NCBI GenBank assembly: GCA_903923905.1
Contig: CAIXZH010000117.1
Coordinates: 1 to 47,291 of the forward strand
Origin: an uncultured Bacteroidia bacterium
GTDB taxonomy: Bacteria; Bacteroidota; Bacteroidia; Bacteroidales; Prolixibacteraceae
DNA length: 47,291 nucleotides
Reading direction: 5' to 3'
Shown: positions 1 to 47,291 of the stretch, in pieces
How positions within the stretch are numbered: the first letter of the stretch is position 1
Layout of the letters: each line of letters opens with the position of its first letter
Position numbers and translations under genes: made by a program
The notes under the pieces: generated by a model
Seen by the model: only the letters and a program-made list of their open reading frames with translations
Told to the model about the DNA's origin: nothing
Database searches by the model: none

Positions 1-263
1 CTCTTCTTGTCTTTGGATGAGATCCCGGATTTTTGCATCATTAATCATTTGTCAGTGTTTTGGCCGAAAATTAATCATACCAGTCAACTGAAAAAAGATG
101 TATCAGACCGGATGCTTACACAACGCTTTCCAGTAAAATAGAGCATTTGATTATTATCAAAACTGACAGACATGATAAGTGGCACATTCCGGGTGATAGG
201 TGTTTTAATGCCATTAATCATTTTTGATCTTTTTTCTGAATAAAATTTCAGGGTATATTTCAT
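1..263 (-). pseudogene. Tyrosine-recombinase (phage-type integrase) N-terminal remnant
   Basis: Reading leftwards from the ATG at 263, the translation begins MKYTLKFYSEKRSK and continues through NVPLIMSVSFDNNQMLYFTG. This resembles the N-terminal arm-binding region of Bacteroidota tyrosine recombinases, with the KFYxEKR, NVP and YFTG pattern. The frame stops at 86-84, just after an A6 run (91-96 on the plus strand). A second frame then gives the integrase-like MINDAKIRDLIQRQEE to the window edge, itself preceded by a stop. The gene is therefore frameshifted and interrupted as well as cut by the window edge. It probably marks an old integrated element. Recognition is from pattern memory only, so confidence is moderate. 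Confidence 0.45.
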
Positions 264-317
264 TCTTATTTTATTAAATATTAATGATTTAGAACCAATT
301 TCTTTAGTAATAATCAA

Positions 318-497
318 ATTTTCTATATGTAAAAAGTAATGTAAGGTATTTTTTATTGCCTATTTAAGTCAATCTTTGGTTAACCAGATTCAGATTTTCT
401 ATATGTAAAAGGCAATTTGTTGTATTTTAAGCAAATTCTGACATGTTTGGTCACCCGGAAAAAAGTATATGTAAGCATTCAAATTTACATATAGAAA
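318..497. repeat. Repeated TTTCTATATGTAAA motif, direct and inverted copies
   Basis: Seventeen bases, attttctatatgtaaaa, occur identically at 318-334 and 394-410. The extended 22-mers at 319-340 and 395-416 match at 20 positions. An inverted 14-base copy, tttacatatagaaa, lies at 484-497, and a partial gtatatgtaag at 465-475. The arrangement lies just upstream of the integrase remnant. It could be recombinase arm sites, a regulator-binding cluster, or chance in AT-rich DNA. The shared ATATGTAA core returns at the right end of the window. Confidence 0.5.
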
Positions 498-636
498 TCG
501 ATTAATTCAGTGATTTTAAAAAATATTTAATTTACTTGAATATTTTTTAATCATTTGAATATTAAATATATATGATGTTTATATTAATTTAATCTAATTA
601 TTAATTACCTATATTGTCAGCCCCAGCTGGGTCACA

Positions 637-670
637 AAAAGCCTCTTAATCAATTGATTGAGAGGCTTTT
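637..670. terminator. Strong orphan hairpin, terminator-like
   Basis: A 17-bp inverted repeat, aaaagcctcttaatcaa followed directly by its complement, has one G-T position and flanking A/T runs on both sides, so it could end transcription in either direction. No intact gene in the window ends next to it. Immediately upstream, 622-631 is a perfect 10-base palindrome, cccagctggg, followed by gtcac. The rest of 498-974 is AT-rich with no gene I can support. Confidence 0.55.
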
Positions 671-974
671 AATATTTTATATGACTGTTTAATCCCCGTT
701 TTTTTGGAATAATTGGATTTTTTCCCGATTTCATGGATCCAACCCATATCATTTTTAAACTCCTTTTTGATATTTATTGATCAGAATTAATTAATTCTAA
801 TGATCCATATGTTTTAATGGATAATATGCATTTTTAGCCGAGCAAATCTAATATTTACAAGGTTGTTTCACCCAACAATCTTGTGTAACGTACTGGAAAT
901 CTTTAATACCAGGTATTTTAAACTAAATCTAATCAAAGGTCTGAATAGAACCATTTTCCTAATAGCCACAAGAT

Positions 975-3551
975 ATGGATTTTAAATTTTTACATCTCAG
1001 AAACACCCGAAAACTAATTGCCGGCAAATCATCTCCACTACCGGAAAAACCTGACAGGAGAAGGTTTATTAAAACAATGGGTATTGGTGTTCTTGCGGTA
1101 AACCCTATTGTAGAGACTTACAAATCAATTAATTTCAAACCTTTTGAAATTAAACTTAGCAATAATCGGTTAATTGTTATACGCAATGAAAAAATTGTCT
1201 GGGAGATTTCTGACTATTTCTTTGAAAATGATTATCACATAAAACTCTCCTCAAAGGGGCTGACTTACCGGATTCAAGTCGAAAATCTGCAGGTTCATGA
1301 GACCACTCTGAACCTCTCAATTGTGGCGACCATCGTTAAAAAGAATAACGATTGGTTGATGAAGATCGTTATTCCGGAATTATCAGTTTGTGAAGAGGTG
1401 AATTTTTTGGAGTGGCTGGATAAAACCAAATCGGTTCACGCGGATCATATCTTTGATTGCCGATTATTTGATTTGGATAAATCGGATAATATTGAATTAT
1501 ACGGAAACTGTAATCTTGAAATTTCAAGTGATTGGACTATTCGGTTGAATGGGTCAGGTTCAGTAATCGTTCATTGGCATGGGCTCGAATCCAGAATTAA
1601 TGATCTTATTATAAGGCCATTCCAAAAGCATTCACTTAGTTTTACAAAATCATTCGATGAAAATGGTGTTGCAATAACGATTCCCCGGTTTAAGGGATGG
1701 AGCAAGGGAATAACACAATTGCACTTTTATGAGAATCACAGGATCTCTTTCAATGCGGATACTCCGGACTTAAATTTTCTTTTACAAAAATCAAATGAGG
1801 AAATTTCCAACAAAGCAGTTTGGGTTTCTGAAGAGCACGGGAATTTTAATTATTGGCCAGACGATCGAATTGAAGCAAAATTCATCTTTGTAAAGTATTT
1901 CTATTTTGCAGAATATACTGATGAAGCGGATCCTCATTTTTACATGGCCGGTCAACTTATGCCTGAGGGACAATGGATTACAACATCGGTCGGGTCATTT
2001 AGATTCCAAAATGACATAGCGCTTCCAGTTTTTGAATCTTATGGTGTTGGTAAGCAATTCTCAGGGCATATTTTTGAACCTGGATTATTGGCATTTCAAC
2101 CTATTCTTAATGGTGCAACAACGATTCCAACTTATTTTACACCACCCCAGTCTGTCCAGATCAATCCATATCCTGTTAAACAGAGGAACTCACAGGAAGA
2201 TAGCGAAACCCAGTGTAATCTTTTAGATGCACCAACTCGAAATTCGTCTGCCGAATTTCAGAACCGGCAGACCAGGAAAAATGTTGTGGCCCAGGTTCCA
2301 TTTAATCGGACAAAGGTCCCCCATTTAAACATTTCCTTTGATGAGATCCGGTTTGTTCCAAAAAGGGCAATTAAAATTACTGTTTTACGTCCGGAAGATT
2401 TGCTTAATCTCCAATTTGAATTTCATAACTTTAAATTTTCAAATAAGGGACAGGCTCCGTTTCTTGAGTTGGACGATCCCAAAAGTAAAGGGGTAGTGGT
2501 TGTATTTTTCCCCTCGCAACATACATTTGAACAGGCTTTTTTCGAAAGCAATGACATTCCAACCACAAATTCTACTTTCAAAATTTCGAAAATAATATCC
2601 TCAAATGGAGAGCCTGTCTTGCCGGTGATGCAAATCAGGGCCCGAAAGAGCAGGCTGGTGTATGAACTTGAAGCCGGGCATTCCGGATTTCCTTTGATGA
2701 TGGAAGATTTGCTGGATTGGTCCAAATATGATCTTCGTGTTCATCCACGGGCGTGGATTAAGCTCGCAAACCTATTAATACCGGTAACTTATCCGGTTCA
2801 GGTAGATAAAGCTACCCTTACCCGGGCAAACGTAAAAGACAAATTTCTTCAACGGGATTCCAAATTGTTGGATTATGGCATCCGGCTGGTCCAAAACAAC
2901 CAGGTGAAGGCTCAAACTGATCTGGTATACTCAGATCAAAACATGGTAAACATACTATCTGCAGATCGGATTGAAACCTCAGGTTCAGATTTCAGTATTT
3001 CGGCATTGAAAAATATCAATCTGACTGTTGGCCCGATTCCCGATACCAGCACCTCAATTGAGGCTCCTGCCTTAATGTATATTTCTCCAAATCAATTGAA
3101 TGACTTTAGTCACAGGATAAAGTTGGATATCAGGGATATCGGTGAGCAGAAGATGGAAAGTACGCAGGTGAACATCAATCTTCGGGTCCTGGATTCACTT
3201 GAAGCGACCAAAGGCGAAATTTCGGAATTGTGGCATACCAGATTAGGAATTAAACTAAAAAGCGGATTAACATCATTATCAGGATTGGAATCCCTGAAAA
3301 CGATCCGGGTTTTATGGGCCGATGATGCCTTGGTTAAATATAATGCAGATGCTCCAAAACGAGACACCCCTTTTCTTGCCTCACTTGATGGCAACAACCG
3401 CCATAAACTGGTTCACCAGACATCTGATTATTCGATTCCCGGGTTTTCACCGATTGCGGTTCCGGTAAATAATCTGATGCTTAGCTCTTTGGGCGCCTAC
3501 TTAAACTGGCATGCTTTTTTCAATATCTCAAGTCCATTGGATAGTTATTGA
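975..3551 (+). CDS. Large Tat-exported protein of unknown function (858 aa)
   Basis: I do not recognise the family. The N-terminus holds a Tat-like signal: DRRRFIKTMGIGVLAVNPIV around residues 27-46, a twin-arginine stretch followed by a hydrophobic run. No other membrane segment is evident. The rest is rich in alternating hydrophobic and polar residues, suggesting mainly beta structure, with a KRAIKITVLRPEDLLNLQFEF-type stretch near the middle. It opens an operon: its stop overlaps the start of the next gene by four bases (TTGA), and three further large genes follow. A role as an exported structural or binding protein is only a guess. The first ATG was kept because it places the RR motif about 27 residues in, acceptable for Tat substrates. 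Confidence 0.75.
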   Translation: MDFKFLHLRNTRKLIAGKSSPLPEKPDRRRFIKTMGIGVLAVNPIVETYKSINFKPFEIKLSNNRLIVIRNEKIVWEISDYFFENDYHIKLSSKGLTYRIQVENLQVHETTLNLSIVATIVKKNNDWLMKIVIPELSVCEEVNFLEWLDKTKSVHADHIFDCRLFDLDKSDNIELYGNCNLEISSDWTIRLNGSGSVIVHWHGLESRINDLIIRPFQKHSLSFTKSFDENGVAITIPRFKGWSKGITQLHFYENHRISFNADTPDLNFLLQKSNEEISNKAVWVSEEHGNFNYWPDDRIEAKFIFVKYFYFAEYTDEADPHFYMAGQLMPEGQWITTSVGSFRFQNDIALPVFESYGVGKQFSGHIFEPGLLAFQPILNGATTIPTYFTPPQSVQINPYPVKQRNSQEDSETQCNLLDAPTRNSSAEFQNRQTRKNVVAQVPFNRTKVPHLNISFDEIRFVPKRAIKITVLRPEDLLNLQFEFHNFKFSNKGQAPFLELDDPKSKGVVVVFFPSQHTFEQAFFESNDIPTTNSTFKISKIISSNGEPVLPVMQIRARKSRLVYELEAGHSGFPLMMEDLLDWSKYDLRVHPRAWIKLANLLIPVTYPVQVDKATLTRANVKDKFLQRDSKLLDYGIRLVQNNQVKAQTDLVYSDQNMVNILSADRIETSGSDFSISALKNINLTVGPIPDTSTSIEAPALMYISPNQLNDFSHRIKLDIRDIGEQKMESTQVNINLRVLDSLEATKGEISELWHTRLGIKLKSGLTSLSGLESLKTIRVLWADDALVKYNADAPKRDTPFLASLDGNNRHKLVHQTSDYSIPGFSPIAVPVNNLMLSSLGAYLNWHAFFNISSPLDSY

Positions 3552-5827
3552 ATATCAGTGAATGGGAACATATTGCGACCTTGGGACGTGATCATTATGT
3601 TAAAATTGTCGAAAAAGGATATCTTTTCCCGTTTGGACATCGGGCTGCACTTGTAAAAGTAACTGAACGGAAATTCAACCAAACTACCCGCTCAGCAGTA
3701 AACAGGCAGCATATGTATATAGTGGTCTTGCAGAAAGAGGTTCTTTTTTCTAGGAATGATCCGGACGGAAAATTTATTGAGTTCCCATTCCAGGCGGTCC
3801 GCTTGGAAACCAGTGTTACCCCAAACATTGACAAACCTACTGGTTCAACCATTCTCTCTGGTACTTCGGCTTACAATTTTTATATTAAGGTAGGCGGTGA
3901 AGGATTTAAATTTGATGTGATATCAACCGATAAAGAGGGATTCGAGCATCAGTTCAGGATGCCAATGGTCTTTCTCGAGAATATTATCGCACGTGATTCC
4001 AAACAAATGGAGCACTTGATACCGATATACAACCTGAAGACGGACTTTACGGTGGCTAATTTCTGGAATCAAAAAATTGCCTTCGCAAATTGTTTGGTCG
4101 ACGGTGACACTTCATTTGAGACTGACAACATAAACTTCGGTGGACAACCTTATCCTGCAAAAGGGGAGGGGGATATCAAATTTCATCCCAAAGTTCAGGT
4201 TGCAAATGTCTATATTAAACAGGTTCAGGAACTCACAGGAGAGCATAAAACTGCCTCCATTACGTTCGAGGATGATAATAATGCCGGTCAGGTATTTGCC
4301 GGAGTAACAGGTACTGTTGTGGATTTCTCAGGAGGTTCTGATAAATCCGGGGGATTTCTCTCTCCTAATATGTCAGTGAGTGCTCTTAGTAAATTGCAGG
4401 GACCGGTGGGAGGCGATCTTAACGATATTAAAAACCTGGTATTTAAGGCTGACCAGTTTTTTAAAGCTCTGAATGGCATAAAGCCTCCAAAGATATTTGG
4501 CGTAATTGATATTTTTAGTCTCCTTTCTGACTTAAACCTGGGCGGCTCATTCAATTCATTAACTGACCAAATCGGTGGCATCAGGAAAGAGATTGAAGAT
4601 ACCAAAAATGAAATCCTATCACTCGAAAATCAGGCAAAAGAGACTTCAGAAGATGTGACAGCGCAGCTCGCAGCTGCAAAGAAAACTATTTCTGACAATG
4701 TAAAAGAACTCCTGGACACGCTAAGCAGCAGTATTCCCAAGATCCCGAACTTCAAGTCGTACGTTACTGAAGAAGCAGTCTATGCCGAATATAAATGGCA
4801 ACCTGAACTCAAAGGAAAGCAAATCGAAGTGATTTCGGGAATTCTCAATGTAAACGTCGATAATCCCACCAATGCCCTTACCGTTTTAACTCAATTGGAA
4901 AAACCTTTCGATTCTTCAAAGGCGACCTCATTAAATAGCACAGCCAGATTCGAAAAGTTTGGAATAGACATAGTTCTCCTGTTGGCAGTTAATTTTAATT
5001 ATCTTGAATTTAAAAGTGGTTCATCACAAAAGACAGATATAAAGGTCGATATTGATCCTAAGAATCCTATTGTTTTTAAGGGTGCATTAAGCTTTGTGAA
5101 TAACCTCCAAAGTATAATTCCAAATACCGGTTTTTCGGATGACAGACCTTTTATTGAGATTCAACCCTCCGGAGTTACAGCAGGGTTTAATATCAGCATC
5201 CCCAGTATTCAGGTTGGGATATGTGCGATCTGTAATATTAGTCTTGGAGCAAGTATAACCCTTCCATTTGCCGGTGATCCACTGACGCTTGCCTTCAATT
5301 TCTGCACGCGTGAAAACCCGTTTTTATTGACCGTTTCCTGTTTTGGAGGTGGTGGATTCTTCCTGATGGTGACTACATTGCACGGAATCCAATCAGTTGA
5401 AGCTGCCTTCGAATTTGGGGCAGCACTTTCGCTGAATGTAGGTGTTGCATCCGGAAGTGTTTCTGCGATGGGCGGTTTTTACTTCAAGGTTGAGAAAATC
5501 ACAAAAACCGTATCCGGGGTAGATCATGAACTCACCCAAATTAATCTTTCAGGATACCTACGTATCAATGGAAGCTTATCCATTCTGGGCTTAATCACTG
5601 TTTCACTTGAATTTTACCTGGCCTTTACAGCCGTTTTTGTGGGTGATAAAGTTGAAAAACTGCAAGGTGAAGCTACCCTGAATGTAAAGGTTGAAGTCTT
5701 GTTCTTCAGTAAAACAGTGTCGGTAACTGTCCATCGTGAACTCCAGGGGGCTGATGCCGACCCCAAATTTGCTGACATGATCGATCAGGACGACTGGCAA
5801 AATTATTGCCAGGCCTTTGCGGGCTGA
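3548..5827 (+). CDS. Large conserved-looking protein of unknown function (759 aa)
   Basis: The start is a TTG overlapping the upstream stop (TTGA), implying translational coupling. The N-terminal part contains a striking GRDHYVKIVEKGYLFPFGHR stretch, which I associate with uncharacterised large proteins of other phyla from memory only. Around residues 340-410 there is a charged, heptad-like segment (IRKEIEDTKNEILSLENQ) likely to be coiled coil. The last 240 residues are glycine-rich alternating hydrophobic segments (SCFGGGGFFLMVTTLHGIQ, FGAALSLNVGVASGSVSAMG) that look like long beta-strands. There is no signal peptide, catalytic motif or Cys cluster. With its neighbours it forms a four-gene unit whose function I cannot assign. 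Confidence 0.75.
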   Translation: MNISEWEHIATLGRDHYVKIVEKGYLFPFGHRAALVKVTERKFNQTTRSAVNRQHMYIVVLQKEVLFSRNDPDGKFIEFPFQAVRLETSVTPNIDKPTGSTILSGTSAYNFYIKVGGEGFKFDVISTDKEGFEHQFRMPMVFLENIIARDSKQMEHLIPIYNLKTDFTVANFWNQKIAFANCLVDGDTSFETDNINFGGQPYPAKGEGDIKFHPKVQVANVYIKQVQELTGEHKTASITFEDDNNAGQVFAGVTGTVVDFSGGSDKSGGFLSPNMSVSALSKLQGPVGGDLNDIKNLVFKADQFFKALNGIKPPKIFGVIDIFSLLSDLNLGGSFNSLTDQIGGIRKEIEDTKNEILSLENQAKETSEDVTAQLAAAKKTISDNVKELLDTLSSSIPKIPNFKSYVTEEAVYAEYKWQPELKGKQIEVISGILNVNVDNPTNALTVLTQLEKPFDSSKATSLNSTARFEKFGIDIVLLLAVNFNYLEFKSGSSQKTDIKVDIDPKNPIVFKGALSFVNNLQSIIPNTGFSDDRPFIEIQPSGVTAGFNISIPSIQVGICAICNISLGASITLPFAGDPLTLAFNFCTRENPFLLTVSCFGGGGFFLMVTTLHGIQSVEAAFEFGAALSLNVGVASGSVSAMGGFYFKVEKITKTVSGVDHELTQINLSGYLRINGSLSILGLITVSLEFYLAFTAVFVGDKVEKLQGEATLNVKVEVLFFSKTVSVTVHRELQGADADPKFADMIDQDDWQNYCQAFAG

Positions 5828-5852
5828 TTACTAATTCTAAAATTAATCCAAA

Positions 5853-6593
5853 ATGTCACAGGAAATAATATTTACCACATTACCCAACCAGCAGATTATT
5901 GTTGACGGAAAACCGTGGTTACAACTCTCTGTTTTTGTATCTATCAGGTTAACCTCGGCAAAAGATACTTCATTAAATTCATTCGATGACATTTTGCGCT
6001 GGCCGGAAAAAATTTTCAACTCGAAGTACCAGTTCAGGATGCAGTCAGGTCTTCTGACTGACGCAGAACTGATAAAGCAAAAGGTTGATAATGTTCTTTT
6101 TAAAAATGTATTTCATAAGGATATCCGTGTAAAGGGATTTTTGCAGGAGGACCTTTCTGTAAAACGGATCAATTCTTTCCCATTAACTCATATCCATGAT
6201 TTCCTTGTCAAAAATTACCTTCAGACTGCAATTGAAAGTCCCAAAGAGAAGCTTTCGGCAGAAAAATTCATTGATGATGATCGTTTTGGAATTATTTCGC
6301 AATTTCGCCTTAATGAATCGGAAATCAGCAAACTGGATAATCCGGCAGAACTACGAACTCCCTTAAAGGCTCAGGATTTAAAGGTCAGAAAAACCGACAG
6401 TGCACAAAATCACCAAACAATTCTCAGAGCCAATTATTTTATCCCATTCGCGAAAAAGGCTGATCCACATTCAGATTTTACACAGTTTAATACCTTTCAT
6501 AAACTCGGAAAAGAGCCTAAGCGGATTGCATTACCTAAATTAAAAAAACCAGAGTTCGAATTCCATGATATCATGGCTGCAATCAACAATTAA
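5853..6593 (+). CDS. Unknown protein of the large-protein operon (246 aa)
   Basis: A soluble-looking protein with no signal peptide or membrane segment. It begins MSQEIIFTTLPNQQIIVDGK and contains LQLSVFVSIRLTS and FDDILRWPEKI, which give the impression of a conserved beta-rich N-terminal domain. The C-terminal half is polar and probably less ordered. It starts 25 bp after the preceding gene and ends 9 bp before the next, so it is almost certainly cotranscribed and may be an accessory or adaptor subunit of the same assembly. I cannot name a family. Confidence 0.7.
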   Translation: MSQEIIFTTLPNQQIIVDGKPWLQLSVFVSIRLTSAKDTSLNSFDDILRWPEKIFNSKYQFRMQSGLLTDAELIKQKVDNVLFKNVFHKDIRVKGFLQEDLSVKRINSFPLTHIHDFLVKNYLQTAIESPKEKLSAEKFIDDDRFGIISQFRLNESEISKLDNPAELRTPLKAQDLKVRKTDSAQNHQTILRANYFIPFAKKADPHSDFTQFNTFHKLGKEPKRIALPKLKKPEFEFHDIMAAINN

Positions 6594-6602
6594 CCGCAGC
6601 TG

Positions 6603-7310
6603 ATGCGGAAGTTTGGGTTTGTGCTTGATTTTCAAATCCCTTATATCCAGCCTATTCCATCTTCTGGCACAATTCATGTCATACCGGTTTCGCTCGGATT
6701 ATCGGATGCCATAACCATTGTTTCAACACCTCCTGTGGCTTATGAGATTACCAAAACCGGTTTTTATATCGCAGATAAGGCTGATACGATTTTTAAAAGA
6801 GGCTTTGTGAAAATTAATACCGACGAATTTTCTGTGGTTCAGATTGATGCAGATGGTGCCGCCTTGAAAACGAGCAATTTAACTGAGAATAAAGTACAAC
6901 AGGTTGCAAAATATTTTGAGGATAAGTCAAAACTACTGGTTAACAGCAAGATAAATCTTACTAATATTCAGTCGAAATCCCAAATTCTTATAGAAGGTCT
7001 TCCTGTTTCTCCGGCTTTTTCGACTGATAAAATTGAATTTATTCCACCACCTGAGGATGAAGGCTTGCCATCGATACGTACTGCAGGAATTGCCATTACG
7101 AAAAACGGGATGGCGGAACATATTTTTTCACGCATTATAAGCAGTGTTAACCTTCAGACTAATTTACTTTCAGCCGCACCTTTAAACAGCGAATTCAAAA
7201 TTAGGATACCGGCTAATATTTTATATTCCAATGATCTTGTACAAGGATACCGCATGGATATTGCTTACGAAAATGATCCTGACAAATGGTATTCGCTTCA
7301 TCAACGCTAG
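6603..7310 (+). CDS. N-terminal piece of broken giant protein (235 aa)
   Basis: Starts 9 bp after the preceding gene and encodes MRKFGFVLDFQIPYIQPI, then mixed beta-rich sequence including GLSDAITIVSTPP and FSRIISSVNLQTNLLSAAP. It ends at an in-frame TAG after WYSLHQR. The downstream codons are open and similar in composition, so this is a fragment and not a complete small protein. No signal peptide or enzyme motif is visible. A CAG-to-TAG change would explain the stop; stop-codon readthrough is an alternative that the sequence cannot test. Confidence 0.6.
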   Translation: MRKFGFVLDFQIPYIQPIPSSGTIHVIPVSLGLSDAITIVSTPPVAYEITKTGFYIADKADTIFKRGFVKINTDEFSVVQIDADGAALKTSNLTENKVQQVAKYFEDKSKLLVNSKINLTNIQSKSQILIEGLPVSPAFSTDKIEFIPPPEDEGLPSIRTAGIAITKNGMAEHIFSRIISSVNLQTNLLSAAPLNSEFKIRIPANILYSNDLVQGYRMDIAYENDPDKWYSLHQR

Positions 7311-9710
7311 GATCAGTATACCTGGTATAATGAGAGTAATCAGCCAAATGCAGTAGCAGGAATCGAACCGGATGAAGGGTATATTGAACTTGCTATTGCT
7401 GAGGATCAGGAAAATCCGGATGATGTTTATATCCCTGAAACATTGGCCAGTTGGGAGGGGTGGAGTTTATCCGTACGTAAGCCTGGTTTCGCGATCAATG
7501 AGGCTGATGATTATGTGCTGAAAGTGGGTGAAACACATAAGCGGGACTTCGTAAACAAAGAGAAAACTATTGAGCTTAAGAAATATTCTTTCGATCCTGA
7601 TCTTGAATTTAAGATCAATGCTCAATCGGATTTAGTTCCCGGCACTTTACCGAAACTTCGCTTTGGCAAAGATTACCGGATACGAATCCGCACGGTTGAT
7701 TTGGCAGGGAACAGTGTTTTACTCAGTCAGAAGAGCGAGGATGTTAATGATACAATTCGTAAAAACATCCGCTATATGCGTTTTGAACCCTTATCCAGCC
7801 CAATTATTTTGAATGGTAATCAGCTAAAAGACGGAGAATTTCTGGAGAGTATGGTGATCCGGAGCAATTTTGATACTTCATCCAAGGATTATGAAAATAA
7901 ATATCCGGTGAGTCATCAGGTTTTTGATGAATTCTCACAACGGTATTTACTGCCTCCAAAAAACAGCCAGCTCATGGCCGAAACTCATGGAATGTTTGAA
8001 AAAGGATTTTCAAATAATCCGGTGGCAGCAAAAGTAATTTATGACCTGATAACCAACCATGAAGGTGTATATTCACAGGACAAGAAGAACACCGAAAAGG
8101 TATACCAGCCTTCCGAAGTGGAAATTGTCTACCTTCCCGATCCGATGGCTGCCGGAGTTGCACTGTTTATTGCTGATGGTCTTGAAAATACACATACCCA
8201 GGAATTTAATCCTAGGATATTTGGATTTTTCACCAACGAGGAGATTTCACCATCATCGACCAATATAGATATCCCGGAGGCCTGGTATAAAGCTGGATTG
8301 GTAAGACTTAGACTTGAAGAAGGTGAAATCGGAAGCAAATGGGATGGGTCTCAACGGACTTTCACCATCTATCTTCCAAAAGGATTCCGGACCAGAATAA
8401 AATTCAGCACCTTCTGGAGGGAGAAGGACTTCAAGGAACTTTCGGCACTGTGGGGTTTGGTGAAAGAAAAGTCACCTTCAAATCAGGCTGAATTGGAACA
8501 ACTTGTCCGCTCTGGACCACATTGGATGCTTAGTCCGTCGCGCGAGATGGAATTGGTTCATGCCGTTCAGCAGCCAGTTCTTGAACCTGTTATTCAAGCG
8601 CTGATCCCCGAAAGAAATTATGGAGACACTATTGCCAATATTAACACCCGGTTTCTTGTCCATGGCGAAAGTACAGAAAAGGTTGAATACCAGACCAGGT
8701 GGACTGAATCGAATGATGATGGCATATCGTTAACCATCAAGCAGACTCAAGGAACTAATTCGATTACGGATATTACTGTTAATTATTTGGATGATCTGAT
8801 CACAAAGGGGACCATTCCCACCTTCCCCAAACTGGATCTGCAGGCAAATCCCAAACTGGTATTCCAACCGCATCCTAAGTTGGAAAGGAGAACAACAGTT
8901 GACTTTAAATTAAATCCACAGCCTGAAGCTGCCCGGATAAATGCACTTTATAAAACGCAATCAGCTTCATTTGAAAAACTTCAAAAAGAAAAGCTTGCTG
9001 CTCCAAAGAGTCTTCCAAACCGACTGAAATTTGAGATTCAGGAATCCCGGTTCAGTTTTATGAAAAATATCGGACTTCGCATTGATCCGCTTGTTCAACA
9101 TTTTAGCGACACTAAACACCGTTGGGTTGATTACAAAATTGTAGCTTCTTCCAGGTACCGGGAATATTTTGATAAAATATTAAAACAGTACAAAGATTTG
9201 AATACTGTCCGGGAAAGCAAATGGATTGAAAAGATCAATATTCTGAGTATTACACGACCTAAAATTCCTGAAATTGATTATGTGATTCCAACTTTTGAAT
9301 GGCATAAGACTCAGGATCAGAATACGATACAGCACCGGCGGTTAGGAGGAGGCTTGCGCATCTATTTAAAACGACCATGGTTTTCTACGGGAGATGACGG
9401 GATGTTGGGAATTTTGTTGCCGCCTTCTCCCCCCCAAAAGCCAACTATCGCTTCAATTATCCAGGGATATACCGGTTATTTCACCCATTGGGGAATCGAT
9501 CCGTTGCATAATTCCACTCAACCGGATCTGTTTAGTCCGGCACCTCAGGAATTCAGGATGAACCCAACCTTTGATGAAAATGTCCAGTATCCGGACATGG
9601 GAAGTACACGTGCTAATGTTGTAGCCTATCCGGTGATTTTTGATTTGGATCGGCAGCAATGGTTTTGCGATCTGGCGATAAATCCGAAAATATGTATTTT
9701 CCGTTTGTAA
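7311..9710 (+). CDS. Central piece of broken giant protein (about 800 codons)
   Basis: The open frame resumes right after the TAG at 7308-7310, although its first TTG/ATG-type start codon is near 7443. It contains FGKDYRIRIRTVDLAGNSVL, a motif I associate with very large uncharacterised bacterial proteins, then LPPKNSQLMAETHGMFE, and a proline-rich FPKLDLQANPKLVFQPHPKL segment near the middle. It ends out of frame with CDLAINPKICIFRL. No transmembrane or catalytic motif was seen. Separate translation as a 755-aa protein is possible from the internal start, but the flanking frames argue that it is part of one gene. Confidence 0.6.
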   Translation, partial: DQYTWYNESNQPNAVAGIEPDEGYIELAIAEDQENPDDVYIPETLASWEGWSLSVRKPGFAINEADDYVLKVGETHKRDFVNKEKTIELKKYSFDPDLEFKINAQSDLVPGTLPKLRFGKDYRIRIRTVDLAGNSVLLSQKSEDVNDTIRKNIRYMRFEPLSSPIILNGNQLKDGEFLESMVIRSNFDTSSKDYENKYPVSHQVFDEFSQRYLLPPKNSQLMAETHGMFEKGFSNNPVAAKVIYDLITNHEGVYSQDKKNTEKVYQPSEVEIVYLPDPMAAGVALFIADGLENTHTQEFNPRIFGFFTNEEISPSSTNIDIPEAWYKAGLVRLRLEEGEIGSKWDGSQRTFTIYLPKGFRTRIKFSTFWREKDFKELSALWGLVKEKSPSNQAELEQLVRSGPHWMLSPSREMELVHAVQQPVLEPVIQALIPERNYGDTIANINTRFLVHGESTEKVEYQTRWTESNDDGISLTIKQTQGTNSITDITVNYLDDLITKGTIPTFPKLDLQANPKLVFQPHPKLERRTTVDFKLNPQPEAARINALYKTQSASFEKLQKEKLAAPKSLPNRLKFEIQESRFSFMKNIGLRIDPLVQHFSDTKHRWVDYKIVASSRYREYFDKILKQYKDLNTVRESKWIEKINILSITRPKIPEIDYVIPTFEWHKTQDQNTIQHRRLGGGLRIYLKRPWFSTGDDGMLGILLPPSPPQKPTIASIIQGYTGYFTHWGIDPLHNSTQPDLFSPAPQEFRMNPTFDENVQYPDMGSTRANVVAYPVIFDLDRQQWFCDLAINPKICIFRL

Positions 9711-10252
9711 AACTCGCGTTGGCACGATATCAACCCCATTCAGTTTGCAAAGGGGATACCGATGTCTGCTTGTCACCCGTTGTTATGGCTGATATGATTC
9801 AGCTTATGCCCGACCGAACTACCGTGATTCAATTTAAAAAGGAGGATGTGAACTCTAAGTTTACGGTGACAATTACCGGTGTGATTTACAGTGACACTTC
9901 CAACCCCTATAAATTATACAATTATATTCGGATCTCATTAATTGATAGTCGCATAGGACAACCTATCTATGGTTTGGTTGACGATGGTGTAAACACGAAA
10001 GAGCTCCGGGATGAAAAAGTTGAACTGGAAATAACCGAGCGGGATGTGGTGAATAACCGGTTTAAAGTGTCGACGGATTTTCGGCTGCCACACAACTACA
10101 AAACAGCCCCTTTCCAGGTCGTTATTGAAGAATTCGAACGCGGACCTCAAAAGATGAAAGTTCCTTCTGATTACTCCCGTAGGATTGAACAGTCTGAAGA
10201 TACCGATAAACCGGTGTATGCTGATGTATTTAAAATTAATGAAACTAAATAA
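9659..10252 (+). CDS. C-terminal piece of broken giant protein
   Basis: The meaningful part starts at about 9688 with NMYFPFVKLALARYQPHSV, followed by LSPVVMADMIQLMPDRTTV and a beta-rich tail with FQVVIEEFERG. It lies one base out of frame with the central piece, with which it overlaps. Residues before NMYFPF look like an out-of-frame shadow of the preceding piece. The LSPVVxADxxQLxPDR pattern seems to be the C-terminal signature of the same unknown large family, so this is the tail of that protein and not an independent gene. It ends the first operon. Confidence 0.55.
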   Translation: MVLRSGDKSENMYFPFVKLALARYQPHSVCKGDTDVCLSPVVMADMIQLMPDRTTVIQFKKEDVNSKFTVTITGVIYSDTSNPYKLYNYIRISLIDSRIGQPIYGLVDDGVNTKELRDEKVELEITERDVVNNRFKVSTDFRLPHNYKTAPFQVVIEEFERGPQKMKVPSDYSRRIEQSEDTDKPVYADVFKINETK

Positions 10253-10263
10253 GTTTGTTAAGT

Positions 10264-10379
10264 TTTTCCCGCAGATAGATAACGCAGATTAACGCAGATT
10301 TAAAGTTGTTTCGGGCATTTCTGCGTTGATCAGCGGGATCAGCGGGCGAAGGTTTCCCGCGGATTATCGCAGATTATTT
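10264..10379. repeat. REP-like palindromic intergenic repeat
   Basis: This intergenic stretch is built from short repeated units: aacgcagatt twice in tandem (10281-10300), atcagcggg twice in tandem (10329-10346), and cccgc at 10268-10272 and 10356-10360. Opposed cgcagatt and ctgcgttgat arms can fold back on each other. Such elements are common between Bacteroidota genes and are thought to be moved by RAYT-type transposases, a remnant of which lies at 30696-30932. It follows the end of the first operon. Confidence 0.6.
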
Positions 10380-10484
10380 TTGCTAAATGAAAATCATCTT
10401 TAAATTTAACGAATTTAACTGAATATTTTTGGTATTTGACATCGGAATCGATGTCAACAATTTATGCCCACTTTTTTACTTCCC

Positions 10485-10514
10485 TTGTTTTTATCCCCCG
10501 AAAACATATCTTTG
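10485..10514 (+). promoter_or_regulatory. Bacteroidota-type promoter for the isoprenoid module
   Basis: A TAnnTTTG -7 element (tatctttg, 10507-10514) is preceded 19 bases earlier by ttgtttt (10485), close to the TTTG -33 element of the Bacteroidota primary sigma factor. A start near 10521 would leave about 30 bases of leader before the ATG at 10552, and this supports that ATG over the in-frame upstream start at 10429. Confidence 0.5.
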
Positions 10515-10551
10515 TTTCAGATTCTACAATGAAAAATCGGTTCCTTGTAAC

Positions 10552-11331
10552 ATGATAAAAAAAGTATTTTTTTGCAATTGTGGAGCGAATCTGATTGGAA
10601 CAGATCGTTTAAAGGATATAGAAGCCTATCTGAAACAGATGGAACACCCGTATGTCGTGATTTCCGATTTGTGTGGTTGTGCTATTGAACGTAAAGAGGA
10701 AACCTACGATCTTTTTTTAGCTGCGGATGAAGCTTTAATCGTCGCTTGTTATCCCCGGGGGGTCAGGCTACTGCTGGAAAACTGTGGCATTGACTATCAA
10801 AACCGGAAGATCAGTTACCTTAATTTCAGAGAACTTAACAATCAGCAGATTTTTGGTTCAGTTGCTTCGTTTTTCTCTGAAGTATCTATCAATCAGGTAG
10901 TTTCAAAAATTGGATATGGAAGTACCTGGCCTTCATGGTACCCTGTAATCGACTATTCAAGGTGTACTGCATGTGGGCAATGTGCCGATTTTTGTCTTTT
11001 TGGCGTATACGAAAAGACTAAAAATAAGGTAGTTGTGGTAAATCCAAAAGGATGCAAAAATAATTGTCCGGCCTGCGCACGGATTTGTCCCCAAATAGCC
11101 ATAGTCTTTCCAAAGTATGAGCATTCAGGAGCCATCGCAGGTTCTGAGACTATCGATGAAATGGCCGAGCAAAAGCGGCAAAATCTGGATATTGATGCCA
11201 TATTGGGAAGCAATATTTATAAAGCCCTTGAAATGCGAAAAGCAAAGCGCCAGTCAATAATTCGCAATACAGCCATGCAACAGGCTATAAATGAGCGGGC
11301 ACAAGCTCTCGCAGAAAAATCCGATAATTAA
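10552..11331 (+). CDS. Ferredoxin-type protein with two [4Fe-4S] motifs (259 aa)
   Basis: The ATG at 10552 (MIKKVFFCNCGANLIG) is chosen because it follows the promoter and opens with conserved-looking sequence; the frame is open back to 10429, but that extension looks random. The N-terminal 110 residues carry scattered Cys (CNCG, DLCGC, VACYPRG) and resemble Fe-S or flavin-binding domains seen beside heterodisulfide-reductase-like proteins. Two ferredoxin motifs follow: C138, C141, C144, C148 and C168, C172, C175, C179. The C-terminal 60 residues are charged and probably helical. It is the first gene of the isoprenoid module, 13 bp ahead of a radical SAM gene, so it may supply electrons to that enzyme. 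Exact partner unknown. Confidence 0.75.
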   Translation: MIKKVFFCNCGANLIGTDRLKDIEAYLKQMEHPYVVISDLCGCAIERKEETYDLFLAADEALIVACYPRGVRLLLENCGIDYQNRKISYLNFRELNNQQIFGSVASFFSEVSINQVVSKIGYGSTWPSWYPVIDYSRCTACGQCADFCLFGVYEKTKNKVVVVNPKGCKNNCPACARICPQIAIVFPKYEHSGAIAGSETIDEMAEQKRQNLDIDAILGSNIYKALEMRKAKRQSIIRNTAMQQAINERAQALAEKSDN

Positions 11332-11344
11332 CAATAGCCTTAAG

Positions 11345-12523
11345 ATGTCTCTACTCCGAAATTTTATAAAGTCTGATCTCAGGTGTATTTGGAAATTCTC
11401 CTATAATATGGGATGGAAGGGTATCTCAGGATTTAATAAATTTCAGAAAAGAAAGCTACGTGGGGAGATCTTTCCGGCATTCCAGTTTATTTCAGTGACG
11501 GATGACTGTAATTTAGCTTGCCAGGGATGCTGGGTTACCAAGGGAGAAAAGAGTTCGAGCCTTGATATTCAAACAATTAATAAGATTATATCGGACAGCA
11601 AAAAATACGGTTCTTATTTTTTTGGAATCCTTGGTGGTGAACCATTGATGTACAACGATTTGATGAGCATCTTCAGGGAGAACCCAGACTGCTATTTTCA
11701 GTTGTTTACCAATGGTACTTTACTAACAGAGAAAATTTCCGCGGAGCTTAAGAAATTGGCGAATGTCACTCCGCTGATCAGTCTGGAAGGAAATGAAATT
11801 GTAGCAGATATTCGGAGGGGAAGTAACCGCGTTTTTCAGCGAACTATCCGTGCGATCGAAACTGCCACTTCCATGGGATTAATAACAGGTGTTGCAATAA
11901 GTGTCTGTAAATCAAATATTGAGATGGCGCTTTCGGAGGAATTCATTGAGATGCTTCATTCCCGTGGTGTGATCTACCTTTGGTATTATATCTATCGTCC
12001 AACAGGAGAAAATCCCCATTACGAACTAGCCCTCTCACCGGAAGAAATATTGAGGTTAAGAGAGTTTCTGGTTGATGGCCGGACCAAATATCCACTTGTA
12101 CTGATCGATTCTTACTGGGGAGCTGACGGCGAGCCATTTTGTCCGGCGGCTGAGGGGCTGAGCCACCATATCAATCCAAATGGGGATATTGAACCATGCC
12201 CTGTGGTCCAATTCTCCTGTGATAATATCAAAGAGGGAGACCTAAAGGCGGTTTATGAAAACTCCGCATTTTTAAAGGAATTTAAATCCCAGGTGAACCA
12301 TCAAACCCATGGATGCATCTTAATGGAAAATCCCCGATGGCTCAATGAATTTGCAGATAGTTATCAGGCAGCAAATACTTCAAACCGTCCCGGATTATCG
12401 GAAGAGCTTTCCAATGGATGTCCCGTTTGCAGTCATGGAAGTTGCCCAAAAATCCCTGAAAAAAACTGGATATACAGGATGGCTAAAAAAAGAGCCTTCT
12501 TTGGTTTGGGCGCATACGGATAA
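11345..12523 (+). CDS. Radical SAM enzyme with SPASM-like Cys-rich C-terminus (392 aa)
   Basis: The CxxxCxxC cluster ligating the radical SAM [4Fe-4S] centre is at C55, C59, C62 (CNLACQGCW), followed by the GGEPL motif of the SAM-binding site. The C-terminal 130 residues hold many Cys (FCPAAEG, IEPCPVVQFSC, GCPVCSHGSCP), typical of SPASM or twitch extensions that bind auxiliary clusters. The start at 11345 is preferred to 11291, which would overlap the previous gene. Set between a ferredoxin and a polyprenyl synthase, it may modify an isoprenoid, as HpnH does for hopanoids, but it could equally act on a peptide or protein. The substrate is not visible from sequence. Confidence 0.85.
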   Translation: MSLLRNFIKSDLRCIWKFSYNMGWKGISGFNKFQKRKLRGEIFPAFQFISVTDDCNLACQGCWVTKGEKSSSLDIQTINKIISDSKKYGSYFFGILGGEPLMYNDLMSIFRENPDCYFQLFTNGTLLTEKISAELKKLANVTPLISLEGNEIVADIRRGSNRVFQRTIRAIETATSMGLITGVAISVCKSNIEMALSEEFIEMLHSRGVIYLWYYIYRPTGENPHYELALSPEEILRLREFLVDGRTKYPLVLIDSYWGADGEPFCPAAEGLSHHINPNGDIEPCPVVQFSCDNIKEGDLKAVYENSAFLKEFKSQVNHQTHGCILMENPRWLNEFADSYQAANTSNRPGLSEELSNGCPVCSHGSCPKIPEKNWIYRMAKKRAFFGLGAYG

Positions 12524-12588
12524 ATACAGAATAGAATTGTGATTTTTAAAATGTTAATTGTGAGTGTTTTTAATCTAAATTTATTCTT

Positions 12589-14184
12589 TTGAAATCATCA
12601 GAGTTCCAATCGATATTTACGCTTGACATACCCTCAGAGAAATCTGAGCGGACTCATATACGCACTAAGGTAGATTCCTATTTTTTAAATCACCAGGTAA
12701 TGCCTCCGGTTAGCCATGATCGTTTATTCCATTTTGCAAGTTTGCTTATAGAAACTGAAAAATGGGAGGAGCGGTATCGTGCTTTCATTATGGTTTGCTG
12801 CGGAAATGCCATCTGGAGATCCGTAGTTGGGGCTATTCCCTTTAGCCGCCGGATTTTTCTGCTGCCACAGTGTCTGCGCAATATCGCTTATTGCACTGCA
12901 GAACAAGACGAATTGGGATTATTATGCAATGAATGTGGTAATTGCAGCATTTCAGGCTTTTTGCGTGAAGCTGAAAATCTGGGCTATGTAGCGTTGGTCA
13001 CAGAAGGAACAACGATTACAACGCGCCTGATTGAAAGTGGCAAGGTAGATGCCGTTATTGGTGTCGGGTGTATGGAGGTTTTACAAAAAATGTTTGCCTC
13101 TGTTAGTAAATACAGCATTCCTGGGATTGGGATCCCCCTAACTACCTGCGGATGTGTTGAAACGACTGCAGATTCAACCTGGATCAAGCATGAGATTTAC
13201 AATTTTCTTGAAGATCCTTCAGTCCGGTTGCTCAACCTTAACTATCTTAGAAACAAGTCATCATCAATTTTCGGGGAGGAGCAATTAATTCGTATTTTGG
13301 GAGTTGCAAAGAGCAAAACTGAAATAATTGCATATGAATCCCTGCTTTCAGGAGGTCAGCGATTACGCCCTTTTTTTACGGTTCTGGCGTATGAAGCTTT
13401 TGTTACCGAACCTGACCCTGCAATCCTGAATATGCTGGCCTTATCGGTGGAGTGTTTCCATAAAGCCTCACTGATTCATGATGACATCGAGGATAACGAT
13501 GATCTGCGGTATGGCGTCGAAACATTGCATACTCAACGTGGAATCCCGGTTGCCATCAACGTGGGTGATTACCTTATTGGTGAAGGGTACAGGCTGATCT
13601 CGGAAAGCTCTCTTTCCCCGGAGATGATCCGAGAAGGGATCAAAATAGTTTCAAGGGGGCACCGGAGTCTGACTATCGGACAGGGTGCCGAATTAATTGC
13701 TATTCATTCCAATGAAATTCTTCCTCTCAATGAAATGTTGGAACTATTTGAAAATAAAACAGCTGCAGCATTCAAAGTATCGCTCTTGCTGGGTGCTACT
13801 ATTGGCGGGGCTTCTAAGGAAATACTGGATGTCTTAAGTCATTTTAGCCGGCTCATTGGTATCGGTTACCAGATCAAAGATGATTTGTCCGATTACCAGG
13901 GTCATAAAGGGGATATTGCAATCAGGAAATTTTCAATTCTACTTTCGATGTTAAAGGGAAAACTTCCGGACACCGAAACGGAAATATTTTTGGCAGCCTA
14001 TAAAACGGGCGATCTGGAAGTTTTGTATCATCTGATCGATCAAAACCAGATACCGGAGGCCACAAAAGATCTGTTAATCAACATAATCAATGAGGCAAAA
14101 GATTGTCTCAACAATCTCTCCAATTTAGGGCTTAAACTGGCATTGTATGAGGTTTTGGGAAAAATTTTCAAGGAGTATCTATAA
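12589..14184 (+). CDS. DUF116-polyprenyl diphosphate synthase fusion (531 aa)
   Basis: The start appears to be TTG at 12589; the next Met (residue 38) would remove sequence that looks conserved. Residues 1-215 match the Cys-rich DUF116 pattern (LLPQC, CNECGNCSIS, VIGVGCMEVL, TTCGC), a likely Fe-S domain of unknown role. Residues 230-531 are a trans-isoprenyl diphosphate synthase with both aspartate-rich motifs: DDIED at 298-302 and DDLSD at 431-435, which bind Mg and allylic diphosphate. It should condense isopentenyl diphosphate into a polyprenyl chain in the cytoplasm. Chain length cannot be read reliably. It overlaps the next gene by 38 bp, and two prenyl/terpene-cyclase fold proteins follow, which suggests they use its product. 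Confidence 0.88.
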   Translation: MKSSEFQSIFTLDIPSEKSERTHIRTKVDSYFLNHQVMPPVSHDRLFHFASLLIETEKWEERYRAFIMVCCGNAIWRSVVGAIPFSRRIFLLPQCLRNIAYCTAEQDELGLLCNECGNCSISGFLREAENLGYVALVTEGTTITTRLIESGKVDAVIGVGCMEVLQKMFASVSKYSIPGIGIPLTTCGCVETTADSTWIKHEIYNFLEDPSVRLLNLNYLRNKSSSIFGEEQLIRILGVAKSKTEIIAYESLLSGGQRLRPFFTVLAYEAFVTEPDPAILNMLALSVECFHKASLIHDDIEDNDDLRYGVETLHTQRGIPVAINVGDYLIGEGYRLISESSLSPEMIREGIKIVSRGHRSLTIGQGAELIAIHSNEILPLNEMLELFENKTAAAFKVSLLLGATIGGASKEILDVLSHFSRLIGIGYQIKDDLSDYQGHKGDIAIRKFSILLSMLKGKLPDTETEIFLAAYKTGDLEVLYHLIDQNQIPEATKDLLINIINEAKDCLNNLSNLGLKLALYEVLGKIFKEYL

Positions 14185-15025
14185 ATATGCTGCCAGGTCC
14201 AGGATAAAAAAGATTTATCCGAAGCTCCTGGAACCGGTTTTGGCAAAAGCACTTCAAATACTGGATGATGAGATGGTTTCCGAAATCCGGTCTTTTGTAA
14301 TTAGCCAGCAAACCAATGAAGGCGGATTTGCTGACCGGGGAGGTAAAACCGATCTTTATTATACCTTCTTTGGGATCTATGTCGCTGAAGCACTTTCGGT
14401 AAAGAACGTGTTTAAGCCTGCCGTGAATTACGTTATGAATATAGTGCAAAACAGTGATTTGTCCGGTGTTTATTTGTATTGTGGCGCAATTCTCTATTCA
14501 AAACTTAATGGCTCTGATGAAACAAGCGAGAAACTGAGAAAACAAATTGTTTCTGATCTACAAACTTCAACCTCAGAACAACCTGAGTATTCCGGTTTTT
14601 TGGGTATCCTGGCCTTATATTATCTTGGGGATTTTAAGAATTTACAACGCATTATCAATCAATATAATAAATTGATTTTAGTAAAGGAAAATAGCCCTTG
14701 TCCGGTAGTTGCTGCAAATTCTGTCATTCAGGCGATGGCCGGAAAAAAGTCATCCGTGAATATGGAAATTCTGCAATCCTTCAGGAGGGAAAACGGCGGA
14801 TTTGCAGCACTGCATAGGGCCCCTTCGGACGACTTGCTTTCCACAGGAGTGGCGTTGTATGCACTTCATTTTCTGGAAGCAGATATTAGATTAATAAAGC
14901 CTGATTGCCTTGGCTTTATTGACCATTTGTATCATAATGGAGGGTTTCGTTCCACCTCAGAAGATTACATGACCGATGTGGAATATACTTTTTACGGGCT
15001 ATTAGCCTTAGGGTCGATGTGTTGA
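14147..15025 (+). CDS. Prenyltransferase/squalene-oxidase-repeat protein (292 aa)
   Basis: An alpha-alpha barrel-type repeat protein. Units such as SQQTNEGGFADRGGKTDLYY, RENGGFAALHRAPSDDLLS and NGGFRSTSEDYMTDVEYTF show the QxxxGGF repeats of protein-prenyltransferase beta subunits and squalene cyclases. It has no DxDD motif and is half the length of a cyclase, so it is unlikely to be a complete class II cyclase. It may be a partner or lipid-binding subunit of the next protein, or a cyclase-fold enzyme with another chemistry. It starts inside the 3' end of the synthase gene with no better downstream start, which implies translational coupling. Confidence 0.75.
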   Translation: MRFWEKFSRSIYKYAARSRIKKIYPKLLEPVLAKALQILDDEMVSEIRSFVISQQTNEGGFADRGGKTDLYYTFFGIYVAEALSVKNVFKPAVNYVMNIVQNSDLSGVYLYCGAILYSKLNGSDETSEKLRKQIVSDLQTSTSEQPEYSGFLGILALYYLGDFKNLQRIINQYNKLILVKENSPCPVVAANSVIQAMAGKKSSVNMEILQSFRRENGGFAALHRAPSDDLLSTGVALYALHFLEADIRLIKPDCLGFIDHLYHNGGFRSTSEDYMTDVEYTFYGLLALGSMC

Positions 15026-15054
15026 TCTGATACTAGCGGAAAATTGAAGTAATT

Positions 15055-16851
15055 ATGCAGAAAAGTCTTGAAAATCAATATGATGAATTGGTCCTTCAGC
15101 TTAAATCCGAATTGAATGGGGATGGGTTCTGGAGTGGCAGACTCTCTTCAAGTGCGCTGGCAACAGCTGTTTCGGTAGTCGCCTTGAAAATAAACGCGGA
15201 TAATTCAGATAATCAATATGTTATTAATGGATTAAATTGGCTTTTAGCCCATACAAACGATGATGGCGGTTTCGGAGACACTCCGGAAAGCAGCAGTAAT
15301 GTCAGTACCTCACTGCTTTGTTATGCTGCAATCAGCTATTGCGGAAAAGAGAATGAAACTGCCGTTATTTCTCTGGCCAGGATTGAATCTTTTCTTGGAA
15401 AACAAAATATTGAACTGAAAAATGATCGTATAACCTCTTCTATATTATCATTTTATGGTAATGACTTTACTTTTTCGGTACCCATCCTTTCCATGCTCGT
15501 TATATGTGGAGTATTGGATGAAAGGGCTTGCACTAAAATCCCTCAGTTACCCTTTGAGTTCACACTATTCCCGGCTTCATGGTACAGTCTTTTCAATTTA
15601 CGGGTAGTCAGCTATGCTATTCCTGCATTGATTGCCGTCGGAATATTTGTTTTTAAAACGAGGAAGCACCATAATCCCGTTATGAGCTGGATCAGAAATC
15701 GGGCAATACAACCCTGCTTACGAAAACTTGAGAAAATTGTTCCTGAAAGTGGGGGTTTTCTGGAGGCTATTCCATTGACCGCCTTTGTTTCGATGTGTCT
15801 GATTACAACCGGATATGGCAATAATCCTTTTAAAGCTAAAGGGTTGCAGTTTTTAAGGGCGCAACAACGACCGGATGGAAGCTGGCCGATAGACAGTGAC
15901 CTTTCAACCTGGGTTACAACTTTAGCTGTTAAAGCCTTTGGAAATCAAATGTCCACGGAATTTTCATTCACGCAAATAGAAAAACTCATATCACATTTAA
16001 AATCAATACAATATAAAAATATTCATCCATTTAACCTTGCCCAACCGGGTGGATGGGGATGGACCAATTTATCGGGTTCAGTCCCTGACGTGGATGATAC
16101 CTGCGGCGCAATATTGGCGTTGTTGGATTTGTATAGCGGTGAAGCTGATGAATCTGAGTCAATTATTAATGGTTGTCAATGGCTGACAACACTTCAGAAC
16201 AAAGACGGCGGATTTCCGACATTTTGCAAAGGGTGGGCAAAGCTTCCATTTGACAGCAGCTGTGCTGATCTGACCGGACATGCTGTCCTTGCAATGACCA
16301 AATCGCTCGAAATACTTGGAGAAAAAATATCATCAGATTTAAAGAGTGCGCTTAACTTAGCTGTTGCACGTTCAATTGGCTATTTGTGGAATGCTCAGGA
16401 TGAAGACGGTTCATGGTTTCCCCTTTGGTTCGGAAATCAATATACTAAAGATCTGAAAAATCCGGTATACGGAACAGCCAAGGTAACTATTTATCTGAAA
16501 GATAGTTTATTGTGTAATTCTTTGGGAGACAGGATGAAGGAGAATATCGGGTTGCTGCTAATCCGGGCTCAAAATTATCTTTTAAAAATGCAGAACGATG
16601 ATGGCAGCTGGGGTGGTTCAATTGGCATTCAGGGCACTATCGAAGAGAGCGCATTGGCTGTGTGTGCATTGGCCCGAAATGATACTGAAGCTTGCAGCCT
16701 GGCTTTTAATTGGCTTGAATGTGAACGCGAAAAGAATGGGTTGCGTTCCAGTCCGATTGGTCTCTATTTTGCAATGTTGTGGTATGACGAAAAATTGTTT
16801 CCTTTAATCTATTCTATTGAAGCTTTGAGACGACATTTAAAACCCTCATAA
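15055..16851 (+). CDS. Squalene-hopene-cyclase-like class II terpene cyclase (598 aa)
   Basis: The length is close to SHC (about 630 aa). The catalytic acid motif is intact: D345-V-D347-D348 followed by TCG, matching the DVDDTA of hopene cyclases. QW repeats occur at QQRPDGSWPID, LQNKDGGFPTF, AQDEDGSWFPLW and MQNDDGSWGGS, and SCADLTGHAVLAM resembles the PDLTGH segment. The hydrophobic FNLRVVSYAIPALIAVG stretch (about 180-200) would insert into the membrane around the substrate channel. The N-terminus (GFWSGRLSSSALATA) resembles planctomycete-type cyclases. It should protonate and cyclise a polyprenyl substrate. No squalene synthase gene is nearby, so the substrate may be squalene from elsewhere or a polyprenyl product of the linked synthase. 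Confidence 0.88.
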   Translation: MQKSLENQYDELVLQLKSELNGDGFWSGRLSSSALATAVSVVALKINADNSDNQYVINGLNWLLAHTNDDGGFGDTPESSSNVSTSLLCYAAISYCGKENETAVISLARIESFLGKQNIELKNDRITSSILSFYGNDFTFSVPILSMLVICGVLDERACTKIPQLPFEFTLFPASWYSLFNLRVVSYAIPALIAVGIFVFKTRKHHNPVMSWIRNRAIQPCLRKLEKIVPESGGFLEAIPLTAFVSMCLITTGYGNNPFKAKGLQFLRAQQRPDGSWPIDSDLSTWVTTLAVKAFGNQMSTEFSFTQIEKLISHLKSIQYKNIHPFNLAQPGGWGWTNLSGSVPDVDDTCGAILALLDLYSGEADESESIINGCQWLTTLQNKDGGFPTFCKGWAKLPFDSSCADLTGHAVLAMTKSLEILGEKISSDLKSALNLAVARSIGYLWNAQDEDGSWFPLWFGNQYTKDLKNPVYGTAKVTIYLKDSLLCNSLGDRMKENIGLLLIRAQNYLLKMQNDDGSWGGSIGIQGTIEESALAVCALARNDTEACSLAFNWLECEREKNGLRSSPIGLYFAMLWYDEKLFPLIYSIEALRRHLKPS

Positions 16852-16891
16852 ATTATCTCCGGGAAGGAATGCCAATAATTAAATCCTTGTA

Positions 16892-16899
16892 TAACTTTG
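16892..16899 (+). promoter_or_regulatory. Possible -7 promoter element (TAACTTTG)
   Basis: The TAnnTTTG consensus lies 67 bases before the permease ATG at 16967. No convincing -33 TTTG is seen at the expected distance, so it is a weak call. The rest of 16852-16966 shows nothing notable. Confidence 0.25.
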
Positions 16900-16966
16900 T
16901 AATCCAGAGTGAAAAGAGATTTGAAGCAAGTTTTAATCTTTTCCCACCATTTTCCAAGAAATTGTA

Positions 16967-17980
16967 ATGCGCAAAAAATCAATTGTATTTATATTTTTAC
17001 TTCTGCTCTGGATCTTCCTGTTTTATTACAAGGAAGCTTCCACTAATTTCATTGTATATAACTGGATGCAGCTCCCCTATGAATCCAATCTCTCATCCAC
17101 AATCTGGTTTTTTCTGAGCACGCTTCAAAAAATATTTCTTCTGCTTATCCTGGTTATTTTTTTGGCCGGGATTATCAGATCATATTTTTCCCCCGAAAAG
17201 ACCCGTAAAGTATTGGAGGGTAAACCCTTGTTTGTAGGGAATGTCATGGCCTCTTTCCTGGGAATTCTGACCCCTTTTTGTTCCTGTTCGGCAATTCCTT
17301 TATTTTTAGGTTTTGTCGAAACCGGAATCCCTCTTGGTATAACCTTTTCATTTTTGATTGCTGCCCCTATGATTAATGAAGTGGCAGTAATCATGTTATT
17401 CAGTCTCTTTGGATGGCAGGTAGGTGCGATTTATATCCTGATGGGCCTTCTTATTGCCATCTCTTCAGGGTGGATTATCGGACGTCTAAATCTCGAAAGA
17501 TGGCTCCAGGATTGGGTACTGGCCCTGAAATTTGGAGAAGTACCGGAGGATGGACAACCTCTTGAATTTAAGGACCGTATTCGTGCCGGGCAAGTGGCTG
17601 TTAAAGAAATCATTGTCAAAATCTGGCCCTATATGATTACGGGGATAGCCGTCGGTGCCCTGGTCCACGGGTATGTATCCAATGATTACCTCGCTTCCTA
17701 TCTTGATAAATCGACATGGTATTCGGTACCGTTAGCTGTTTTAATTGGAATCCCGCTTTATACCTGTTCTCCGGGAGCCGTTCCGATTGTGTTTGCCTTA
17801 ATCGAAAAAGGTGTTCCACTCGGAACTGCGTTGGCTTTTATGATGTCGGTTATCGGGATTTCACTTCCCGAACTGATCATCTTAAAAAAAGTGTTAAAAC
17901 TCCCCTTTATCCTTACTTTTATTGCCATCATTGCCACAGGAATCATCATGGTTGGCTATATCCTGAATTTAATTTTGTAG
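16967..17980 (+). CDS. PF03773-type (ArsP/YraQ-like) inner-membrane permease (337 aa)
   Basis: A strongly hydrophobic protein with about eight membrane helices. It has the family signature TPFCSCSAIPLFLGF (C105, C107), the repeated-half counterpart LYTCSPGAVPIVFALIEKGV near residue 265, and the conserved AAPMINEVAV segment. Members export organoarsenicals or other soft metals and thiol-reactive compounds, while many have no known substrate. The paired Cys suggests metal or metalloid handling. It lies between the isoprenoid genes and the propeller array, with 98 bp before the next gene, so it may belong to either unit or be transcribed alone. A catalytic link to the neighbours is not shown. 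Confidence 0.85.
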   Translation: MRKKSIVFIFLLLLWIFLFYYKEASTNFIVYNWMQLPYESNLSSTIWFFLSTLQKIFLLLILVIFLAGIIRSYFSPEKTRKVLEGKPLFVGNVMASFLGILTPFCSCSAIPLFLGFVETGIPLGITFSFLIAAPMINEVAVIMLFSLFGWQVGAIYILMGLLIAISSGWIIGRLNLERWLQDWVLALKFGEVPEDGQPLEFKDRIRAGQVAVKEIIVKIWPYMITGIAVGALVHGYVSNDYLASYLDKSTWYSVPLAVLIGIPLYTCSPGAVPIVFALIEKGVPLGTALAFMMSVIGISLPELIILKKVLKLPFILTFIAIIATGIIMVGYILNLIL

Positions 17981-18022
17981 ATTATTCTGTTATTTAGACA
18001 TAAACTAAATTCTATTCTTCCC

Positions 18023-18049
18023 TTGCACATCCAATGGAATGGTTATAAT
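18023..18049 (+). promoter_or_regulatory. Possible promoter ahead of propeller array
   Basis: A ttgcac box (18023-18028) and tataat (18044-18049) stand 15 bases apart, 30 bases before the first propeller gene. The spacing is short and the -7 is not a clean TAnnTTTG, so this is tentative. The 98-base gap makes this the natural place for a promoter. Confidence 0.25.
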
Positions 18050-18078
18050 TTTAGCCAATAGTTTATACTCAAACAGAT

Positions 18079-19293
18079 ATGAACAAAGGCGTTTTTACTT
18101 TGATGATTGCTGGACTTTTAACCCTTGTCACAGCTAAAGCACAAGAACCAACAACCTGGCGTGGCCCGGGATCGAGTGGTAATTATTCCGAATCTGGTTT
18201 GCTAAAATCCTGGCCTGCAACAGGTCCTGAAATCGTCTGGCATTACGATGACCTTGGTGACGGATTTTCATCTCCGGTTTTTGCGAATGGGAAAATATAT
18301 GTATCGGCAGCGGTAAACAATGTAGGTTACATCTATGCATTGAGTTTGGATGGAAAACTGATATGGAAAGCGACTTATGGTGAGGAGTGGGTTGAAAATT
18401 ATCCGGGTGCCAGGGCAACGCCTTCAGTTGTCGGAGATATGCTATATATATATTCCGGGAATGGGGTGCTTACCTGCATGAATGCCAATAATGGCAATAT
18501 GTTCTGGAAAAAAGAGGTATTGAAGGATTTAAATGGAGAGAATATTACCTGGGGTGTAACCGAAACCTTAGTTATTGATGGTGATAAAATATTTGTAACT
18601 ACGGGTGGTCCTGTAAATAACGTTGTGGCACTTAACCGATTAAACGGACAGTTGATCTGGAGTAGTAAAGGTGTTGGTGAAAAATCGGCTTATTGTACCC
18701 CTTTGCTGGTAAAACTGCCATCGCGCAAATTGCTTGTTACCCATACCGAAAAGCATATCATCGGATTGGATGCAGAAACCGGAGTAATGCTCTGGTCTTA
18801 TGAACATACCAATCAGTGGGCGGTCCATGCCAATACTCCGATATTCTATCAAAACAGCCTCTTTTGCTTCAGCGGATATGGTCAGGGTGGAGTTAAACTT
18901 GATCTGAATGCTGATGGGAGTCAGGTTACAAAAGCATGGTTCAGCAAAAAGGTCGATTGCCGTATCGGCGGGGCAGTAGTTGTGGATGGATATATTTATG
19001 GATGTGGCGATAATACCAGAGATTGGCAATGTACCGACTGGAAAACAGGGGATCAGAAATATGCCTCTCAGGCAATTGCAAAAGGAAATGTCATTTCGGC
19101 TGATGGTATGTTGTTCTGTTATAGTGAAAAGGGTGAACTCGCGCTTGTTCCGGCAACACCTCAGGGATTTAACATCGCAGGTAAGGGGAAGGTTGAATTG
19201 GGAAGCGGACAACATTGGGCGCATCTTGTTATTAATAATAGCCAGCTTTTTGTCAGACACGGTAAATCATTAATTGCTTATAAGATAAAGTAA
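18079..19293 (+). CDS. Exported PQQ-like beta-propeller protein, tandem paralogue 1 (404 aa)
   Basis: The Sec signal peptide MNKGVFTLMIAGLLTLVTAKAQ is followed by the WRGPGSSGNYSESGLLKSWP opening typical of PQQ-like propeller proteins. Blade motifs of the form AxxLDGKLIWK, MNANNGNMFWK, LNRLNGQLIWS and LDAETGVMLWS recur about every 45-50 residues, consistent with a 7- or 8-bladed propeller. No heme c or vicinal-disulfide (CC) signature of PQQ alcohol dehydrogenases is visible, so it is probably a binding or scaffold protein and not a quinoprotein enzyme. It is the first of three consecutive paralogues. The databases' label polyvinylalcohol dehydrogenase for this type would be unsafe. Confidence 0.85.
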   Translation: MNKGVFTLMIAGLLTLVTAKAQEPTTWRGPGSSGNYSESGLLKSWPATGPEIVWHYDDLGDGFSSPVFANGKIYVSAAVNNVGYIYALSLDGKLIWKATYGEEWVENYPGARATPSVVGDMLYIYSGNGVLTCMNANNGNMFWKKEVLKDLNGENITWGVTETLVIDGDKIFVTTGGPVNNVVALNRLNGQLIWSSKGVGEKSAYCTPLLVKLPSRKLLVTHTEKHIIGLDAETGVMLWSYEHTNQWAVHANTPIFYQNSLFCFSGYGQGGVKLDLNADGSQVTKAWFSKKVDCRIGGAVVVDGYIYGCGDNTRDWQCTDWKTGDQKYASQAIAKGNVISADGMLFCYSEKGELALVPATPQGFNIAGKGKVELGSGQHWAHLVINNSQLFVRHGKSLIAYKIK

Positions 19294-19325
19294 TAGACTT
19301 TAAATATGTCAGTTCTTAGAATAAG

Positions 19326-19371
19326 TTCAAAACGGGAGAAATTGGAATAAAGACAATTCTCCCGTTTTGAA
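19326..19371 (+). terminator. Perfect 15-bp hairpin between propeller paralogues 1 and 2
   Basis: ttcaaaacgggagaa at 19326-19340 pairs perfectly with ttctcccgttttgaa at 19357-19371 around a 16-base loop whose edges (attg and caat) may extend the stem. No T-tract follows on the plus strand, so it may be a weak terminator, an attenuator or an mRNA-stabilising 3' structure setting differential expression within the array. Confidence 0.5.
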
Positions 19372-19391
19372 TTCTCAATAGTTAATAAAAA

Positions 19392-20633
19392 ATGAAGAAA
19401 TTATTTGTATTGTCCTTGATTTTGGGTTTTGCTTATTCCTCATTCAGCCAGGTCGTTCAGTGGAGAGGACCTAAGCGTGACGGTTATTTTAATGAATCCG
19501 GGTTACTGAAATCCTGGCCTGCCGAAGGGCCACAAATGATTCTGAAGGTCGAAAAGCTGGGTAAAGGCTATTCTTCACCGGTGGTCGCTAATCAAACGAT
19601 ATACATTACGGGAATGATCGATACCCTTGATTATCTGACAGCTGTGGATCTTCCGGGAAAGATCAAATGGCAGGTTCCGTATGGCAGATCCTGGTTAAAG
19701 TCATTCCCGGACACCCGTTCAACACCTACTGTCGAGGGTGATCGGATTTATGTGATAAGTGGATTGGGCAGACTAGTATGTATTGATACGGCCAGTGGAA
19801 AAGAGAACTGGGCTGTTGATGTGGATAAGGATTTTAAGGCAGAGTGGCATAACTGGGGTGTTTCCGAATCCCCTCTGATCGTTGATGATAAAGTGATCTG
19901 CACCCCCGGTGGCAATGAGACTACGGTGGTTGCATTCAATAAAATGACAGGAAAGCTGGTCTGGAAAAGCAAATCTGTTGGGGGTCCGAGGTCGTACGCT
20001 TCACCTACCATATACGAATATAAAAATTTCAGGTTTATCCTGGCTCTTACAGGCACTCACTTGGTGGCTCTCAATCCGGGGGATGGTTCAACGGCCTGGA
20101 GCTACAAGTATTTTAAACAAGAATTAATTGAGGATGATGATAAAGCACTGATCCTGACCAATACACCTGTTTTTAAAAAAGATGAGATTTTCCTCTCCAT
20201 GGGCTACGACTATCCTGCAATAATGTTGAAAATGGATTCTACTGGGACCTCGGTTAAGGAAAAATGGATAGACCATACCCTTGATAATCATCATCATGGT
20301 ATCATGGTTTCCGGTGATTATATGTATGGTTCAAACTGGATCAGTAATGGAAAAGGGAAATGGGTATGCATGAAATGGGATACCGGTGAAGTAAAATATG
20401 TTACTGACTGGATCAATAAAGGTTCGATTATCGGAGCCGACGATCTCTTTTATGTGTATGAAGAGAAGACGGGAACAGTCGGTTTAATTAAACCGAATCC
20501 CGAAAAATGGGAAGTGATCAGCTCATTTAAGGTGACAAACGGAGCAGGTCCTAACTGGGCTCACCCATTTATCAGTGATGGCAAACTCTACCTGAGACAT
20601 GGGGATGTTTTAATGGTTTATAATATTAAATAG
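19392..20633 (+). CDS. Exported PQQ-like beta-propeller protein, tandem paralogue 2 (413 aa)
   Basis: The signal peptide MKKLFVLSLILGFAYSSFSQ leads into WRGPKRDGYFNESGLLKSWP. Blades carry DLPGKIKWQ, IDTASGKENWA, FNKMTGKLVWKS and LNPGDGSTAWS motifs, and the closing stretch GPNWAHPFISDGKLYLRHGD is shared with paralogue 3 almost word for word. It is closer to paralogue 3 than to paralogue 1. It is predicted to be periplasmic or surface exposed, with no membrane helix beyond the signal and no heme motif. Substrate or partner is unknown; its position suggests a role with the exported Fe-S proteins encoded downstream. Confidence 0.85.
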   Translation: MKKLFVLSLILGFAYSSFSQVVQWRGPKRDGYFNESGLLKSWPAEGPQMILKVEKLGKGYSSPVVANQTIYITGMIDTLDYLTAVDLPGKIKWQVPYGRSWLKSFPDTRSTPTVEGDRIYVISGLGRLVCIDTASGKENWAVDVDKDFKAEWHNWGVSESPLIVDDKVICTPGGNETTVVAFNKMTGKLVWKSKSVGGPRSYASPTIYEYKNFRFILALTGTHLVALNPGDGSTAWSYKYFKQELIEDDDKALILTNTPVFKKDEIFLSMGYDYPAIMLKMDSTGTSVKEKWIDHTLDNHHHGIMVSGDYMYGSNWISNGKGKWVCMKWDTGEVKYVTDWINKGSIIGADDLFYVYEEKTGTVGLIKPNPEKWEVISSFKVTNGAGPNWAHPFISDGKLYLRHGDVLMVYNIK

Positions 20634-20679
20634 GCTGTTAGGCTGTAGGCGATTAGGCTGTAGGCTGTTAGGCGGTTAG
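20631..20679. repeat. Short degenerate tandem repeat (taggctgt units)
   Basis: Between paralogues 2 and 3 the unit taggctgt/taggctgtag recurs five to six times with slips, overlapping the TAG stop at 20631-20633. It is the kind of slippage-prone microsatellite found in Bacteroidota intergenic DNA. No function is evident. Confidence 0.6.
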
Positions 20680-20738
20680 TGGAACCGTTATCCCTGAGCT
20701 AAAAAGCATTTAAATTAAAGACATTTAAAAAATTAGTA

Positions 20739-21983
20739 ATGAAATTATTACTGAGTTGCATGCTGATGTTATTGGTTACAGCAGCCGTTGGGCAGGAGAT
20801 TGTTCAGTGGCGTGGACCTTCACGTGATGGGATCTACCCTGATAAAAACCTGTTAAAGAAATGGCCGGAGGCGGGACCCGCTACTGATTTGGAAATTTCA
20901 GGATTTGGAAAAGGATATTCGCAACCAGTTGTTTGTAAGGATATTATTTATATTACAGGCATAAAGAAAGATTCAATGGATGTTATTTCGGCTTACGATT
21001 TATCAGGCAAAAGGCTATGGGATCAAGCCTATGGTCGTGCCTGGGTAAATTCATATCCCGATACCAGATGCACCCCTACCATCCAGGATGACAAGGTATA
21101 TCTCATTAGCGGAATGGGGGAAGTGTACTGTCTGAATGCCAAAAACGGGGAAAAATTATGGACCCAGGATGCTCAGACCCAGTTTAAGGGAGAGTATGGT
21201 CGCTGGGGAATTTCAGAATCTGTACTCCTCACTGACCAGGCAGCGCTTTATGTAACAGGGGGAAAAGAGACCACCGTTGTCGCTTTCGACAAGATTACCG
21301 GGAAGTTGCTTTGGAAAACCAGGAGTGTCGGAGGCGAAAGAGCATACGTTTCATCGCTGCTTATCGAACGAAATGGATTGAAAATCGTCCTCGCTGAAAC
21401 TGCCAATAACCTGATCGGGATAAATTCTGTTGATGGTGAAATCCTGTGGAATTTTGATCTCCAGCCTTTTGAACCAGGGAATATGGGGAAGGGAATTAAT
21501 CCGAACACCCCAATTTATCACGATGGGGATATTTTTGTTACAAGCGGGTATGATCATATTGCCGTGATGGTTTCACTTTCGGAGGATGGGAAATCGGTTA
21601 CTTTGAAATGGAAAAACGAGATTATGGATACCCAGATTGGCGGGGATGTACTCGTAGATGGTAATATTTTCGGTACCAACTGGGTCAGCAACAACAAAGG
21701 ACAGTGGGTCTCGGTGAACTGGGCAACTGGTAAAACGAATTGGGTAAAAGATTGGAATACAAAGGGTTCAATTATAGCTGCCGATGGTCTGCTCTATTGT
21801 TATGAAGAAAAAGGGGGAACTATTGCCCTTGTTCAGCCAGATTCGTCTGATTTTAAAATTATCAGTACCTTTAAATTTGAAGGTGGGGAAGGTCCATACT
21901 GGGCACATCCTGCTATTTATGATGGCAAATTGTATCTCAGACATGGAAATATCCTGCGCCGATATAATATAAAAGGAGCTTAG
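20739..21983 (+). CDS. Exported PQQ-like beta-propeller protein, tandem paralogue 3 (414 aa)
   Basis: The signal peptide MKLLLSCMLMLLVTAAVGQ precedes WRGPSRDGIYPDKNLLKKWP. Blade motifs DLSGKRLWDQ, LNAKNGEKLWT, FDKITGKLLWKT, INSVDGEILWN and NWATGKTNWVK are regularly spaced. It ends GPYWAHPAIYDGKLYLRHGN, as in paralogue 2. No heme or metal motif is seen. From here to 33596 the genes are packed with gaps of about 35 bp or less or with overlaps (except for the RAYT remnant), so this may be the first gene of the main operon. Likely role: periplasmic binding or scaffold propeller; enzymatic activity is unproven. Confidence 0.85.
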   Translation: MKLLLSCMLMLLVTAAVGQEIVQWRGPSRDGIYPDKNLLKKWPEAGPATDLEISGFGKGYSQPVVCKDIIYITGIKKDSMDVISAYDLSGKRLWDQAYGRAWVNSYPDTRCTPTIQDDKVYLISGMGEVYCLNAKNGEKLWTQDAQTQFKGEYGRWGISESVLLTDQAALYVTGGKETTVVAFDKITGKLLWKTRSVGGERAYVSSLLIERNGLKIVLAETANNLIGINSVDGEILWNFDLQPFEPGNMGKGINPNTPIYHDGDIFVTSGYDHIAVMVSLSEDGKSVTLKWKNEIMDTQIGGDVLVDGNIFGTNWVSNNKGQWVSVNWATGKTNWVKDWNTKGSIIAADGLLYCYEEKGGTIALVQPDSSDFKIISTFKFEGGEGPYWAHPAIYDGKLYLRHGNILRRYNIKGA

Positions 21984-22003
21984 TTTATTAATCAAGACAA
22001 GAA

Positions 22004-23434
22004 ATGTTTCAACACAGGATTCTGAATATTGCTTTTTATTCCATCTCTTTGGTCGCGATAGTGGCTCTTCTATGGTGGCTGATGAGGGATCCTACGTCAA
22101 AATTCACCGAAAGTTTACCCGGTCTCGATAAAAGGGGAGTGGCCGATACTGTATCTGAAAATGTGGATATTGGAAAGATATTTGAAACCAATAACCTGAT
22201 ATATAAGGAGATGACGGAATCCTGGAGTCGTTTTCGCGGAAATGATTATGATAATATCTCAAAATCTCAGGTCAAATTAAAGGAAAAATTTGGTCCGAAA
22301 GGTCCTGATATCCGGTGGTCAATTCCTCTGGGTGAGGGACACTCGGGAGCCGCCATATACAAAGGTTTGGTTTATGTCCTTGATTACAATGAGAAGGAGA
22401 AGGCAGATCTCCTGCGCTGTATATCACTTTCAGATGGCAAGGAGTTATGGAAGAGGGGGTATCATGTTACGATTAAACGGAATCATGGTATGTCAAGGAC
22501 CATTCCGGTTATTACTGAAAAATATATCGTGACTATGGGACCACGCTGTCACGTCATGTGTCTCGACCGGCTTACCGGAAATTTCCGGTGGGGACTTGAT
22601 GTTGCACGGGAGTATTCCTCGGAAATCCCATTTTGGTATACAGGCCAATGCCCCTTAATTGACAATGATGTGGCAGTCATAGCAACCGGGGGAAAAAAGG
22701 CATTGATTATCGGTATCAGTTGTGAAACAGGTAAGAAATTATGGGAAACACCCAATCCTGAAGGTTGGAAGATGTCACATTCTTCCATTATGCCATTCAA
22801 TTTTGGGAGTCGGAAAATGTATGTATACAGTGCAATTGGCGGTTTGGCTGGTATTGCAGCCGATGGTCCGGATGTCGGAAAGGTACTCTGGAAAACCGCT
22901 GCATGGAACCATTCGGTGGTAGCACCTTCACCAGTGTGTATGCCTGACGGAAAAATTTTCATAACTGCCGGTTATGGAGCCGGTGCCATGTTGCTACAAC
23001 TTAAAGGAAATGGCAGTAACTTTACCATTAATGTTTTGCAACAGTATCTTCCGCGTTTCGGACTGGCCTGTGAACAACAAACACCTGTTTATTGGGAAGG
23101 ACATCTATTCGCAATACTTCCTAAGGATGCCGGATCACTGCGTAATCAATTTGTCTGCGTCGATCCATCCGATTGTAAGAAAATAGTTTGGTCGAGTGGT
23201 CAGTCTACCCGTTTCGGACTAGGTCCTTACTTTATTGCGGATAATAAATTTTTTATTCTCGACGATGAAGGAACCCTTACAATCGCAAAACCGAGCGTTG
23301 CCAAGTACATCCAGCTTGATCGGGTAAAAGTGATCAAGGATGGCGCGGATGCCTGGGCACCAATGGCAATTGCCAATGGATATTTAGTGTTAAGAGATTC
23401 AAAAACAATGATTTGTATCAATATGAACATTTAA
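22004..23434 (+). CDS. Membrane-anchored PQQ-like beta-propeller protein (476 aa)
   Basis: Residues 9-27 (IAFYSISLVAIVALLWWLM) form an uncleaved anchor, followed by a linker of about 45 residues and then a WSRFRGNDYDNIS opening equivalent to the WRGP motif. Propeller blades include SLSDGKELWKR, LDRLTGNFRWG, SCETGKKLWET and GKVLWKTAAW. It is more diverged than the three upstream paralogues and carries extra Cys (GPRCHVMCLD, GQCPLI). The topology places the propeller in the periplasm, tethered to the inner membrane where the NapH-like protein would sit. Starts 20 bp after paralogue 3. Confidence 0.82.
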   Translation: MFQHRILNIAFYSISLVAIVALLWWLMRDPTSKFTESLPGLDKRGVADTVSENVDIGKIFETNNLIYKEMTESWSRFRGNDYDNISKSQVKLKEKFGPKGPDIRWSIPLGEGHSGAAIYKGLVYVLDYNEKEKADLLRCISLSDGKELWKRGYHVTIKRNHGMSRTIPVITEKYIVTMGPRCHVMCLDRLTGNFRWGLDVAREYSSEIPFWYTGQCPLIDNDVAVIATGGKKALIIGISCETGKKLWETPNPEGWKMSHSSIMPFNFGSRKMYVYSAIGGLAGIAADGPDVGKVLWKTAAWNHSVVAPSPVCMPDGKIFITAGYGAGAMLLQLKGNGSNFTINVLQQYLPRFGLACEQQTPVYWEGHLFAILPKDAGSLRNQFVCVDPSDCKKIVWSSGQSTRFGLGPYFIADNKFFILDDEGTLTIAKPSVAKYIQLDRVKVIKDGADAWAPMAIANGYLVLRDSKTMICINMNI

Positions 23435-23443
23435 ATCATTAAT

Positions 23444-24412
23444 ATGAAGAACAAAGGTATCGTCATCTTTCTGATCTCATTGGCAATAGTTATAATTGTG
23501 GTTGTTACCATCGATTATATCTCTTCTAAACCCGGTGAGCTTCCCGCGAATCCTTATGCCCTTGGTATGGATCTATTCTCTCGGACTGACACGGCGTTGA
23601 TTATGTTCAATGAAAAGCGGAACCTGACCATTAACTTCTCCGAACCAACAGGATTATGCATTAGCAATGGAAAAATCTTCGTTGTTGGCGATCAGAAGCT
23701 GCAAATCATCGAACCAAACGGGAACTTATTGAAAGAAATCAATTTCGAGCTGAAACCAACGTGTGTTTTTGCATCACCAGATAACATTTATATTGGATTT
23801 CGTAAATCGTTAACAATACTGAATCGTGAAGGATTGAAAATTGCCAATTGTAATTCTTTTTCAGACAGCACGGTAATCACCTCGATTACTGAAAGATCGG
23901 GAATTATTTTTGTTGCAGATGCCGGAAAGCGAATTGTGCGTAAATTCGACCAAACCGGCAAACCGGTGGGAGAAATTGAAGGTAAATCGGGGAATGACCA
24001 GATTCACGGATTTATCATTCCAAGTCCCTATTTTGATCTGGCTTTTAATTCGGACGGTGATTTATGGATTGTTAATCCTGGCAAACATTCTTTGGAAAAT
24101 TATACCCCTGATGGGAAACTTCGGACATGGTGGAAGGCAACCTCTGTAAGAATTGAAGGATTTAGCGGATGTTGTAATCCGGCACATTTTGCATTTTTAC
24201 CCGATGGCAGTTTTGTGACAAGTGAAAAAGGGATGATACGGATAAAGGTCTATAAGCCTTCAGGTGAATTTCTTGACGTTGTGGCCGATCCTTCAAAATT
24301 TAAAGACAATGTTCATGCGCCTGATGTTGCGGTAGACGGTCTAGGAAATATTTATGCACTGGATATTGATCGGAAAATGATAAGACTATTTGTAAAAAAA
24401 GAGAACCGATGA
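23444..24412 (+). CDS. Membrane-anchored NHL-type six-bladed propeller protein (322 aa)
   Basis: An N-terminal hydrophobic anchor (residues 5-24, IVIFLISLAIVIIVVVTIDY) is followed by NHL/SMP-30-like repeats: EPTGLCISNGKIFVVG, NREGLKIANCNSFSD, FDQTGKPVGEIEG, YFDLAFNSDGDLWIVNPG, AHFAFLPDGSFVTSEKG and APDVAVDGLGNIYALD. Six blades fit the length. A GCCNPAHF segment with vicinal Cys lies in blade five and recalls similar CC motifs in other redox-cluster propellers; whether it is functional is unknown. The stop overlaps the next start (ATGA), implying coupled translation with the small RR/Cys4 protein. Confidence 0.82.
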   Translation: MKNKGIVIFLISLAIVIIVVVTIDYISSKPGELPANPYALGMDLFSRTDTALIMFNEKRNLTINFSEPTGLCISNGKIFVVGDQKLQIIEPNGNLLKEINFELKPTCVFASPDNIYIGFRKSLTILNREGLKIANCNSFSDSTVITSITERSGIIFVADAGKRIVRKFDQTGKPVGEIEGKSGNDQIHGFIIPSPYFDLAFNSDGDLWIVNPGKHSLENYTPDGKLRTWWKATSVRIEGFSGCCNPAHFAFLPDGSFVTSEKGMIRIKVYKPSGEFLDVVADPSKFKDNVHAPDVAVDGLGNIYALDIDRKMIRLFVKKENR

Positions 24413-24609
24413 ACAGAAGAGATGTTATCCGGCAAACCGGGCGTGTAGTGATATTATCGGGAATCGGATTGCTTAGCATATTTCTTGCCACAAACCAGAA
24501 AGTGGTGACTCCCGAAAATTGTTCGGTTTCACCATTATGCAGAAATTGTGGCAAATTCAGGAAATGTGAATTACCACAGGCAAATAAGGAGAGGAGCCAT
24601 GGAAAATAA
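24409..24609 (+). CDS. Small RR-signal protein with four-Cys C-terminus (66 aa)
   Basis: MNRRDVIRQTGRVVILSGIG gives a twin-arginine N-terminus (R3, R4) with a hydrophobic segment at about 13-28, resembling a Tat signal anchor. The remaining 38 residues hold C38, C44, C47 and C53, spaced Cx5Cx2Cx5C, suitable for one [4Fe-4S] cluster or a metal site. It overlaps the upstream gene by four bases and the downstream ferredoxin by 11, so it is real despite its size. A minimal periplasmic electron-transfer or assembly subunit is the most economical idea; the family is otherwise unknown to me. Confidence 0.75.
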   Translation: MNRRDVIRQTGRVVILSGIGLLSIFLATNQKVVTPENCSVSPLCRNCGKFRKCELPQANKERSHGK

Positions 24610-25174
24610 TCCTAAAAACAGCAGACGGGAATTTATCAGGAAGGGATCACGCATATCCTTACTGCTCACTCTTGGAGCGGTTGGAGGATTTTCAGCAAGG
24701 AATATTACTCATGAAAAATATGTCTGGCAAATCGATCCATTCAAATGCACCCAATGTGGACGGTGTGCAACTTCATGCGTGATGACCCCTTCGGCGGTGA
24801 AGTGTCTGCATGCCTATGACCTGTGCGGTTATTGTGACTTGTGCGGCGGATATCTCAAACCGGACCCGAATAAACTTTCAACTGCTGCTGAAAATCAGCT
24901 CTGTCCAACTTCAGCAATCCAGCGAAAATATATTGAAGAACCTTATTTTGAATATGTTATCAATGAAGATCTCTGCATTGGCTGTGCGAAATGCGTGAAG
25001 GGATGTACTTCTTTTGGAAACGGTTCTCTTCATTTGCAGATTATTCACCGGATATGTTTGAATTGCAACGAGTGTTCCATCGCGAGGCTTTGTCCATCAG
25101 ATGCCATATCCCGGGTTAGGGCGAGCAAGCCATATCTGGTTAAAGGAAGTTTCACCAACGATGCAAAGGGCTGA
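24599..25174 (+). CDS. Tat-exported polyferredoxin (191 aa)
   Basis: Start 24599 is chosen over the in-frame 24548 because it is preceded by a strong aaggagagg site and begins a clean Tat signal, MENNPKNSRREFIRKGSR, with the hydrophobic core LLLTLGAVGGF. The mature part has CTQCGRCATSC, CGYCDLCGG, CIGCAKCVKGC and CLNCNECSIARLCP motifs plus extra CP, enough for three or four [4Fe-4S] clusters, as in periplasmic electron-shuttle subunits (PsrB/NrfC type). It probably passes electrons between the NapH-like membrane protein encoded next and a periplasmic partner. The stop is one base before the next ATG. Confidence 0.85.
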   Translation: MENNPKNSRREFIRKGSRISLLLTLGAVGGFSARNITHEKYVWQIDPFKCTQCGRCATSCVMTPSAVKCLHAYDLCGYCDLCGGYLKPDPNKLSTAAENQLCPTSAIQRKYIEEPYFEYVINEDLCIGCAKCVKGCTSFGNGSLHLQIIHRICLNCNECSIARLCPSDAISRVRASKPYLVKGSFTNDAKG

Positions 25175-25175
25175 T

Positions 25176-26438
25176 ATGAAAAATTGGATTAAATTAACGC
25201 TGATATTCACTTTGCTATTCTACAGTCTGGCAGGTGTTGCTCAGCAGCAACGATTTCCCAAACCTGAATTTGGTACCGGGTATCATCAGCCAACTCCGGT
25301 AACTCCTGAGCCGCGTGCTTTGGTCCTCGAATATTCCGATGTTGTCATTTTGCTGATTGTCCTTTCGCTGGCCAGTTGGTTGGCTTTGAGAAAACGGTCA
25401 CGGAAGGGGATGCTTTGGTTATCTGTATTCACCCTGCTCTATTTTGGGTTCTACCGGAACGGATGTATTTGTGCGATTGGTTCAGTTCAGAATGTGGCAC
25501 TTACCATTTTTGATCCGGGTTATGCAATTTCCATTACCACTTTGCTCTTTTTTCTCCTGCCATTGGTTTTTACCCTGTATTTCGGGAGAACCTTTTGTGC
25601 GGGTGCCTGTCCGTTGGGAGCGATTCAGGATTTATTGATAATTAAACCTTTATCTTTCCCTGATTGGCTTCGCAAAACTTTAGGTCTCCTTCCATATCTG
25701 TATCTGTCGCTGGCAGTTTTGTTCGCTGCCACCGGCACTGATTTTATTATTTGCCGCTATGATCCGTTTGTCGGAATATTCAGGATGGATGCTCCTTTTC
25801 ATATGGTCATCCTCGGAATTGCATTTTTATTGATGGGGATGTTTGTGGCCCGTCCTTATTGCCGGTTTTTATGTCCCTATGGTGTCCTGCTAAACTGGAT
25901 GTCCAGGTTTTCCAAATGGCATCTGGCAATCACGCCGGCTGCATGCATTCAATGTAAACTGTGTTCCGATTCCTGTCCGTTTGATGCAATCGATTATCCG
26001 ACAGACGAGAAACAAATAAAAAACAGAATCTGGGGAGTGAATCGCTTTTTGTTTTATGCCCTGCTGATCCCGATCTGGATCCTGGTTGGCGGATATACAG
26101 GATCAAAAGCACATACCTGGATCTCAAAAGCGAATTCCAAAGTTTATCTGGCTGAACTTCTGATTACTAAACCTGAAGTTCGGAATGATGATAAAAATCT
26201 TGACGTTCAGGCCTTCCTAAGTTCAGGAAAATCGATGGAAACTCTTGTGAATGAGGCATCAGTAATCCGTCACAAATTTTATATCGGGTGCTGGATAGCA
26301 GGTGGGTTTATGGGACTGGTCATCGGAATGACGTTGCTAAGCCAGGTGATTTATCGAAGAAAAGAAGACTATCAACCGGATAAAGGAAACTGTTACAGCT
26401 GTGTAAGATGCATCAGTTATTGTCCGGTAAAAAAATAA
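25176..26438 (+). CDS. NapH-like membrane [4Fe-4S] electron-transfer protein (420 aa)
   Basis: ATG 25176 (MKNWIKLTLIFTLLFYSLAG) gives a signal-like N-terminus; 25161 is also possible. Several membrane helices follow, with the two CxxxCP motifs of the NapH/NosR/CcoG family: C141AGAC145P and C229RFLC233P. A ferredoxin motif at C257, C260, C263, C267 and a second, incomplete-looking CYSCVRCISYCP at the very C-terminus complete it. An extra YRNGCICAIGSVQN loop precedes the first CxxxCP. Family members move electrons from quinol across the inner membrane to periplasmic Fe-S proteins. Here the partner is probably the Tat polyferredoxin encoded immediately upstream. Confidence 0.85.
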   Translation: MKNWIKLTLIFTLLFYSLAGVAQQQRFPKPEFGTGYHQPTPVTPEPRALVLEYSDVVILLIVLSLASWLALRKRSRKGMLWLSVFTLLYFGFYRNGCICAIGSVQNVALTIFDPGYAISITTLLFFLLPLVFTLYFGRTFCAGACPLGAIQDLLIIKPLSFPDWLRKTLGLLPYLYLSLAVLFAATGTDFIICRYDPFVGIFRMDAPFHMVILGIAFLLMGMFVARPYCRFLCPYGVLLNWMSRFSKWHLAITPAACIQCKLCSDSCPFDAIDYPTDEKQIKNRIWGVNRFLFYALLIPIWILVGGYTGSKAHTWISKANSKVYLAELLITKPEVRNDDKNLDVQAFLSSGKSMETLVNEASVIRHKFYIGCWIAGGFMGLVIGMTLLSQVIYRRKEDYQPDKGNCYSCVRCISYCPVKK

Positions 26439-26460
26439 AATTTTTAATTTCTGTGGTTTA

Positions 26461-28281
26461 ATGGAAAATGATGCTAAACTGAAGTTATTCCTCAATATTG
26501 CTCTTGTTTCTGGCATATTTTGCCTGACTGTAGCCTTATTACTGCTTTTAAATTATATGCAGATGACAAAGAATAAGCCACTTGAAAGCAAGGCGCTTAC
26601 ATCATTAGTTAAACAACTTAGTCAGGAACCTAACAGCGATGAGCTTAAACAGGAGATACGTGATTTTGATTTATTGGCCCGGAAGGCTTATTTTAACAGC
26701 CAATGGCAGGTCAAGACCGGAGGTTATCTTCTGTTATTCGGGGCAATTGTTCTGGCATTCGCATTACGGGTTATTATTGGTTTAAGATCTAAAATAGAAG
26801 AACCAGATATTCTGGATTCTAACGAGATGGTTGGCCGATTATTGACCCAGCGATGGGTATTATTAACAGGTGCAATACTGGTTATCCTTGGTCTGGTGGC
26901 TTCTTATGCTTCTGTAGACCATCTCAGGGAATATTCGGTTAACGATTCTTCGCCAAATTTGAAAATAGCTGACAATCGCGATAAGATTGAAGTGATTCAG
27001 GTAGGTCAGGCTCCCACGGTTGCCGATTCGGCAAAAACCTCCTCAGTAAAACCAACTGTTTCTTTAGGTTCTTCGCTACCTGTCAAAGTTACTCAGGCGC
27101 CGGCAGTAAAAGTAAGTTTCCCCGGGTTAGCTGAGATTAAATCGAATGTTCCTTCGTTCCGGGGACCATTCGGAAATGGTGTTTTTTACCAAAAAGAGAC
27201 TCCGGTTTCATGGGATGCTGCTTCCGGTAAAAATGTGATCTGGAAAACCCCTGTTCCATTAAAGGGATATAATTCTCCGATTATCTGGGGTACTAAGTTA
27301 TTCCTGTCAGGAGCTGATAATCATTCGCGTGAGGTTTATTGTTACGAAAGGAATACAGGTAAGATACTTTGGAAACAGCCGGTGGATAAGATTAAGGGTA
27401 GTCCTGAAGCAGCGCCGAAGGTTACTGAGGATACAGGCTACTCTGCCCCTTCGCTTACCACCGACGGGAATAGGGTCTATGCAATGTTTGCAACCGGCGA
27501 TATTATCTGCTTTGATATGGATGGTAATCGCATCTGGGCCAGAAACCTTGGTGTTCCGGATAACCATTATGGACATGCCTCTTCCCTTATGATGCTGAAA
27601 GACAAATTATTCGTTCAGTATGATACCAACAAGAGCAGGAAACTGATTGGGCTAAAAGCATCCACAGGGCAGACGGCATGGGAAACCCAACGGAAAGGAA
27701 AAATTTCGTGGGCTAGTCCTATTCTGGCAGAGATCAATGGAAAATATCAGGTTGTGTTGTCAACAGATCCGATGGTAGCCGGTTATGATGCAGATTCCGG
27801 AAAGGAACTCTGGTCATTGAATTGTATGATGGGTGAGGTGGGTCCCTCACCGGCTTTTGGCAGCGGACTGATCTTTGCAGCCAATGAATATGCAAAACTG
27901 GTGGCCATTGATCCTGTAAAAAATGTAAAAGTTTGGGAAAGTGATGAATACATGCCTGAAGTCGCAAGTCCTGTAACTGCGAATGGCTTACTTTTTATTG
28001 CAACCAGTTATGGCGTTATCGCCTGCTATGATGCAAAATCGGGTCAGAAGTATTGGGTAAAGGAAGACGGCACCGGATTCTATTCTTCTCCGGTAATTGT
28101 TGATAATAAGCTTTATACATTTAATACTGCCGGAAAAATGAAGGTTTTTGAAGTGGGAAAAACCGAGAAGATTCTTGGCGAAGGAGATGCAGCAGAAAAA
28201 GTTACCACAACTCCGGCTTTTAAGGACGGCCGGATGTACCTAAGAACTCCGAAATTCATTTATTGCATCGGCAAAAAGTGA
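26461..28281 (+). CDS. Polytopic-anchor PQQ-like beta-propeller protein (606 aa)
   Basis: The N-terminal 160 residues contain three membrane helices (about 9-30, 86-105, 137-155; e.g. GYLLLFGAIVLAFALRV), a Pro/Val/Ser-rich linker of about 60 residues, then PSFRGPFGNGVFYQKETPVS and a complete PQQ-like propeller with ERNTGKILWKQ, LKASTGQTAWE, YDADSGKELWS and YDAKSGQKYWV blade motifs. The architecture differs from the other propellers and suggests an integral subunit of the membrane complex. It lies 22 bp after the NapH-like gene and 33 bp before the diaphorase fusion, so it is cotranscribed with both. No heme or catalytic Cys pair is visible. Confidence 0.85.
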   Translation: MENDAKLKLFLNIALVSGIFCLTVALLLLLNYMQMTKNKPLESKALTSLVKQLSQEPNSDELKQEIRDFDLLARKAYFNSQWQVKTGGYLLLFGAIVLAFALRVIIGLRSKIEEPDILDSNEMVGRLLTQRWVLLTGAILVILGLVASYASVDHLREYSVNDSSPNLKIADNRDKIEVIQVGQAPTVADSAKTSSVKPTVSLGSSLPVKVTQAPAVKVSFPGLAEIKSNVPSFRGPFGNGVFYQKETPVSWDAASGKNVIWKTPVPLKGYNSPIIWGTKLFLSGADNHSREVYCYERNTGKILWKQPVDKIKGSPEAAPKVTEDTGYSAPSLTTDGNRVYAMFATGDIICFDMDGNRIWARNLGVPDNHYGHASSLMMLKDKLFVQYDTNKSRKLIGLKASTGQTAWETQRKGKISWASPILAEINGKYQVVLSTDPMVAGYDADSGKELWSLNCMMGEVGPSPAFGSGLIFAANEYAKLVAIDPVKNVKVWESDEYMPEVASPVTANGLLFIATSYGVIACYDAKSGQKYWVKEDGTGFYSSPVIVDNKLYTFNTAGKMKVFEVGKTEKILGEGDAAEKVTTTPAFKDGRMYLRTPKFIYCIGKK

Positions 28282-28314
28282 ATTTCAGGATTAAATCAGT
28301 TCAAATAAATTTCA

Positions 28315-30654
28315 ATGATTGAACAGAATAAAATAGATTCTATCATTTCGGAAAAGGGGAGGACCAGGACAGCTTTAATTCCTATCCTTCAGGCGATTCA
28401 ACGCGAATTTAACTATTTGCCTGAAGAAGCTTTACGAAGGGTTAGTGAAACCACTGATATAAAACCAGCAGAAATAATAGGTGTTGCCAGCTTCTATTCT
28501 CAATTCCGTCTGGCACCTGTTGGTCAGCATATGGTTCGGGTCTGTGTGGGGACTGCATGCCATGTTAAGGGAGCCAGTCAGGTTTATGACTCGCTGCGAA
28601 GGGCCTTCAAACTTAAAGATGGTCAGCATACAGACCTTTCCGGAAAATATACAATCGAAAAAGTCAGTTGCCTGGGATGTTGCACATTAGCCCCTGTTGT
28701 TCAAATTGATCATGTAACTTATGGTCATGTTACTTCCGATAAGGCGGATCAGATCATCAAGGATTTTGAGAACCTGAAGGTTAATAAGAATAAGAGTCTC
28801 TTTCGTAAAGTGGACGGTACCGAAATACTTGGGGAGATTAGGATTGGCCTTGGATCATGTTGTGTGGCAAGTGGGAGCAGTGATATTAAAGATGCGGTTG
28901 AAAATACGATCAATCAATCCGGTTTGCAGGTTAAGCTTAAGAGTGTCGGTTGCGTTGGGATGTGTCACCAGGTACCTCTCGTTGAAATTGTTCCGGTCAA
29001 CGGGGAGACAACCCTTTATTCCAAAGTGAAGCCAGAAGATATCAAGCAGATTGTTGAAAATCACTTCAAACCTTCAGGACGATTCTCGAGGTTGAAAAAT
29101 AAATTTCTAAATGCCATCGAAAACATACAAACCGACCAGAAATGGAATGGGATTGAGAGGTATGAGCTTGATATCCGCGAGAAACATGTCTCCTCGTTTC
29201 TTGGCAAGCAATTTCCGATTGCAACCGAACACAGAGGTTTAATCAATCCTTTGGATTTAGATGAATATCAGCAACATGGAGGATTTTTGGCATTAAAAAA
29301 AGTTTTTAAAGAGTTTACTCCCACGAAGGTAATCGAAAAGATCAAAACGAGTGGAATCCGGGGTCGGGGAGGAGCCGGATTTCCTACCGGGATTAAATGG
29401 GAACTTGTTTCAAAACAAACGAGTGAAGAAAAATACCTGATTTGTAATGGGGATGAAGGTGATCCGGGCGCATTTATGGATCGTATGTTGCTGGAATCAT
29501 ATCCTTACCGTGTGATTGAAGGGATGATTATTGCCGCTTACGCCGTAAATACGCGCGAAGGGTATTTTTATATTCGTGCTGAATACCCCCTCGCAGTAAA
29601 AAGAATCAGGGCTGCTCTTGAAATATGTAAGGATAATAACCTGATTGGTAATAATATACTAGGATCTGGTTTTGATTTCAATGTTAAAGTTTATGAAGGG
29701 GCAGGGGCATTCGTCTGCGGTGAGGAAACTGCGCTCATTCAATCCATCGAGGGGAACCGGGGATTTCCCCATTTAAGGCCACCTTTCCCCGCAGTCAAGG
29801 GGTTATTTGGTCTGCCTACGTTAGTAAATAACACGGAAACCTTTGCCCAGATCTCCTTTATTATGCGCGACAGTGTCGATCGGTTTACCCGCATTGGGAC
29901 AGAGAAAAGCAAGGGTACAAAAGTTTTTGCCCTGGCAGGAAAAGTTGCACGTGGTGGATTGATCGAAGTACCCATGGGAATGACCATTCGCCAGATCGTA
30001 GAAGAAATTGGAGGCGGAATAGCAAACGGCCGGAAATTTAAAGCGGTTCAGATAGGTGGCCCTTCGGGTGGTTGTATTCCGGCAAGCCTTCAGGATACAC
30101 CCATTGATTATGAATCTCTTAACAGTCTTGGTGCCATGATGGGCTCTGGTGGATTGATTGTTCTCGACGATACCGATTGCATGGTGGATATTGCCCGTTT
30201 CTTTCTATCATTTACCCAGGACGAATCATGTGGTAAATGCACATTTTGTCGCGTCGGGACAAAAAGAATGCTGGATATACTGGATAACCTGACCCAGGGA
30301 AAAGGAAAACCTGGCGATTTGGAGAAGCTTGAGAAGCTGGCTGAGTGGACGAAAAAAGGTTCTCTTTGCGGTCTGGGCAGGTCGGCTCCCAATCCGGTGT
30401 TGAGCACCCTGAAATATTTCAGGGATGAATATGAAGCGCATTTAAATGGTGTTTGTCAAACCGGTAAATGTATTCCGTTAATAAATTATTCTATAACAGA
30501 TGATTGCATTGGCTGTACCTTATGTGTTCAGCGGTGCCCCGTGGCTGCAATACATTTTCAGCCCCATGAAAAACACATGATTAATAAAGATTTATGTATC
30601 AAATGTGATGCCTGCCGGCAAGTGTGTCCGACGAATGCTGTTGTAGTGGGATAA
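28315..30654 (+). CDS. NuoE-NuoF-type NADH diaphorase fusion with C-terminal ferredoxin (779 aa)
   Basis: Four modules are visible. Residues 1-155 form a NuoE-like thioredoxin-fold domain with [2Fe-2S] Cys C77, C82, C119 and C123. Residues 170-245 form a second such domain (LGSCCVAS, VGCVGMCHQ). Residues 290-700 are NuoF-like, with the glycine-rich G350RGGAGFP nucleotide site, the NGDEGDPGAFMDR FMN/NADH motif and cluster ligands C639, C642, C645 and C685. Residues 730-779 carry two [4Fe-4S] motifs (CIGCTLCVQRCP, CIKCDACRQVCP). This matches the electron-input modules of bifurcating hydrogenases and transhydrogenases (HydAB, Hnd, Stn), with NuoE and NuoF fused into one chain. It oxidises or reduces NAD(H) in the cytoplasm. 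The likely partner is the flavoprotein at 30940; no hydrogenase is present. Confidence 0.9.
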   Translation: MIEQNKIDSIISEKGRTRTALIPILQAIQREFNYLPEEALRRVSETTDIKPAEIIGVASFYSQFRLAPVGQHMVRVCVGTACHVKGASQVYDSLRRAFKLKDGQHTDLSGKYTIEKVSCLGCCTLAPVVQIDHVTYGHVTSDKADQIIKDFENLKVNKNKSLFRKVDGTEILGEIRIGLGSCCVASGSSDIKDAVENTINQSGLQVKLKSVGCVGMCHQVPLVEIVPVNGETTLYSKVKPEDIKQIVENHFKPSGRFSRLKNKFLNAIENIQTDQKWNGIERYELDIREKHVSSFLGKQFPIATEHRGLINPLDLDEYQQHGGFLALKKVFKEFTPTKVIEKIKTSGIRGRGGAGFPTGIKWELVSKQTSEEKYLICNGDEGDPGAFMDRMLLESYPYRVIEGMIIAAYAVNTREGYFYIRAEYPLAVKRIRAALEICKDNNLIGNNILGSGFDFNVKVYEGAGAFVCGEETALIQSIEGNRGFPHLRPPFPAVKGLFGLPTLVNNTETFAQISFIMRDSVDRFTRIGTEKSKGTKVFALAGKVARGGLIEVPMGMTIRQIVEEIGGGIANGRKFKAVQIGGPSGGCIPASLQDTPIDYESLNSLGAMMGSGGLIVLDDTDCMVDIARFFLSFTQDESCGKCTFCRVGTKRMLDILDNLTQGKGKPGDLEKLEKLAEWTKKGSLCGLGRSAPNPVLSTLKYFRDEYEAHLNGVCQTGKCIPLINYSITDDCIGCTLCVQRCPVAAIHFQPHEKHMINKDLCIKCDACRQVCPTNAVVVG

Positions 30655-30695
30655 TTTTTTATTGTATATTTAGATGTAAAAAAGAAAAAATCCGA

Positions 30696-30932
30696 ATGAC
30701 GCTGTTCCAAAATAAATATAGGATTGAATCAACACGGTATAAAGGGTGGAACTATGCATCCGAAGGTTCATATTTTATTACAATTTGTACCCGGGACCGT
30801 GATAATTTATTCGGACGTGTTGTAAAAGGCAAAATGGAATTAAATCAATATGGAAATATTGTAAATCAATTTTGGTTGGATTTGCCAAATCATTATAACA
30901 ATATATTATTAATAATCCTAAACATTCGTTAG
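30696..30932 (+). pseudogene. Truncated REP-associated (RAYT/IS200-like) transposase
   Basis: From ATG 30696 the translation includes RYKGWNYASEGSYFITICTR and DRDNLFGRVVKGKMELNQYG, matching the N-terminal part of REP-associated tyrosine transposases (Y1_Tnp). It breaks off soon after FWLDLPNHYNNI, before the HUH and catalytic Tyr region, and the remaining residues look random. Only about 78 codons survive of a family normally near 180-220. It occupies the 285-bp gap between two genes that should be cotranscribed, so it is an insertion remnant in an operon. It may have lengthened the spacer without breaking the flanking genes. Confidence 0.75.
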
Positions 30933-30939
30933 AAAATTA

Positions 30940-32484
30940 ATGGTCCAAATTACAATAAACGGTCACAAAATAAATGTTGATGAAGGAACCCCGGTAATAA
31001 AAGCAGCCGAAATGGCAGGATTTAAGGTTCCATCGCTTTGTTACAATGAGGAATTAGGCCATTTTACATCATGCATGTTGTGTCTTGTGAAGGATGACAG
31101 TAATAGCCAGTTGATTCCATCATGCTCAGTAACTGCAACAGAAGGCATGTCTGTCACCACTGAAGATGCGGAGATCAGGGAGGCCCGGCAGACCGGACTG
31201 GAACTTCTTCTAAGCGAACATGTTGGTGATTGTCAGGGACCATGCCAGGTAGCCTGCCCGGCACATATGAATATTCCTCAAATGAACAGGTTGATTGCAG
31301 CTGGTAAATTTGAAGCCGCGTTGAAACTGGTCAAAAAAGATATTGCATTGCCTGCAGTTTTAGGACGAATTTGTCCGGCACCCTGCGAAGGAGCCTGTCA
31401 CCGGCGAACTGTGGACTCTTCGGTATCGATTTGTTTGTTAAAGCGGTTTGTGGGTGATGAAAATGACCTGTATCCTTTTGAACCGCTTCCCCTTTCCGGG
31501 AAAAGAGTCGCCGTAATCGGTGCCGGACCTGGGGGATTGGCTGCCGCATATTATTTACAGTTAAATGGTTATCAAACTGTACTTTTTGATAAGGAGAGCT
31601 GCGCCGGAGGACTTCTTCGCACTAATATCGACCCGGAATTGCTGCCAGCCTCTGTTTTGGACAAAGAGATCAACACAATATTAAGTACAGGAGTCATATT
31701 TAAGGGAGAAACTGAGATCGATGCTTTGTTTTTTCAACAGATTCAAAATGAATATGATGCAGTTGTTGTGGCAACAGGAGCTTTAGTTGATGAAATCAGG
31801 AACTGGGGATTTATAACTCATCCCAAGGGAATTGAGGCTGACAGAAACAGCTACGAAACCTCCTTGAAGGGAGTATTCGCTATCGGCAATACGTTGCGTT
31901 TTTCACGGATGTCAGTTCGTCCAATTGGTCAGGGTAAGGAGGTGGCATGGTCAGTATCCCAATATCTGGCAGGCGAAGTGCCAAAGGGAGAGCCACAGCT
32001 ATTCAATTCGCGGTTCGGAAAGTTGATTTATCAAGAGATATCGGAATATCTTAAGGAATCGGTTCCTTATAACAAAGTATCTTCAGATCAGGCAAATTCA
32101 AACGGATATACGCAGGAAGAAGCTATTCGGGAAGCCCTGAGATGTCTTCATTGCGATTGCAGGGATATTGATAATTGCAAATTGAGAGATTTATCCGGCC
32201 GTTATAAGGCAAATCAAACTCGTTATGCAGGAAATGAAAGGAAAGCGATGACCAAGCATTTTACCAGTTCGATCGTTTACGAACCCTTAAAATGTATCAA
32301 ATGCGGTATCTGTGTCAGAATGACTTCCAAATACCAGGAAAAATTTGGATTCTCCTATATTGGCCGTGGATTTGATGTTGTGATCGGGGTGCCATTTAAT
32401 GAATCTGTTCAATCAGGATTGGCCTTAACAGCAGAAATCGTGGCAAGAGCATGCCCAACAGGAGCCCTATCAGTAAAAGATTAA
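30940..32484 (+). CDS. 2Fe-2S/GltD-like flavoprotein lacking the NAD(P)H insert (514 aa)
   Basis: Residues 1-70 are a NuoG-type [2Fe-2S] ferredoxin with C34, C45, C48 and C62. Next come GltD-type [4Fe-4S] ligands C98, C102, C106 and C145, C149, C153 (GRICPAPCEGAC), then the FAD fingerprint VIGAGPGGLAAAYYLQ (G194-G199). GltD proteins normally have a second GxGxxA nucleotide domain of about 120 residues between VVVATGA (275-281) and GVFAIGNT (311-318). Here only about 30 residues lie between. A C-terminal CIKCGICVR completes it. FAD should bind, but NADPH should not, so electrons probably come from the NuoEF fusion. It resembles a simplified StnC/NfnB-type subunit. Confidence 0.88.
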   Translation: MVQITINGHKINVDEGTPVIKAAEMAGFKVPSLCYNEELGHFTSCMLCLVKDDSNSQLIPSCSVTATEGMSVTTEDAEIREARQTGLELLLSEHVGDCQGPCQVACPAHMNIPQMNRLIAAGKFEAALKLVKKDIALPAVLGRICPAPCEGACHRRTVDSSVSICLLKRFVGDENDLYPFEPLPLSGKRVAVIGAGPGGLAAAYYLQLNGYQTVLFDKESCAGGLLRTNIDPELLPASVLDKEINTILSTGVIFKGETEIDALFFQQIQNEYDAVVVATGALVDEIRNWGFITHPKGIEADRNSYETSLKGVFAIGNTLRFSRMSVRPIGQGKEVAWSVSQYLAGEVPKGEPQLFNSRFGKLIYQEISEYLKESVPYNKVSSDQANSNGYTQEEAIREALRCLHCDCRDIDNCKLRDLSGRYKANQTRYAGNERKAMTKHFTSSIVYEPLKCIKCGICVRMTSKYQEKFGFSYIGRGFDVVIGVPFNESVQSGLALTAEIVARACPTGALSVKD

Positions 32485-32486
32485 TT

Positions 32487-33596
32487 ATGAGGATATTACT
32501 ATTTTTAGTGTTGATTTTGGATTTTCTCCTAAGTGCGAATGGGCAAACTTTTGAGAGCTGGAGCAACTTTCGCGGCAGTCAGAACCTTCTAGGTGTAACT
32601 CAGGTTAACTTTCCTGCTAAACCACGGTTACTTTGGAGCTATCAGATTGGCGATAATATTAAATCAGCAGCTGTGATTGCTGACGGGAAAATAGTTGTCG
32701 GCGGAACAGATGGTGTGGTATATTGTCTTGATCTAAAAGGCAAACTGCTTTGGAAATATAAAACCGAGAATTCAATTGAAGCGCCTGCCCTTATTCTGAA
32801 TAACAAGGTATTTGTTGGAAACCTCGATGGCAATCTGTTTGCCCTGAAACTTTCCAATGGAACACTAATCTGGAAATATAAGACCGATAACCAGATAATG
32901 GGATCTGCAAATTATTGGAAATCAAAATCTAAAACATGGTTAATTGTAGGAAGTTACGATTATAATCTACATTGTGTGGATGCGCTAACGGGCAAAATGA
33001 AGTGGAGATACGAATCGGATAATTTCATTAATGGTGAAGCTGCCTGTTTTAACGGAAAGGCAATATTTGGAGGTTGTGACGGTTTTCTTCACATTATTAA
33101 TATTGAAAGTGGTAAGCCCGAGTCTAAGATAAATGTGGCAACTTATGTTGCCGGATCATGTCCGGTAAGTGATTATATGGCTTATATCGGCGATTACGAT
33201 GGTAAATTTTCAAAAGTTGATATTAAAACCGGAAAAATAATCTGGAGTTGGGAGAACAAAGAGTTAAAACAACCGTTTATAGCTTCAGCATCTTTATCAG
33301 GTGATCAGGTAGTTTCGGGTAATCGCGATAAATTTGTTTATTGCTTTGATAAAAATTCGGGAAAGCTAACCTGGAGTTTTAATAGTGGAAGCAGGGTAGA
33401 AGCTTCACCGATTATTATTAATGATAAAGTGTTAGCAGCCAATATGCGTGGAGATCTTGCCTTAGTTAAACTTTCGGATGGTTCCCTGATCTGGAAATAT
33501 GAAGTGGGCAATGCGATTCTACATAATCCGGCTGTAATCGAAAATTTAATGATCGTCTGTTCTTTAAACGGCACGTTATATTGTTTTGGAAAATAG
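32487..33596 (+). CDS. Exported PQQ-like/BamB-type beta-propeller protein (369 aa)
   Basis: ATG 32487 is chosen because it begins the Sec signal MRILLFLVLILDFLLSANGQ two bases after the upstream stop; the longer frame from 32451 overlaps that gene. The mature protein starts FESWSNFRGSQNLLG and has very regular blades ending LLWKYKT, LIWKYKT, MKWRYES, IIWSWEN, LTWSFNS and LIWKYEV, each about 40 residues apart, fitting seven or eight blades as in BamB. It is probably secreted or periplasmic. It is the last of the six PQQ-like propellers and closes the redox array, 81 bp before the glycosyltransferase gene. Confidence 0.85.
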   Translation: MRILLFLVLILDFLLSANGQTFESWSNFRGSQNLLGVTQVNFPAKPRLLWSYQIGDNIKSAAVIADGKIVVGGTDGVVYCLDLKGKLLWKYKTENSIEAPALILNNKVFVGNLDGNLFALKLSNGTLIWKYKTDNQIMGSANYWKSKSKTWLIVGSYDYNLHCVDALTGKMKWRYESDNFINGEAACFNGKAIFGGCDGFLHIINIESGKPESKINVATYVAGSCPVSDYMAYIGDYDGKFSKVDIKTGKIIWSWENKELKQPFIASASLSGDQVVSGNRDKFVYCFDKNSGKLTWSFNSGSRVEASPIIINDKVLAANMRGDLALVKLSDGSLIWKYEVGNAILHNPAVIENLMIVCSLNGTLYCFGK

Positions 33597-33677
33597 AGGT
33601 TACCCCAGAATTTGTGTTAAATTAAATTTATTATTATTTGTTATTCAATTATATATGGCCCTTAATTCAACTTATTT

Positions 33678-34958
33678 ATGAATATTGTTCATATTGTTCC
33701 AGGTTCAGGTGGTAACTTTTATTGCGGGAATTGTCTGCGCGACAGTAAATATGTTGTTGCTTTACGTGAGCAAGGTCATCAGGTGATTAAAATCCCAATG
33801 TATCTACCAATATTTGCTGATGAGCGTGATATTAATGAAATTCCGGTTTTTTATGGTGCCGTAAGTATCTATCTCAAACAGCTTTATCCAATATTCAGAA
33901 AAGCCCCGGCATGGTTTGACCGATTTCTGAATACCAAACCTATCCTCAAAATGGCAGCCTCCATGGCTGGGTCGACCAACGCCAAAGGGCTTGAAGAGAT
34001 GACCGTTTCAATGCTGTTAGGTGAGAACGGGAAGCAGCAGGAGGAGTTGGATCGTTTAGTCGACTGGATGGTAATGCATTGCAAACCAGATATTGTTCAT
34101 ATATCAAATGCTTTGTTGCTCGGATTGGTTCACCGGATTAAAGAAAAGCTTCAGGTACCTGTAGTCTGTTCGCTGCAGGATGAAGATGTATGGGTTGATA
34201 CAATGAATCCTTCCTATCAGAAACAGATTTGGAAACTGATGAGTGAAAAAGCAAAGGATGCGGATCTCTTTATTCCTGTAAGTCGCTATTTTTCAGAGGT
34301 AATGAAACAGAGGATGAATCTGCCTGATGAAAAGATAAAATGTTTATATCTTGGAGTCGATCCAAACGAATATACCTTTATTCCGGCAAACCAAAAGGAG
34401 CGCAATATTGGCTTTATATCCCGCCAATGTCCTGAAAATGGGTTGGATATTGTTGTTGATGCCTTTATTCAATTGAAGAAGAAATCTGAATATAATGATG
34501 TAAAGCTCTTTTTAACTGGAGGTTATACCGGATCAGACAATAGATATATCAAAGGAGTAAGAAAAAAAATAAAAAAAGAAAAGCTTGCCGGTCAGGTTAT
34601 ATTTTTGGAGAATTTTGAGGATTCTTCACGGCAGAAATTTTATAACAAAGTTTCAATGATCTCCGTTCCTGTCAGAAATGGCGAAGCGTTTGGATTGTAT
34701 CTTTTGGAGTCAATGGCATCAGGAGTTGCTGTTGTCCAACCCGCTCTGGGTGCATTTCCTGAAATCGTTAACATGACTGGCGGTGGGATTATTTATCAGC
34801 CAAATACACCCGAAGCACTATGTGAAGCATTAGCCGGATTGTTGGTTGATTCAGAAAAATTAAATGCAATAAGCCTCAAAGCCAGAGACGGAGTTGAATC
34901 GAATTACAATATCCACGATCATGCCAAACAAATGATCGAGGTATATCGAATGCTTTAA
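33678..34958 (+). CDS. GT4-family glycosyltransferase (426 aa)
   Basis: A GT-B fold glycosyltransferase. The N-terminal MNIVHIVPGSGGNFYCGNCL contains the glycine loop, and the C-terminal donor domain has the EX7E motif in GEAFGLYLLESMASGVAVVQ (about 338-357) with GGGIIYQPNTPEAL after it. No signal or membrane segment is present, so it is cytoplasmic or membrane-associated on the inner face. The substrate is unknown. It precedes an ABC exporter by 44 bp in the same orientation, so it may glycosylate a lipid or surface molecule that the exporter handles. It may also be cotranscribed with the propeller array. Confidence 0.85.
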   Translation: MNIVHIVPGSGGNFYCGNCLRDSKYVVALREQGHQVIKIPMYLPIFADERDINEIPVFYGAVSIYLKQLYPIFRKAPAWFDRFLNTKPILKMAASMAGSTNAKGLEEMTVSMLLGENGKQQEELDRLVDWMVMHCKPDIVHISNALLLGLVHRIKEKLQVPVVCSLQDEDVWVDTMNPSYQKQIWKLMSEKAKDADLFIPVSRYFSEVMKQRMNLPDEKIKCLYLGVDPNEYTFIPANQKERNIGFISRQCPENGLDIVVDAFIQLKKKSEYNDVKLFLTGGYTGSDNRYIKGVRKKIKKEKLAGQVIFLENFEDSSRQKFYNKVSMISVPVRNGEAFGLYLLESMASGVAVVQPALGAFPEIVNMTGGGIIYQPNTPEALCEALAGLLVDSEKLNAISLKARDGVESNYNIHDHAKQMIEVYRML

Positions 34959-35002
34959 ATTATACAACCTATTTCACGAAAGTTACTAATCCCTCGAAAA
35001 CG

Positions 35003-35677
35003 ATGATTCTGGAATTAAAACATATTTTTAAAAGTTATGGCAATCCTCAGCAAAGTAATTTCAGAAAAGTTATTGAAGATCTTAATTTAGAGGTATATGC
35101 CAATCAAAAGATTGCGATAGCAGGTCCAAGTGGATCGGGAAAAACAACCTTACTAAATCTGATAGGTACACTTGATCAGCCGGATGCTGGTGAGATCATC
35201 TTTAAAGGGATGAACATTACAGGTTATTCGCAGAAGGAGCTGGCTTATTTTCGCAATCAGGAACTGGGTTTTGTATTTCAGATGCACCATCTTTTGCCCC
35301 AATGTACTGTATGGGAGAATGTTCTGCTACCCACTTTGCCAATCAAAGGAATGGCAGGCAAGTCGGAAAAGGATTGGGCAGAATATTTGCTCCGGAAAGT
35401 CGGAATATGGGAGCAGCGGAACCAAAAACCATCGATGCTTTCAGGAGGTGAATGTCAGCGGACTGCTGTAGTCAGAGCACTAATCAACAAGCCGCAGCTG
35501 ATTCTTGCAGACGAGCCTACTGGCGCCCTCGACGAAAAAAATGCGGGAAACCTTGCTGATTTATTAAACCATATTAGTAGCGAAGAAGGTGTGTCACTGA
35601 TTGTTGTTACACATTCGTCAGAATTGGCATCGCAAATGGATAAGATCTATAATCTGAAAAACGGTCAGCTTCTATGA
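35003..35677 (+). CDS. ABC transporter ATPase, LolD/MacB-type (224 aa)
   Basis: It has the full motif set: Walker A GPSGSGKTT (from residue 41), Q-loop FVFQMHHLLP, signature LSGGECQR (146-153), Walker B LILADEPTG and the H-loop VVTHSSE. The length and the LPQCTVWENVLLP segment fit the LolD/MacB/FtsE class that drives FtsX-type permeases in lipoprotein export or mechanotransmission. Its stop overlaps the permease start by four bases (ATGA), so the two form a transporter. Lipoprotein or lipid extraction toward the periplasm is likely, but substrate specificity is not visible. Confidence 0.92.
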   Translation: MILELKHIFKSYGNPQQSNFRKVIEDLNLEVYANQKIAIAGPSGSGKTTLLNLIGTLDQPDAGEIIFKGMNITGYSQKELAYFRNQELGFVFQMHHLLPQCTVWENVLLPTLPIKGMAGKSEKDWAEYLLRKVGIWEQRNQKPSMLSGGECQRTAVVRALINKPQLILADEPTGALDEKNAGNLADLLNHISSEEGVSLIVVTHSSELASQMDKIYNLKNGQLL

Positions 35678-38600
35678 CGCGTTTAACACTCATATATCGG
35701 AGTTTTATCCTTTATTTAAAGGCTAATCTACTGGTGGTTTTGGGGGTGGCAATCAGTACGGCTGTCCTTACTGGATCGCTGATCATCGGTGATTCTGTAG
35801 CCTACAGTCTCGAACAATCGGCTTTATACCGATTGGGGTATACAACCCACACAGTTTCAACCACTGATCGCTATTTCCGGTCCCAGCTGGCTGGCGAATT
35901 GGCAAATAAAGGAGGCTTTGTAGTGGCTTCGGCCTTAATGCTCGACGGAATTGCCATAGCGGATGGAGGAAAAGAGCGGGTGAACAAGGTTCAAATGACC
36001 GGTATAGACAATCGCTTTGAGAAAATAGCCAAATCTGAAATATATCTGGATTTAAAGGATAATGAAGTAATTATCAGCAGGAATCTGGCTGAAAGGCTTC
36101 ATTTAAAAAAGGGGGATAACTTCATCGCAAGGATTAGGAAGGCAAGTCTAATCCCTCTGAATGCTCCACTAGTTTCAGATGCTGAAACTAGCGTTTCGTT
36201 CCATGCTACCATCAAAGAAATTGCAAATCAGCAATCTATGGGCTTTTTTAATCTGAAGAATTCCCAAACTGCACCTTATAATCTTTTTCTTTCACTCGAT
36301 AAACTTAATTCACTGATGAAGTTTACCGGTAAAGCTAATTGTCTGCTGATATCAGCTCCCAAACTTGATAATCAACAAATAAGTAGTTTACTTGATAGTT
36401 GTTTTACTACCCAGGATGCTGGTTTAAAAGTAAAAGAGATTCCACTTTTAAGCGAAATTGAAATCACTTCAGAAAGAGTATTTATTGAGGATCAGATCGT
36501 GAAAACTTTTATGCCAATGAAAGAATCACACGCTATATTGACCTATTTTGCAAATAGTATTAATTTCAATGGCAATTCTACACCTTATTCTTTTATTTCA
36601 ACAATCGATGATAATGATTTAAAAGATAACGATATAATTATTAATAATTGGATTGCTTCAGACCTTAAAGTGAAGCATGGAGATACCCTTGATGTTAAAT
36701 TTTTTGAAATTGGTCCTTTGCGTCAACTGGTTGAAAAAAGCGCGAAGTTTATAGTAAAAACAATTGTTCCGATTGAAGGAAAATATGCGGATAAAGATTT
36801 AATGCCTTCTCTTCCTGGTTTGGAAGGCGCAGGACATTGTCGTGATTGGGATACAGGAATTCCTATCCGGCTCGAATCGATCCGCGCCAAGGATGAAGGA
36901 TACTGGAATCAATACAAGGGGACGCCCAAAGCTTTCATCTCATTGAAAAGAGCACATCAAATCTGGGGGAACAGATTTGGAAATTACACAGCAATAAGAA
37001 TTAATAGCGCATTTTTTTCTGATAAAAGCTATAAAGCCCTGTTTTCTGCATCCATAAAACCGGCCAATCTGGGTATTGTAGTGTCTTCAGTTATGGATAA
37101 TGGATTAAAAGCAGCCCATAATGGCGTCGATTTTAGTCAGCTATTCTTAGGTCTAAGTTTTTTCCTTCTTTCCGCAGCAATTATACTTACTGCTCTGCTT
37201 TTTCTTTTAAATCTTGATAGCCGCCAGGCTGAGATAGGAACACTGCTCATGCTTGGATTTTCAAGAAATCAAATAAGAACCCTTTTTCTGGGCGAAGGAG
37301 TTCTAATTGCTGCCGCAGGTGCTCTCTTCGGACTATTAATTGCTGTTATATATACTAAACTAGTCTTTTTGGCTCTCAATTCACTTTGGTGGGATGCAGT
37401 CCGCATTTCGGTCTTAATACCTGACATCCAAACATCAACACTTTTAGTAGGTCTAATAATCAGTATTCTAATAGCCACCATCACGATTCTTATTGCTATT
37501 TATCAAAATTTCAAAAGACAAACTGTTGAATTGCAACAATATCAGGATCATATGCAAAGTGCTCGCGTCCAAATGATCAAAAATTGGGTAATGGTTTGTT
37601 CTCTGATTTTATCTGTGGGTTTGAATATTTATCAACTTGCAATCTCCGGCCAAATAAATTCTTCACTCTTTTTTGTTTCTGGAGGCTTAATGTTATTGGG
37701 ATTATTACTTCTGGCAGATTTTATTCTTCGTCGTAATCGCCAGAATCTGGTTATCAGTATCTCACTAAAATCTCTGAACCAACGGAACAGATCACAGAAT
37801 ACAGGCCGATCGCTTACCATAATTATTTTATTTGCTTTAGGCACCTTTCTGGTTGTCTCAACAGGTGCCAATCGTGAGGATTCAATATCAAACATACAGA
37901 AGAAAAGTAGTGGAACAGGTGGTTATCAATACTTTGCGGAAACAACAGTTCCTGTTTTATTTAGTCTTAATGACCGGGACCGGCGTTTAAATGAAGGTAT
38001 TGCCACTCCATTCATTGCCAATCAGTTTAGCAAGATAGATGGCGACGATGCAAGCTGTTTAAATCTAAACCGGGCTACCAATCCGGCAATTTTAGGTGCA
38101 GACTGCACCATTTTCAAGGACAGGTTCACTTTCGAAACAAAATGTGCCGGAATTCAAAACAGTGAAATATGGGAGGCATTGAACAGGATCTCTCCCGATG
38201 GTGTAGTCCCTGCTATTGCGGATCAAACAGTTATTGAATGGGGCCTGGGAAAGAAAATAGGGGATACGATTACTTATAGGAACAGTTTTGGTAATCCATT
38301 AAAAATCATGCTTATAGCTGGATTATCGCCATCTGTACTTCAAGGGTATATATTGATTTCACAGGCCAATTTTTTAAAAAATTGGCCGACAAATAGTGGT
38401 TCGCAGCTTTTCTTGATTAATGCAGAGGAAAAAAATGCCCAAAAAGCAGGGGAGGAGCTTCAAAGTGTATTTCGGGATTATGGCTGGGAGATGACGACAG
38501 CATCCCAAAGACTGGTGGAGTTCAATTCAGTTACCAATACCTATCTGTCAATTTTTCTGGCTCTAGGTGCCCTGGGATTGATTTTAGGAACAGTGGGGCT

Positions 38601-38922
38601 TGCTGTAGTGCTTGCACGGTCACTGCTCGAACGAAATTCTGAGATGGTACTTCTGCAATCTTTGGGATTCACTCGCAGACAGATTGTCATTTTATTGGTC
38701 CGGGAATATGGCGTTTTACTCATTTGGGGAGTATTAATCGGTTTCATTTCATCAGTGGTAGCAGTGCTTCCTACTTTTCTTTCAGCTGAAAGTAGTACGT
38801 CTTTTATTACTGTAATATTGATAGTTGCAATAATTATAGCAAATGGGATATGTTGGATTATCGGTCTTTCACGATACAGTGTCAGGCAAAATAAACAGAT
38901 AGTTAACAGAACATACCGATAA
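35674..38922 (+). CDS. Large FtsX-type ABC permease (1082 aa)
   Basis: About ten membrane helices: one near residue 20, then groups near 490-512, 543-566, 588-610, 639-658, 664-686 and 714-732, and a final set near 956-980, 1012-1036 and 1044-1065. Two FtsX repeats are visible (RQAEIGTLLMLGFSRNQIRT and NSEMVLLQSLGFTRRQIVIL). Two large periplasmic domains, about 450 and 220 residues, separate the helices. The ten-helix plan is that of YbbP-like members and not four-helix MacB. It pairs with the preceding ATPase. Such systems move lipids or lipoproteins or transmit force; the unusually large periplasmic part is noteworthy. Confidence 0.88.
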   Translation: MTRLTLIYRSFILYLKANLLVVLGVAISTAVLTGSLIIGDSVAYSLEQSALYRLGYTTHTVSTTDRYFRSQLAGELANKGGFVVASALMLDGIAIADGGKERVNKVQMTGIDNRFEKIAKSEIYLDLKDNEVIISRNLAERLHLKKGDNFIARIRKASLIPLNAPLVSDAETSVSFHATIKEIANQQSMGFFNLKNSQTAPYNLFLSLDKLNSLMKFTGKANCLLISAPKLDNQQISSLLDSCFTTQDAGLKVKEIPLLSEIEITSERVFIEDQIVKTFMPMKESHAILTYFANSINFNGNSTPYSFISTIDDNDLKDNDIIINNWIASDLKVKHGDTLDVKFFEIGPLRQLVEKSAKFIVKTIVPIEGKYADKDLMPSLPGLEGAGHCRDWDTGIPIRLESIRAKDEGYWNQYKGTPKAFISLKRAHQIWGNRFGNYTAIRINSAFFSDKSYKALFSASIKPANLGIVVSSVMDNGLKAAHNGVDFSQLFLGLSFFLLSAAIILTALLFLLNLDSRQAEIGTLLMLGFSRNQIRTLFLGEGVLIAAAGALFGLLIAVIYTKLVFLALNSLWWDAVRISVLIPDIQTSTLLVGLIISILIATITILIAIYQNFKRQTVELQQYQDHMQSARVQMIKNWVMVCSLILSVGLNIYQLAISGQINSSLFFVSGGLMLLGLLLLADFILRRNRQNLVISISLKSLNQRNRSQNTGRSLTIIILFALGTFLVVSTGANREDSISNIQKKSSGTGGYQYFAETTVPVLFSLNDRDRRLNEGIATPFIANQFSKIDGDDASCLNLNRATNPAILGADCTIFKDRFTFETKCAGIQNSEIWEALNRISPDGVVPAIADQTVIEWGLGKKIGDTITYRNSFGNPLKIMLIAGLSPSVLQGYILISQANFLKNWPTNSGSQLFLINAEEKNAQKAGEELQSVFRDYGWEMTTASQRLVEFNSVTNTYLSIFLALGALGLILGTVGLAVVLARSLLERNSEMVLLQSLGFTRRQIVILLVREYGVLLIWGVLIGFISSVVAVLPTFLSAESSTSFITVILIVAIIIANGICWIIGLSRYSVRQNKQIVNRTYR

Positions 38923-38994
38923 CGCACAACTGGCTAAATTTGCAGCTCCAAAAATTTGATGACCACGAATTTTTCAGGCTCACTTATTTCCGGT

Positions 38995-39002
38995 TAACTT
39001 TG
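38995..39002 (+). promoter_or_regulatory. Possible -7 element (TAACTTTG) for the thioesterase
   Basis: TAnnTTTG lies 33 bases ahead of the ATG at 39036. A poor -33 candidate (ttttc, 38971) lies about 20 bases upstream. The 113-bp gap before the gene supports a new transcription unit. Confidence 0.3.
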
Positions 39003-39035
39003 GGATTTTAAATGGTTTTAATGAAATAAATATTT

Positions 39036-39449
39036 ATGTTAAATTACGATTCGAAATACAGGGTTTGTTATGGTGACACAGATCGGATGGGTGTGATGTA
39101 TTATGGAAATTATCCTCGTCTTTATGAGATTGGCCGAACTGATATGATCCGGGATATCTGGAAATCCTACCGTGAGGTTGAAGAAAGTGGAATAATACTT
39201 CCGGTAAGAGCCCTGAATGCTGTTTATCACAAACCTGCAATATATGATGAAGTTCTGATTATCAGAACTATAATAAAAGAGATTCCCAAAGTAAAATTCA
39301 GGATGTTCTCAGAAATATACAATGAAAATGGTGATTTGATCAATGAAGGGGAAGTTGTGCTGGGATTTATGGATGGCTCGACAGGAAAACCGCGGCGGGC
39401 TCCGGAAGAATTTATTCAGATATTAGTTGCTGCAGGACTTCATTTATAA
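39036..39449 (+). CDS. Hotdog-fold acyl-CoA thioesterase, YbgC/4HBT-like (137 aa)
   Basis: Begins YDSKYRVCYGDTDRMGVMYYGNY, the conserved strand and Asp-containing catalytic loop (YxDTDxxGVxYxxNY) of the 4-hydroxybenzoyl-CoA thioesterase family. The length is standard. It hydrolyses acyl-CoA or acyl-ACP thioesters in the cytoplasm; the physiological substrate is unknown. A single-gene unit, it runs towards the LysE gene on the other strand, 60 bp away, and no terminator hairpin was recognised between them. Confidence 0.88.
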   Translation: MLNYDSKYRVCYGDTDRMGVMYYGNYPRLYEIGRTDMIRDIWKSYREVEESGIILPVRALNAVYHKPAIYDEVLIIRTIIKEIPKVKFRMFSEIYNENGDLINEGEVVLGFMDGSTGKPRRAPEEFIQILVAAGLHL

Positions 39450-39509
39450 TTCCTTCCTCGTTTAAACTGGAGAAAATGAACAAATGATGGGGATAAATAC
39501 ACATGGGAG

Positions 39510-40142
39510 TTATACCTTGTTTAATAACAGCAATAGAAACAAGCCAACTGCAATAAGGATAACGCTCAAACCGATTATTTTATTGGCCCACCACAATGTA
39601 TTTATGGTAAGTTTATGCTTAAACATATAAGCTAATCCGGTAAGGATAAACCACCAAACGGCACTGCCAGCAAAAATTCCACCAACAATTAATAGTGCAT
39701 CAAAAAGCTGAGAAGGCTGAAGAACAAGACTATAACTGGTAAATATGGCAATAAAAATAAAGACCGAAAGAGGGTTGGTGACCGTCAGAAGGAATGCGGT
39801 AAGATAATCCTGCACATACGAAGTCCCCTTTTGCTTGAATTTTTGGATCTCCTTCGCAGGATTTGAAAGAAATATATATAATCCGAGAAAGATAACCATG
39901 CTAGCACCTAGGACTTTGAAATAGATCTCAAAGCTATGTATAAAATTGATAATAATCGTCAGACTGAATCCGGCAATAATAGCGTACATTGCATCAGAAG
40001 TAGCAATACCTAATCCGGATATGAACCCTGATTTCCAGTTCTTATTTACAGTTCTTTTGATACATAACATCCCTAAAGGACCCAGCGGAAGTGATACGGC
40101 AGTACCAATCATAAAACCTTCCCAAAGCAGCTTAAAACTCAT
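39510..40142 (-). CDS. LysE-family transporter (210 aa)
   Basis: About six membrane helices with the family start MSFKLLWEGFMIGTAVSLPLG and the conserved PLGPLGMLCIKRT loop. Internal GLGIATSDAMYAI and TVTNPLSVFIF motifs repeat the two-fold arrangement of LysE/RhtB exporters. The start at 40142 is preferred to the upstream ATG at 40196, because a minus-strand TAACTTTG promoter-like element at 40201-40194 overlaps that upstream codon. It probably exports an amino acid or small metabolite. It is divergent from the esterase gene, with 117 bp between. Confidence 0.85.
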   Translation of the reverse strand: MSFKLLWEGFMIGTAVSLPLGPLGMLCIKRTVNKNWKSGFISGLGIATSDAMYAIIAGFSLTIIINFIHSFEIYFKVLGASMVIFLGLYIFLSNPAKEIQKFKQKGTSYVQDYLTAFLLTVTNPLSVFIFIAIFTSYSLVLQPSQLFDALLIVGGIFAGSAVWWFILTGLAYMFKHKLTINTLWWANKIIGLSVILIAVGLFLLLLLNKV

Positions 40143-40193
40143 GAAAGCAAATATAACTGAAATAAATGATCTTCTTTCTTCAAAATAAAAAAA

Positions 40194-40201
40194 CAAAGTT
40201 A
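40194..40201 (-). promoter_or_regulatory. Possible -7 element (TAACTTTG) for lysE-like gene
   Basis: On the minus strand, TAACTTTG reads from 40201 to 40194, about 50 bases ahead of the preferred ATG at 40142. No clear -33 element is present. It helps choose the shorter reading frame. Confidence 0.3.
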
Positions 40202-40259
40202 AAATTAGAGCTGATATTTTTTAATTTTATCGGTATGAACTTTTAAGAATACCTGAAAA

Positions 40260-41168
40260 ATGAAACAAAAAATACTGCTTTTGGTTCTTGCTTCAATTAC
40301 ATTTCAATTAGCTATTGCCCAAAATGTTATAAAACTATGGCCGAATGGGGCACCAGGAAATAATGAATGCCTGCAATCTGAAGAAATTTTTAATGGCAAG
40401 ATGGTTCGTTTTGTATCCGATCCTACGCTAACTGTCTATTTGCCTGAAAAAGAAAAAAATACCGGTGCTGCAATTGTAATTTGTCCGGGCGGGGGCTATG
40501 CCATTGAAGCAATGGATCATGAAGGTTATGCTTATGCTGAATATTTACAAAGTAAAGGAATTGCAGGAATTGTTTTAAAATATCGCCTTCCTTACGGACA
40601 TTATGATATTGCCTTAAACGATGCTCAGCAGGCCATTCGAACTGTCCGTTTTAATGCAACCGACTGGGGAATAGACCCTGACAAAATTGGAATCTCCGGA
40701 TTCTCTGCCGGAGGTCATCTTGCTGCCACTGCTTCCACTCATTTTGACAAGGGCAAGGTGGACTCAACAAATCCGGTTGAAAAAGTTAGCTGCCGCCCCG
40801 ATTTTTCAGTATTGGTTTACCCGGTTGTCACTTTCAACGAACTTTGGGGACATATGGGATCACGCGAAAACCTCATGGGCAAAAATCATGATCTGAAACT
40901 GATCCGTTACTTCTCAAATGAACTCCAGGTTACCGCGGAGACACCTCCTGCCTTTTTGATCCTTGCCGATGATGACAGTGCTGTCTCTCCACGAAATAGT
41001 ATTGAATATTACAGTGCATTGAACGAAAAAGGGATCCCATCTGAACTCCATATTTTTAGGGAAGGGGGACACGGATTTGGAATGAATAAAACGGGCAAAC
41101 CTCGTGATCAATGGCCTTTGATGTTGATTGATTGGATGAATGCGCAGAAGATTATAAAAAAGACATGA
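40260..41168 (+). CDS. Secreted alpha/beta-hydrolase esterase (302 aa)
   Basis: The signal peptide MKQKILLLVLASITFQLAIAQ precedes the LWPNGAPGNNE opening seen in Bacteroidota xylan/acetyl esterases. The oxyanion segment CPGGGYAIEAMDHEG, the nucleophile GFSAGGH (S149), acid candidates D237-D239 (LADDDSAV) and H271 (GGHGFGM) give a complete triad. It is likely a carbohydrate acetyl esterase or related lipase (BD-FAE/Abhydrolase_3 type) in the periplasm. Standing alone ahead of a NUDIX gene, it is not part of an obvious polysaccharide-utilisation locus. Confidence 0.88.
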   Translation: MKQKILLLVLASITFQLAIAQNVIKLWPNGAPGNNECLQSEEIFNGKMVRFVSDPTLTVYLPEKEKNTGAAIVICPGGGYAIEAMDHEGYAYAEYLQSKGIAGIVLKYRLPYGHYDIALNDAQQAIRTVRFNATDWGIDPDKIGISGFSAGGHLAATASTHFDKGKVDSTNPVEKVSCRPDFSVLVYPVVTFNELWGHMGSRENLMGKNHDLKLIRYFSNELQVTAETPPAFLILADDDSAVSPRNSIEYYSALNEKGIPSELHIFREGGHGFGMNKTGKPRDQWPLMLIDWMNAQKIIKKT

Positions 41169-41204
41169 TCCAAATTTCATGAGTCAGGCATAAAATTTAT
41201 TAAA

Positions 41205-41741
41205 ATGAAACCAAAAACTCATCCAAAGGATGTAATTAGGTATTGTCCCAGGTGTGGATCTAATAACTTTAAAACCAATGATAAAGGACATTCGTTTCAT
41301 TGCGAAGCATGCCATTTTACCTATTTTATTAATAATTCGGCGGCAGTAGCCTGCCTGATTTTTAATAATGAGGGAAAACTCCTGTTAGCCCGACGGGCTA
41401 TAGATCCAGCAAAAGGAATGCTCGATCTTCCAGGAGGATTTGTCGAACCAATGGAGCGGGTAGAAGATACCGTAGTCCGGGAAATTCTGGAAGAACTTGG
41501 CGTTCACATTACCAAAGCCGAATTTTTAGTTTCATTTCCAAACGAATATATCTATTCTGATTTCTCGGTTTTTACAATTGATATGGCTTTTGTTTGTTCT
41601 ATTGATAATCATGAAGCCATTGTGCCGGCAGATGATGTTTCTGCTATTGAATATCTGTATCCGGAAGAAATCAAACCGGAAACGTTGTGCTCCAAAAGCA
41701 TGTTTAAAATTATAAACTATTATATAAAATCTAATATATGA
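41205..41741 (+). CDS. NUDIX hydrolase with N-terminal zinc ribbon (178 aa)
   Basis: Residues 9-35 form a zinc ribbon (CPRCGS and CEAC pairs), as in NADH pyrophosphatase-like proteins. The NUDIX box follows as GGFVEPMERVEDTVVREILEE with the canonical GX5EX7REXXEEXG spacing. It hydrolyses a nucleoside diphosphate linked to another moiety, probably a dinucleotide or sugar nucleotide, in the cytoplasm. It lacks the SQPWPFP motif of NudC. The stop overlaps the next start by four bases (ATGA), so it is coupled to the aminopeptidase gene. Confidence 0.88.
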   Translation: MKPKTHPKDVIRYCPRCGSNNFKTNDKGHSFHCEACHFTYFINNSAAVACLIFNNEGKLLLARRAIDPAKGMLDLPGGFVEPMERVEDTVVREILEELGVHITKAEFLVSFPNEYIYSDFSVFTIDMAFVCSIDNHEAIVPADDVSAIEYLYPEEIKPETLCSKSMFKIINYYIKSNI

Positions 41742-43513
41742 ACCTTATAAGCCGTATTACTTCGTTACGTAATTTAATGAAATCAGAAAGTGTAGACGCC
41801 TTAATTGTATATGGAACCGATCCGCATCTGAGTGAATATGTTCCGGTCAATTGGCGCAGCATAGAGTGGATCAGCGGTTTTACTGGTTCATACGGACGGG
41901 TGGTAATCACACCGGATCAAGCTCTTTTGTGGACCGATTCCCGTTATTTTATACAGGCTCAATCTCAATTGAAGAATACCGGTTTTATCCTTATGAAGGA
42001 ACGACAGGCGGATAGTATCTCTATAGCACAGTGGCTGAACGAGGTACTTAAACCAGAAAGTTCTGTCGCCATTGACGGACTGACCATTTCGGCAGGAGAA
42101 ATGAATAAACTTAAAGAGGAAATAGGTGCGAAGGGTAACCATTTGATAATTACCAAGGATCTGGTTTCCGCAAATTGGAAAGACAAACCTTCAATACCAC
42201 AGACACTTGTTGCCGATTATCCGGTTCGGTTTGCAGGCCAAAGCCGGTATGACAAGTTAATGCATATCAGGAATAAACTGACGGAGAATCAAGTGGAGGC
42301 AACTTTGATAAGCCAATTAGACGACCTGGCGTGGAGTTTTAATTTAAGAGGAAACGAGATTCAGTACAATCCGCTCTTCACCGGTTATGGATACATTGAC
42401 CATCAGAAAGCAATTCTGTTTGTTGGTGAAGGAAAAGTTCCTGTTGTACTTTGCGATACACTGAAGAGGGAAGGAGTCGCTGTAATAAGTTATGAATCAA
42501 TATGGGACATGCTATCAGAAAAAATTCCAGCGTCTGTTTATCTTGATCCTGATCACACAAACTCGCTTGCATATCAGTTTTTTTCTGAAAGAACCAGGGT
42601 AGTTGACGGAATTGCAATACCCACGCTTCTTAAATCAGTTAAAAATGATGTGGAAATATCCGGAATGCGGGCTGCTCATCGGCGTGACGGTACTGCAATG
42701 GTCAACTTTCTATACTGGCTGAATAAAAATAGACAAAATGAGGAATTGACAGAACTATCTGTAGCAGAACGGTTAAGAGCCTTTCGTTCCACCCGGAAAT
42801 ATTTTATGGATGAGAGTTTCAGTTCAATAGTTGCCTGGGGCCCCCACGGGGCAATTGTCCATTATAGTGCAACATCAGAAACTGATATTAAAATATCTCC
42901 GGATGGAATCCTTCTGATTGACTCCGGAGGACAATATCTCGACGGGACAACTGATATTACACGTACTCTGGCTATTGGTAAAATAAATTCAAAACAAAGA
43001 TCTGACTTCACTTTGGTGCTAAAAGGTATGATCGCTTTGGCGAAGGTTAAGTTTCCTGTTGGTACAAAAGGTTATTCGCTTGACATTTTGGCACGTAAGA
43101 GTCTGTGGGAATACGGTTTGAATTATGGTCACGGAACGGGGCATGGTGTTGGGCATTATTTGTCCGTCCATGAGGGACCCATGGGAATTCGTCCCGAATT
43201 TAACCGCGAAAGTATACAAAAGGGCCAGGTTATCACTGATGAACCGGGGCTTTATCGCGAAGGGGAATATGGAATTCGTATTGAAAATGTCCTCTTATGT
43301 AAAAATGAAAGCCATTCACTTTATGGACAATTCCTTTCATTCGAAACCCTGACCCTTTGCCCTATAGAAAGGAGACTTATTAACAGGGGATTATTGAATA
43401 AAGAGGAGCTTAAATGGCTAAACAGTTACCATAAAAAGGTATTTAAAGCATTAAAACCTCTTTTAAAAGGTGATGTTTTGAAATGGTTGACAAAACAATG
43501 TGCCCCAATCTGA
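41738..43513 (+). CDS. Xaa-Pro aminopeptidase, M24 family (591 aa)
   Basis: Two creatinase-like N-terminal domains (about 1-160 and 160-315) precede the pita-bread catalytic domain. Metal ligands are recognisable: D395 in LLIDSGGQYLDG, D406 in TTDITRT, His in GHGTGHGVGHYLSVHEGP, and Glu in DEPGLY and RIENV. The length near 590 matches the three-domain aminopeptidase P group, which cleaves Xaa-Pro bonds at protein and peptide N-termini in the cytoplasm. Start coupled to the NUDIX gene. Confidence 0.92.
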   Translation: MNLISRITSLRNLMKSESVDALIVYGTDPHLSEYVPVNWRSIEWISGFTGSYGRVVITPDQALLWTDSRYFIQAQSQLKNTGFILMKERQADSISIAQWLNEVLKPESSVAIDGLTISAGEMNKLKEEIGAKGNHLIITKDLVSANWKDKPSIPQTLVADYPVRFAGQSRYDKLMHIRNKLTENQVEATLISQLDDLAWSFNLRGNEIQYNPLFTGYGYIDHQKAILFVGEGKVPVVLCDTLKREGVAVISYESIWDMLSEKIPASVYLDPDHTNSLAYQFFSERTRVVDGIAIPTLLKSVKNDVEISGMRAAHRRDGTAMVNFLYWLNKNRQNEELTELSVAERLRAFRSTRKYFMDESFSSIVAWGPHGAIVHYSATSETDIKISPDGILLIDSGGQYLDGTTDITRTLAIGKINSKQRSDFTLVLKGMIALAKVKFPVGTKGYSLDILARKSLWEYGLNYGHGTGHGVGHYLSVHEGPMGIRPEFNRESIQKGQVITDEPGLYREGEYGIRIENVLLCKNESHSLYGQFLSFETLTLCPIERRLINRGLLNKEELKWLNSYHKKVFKALKPLLKGDVLKWLTKQCAPI

Positions 43514-43537
43514 AAAATGCAATTATCTGAACTGAAA

Positions 43538-46417
43538 ATGAAGCGGTTTCTTTCCCTGTTTTTCTTTTTGATTCTGAATTATCTTGCTGCAGCTCAATAT
43601 TATGTATTGGGGGATGATCCGGGAGGTATTCATTGGAAGCAGATAAATACACCCTATTTTCAGATCATTTACCCTACTGAATTTGAGATTAAAGCTCAGC
43701 GAATGGCTTTTGTTTTAGAAAAAACATATCTATTCGCAGGAAATACACTACAACATCAGCCTGCTAAAATCTCAGTTATTCTCCATACAAGCACTGTACG
43801 CTCCAATGGATTTGTTGCATGGGCACCTGCAAGGGTAGAACTTTTTACAACCCCGTTCCAGGATATTTATGCCCAGGATTGGTTGGAGCAGCTGGCGATT
43901 CATGAATTCAGGCATGTTGTTCAGATCGATAAGATTGATAAGGAATTACCTGCAATTCTGAGGAATATTTTAGGAGAACAGGCTGCAGCATTGGCAATCG
44001 GATTTTATTTGCCATTTTGGTTCCTGGAGGGAGATGCTGTAGTGACAGAAACAGCCCTTAGCCATTCAGGTAGGGGAAGAGTTCCATCTTTCGAAATGGA
44101 ACTGAAAGCTCAAAGTATTGAAAAAGGTATATATAGCTACGACAAAGCTTACTTGGGATCGTATCGGGATTATGTTCCCGATTATTATCAGTTAGGTTAC
44201 CAGATGGTTGCAGGCGTTAGAAGTAAATACGGTTCGGAAAGCTGGTCTAAAGTATTGACTCAGGTCGCGCATAAACCATTATCACTCAATCCCTTCTCGG
44301 CCGGAATAAAGCGGGTTACAGGGATGAGCCTCACAGCAATGTATGATACAATATTCAAATCATTAAAAAAAAACTGGGCAGCAGAGGACAAGGCATCAGG
44401 TAAAACTGAATTTGAAATGATTACCAAACCTGAACAGGGCTATGTCAGTTACCAATATCCATATCCTCTTAGCGACTCTACCTGTTTTTCCGTAAAATAT
44501 TCAATGGATAATCTGACCAGATTTGTTATAATCGGCTCAAACGGCCGTGAAAAGACCATTTTTACACCCGGCAGTTTATTTGAGGAATCAATAACCTGTA
44601 GTAACAGTAAAGTACTCTGGATTGAATCGAAACCGGATATCCGCTGGGCCCACCGCGAATTTTCGTTGCTCAGAATTCTTAATTTGAACATTGGGGCTAT
44701 TCACGAACATAAATACTCGGAAAAAATATATGCACCTTGTTTATCGGTTGATGGAAAACATCTTGCAGCAGTAAAAGTTGATCAAAATAATAGGTGCTCC
44801 ATCGTTTTATTGTCACCGGGATCAGGAAAAATTGAAAAAGAGACCTCCCTTGCGAAGGATCTTTTTATCCTCACACCATCGTGGTCAGATGATAACACTG
44901 TATTAATTGCCGTCGTACTTGGCAACGAAGGTAAATCGCTGGCCAAAATAGATCCGTTTACAGGGGCTGTTGACATTTTGATGCCATATACGTATAATGA
45001 ACTTAAAAGACCTGTGATGCGCGGAAATTGGGTCTATTTCACAGGTTCAATCGAAGGCGTCGATGATGTTTATACTTTAAATCTAAAATCAGGGGAAACC
45101 TGCCGAATCACAAAATCCAGATTTGGAGTTAGGGATGTTCAACCAACCCTCGATGGCAGGAATTTGATTTATTGTAATTATACTTCTGATGGGTTTAAAG
45201 TGGTTAAAGCTCATTTACAACCCTTTAACTTCACTGTACTGGATTCAGTGAAGTCATTCCATTACAAATTGGCTGATAGACTATTGTCCCAGGAAAAAGG
45301 GGTTGCCGAGTTTTCGGTTAAAGATACAGTATCCTATAAATCAATGAGATATTCTAAATTTAACCATCTTTTTAACTTTCATAGCTGGGCACCTGTCCAT
45401 ATTGATCTGGCCAACGATCAGATTACACCCGGATTATCCCTCATGTCTCAGAATAAATTAAGTACTGCAATTACACAATTGGGATATGATTATTCTGCCA
45501 TCAGTAAAACCGGTAAATGGTTGGCAGAATTCGATTATACCGGTTTCTTTCCTGTATTTAAATTAAAGGGTGATTTTGGTCGTGAAAAATCGCAATATCT
45601 CGAAATTAATGCCACAAGAAATCCTGTTTCACATATGGTCAGTAAAGATACCCAGATGGTTAGCTTTTCCTATAAAATATTAAATATCAATGGAATAGTT
45701 AATATCCCTCTTAACTTATCCCGTGGAACCTGGAATCGGCTGGTTCAACCGGAATTTCAGATCGGATATACCCAGGTATGGCAGGACCGATTAACTCCTT
45801 TCAGTAATAGCAACTATCTTTTGCTGACATCCCGATTGTATGCTTACAATACAAAACAGCTAAGCCTTAGGGACCTTCAACCAGCGATTGGCCAGATAAT
45901 TGATCTAAATTATCATTCTTCGCCAAAAGAAAAAGGAGATTCATACCCTGTCTGGACTGCCGAAGGAACTCTGTATTTCCCTGGTTTAATGCGACATCAT
46001 GGTTTACGAATATATAGTGGTTATCAACATAAACAATCCTCCGGCAATTCTTCTACTGATTATATTTTCTATCCACGAGGATATCTGAATCTGCAAAACA
46101 GTCAGTTATTTTGTTTAAAGTCAGATTATATTTTGCCGGTTTTTTATCCGGATTGGAGTCTGGGCAAGCTAACCTATTTTAAAAGAATCGCTTTGAAGAT
46201 ATTTTATGATCAGGCTTGGGCAACGGTTCCGGTAATCAATCATATCAACAACACCTACCGCTTTGCCTTTGGATCGGCAGGTGCCGAATGGACCGCCGAT
46301 TGCCATTTTCTCAGATTGTATGTCCCGGTTAAAATAGGAGTCCGAACTTCATATTTGATCTCTCAACGGGAAATAAATTCGGAACTTTTGCTGTCAGTCA
46401 ATTTTGGGGCTCTTTAG
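43538..46417 (+). CDS. Exported HExxH metallopeptidase-like/propeller/barrel protein (959 aa)
   Basis: ATG 43538 begins a standard Sec signal (MKRFLSLFFFLILNYLAAAQ); an ATG at 43517 adds seven residues and is possible. Residues 20-240 carry a gluzincin-like site: H122-E-F-R-H126, with E164 in FWFLEGDAVVTE as a plausible third zinc ligand. Residues 270-600 look like TolB-type WD propeller repeats (LSVDGKHLAAVKV, QPTLDGRNLIYC). The last 330 residues are strand-rich with aromatic girdle-like spacing and end LLLSVNFGAL, suggesting an outer-membrane beta-barrel. The predicted role is a surface-anchored or periplasmic protease; the family is uncharacterised. Confidence 0.8.
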   Translation: MKRFLSLFFFLILNYLAAAQYYVLGDDPGGIHWKQINTPYFQIIYPTEFEIKAQRMAFVLEKTYLFAGNTLQHQPAKISVILHTSTVRSNGFVAWAPARVELFTTPFQDIYAQDWLEQLAIHEFRHVVQIDKIDKELPAILRNILGEQAAALAIGFYLPFWFLEGDAVVTETALSHSGRGRVPSFEMELKAQSIEKGIYSYDKAYLGSYRDYVPDYYQLGYQMVAGVRSKYGSESWSKVLTQVAHKPLSLNPFSAGIKRVTGMSLTAMYDTIFKSLKKNWAAEDKASGKTEFEMITKPEQGYVSYQYPYPLSDSTCFSVKYSMDNLTRFVIIGSNGREKTIFTPGSLFEESITCSNSKVLWIESKPDIRWAHREFSLLRILNLNIGAIHEHKYSEKIYAPCLSVDGKHLAAVKVDQNNRCSIVLLSPGSGKIEKETSLAKDLFILTPSWSDDNTVLIAVVLGNEGKSLAKIDPFTGAVDILMPYTYNELKRPVMRGNWVYFTGSIEGVDDVYTLNLKSGETCRITKSRFGVRDVQPTLDGRNLIYCNYTSDGFKVVKAHLQPFNFTVLDSVKSFHYKLADRLLSQEKGVAEFSVKDTVSYKSMRYSKFNHLFNFHSWAPVHIDLANDQITPGLSLMSQNKLSTAITQLGYDYSAISKTGKWLAEFDYTGFFPVFKLKGDFGREKSQYLEINATRNPVSHMVSKDTQMVSFSYKILNINGIVNIPLNLSRGTWNRLVQPEFQIGYTQVWQDRLTPFSNSNYLLLTSRLYAYNTKQLSLRDLQPAIGQIIDLNYHSSPKEKGDSYPVWTAEGTLYFPGLMRHHGLRIYSGYQHKQSSGNSSTDYIFYPRGYLNLQNSQLFCLKSDYILPVFYPDWSLGKLTYFKRIALKIFYDQAWATVPVINHINNTYRFAFGSAGAEWTADCHFLRLYVPVKIGVRTSYLISQREINSELLLSVNFGAL

Positions 46418-47291
46418 TGCGTCCTTTCAAATACCACAACTATTTTCCAATTTCTGGATGAAAAATACTCTGATCCAAGTTGAGTATTTCTTATATATGC
46501 AATTCTCACAGGGTTAAAAGAGGGTAATAAAACCTGTATATCTCTCATTAATAAATAGTTTACATCATTCAGTGTGAAATTATTTATTCGCCCAATAAAT
46601 TTCAATTAGTATTTCTTCGCAATTTCACGCTCACATTGATGTAATGTGCCTCCATTAAAGGTTTTTATTATGCAATTCGCTTTAAATGGCCAGATACAAC
46701 GGTATTCTCCGTAAAATATATCCTATTGTATACAAATCAAATCAAAAATACATATGTAAACATTTAAAATATATACACATATGTAATCAAACAGTTGACT
46801 AATTACATTTGTTTAGCTATAGAAAACAATCAGACTCTCATATTTTAACTGGACAGTTGACCTGGTCAAACTCCTAATATAAACTCAAATTATAAGCATT
46901 TAATGTAGACATAATCAGGTATATACAATGTAATATTAAAGTAATAATTAAAAATATGTGATTACTTTTGTCAATCTTGGCTGAAAAAGAATATAAAATG
47001 AGCCTAATTATATAGGATATGCCTATAAACCAGTGTATTAAATGATTTTTCTAAATAATTACTTGATATCAGCAGGATACTTTAGGCTGATAGGAGTAAA
47101 CCCTTATAATACTTGATAAAATCTTAATATTTTCATCAGGTTTTTGTACTTAAACTAATTTAATTTGAAGTTTACATAAATCATACATAAGGTTCAAATA
47201 ATTACTAATGTATATTGTTGTTTATCGATTCATTAATGTAATTCTATAATAATTTAATAAATATTTACATATATCAATTTTATATTTTATA
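46418..47291. repeat. Gene-free AT-rich region with ATATGTAA motifs
   Basis: No convincing gene is present in these 874 bases. The ATATGTAA core seen at the left end recurs: catatgtaaa at 46751-46760, acatatgtaat at 46777-46787, and the inverted tttacatatatcaat near 47264-47278. No terminator, tRNA or integrase was recognised. A short minus-strand frame at 46414-46605 is not supported by composition or family resemblance. Confidence 0.45.

Follow-up and report, generated by a model that had tools for sequence, protein, structure and literature searches.

There are many electron-bifurcating Bfu enzymes, and as of 2022 no function had been assigned to 17 of 57 BfuB clades (PMC9304861). Their B2 cluster is held by three Cys, a Cys/Thr position and a His, and is absent from non-bifurcating homologs (PMC9304861); in the accessible part of PMC10482914, StnB is given one [2Fe-2S] cluster, B2. 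Nfn/Stn-type Bfu enzymes (StnABC of Sporomusa ovata, archaeal Nfn-Bfu; clade 53 of PMC9304861) share with the cassette reported here homologous BfuB and BfuC, the diagnostic ligands, and a BfuA with a NuoG-type N-terminus and a GltD-type Fe-S/FAD region. Unlike them, the cassette is without an NADP(H)-binding domain (56 aligned orthologs), is missing the flavin domain in several others, has BfuC fused to BfuB, and is tied to a membrane protein of NapH-like type and to propellers. In the membrane-bound types Nuo-Bfu and Mbh-Bfu (PMC9304861) the BfuABC core sits, as here, in a larger predicted membrane-linked cluster, but no complex-I-like pump or hydrogenase genes are seen in our unit, which has a NapH/NapG-like relay instead.

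On the membrane side, NapGH, NosR and the flavinylated NapH-like systems combine, like this unit, a PF12801 protein with a polyferredoxin and a periplasmic partner, and some NapH-like clusters contain PQQ-type ExaA or NirS (both from the available text of PMC8238504). The unit departs from these systems in having no FMN-binding domain: none was detected with Pfam at E 0.01 in 20 window proteins, a set that excludes the glycosyltransferase, ABC and FtsX proteins. It departs from them further in that no terminal reductase is seen in it and that its electron source is apparently Bfu rather than quinol. PQQ-free propellers such as BamB and tetrathionate hydrolase have a fold like that of propeller PQQ4 (11-16% identity among the matches listed); unlike theirs, the gene context of PQQ4 is a fixed redox one. 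Among the literature matches listed, from a search that excluded supplements, most subscription papers and preprints, no description of this gene set was found, and NapH, PQQ and propeller each returned zero hits by term search in the main text of PMC9304861 and likewise of PMC11406978.

The window, the whole 47,291-nucleotide stretch of DNA analysed, carries all genes of the unit described below on its + strand. A preliminary description had placed a tightly spaced propeller, Fe-S and diaphorase gene set between 18079 and 33596, and its genes are indeed intact open reading frames on that strand and at those positions. The inventory holds as well: six PQQ-like propellers scoring above the PF13360 cut-off start at 18079, 19392, 20739, 22004, 26461 and 32451, accompanied by one NHL protein (23444), a Tat-type polyferredoxin (24599), a NapH-like protein (25176), a Cys4 protein (24409), a NuoE-NuoF fusion (28315) and a NuoG/GltD-like protein (30940). 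From 20739 to 33596 the genes overlap or are at most 33 bp apart, except for 285 bp between 30654 and 30940; a transposase-like remnant lies inside this gap. The borders, by contrast, were drawn too narrowly. The unit reaches 10429 upstream and 38922 downstream, and a terpene-cyclase block (block A, 10429-16851) and glycosyltransferase, ABC and FtsX genes (33678-38922) belong to it. It appears to be a conserved set of ~15 bacterial genes, present in at least three phyla, in which a Bfu-type NADH/ferredoxin enzyme is joined to an Fe-S wire through the inner membrane and to propellers on its outer side, frequently next to genes for a cyclic lipid.

We followed the unit through 80 loci with public record titles. 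A search with patterns taken from the NapH protein of the window matched 102 stretches, of which 80 were confirmed; because the patterns came from that protein, the loci lean towards the window's relatives. Per-gene counts leave out every locus without enough flank, including those in which the gene had been observed (between 6 and 34 of the 80 loci, depending on the gene), and use an NHL distance limit of 2 kb, widened from 1.5 kb in an earlier count. Open reading frames of relatives came from a simple longest-ORF script that gave wrong-strand frames at some GC-rich loci, so synteny was assessed by tblastn. In the alignments behind the invariant-Cys and Bfu ligand counts, each locus, the window among them, contributes a single frame, and frames had to exceed 0.85 of the length of the window protein.

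The NuoE-NuoF fusion (28315-30654) comprises NuoE, a thioredoxin-like Fe-S domain, NuoF and two [4Fe-4S] clusters, and its best PDB matches are BfuB chains: NfnB (9n5u), 9bov_B, 8oh5_B, NiFe-Bfu (7t2r) and HydB (7q4v). The FMN/NADH domain exceeds the cut-offs of PF01512 and PF10589. When the B2 positions are mapped through alignment to 7t2r_B onto the ligands named in PMC9304861, C622, H709 and C714 are kept in 66/66 rows and C719 in 65/66, while the Cys/Thr site at position 660 is T in 36, C in 25 and V in 5 of the 66. Equally constant are the ligands of the B1 [4Fe-4S] cluster (C639, C642, C645, C685) and of the BfuC C1 [2Fe-2S] cluster (C77, C82, C119, C123), all in 66/66 rows; the eight Cys of the C-terminal B3 and B4 clusters are each present in 64/66, with two rows gapped. 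The N-terminal thioredoxin-like domain (B5 region) keeps four Cys in 65-66 of 66 rows, in the window protein spaced differently from those of HydB: the first two are adjacent rather than CX4C, a motif present in one Verrucomicrobia sequence, L193. Carrying these diagnostic B2 ligands, the predicted protein belongs to the electron-bifurcating Bfu family as a fusion of BfuC with BfuB.

Its companion (30940-32484) has a NuoG-type N-terminus, 4Fe-4S domains and a remnant FAD domain. It matches 9bov_A, NfnA and 8oh5_C, with ~136-148 residues missing where these relatives bind NADP(H); against 9bov_A, residues 2-282 align to 4-288 and 271-510 to 425-671. Its 56 aligned orthologs (451-545 aa) conserve 19 ligand positions in 54-56 rows, and several other orthologs are also missing the flavin domain. 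Judged by its sequence, this protein is an Nfn/Stn-type BfuA minus the NADP(H) domain, and an Nfn/Stn transhydrogenase identity is rejected on account of that missing domain. With the NADP(H) domain lost from the aligned orthologs and the flavin domain too from some others, what remains of BfuA is an Fe-S conduit. Six Verrucomicrobia loci encode BfuC, BfuB and BfuA in one open reading frame; in two of these (L191, L193) the BfuA part has fewer Fe-S motifs than other BfuA. The diaphorase pair of the preliminary description stands as genes, with its identity refined from NuoEF-GltD to Bfu-family BfuCB and BfuA, and ferredoxin is therefore probably a second substrate.

The NapH-like membrane Fe-S protein (25176-26438; PF12801) has 15 invariant Cys (n=75). 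Similarity of the unit to NapH, NosR and NapG is weak and far under the family cut-offs (NapH/MauN models: TIGR02163 37.1 against 213.05 bits, NF007013 30.1 against 234 bits), and the structure model of the NapH-like protein, of poor quality (pLDDT 68.6), matches no solved fold at E 0.001. The NapG-like, Tat-type polyferredoxin (24599-25174), recognised by Fer4 matches, has 17 invariant Cys (n=67). Just upstream, a microprotein with an RR motif, one helix and CX5CX2CX5C (24409-24609) has counterparts of the form C-X(3-8)-C-X2-C-X(3-8)-C between the NHL and polyferredoxin genes in 64/71 loci and, in a separate count, in 9/14 Verrucomicrobia loci, and was not found in the other 7 and 5, respectively.

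Of the propellers, PQQ1 (18079-19293; PF13360) is presumably secreted; no segment of it exceeds the hydropathy threshold used. In 39/46 loci it precedes NapH at a distance of no more than 10 kb. The secreted PQQ2 (19392-20633; PF13360) occurs in 38/46 loci and the secreted PQQ3 (20739-21983; PF13360), limited to part of the lineages, in 21/46. PQQ4 (22004-23434; 60/61 loci) is single-anchored, the NHL propeller (23444-24412; PF01436; 68/69 loci) is membrane-anchored, PQQ5 (26461-28281; 71/71 loci) has a three-helix anchor, and PQQ6 (32451-33596; 38/47 loci) is a secreted protein of ACSF4/BamB type, above cut-off for PF13570 and PF13360. The hydropathy scan gives one N-terminal segment in the proteins starting at 19392, 20739, 22004, 23444 and 32451 and three in that at 26461. 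Heme and CC quinoprotein motifs had been said to be lacking; the six PQQ-like propellers contain neither CxxCH nor CC, but for the NHL propeller the statement is wrong, because its vicinal pair C243-C244 (GCCNP) is present in 67/67 rows. Only generic NHL relatives of this protein are found in the PDB. CxxCH is absent from all 23 proteins checked, and heme-based extracellular electron transfer is rejected for the unit on this ground. No acceptor or donor enzyme was identified in it.

We lean, with somewhat better than even confidence, towards a single redox system in which NADH and reduced ferredoxin feed BfuABC, BfuABC feeds the NapH/NapG-like Fe-S relay, and the relay feeds heme-free periplasmic propellers. 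What the sequences show is which genes are present and in what order, how they are conserved and co-occur, the Bfu ligand set and the missing NADP(H) domain; complex formation, the path, its direction and every substrate are inferred here. In the cytoplasm, NAD(H) and ferredoxin would exchange electrons with the Bfu complex at its FMN/Fe-S centre, and BfuA would hand those of mid potential on to the NapH-like protein, whose ferredoxin domains lie on the cytoplasmic side. By way of that protein's membrane cysteines they could cross to the exported polyferredoxin and the anchored Cys4 mini-protein, which would serve PQQ4, the NHL propeller with its vicinal Cys pair, and PQQ5; PQQ4, at least, is probably an enzyme or cofactor binder. 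NADH and reduced ferredoxin would thus be confurcated and something outside reduced, outward flow being the likelier direction. The single system from NAD(H) through the NapH-like protein to periplasmic propellers that was first proposed gains from synteny conserved in three phyla. If it is right, bifurcation chemistry would lie upstream of a periplasmic reaction for which the unit provides no c-type hemes, and a function would be at hand for one class of propellers, PQQ-like and NHL. For one Bfu group there is now a concrete hypothesis that includes a membrane partner; the default answer falls away with the lost NADP(H) domain.

Block A raises the most serious alternative. It begins with an Fe-S protein (TPc, 10429-11331) whose ferredoxin domain, with its Cys motifs, exceeds the PF00037 cut-off; other Fer4 models and HdrA2/PorD-like matches are below cut-off, and the start codon is uncertain, conservation beginning near residue 48. 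There follow a radical SAM/SPASM-like protein (11291-12523; PF04055 E 3.8e-15, PF13186 just below cut-off; CNLxCxGCW conserved, n=15), a fusion of DUF116 and polyprenyl diphosphate synthase (12589-14184; PF01976, PF00348; HDDxxD conserved, n=14), a prenyltransferase/cyclase-type toroid protein conserved in block A (14147-15025; PF00432) and a squalene-hopene-cyclase-like class II cyclase (15055-16851; PF13243, PF13249; DxDD conserved, n=20; TIGR01507 94 against 431.1 bits). Downstream of the propellers lie a GT4-type glycosyltransferase (33678-34958; NCBIfam matches all below cut-off; 35/46 loci), a LolD-like ABC ATPase (35003-35677; TIGR02211 236 bits, cut-off 307.75; 23/46 loci, several cut by locus ends) and an FtsX/MacB-type permease (35674-38922; TIGR03434 below cut-off) that follows the ABC gene in Bacteroidota, Hydrogenedentota and Verrucomicrobia loci. 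Under the preferred reading these genes probably make and place a lipid on which the system acts or which it needs. The Fe-S relay could instead belong to a biosynthetic or maturation machine, giving low-potential electrons for modifying or reducing the block A terpenoid or for maturing an exported protein, with the glycosyltransferase and ABC/FtsX finishing and placing the product and the respiratory look incidental. The kept Asp motifs of cyclase and synthase suit this idea, as do the single order and direction of both blocks in six Verrucomicrobia loci, their adjacency in genomes G031, G083 and G057, and the distribution of the DUF116-synthase marker (E 1e-40) among 101 relatives: it is present in 35 of 53 NapH-positive genomes and in none of the remaining 48 (Fisher p 3.9e-14, without correction for phylogeny). 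However, the marker is missing from 18 of the 53 cassette genomes, and nine Hydrogenedentota genomes are without the full-length fusion, so block A is not needed everywhere; we consider the biosynthetic reading doubtful, if a real contender. Linkage to the terpene-cyclase block in more than one phylum hints at an unknown bacterial lipid.

Electrons might also run inward, a propeller oxidising its substrate and BfuABC bifurcating what arrives through polyferredoxin and NapH to NADH and ferredoxin. Reversibility is ascribed to Bfu enzymes (PMC9304861), and some known NapH-like clusters include the alcohol oxidase ExaA (PMC8238504). PQQ4, moreover, has many invariant polar residues (24 rows), which by our reading favour binding or catalysis, and its predicted model (pLDDT 89) has a fold that is also seen in a PQQ alcohol dehydrogenase as well as in BamB and tetrathionate hydrolase. 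Such flow would, however, need a donor near -400 mV if both NADH and reduced ferredoxin are to form, and Table 1 of PMC9304861 suggests that few periplasmic substrates are so low. Nor does the unit offer a CxxCH protein, and the five propellers scored (all but PQQ3) reach at most 72.1 bits on the PQQ-dependent dehydrogenase model TIGR03075, cut-off 480.05. We judge the inward direction unlikely. A bolder form of the preferred system, speculative and in our view rather improbable, would make the enzyme a Bfu with a third substrate on the far side of the membrane, confurcating NADH and ferredoxin into a NapH-like wire that feeds a heme-free periplasmic propeller redox chain handling a dedicated cyclic terpenoid made by the linked cyclase block; the whole might then be an energy-conserving or biosynthetic machine of a new kind, and the terpenoid possibly a new membrane redox carrier.

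A further possibility is that a NapGH-like quinol dehydrogenase serves a periplasmic reductase encoded elsewhere, with Bfu a neighbour concerned with redox balance. PF12801 and the weak NapH, NosR and NapG similarity point this way; quinol is the presumed donor of the NapH-like proteins characterised so far (PMC8238504), and the quinone pool may therefore take part. The Verrucomicrobia phylum, where 46 of 288 genomes have the NapH-like gene, is instructive here. Among 20 of its loci, hand-picked to include a divergent group and hence no basis for estimating fractions, BfuCB adjoins NapH in 15; it is missing beside NapH at L184, L186, L188 and L190, and L197 ends at a contig edge. Three of these five genomes encode fused BfuCB and BfuA elsewhere, and in the NapH-positive G628 and G522 the only homologs are unfused and of HydC/HydB type, thus a periplasmic half without a dedicated fused BfuCB. 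Together with a divergent polyferredoxin-NapH-NHL(CCNP) operon with no Bfu beside it (L157, genome G033), they indicate that the membrane and periplasmic half can exist without a dedicated Bfu. Against a quinol-linked role, the BfuCB fusion stands beside NapH in 60/60 loci with enough flank, and BfuA, having lost its own substrate domain, needs a partner, a role for which no other protein of the unit is as good a candidate as NapH. We regard this role as quite improbable.

That unrelated genes are neighbours by chance, as multi-copy PQQ-like propellers might allow, is next to inconceivable given one-to-one genome co-occurrence, BfuC-B-A in one frame, and a fixed order across phyla in which, counting loci with enough flank, NapH is accompanied by polyferredoxin in 74/74, PQQ5 in 71/71 and BfuA in 51/51. 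Conserved synteny was the check the preliminary description had itself proposed, and in Bacteroidota, Hydrogenedentota and Verrucomicrobia alike the propellers are linked to the Fe-S genes, with gene order conserved far above chance. PQQ5 follows NapH through the 101 relatives (52/53 NapH-positive, 0/48 NapH-negative genomes), and nine partner genes have distance matrices that track the NapH matrix closely (r 0.91-0.97), shared ancestry accounting for part. The NapH-like gene was found in 0 of 394 other Bacteroidota, an even draw with few members of the window's own order among the genomes listed.

An ArsP-type permease (16967-17980; PF03773 E 1.2e-74) occupies this position in 5/80 loci, all close to the window, and is probably accessory; ArsP, ArsF/ArsG and a two-component pair were dropped as core members because none of them extends to all lineages. 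No clean partner of the cassette emerged when rnfC, NrfA and [FeFe] hydrogenase, markers positive in 4, 1 and 1 of 14 control genomes, were used for phylogenetic profiling: the 18 genomes belonging to the window's genus lack both rnfC and NrfA, cassette present or not, and hydrogenases occur in 82/101 relatives. PQQ-like propellers are multi-copy in cassette genomes. Carriers in culture include Draconibacterium orientale, Mariniphaga anaerophila and Maribellus species, hosts that make the system open to deletion.

The genes at 10429-38922, every one on the + strand, include a conserved predicted redox unit of about 15 genes that combines a new variant of Bfu chemistry with a NapGH-like relay and with propellers. 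The six PQQ-like propellers (PQQ1-PQQ6), the NHL propeller protein (23444..24412), the Cys4 microprotein (24409..24609), the Tat polyferredoxin (24599..25174), the NapH-like protein (25176..26438), the NuoE-NuoF fusion (BfuCB, 28315..30654) and the NuoG/GltD-like protein (BfuA, 30940..32484) all lie where the preliminary description had placed them. Its proposed extent, 18079-33596, holds for the genes inside but not for the borders: the unit is larger, and a terpene-cyclase block of five genes (block A, 10429-16851) travels with it.

Scanning genome contigs with the NapH-like protein yielded 80 loci, from Mariniphaga, Draconibacterium, Maribellus, Tangfeifania, Bacteroidales, Cytophagales and Cyclobacteriaceae records within the Bacteroidota, and from Candidatus Hydrogenedentota and one Verrucomicrobia MAG outside it. 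Among loci with enough flanking DNA, NapH is accompanied by the polyferredoxin in 74 of 74, PQQ5 (26461..28281) in 71 of 71, NuoEF in 60 of 60, the GltD-like protein in 51 of 51, PQQ4 (22004..23434) in 60 of 61 and the NHL protein in 68 of 69; the corresponding counts are 39/46 for PQQ1, 38/46 for PQQ2, 21/46 for PQQ3, 38/47 for PQQ6 (32451..33596), 35/46 for GT and 23/46 for ABC, the last depressed by locus ends. A Cys4 ORF stands between the NHL and polyferredoxin genes in 64 of 71 loci, Hydrogenedentota included, and in 9 of 14 Verrucomicrobia loci. The suspected linkage of propellers and Fe-S genes is thus borne out by synteny across Bacteroidota, Hydrogenedentota and Verrucomicrobia loci. 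The NapH distance matrix correlates with those of nine partners (r 0.91-0.97, reached by 0 of 500 permutations), a correlation for which shared ancestry partly accounts.

NapH orthologs (E below 1e-100) occur in 53 of 101 genomes, comprising the window's own and relatives up to order, and PQQ5 (E 1e-60) in 52, every one NapH-positive; in the sole NapH-positive genome with no PQQ5 match (G017), NapH sits at a contig end. Among 395 genomes drawn evenly from the Bacteroidota phylum, the window's own was the only one with a NapH match at E 1e-50. In the phylum of the MAG titled Verrucomicrobia (G504), 46 of 288 genomes have NapH matches, G504 among them.

Block A runs in the order Fe-S protein, radical SAM, DUF116-polyprenyl synthase fusion (12589..14184), toroid protein and squalene-cyclase-like protein, an order kept in 12 of 12 loci covering the block (in L122, three of the five genes, in order) and also in L178 and L191-L196. 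There are two exceptions: in L177, from G504, the cyclase lies ~2.5 kb off on the opposite strand, and L188 has no radical SAM match between its usual neighbours. The DUF116-synthase marker was found in 35 of the 101 relatives, that is, in 35/53 NapH-positive versus 0/48 NapH-negative genomes (Fisher p 3.9e-14, in a test that ignores phylogeny), and in three genomes (G031, G083 and G057) block A sits directly next to the propeller block. In six of the 20 Verrucomicrobia-phylum loci examined (L191-L196), block A, PQQ4, NHL, polyferredoxin, NapH, PQQ5, BfuCB and BfuA are co-directional, with PQQ6, ABC and FtsX completing the order in five of the six. Counting against membership of block A, 18 of the 53 cassette genomes have no marker at E 1e-40, and nine Hydrogenedentota genomes have no full-length marker. 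Its catalytic motifs are conserved (cyclase DxDD, n=20; synthase HDDxxD, n=14).

The PDB chains nearest to the NuoE-NuoF fusion are BfuB of Bfu type, namely NfnB (9n5u), 9bov_B, 8oh5_B, 7t2r_B and HydB 7q4v_B; we take 8oh5 as Stn because its chain C, at 1172 residues, matches the length given for StnC in PMC10482914. BfuB carries BfuC as a fusion. The five B2 ligands of NiFe-Bfu BfuB, listed in PMC9304861 as C438, C476, H525, C531 and C536, align to C622, T660, H709, C714 and C719 of the window protein. The histidine is present in 66 of 66 aligned rows, and position 660 is Thr in 36, Cys in 25 and Val in 5, a Thr/Cys variation that corresponds to the Cys/Thr exchange described there. The B1, B3/B4 and C1 ligands are conserved, as are four Cys at the putative B5 site, whose spacing is altered in the window.

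BfuA aligns to 9bov_A and NfnA at both ends, and a segment of ~136-148 residues that separates the halves of their FAD region is missing from it; in the layout that PMC10482914 gives for StnC, this is where NADP(H) binds. Rows passing the length filter (n=56) span 451-545 aa. BfuA of G031 (335 aa) and of G083 (327 aa) has lost the flavin domain itself, and BfuA of L185 (438 aa) and of L198 (347 aa) retains no GxGxxG. At each of 19 positions, 54-56 of the 56 rows keep the Fe-S ligand. BfuCB and BfuA both match one ORF of 973-1040 aa in each of L191-L196, which supports joint function; in the two of these six sequences inspected, the fused BfuA part keeps fewer Fe-S ligands. Having no substrate site, BfuA would need another protein to work with; within the unit, NapH is the leading candidate.

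The NapH-like protein has 15 invariant Cys (n=75), two CX2CX2CX3CP sites among them, and the polyferredoxin 17 (n=67). Neither reaches the NapH, NapG or NosR family cut-offs, their scores lying far below. Flavinylated systems, in which NapH-like genes stand beside NirS or ExaA in some of the clusters described in PMC8238504, differ from the window, where a search of 20 proteins found no FMN-binding domain. On the periplasmic side, PQQ4 was modelled (pLDDT 89) as a propeller of BamB / tetrathionate-hydrolase type, and R159, N160, H161, Q215, H259, E357, Q358, Q359, K374 and D375 are invariant in 24 rows, more than a scaffold would seem to need. GCCNP is invariant in the NHL protein, and is also found in 14 of 14 Verrucomicrobia loci. 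The pattern FxGCCNP matches 35 of 61 genomes, at 39 places in all. Of the 38 places examined (all but that of G076), 32 are on NapH-cassette contigs and one is in G033; for the other five, no such NHL gene was found in the examined stretch.

Five of the 20 Verrucomicrobia-phylum loci (L184, L186, L188, L190 and L197, the last at a contig end) have no adjacent BfuCB. G611, G719 and G675 encode a fused BfuCB and BfuA elsewhere in the genome, and G628 and G522 have unfused HydC/HydB-type homologs only. The loci with no neighbouring BfuCB suggest that the periplasmic half may accept other electron sources. A divergent mini-operon in G033 (L157, 8804-13085) encodes a phosphonate-binding-type lipoprotein, a polyferredoxin (39%), a NapH-like protein (33%) and a DUF4369-NHL protein with GCCNP, with no Bfu beside it; this arrangement ties the NHL protein to the relay, of which it is perhaps an ancestral or parallel version. 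In L158 (G059) and L159 (G048) an operon that we take to resemble NQR is followed immediately by genes for another NapH-like protein, a ~425-aa unannotated protein, a polyferredoxin, for which L159 shows nine Fer4 stretches, and an ArsP-type permease.

The window is a single contig of 47,291 bases from a genome of 5.4 Mb in 119 contigs, and the titled records nearest to it come from Mariniphaga sp. and from other MAGs of Prolixibacteraceae or Bacteroidia. The genome has two [FeFe] hydrogenase genes, and searches for rnfC (E 1e-40) and NrfA (E 1e-20) found neither, a profile that fits a fermentative anaerobe and gives no pointer to substrate; rnfC was found in none of 18 searched genomes of the window's genus (g1, that of G000) and in 71 of the remaining 83.

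Several neighbouring genes deserve mention. Upstream, 975-10252 holds a run of several large hypothetical proteins, of which the one tested (975-3551) had no Pfam match; GC is lowest at 1-2000 (0.323, 2-kb windows). An ArsP-type permease (16967-17980), with below-cut-off likeness to the SaoE and SO_0444 Cu/Zn efflux models, immediately precedes the propellers, a position it holds in only 5 of 80 loci. A Hydrogenedentota MAG has an ArsG-type permease and an ArsF-type protein beside the cassette (L098, 17126-18315), both above NCBIfam cut-offs, and L104 and L109 have relatives of that permease. Between BfuCB and BfuA, a remnant ORF (30624-30932) with no Pfam or NCBIfam match presumably derives from a REP-associated (Y1-type) transposase; in relatives different ORFs occupy this gap, for example in L046 (124 aa) and L061 (359 aa). 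FtsX is followed by a thioesterase (39036-39449) whose best NCBIfam match, MenI, is below cut-off and which scores above cut-off with the general YbgC/FadM model TIGR00051. In ten loci (L042, L044, L047, L048, L049, L053, L056, L078, L103 and L110) a gene pair, which we take to be a histidine kinase and a LytTR-type regulator, is a possible regulator; in L048 the pair sits between PQQ1 and PQQ2.
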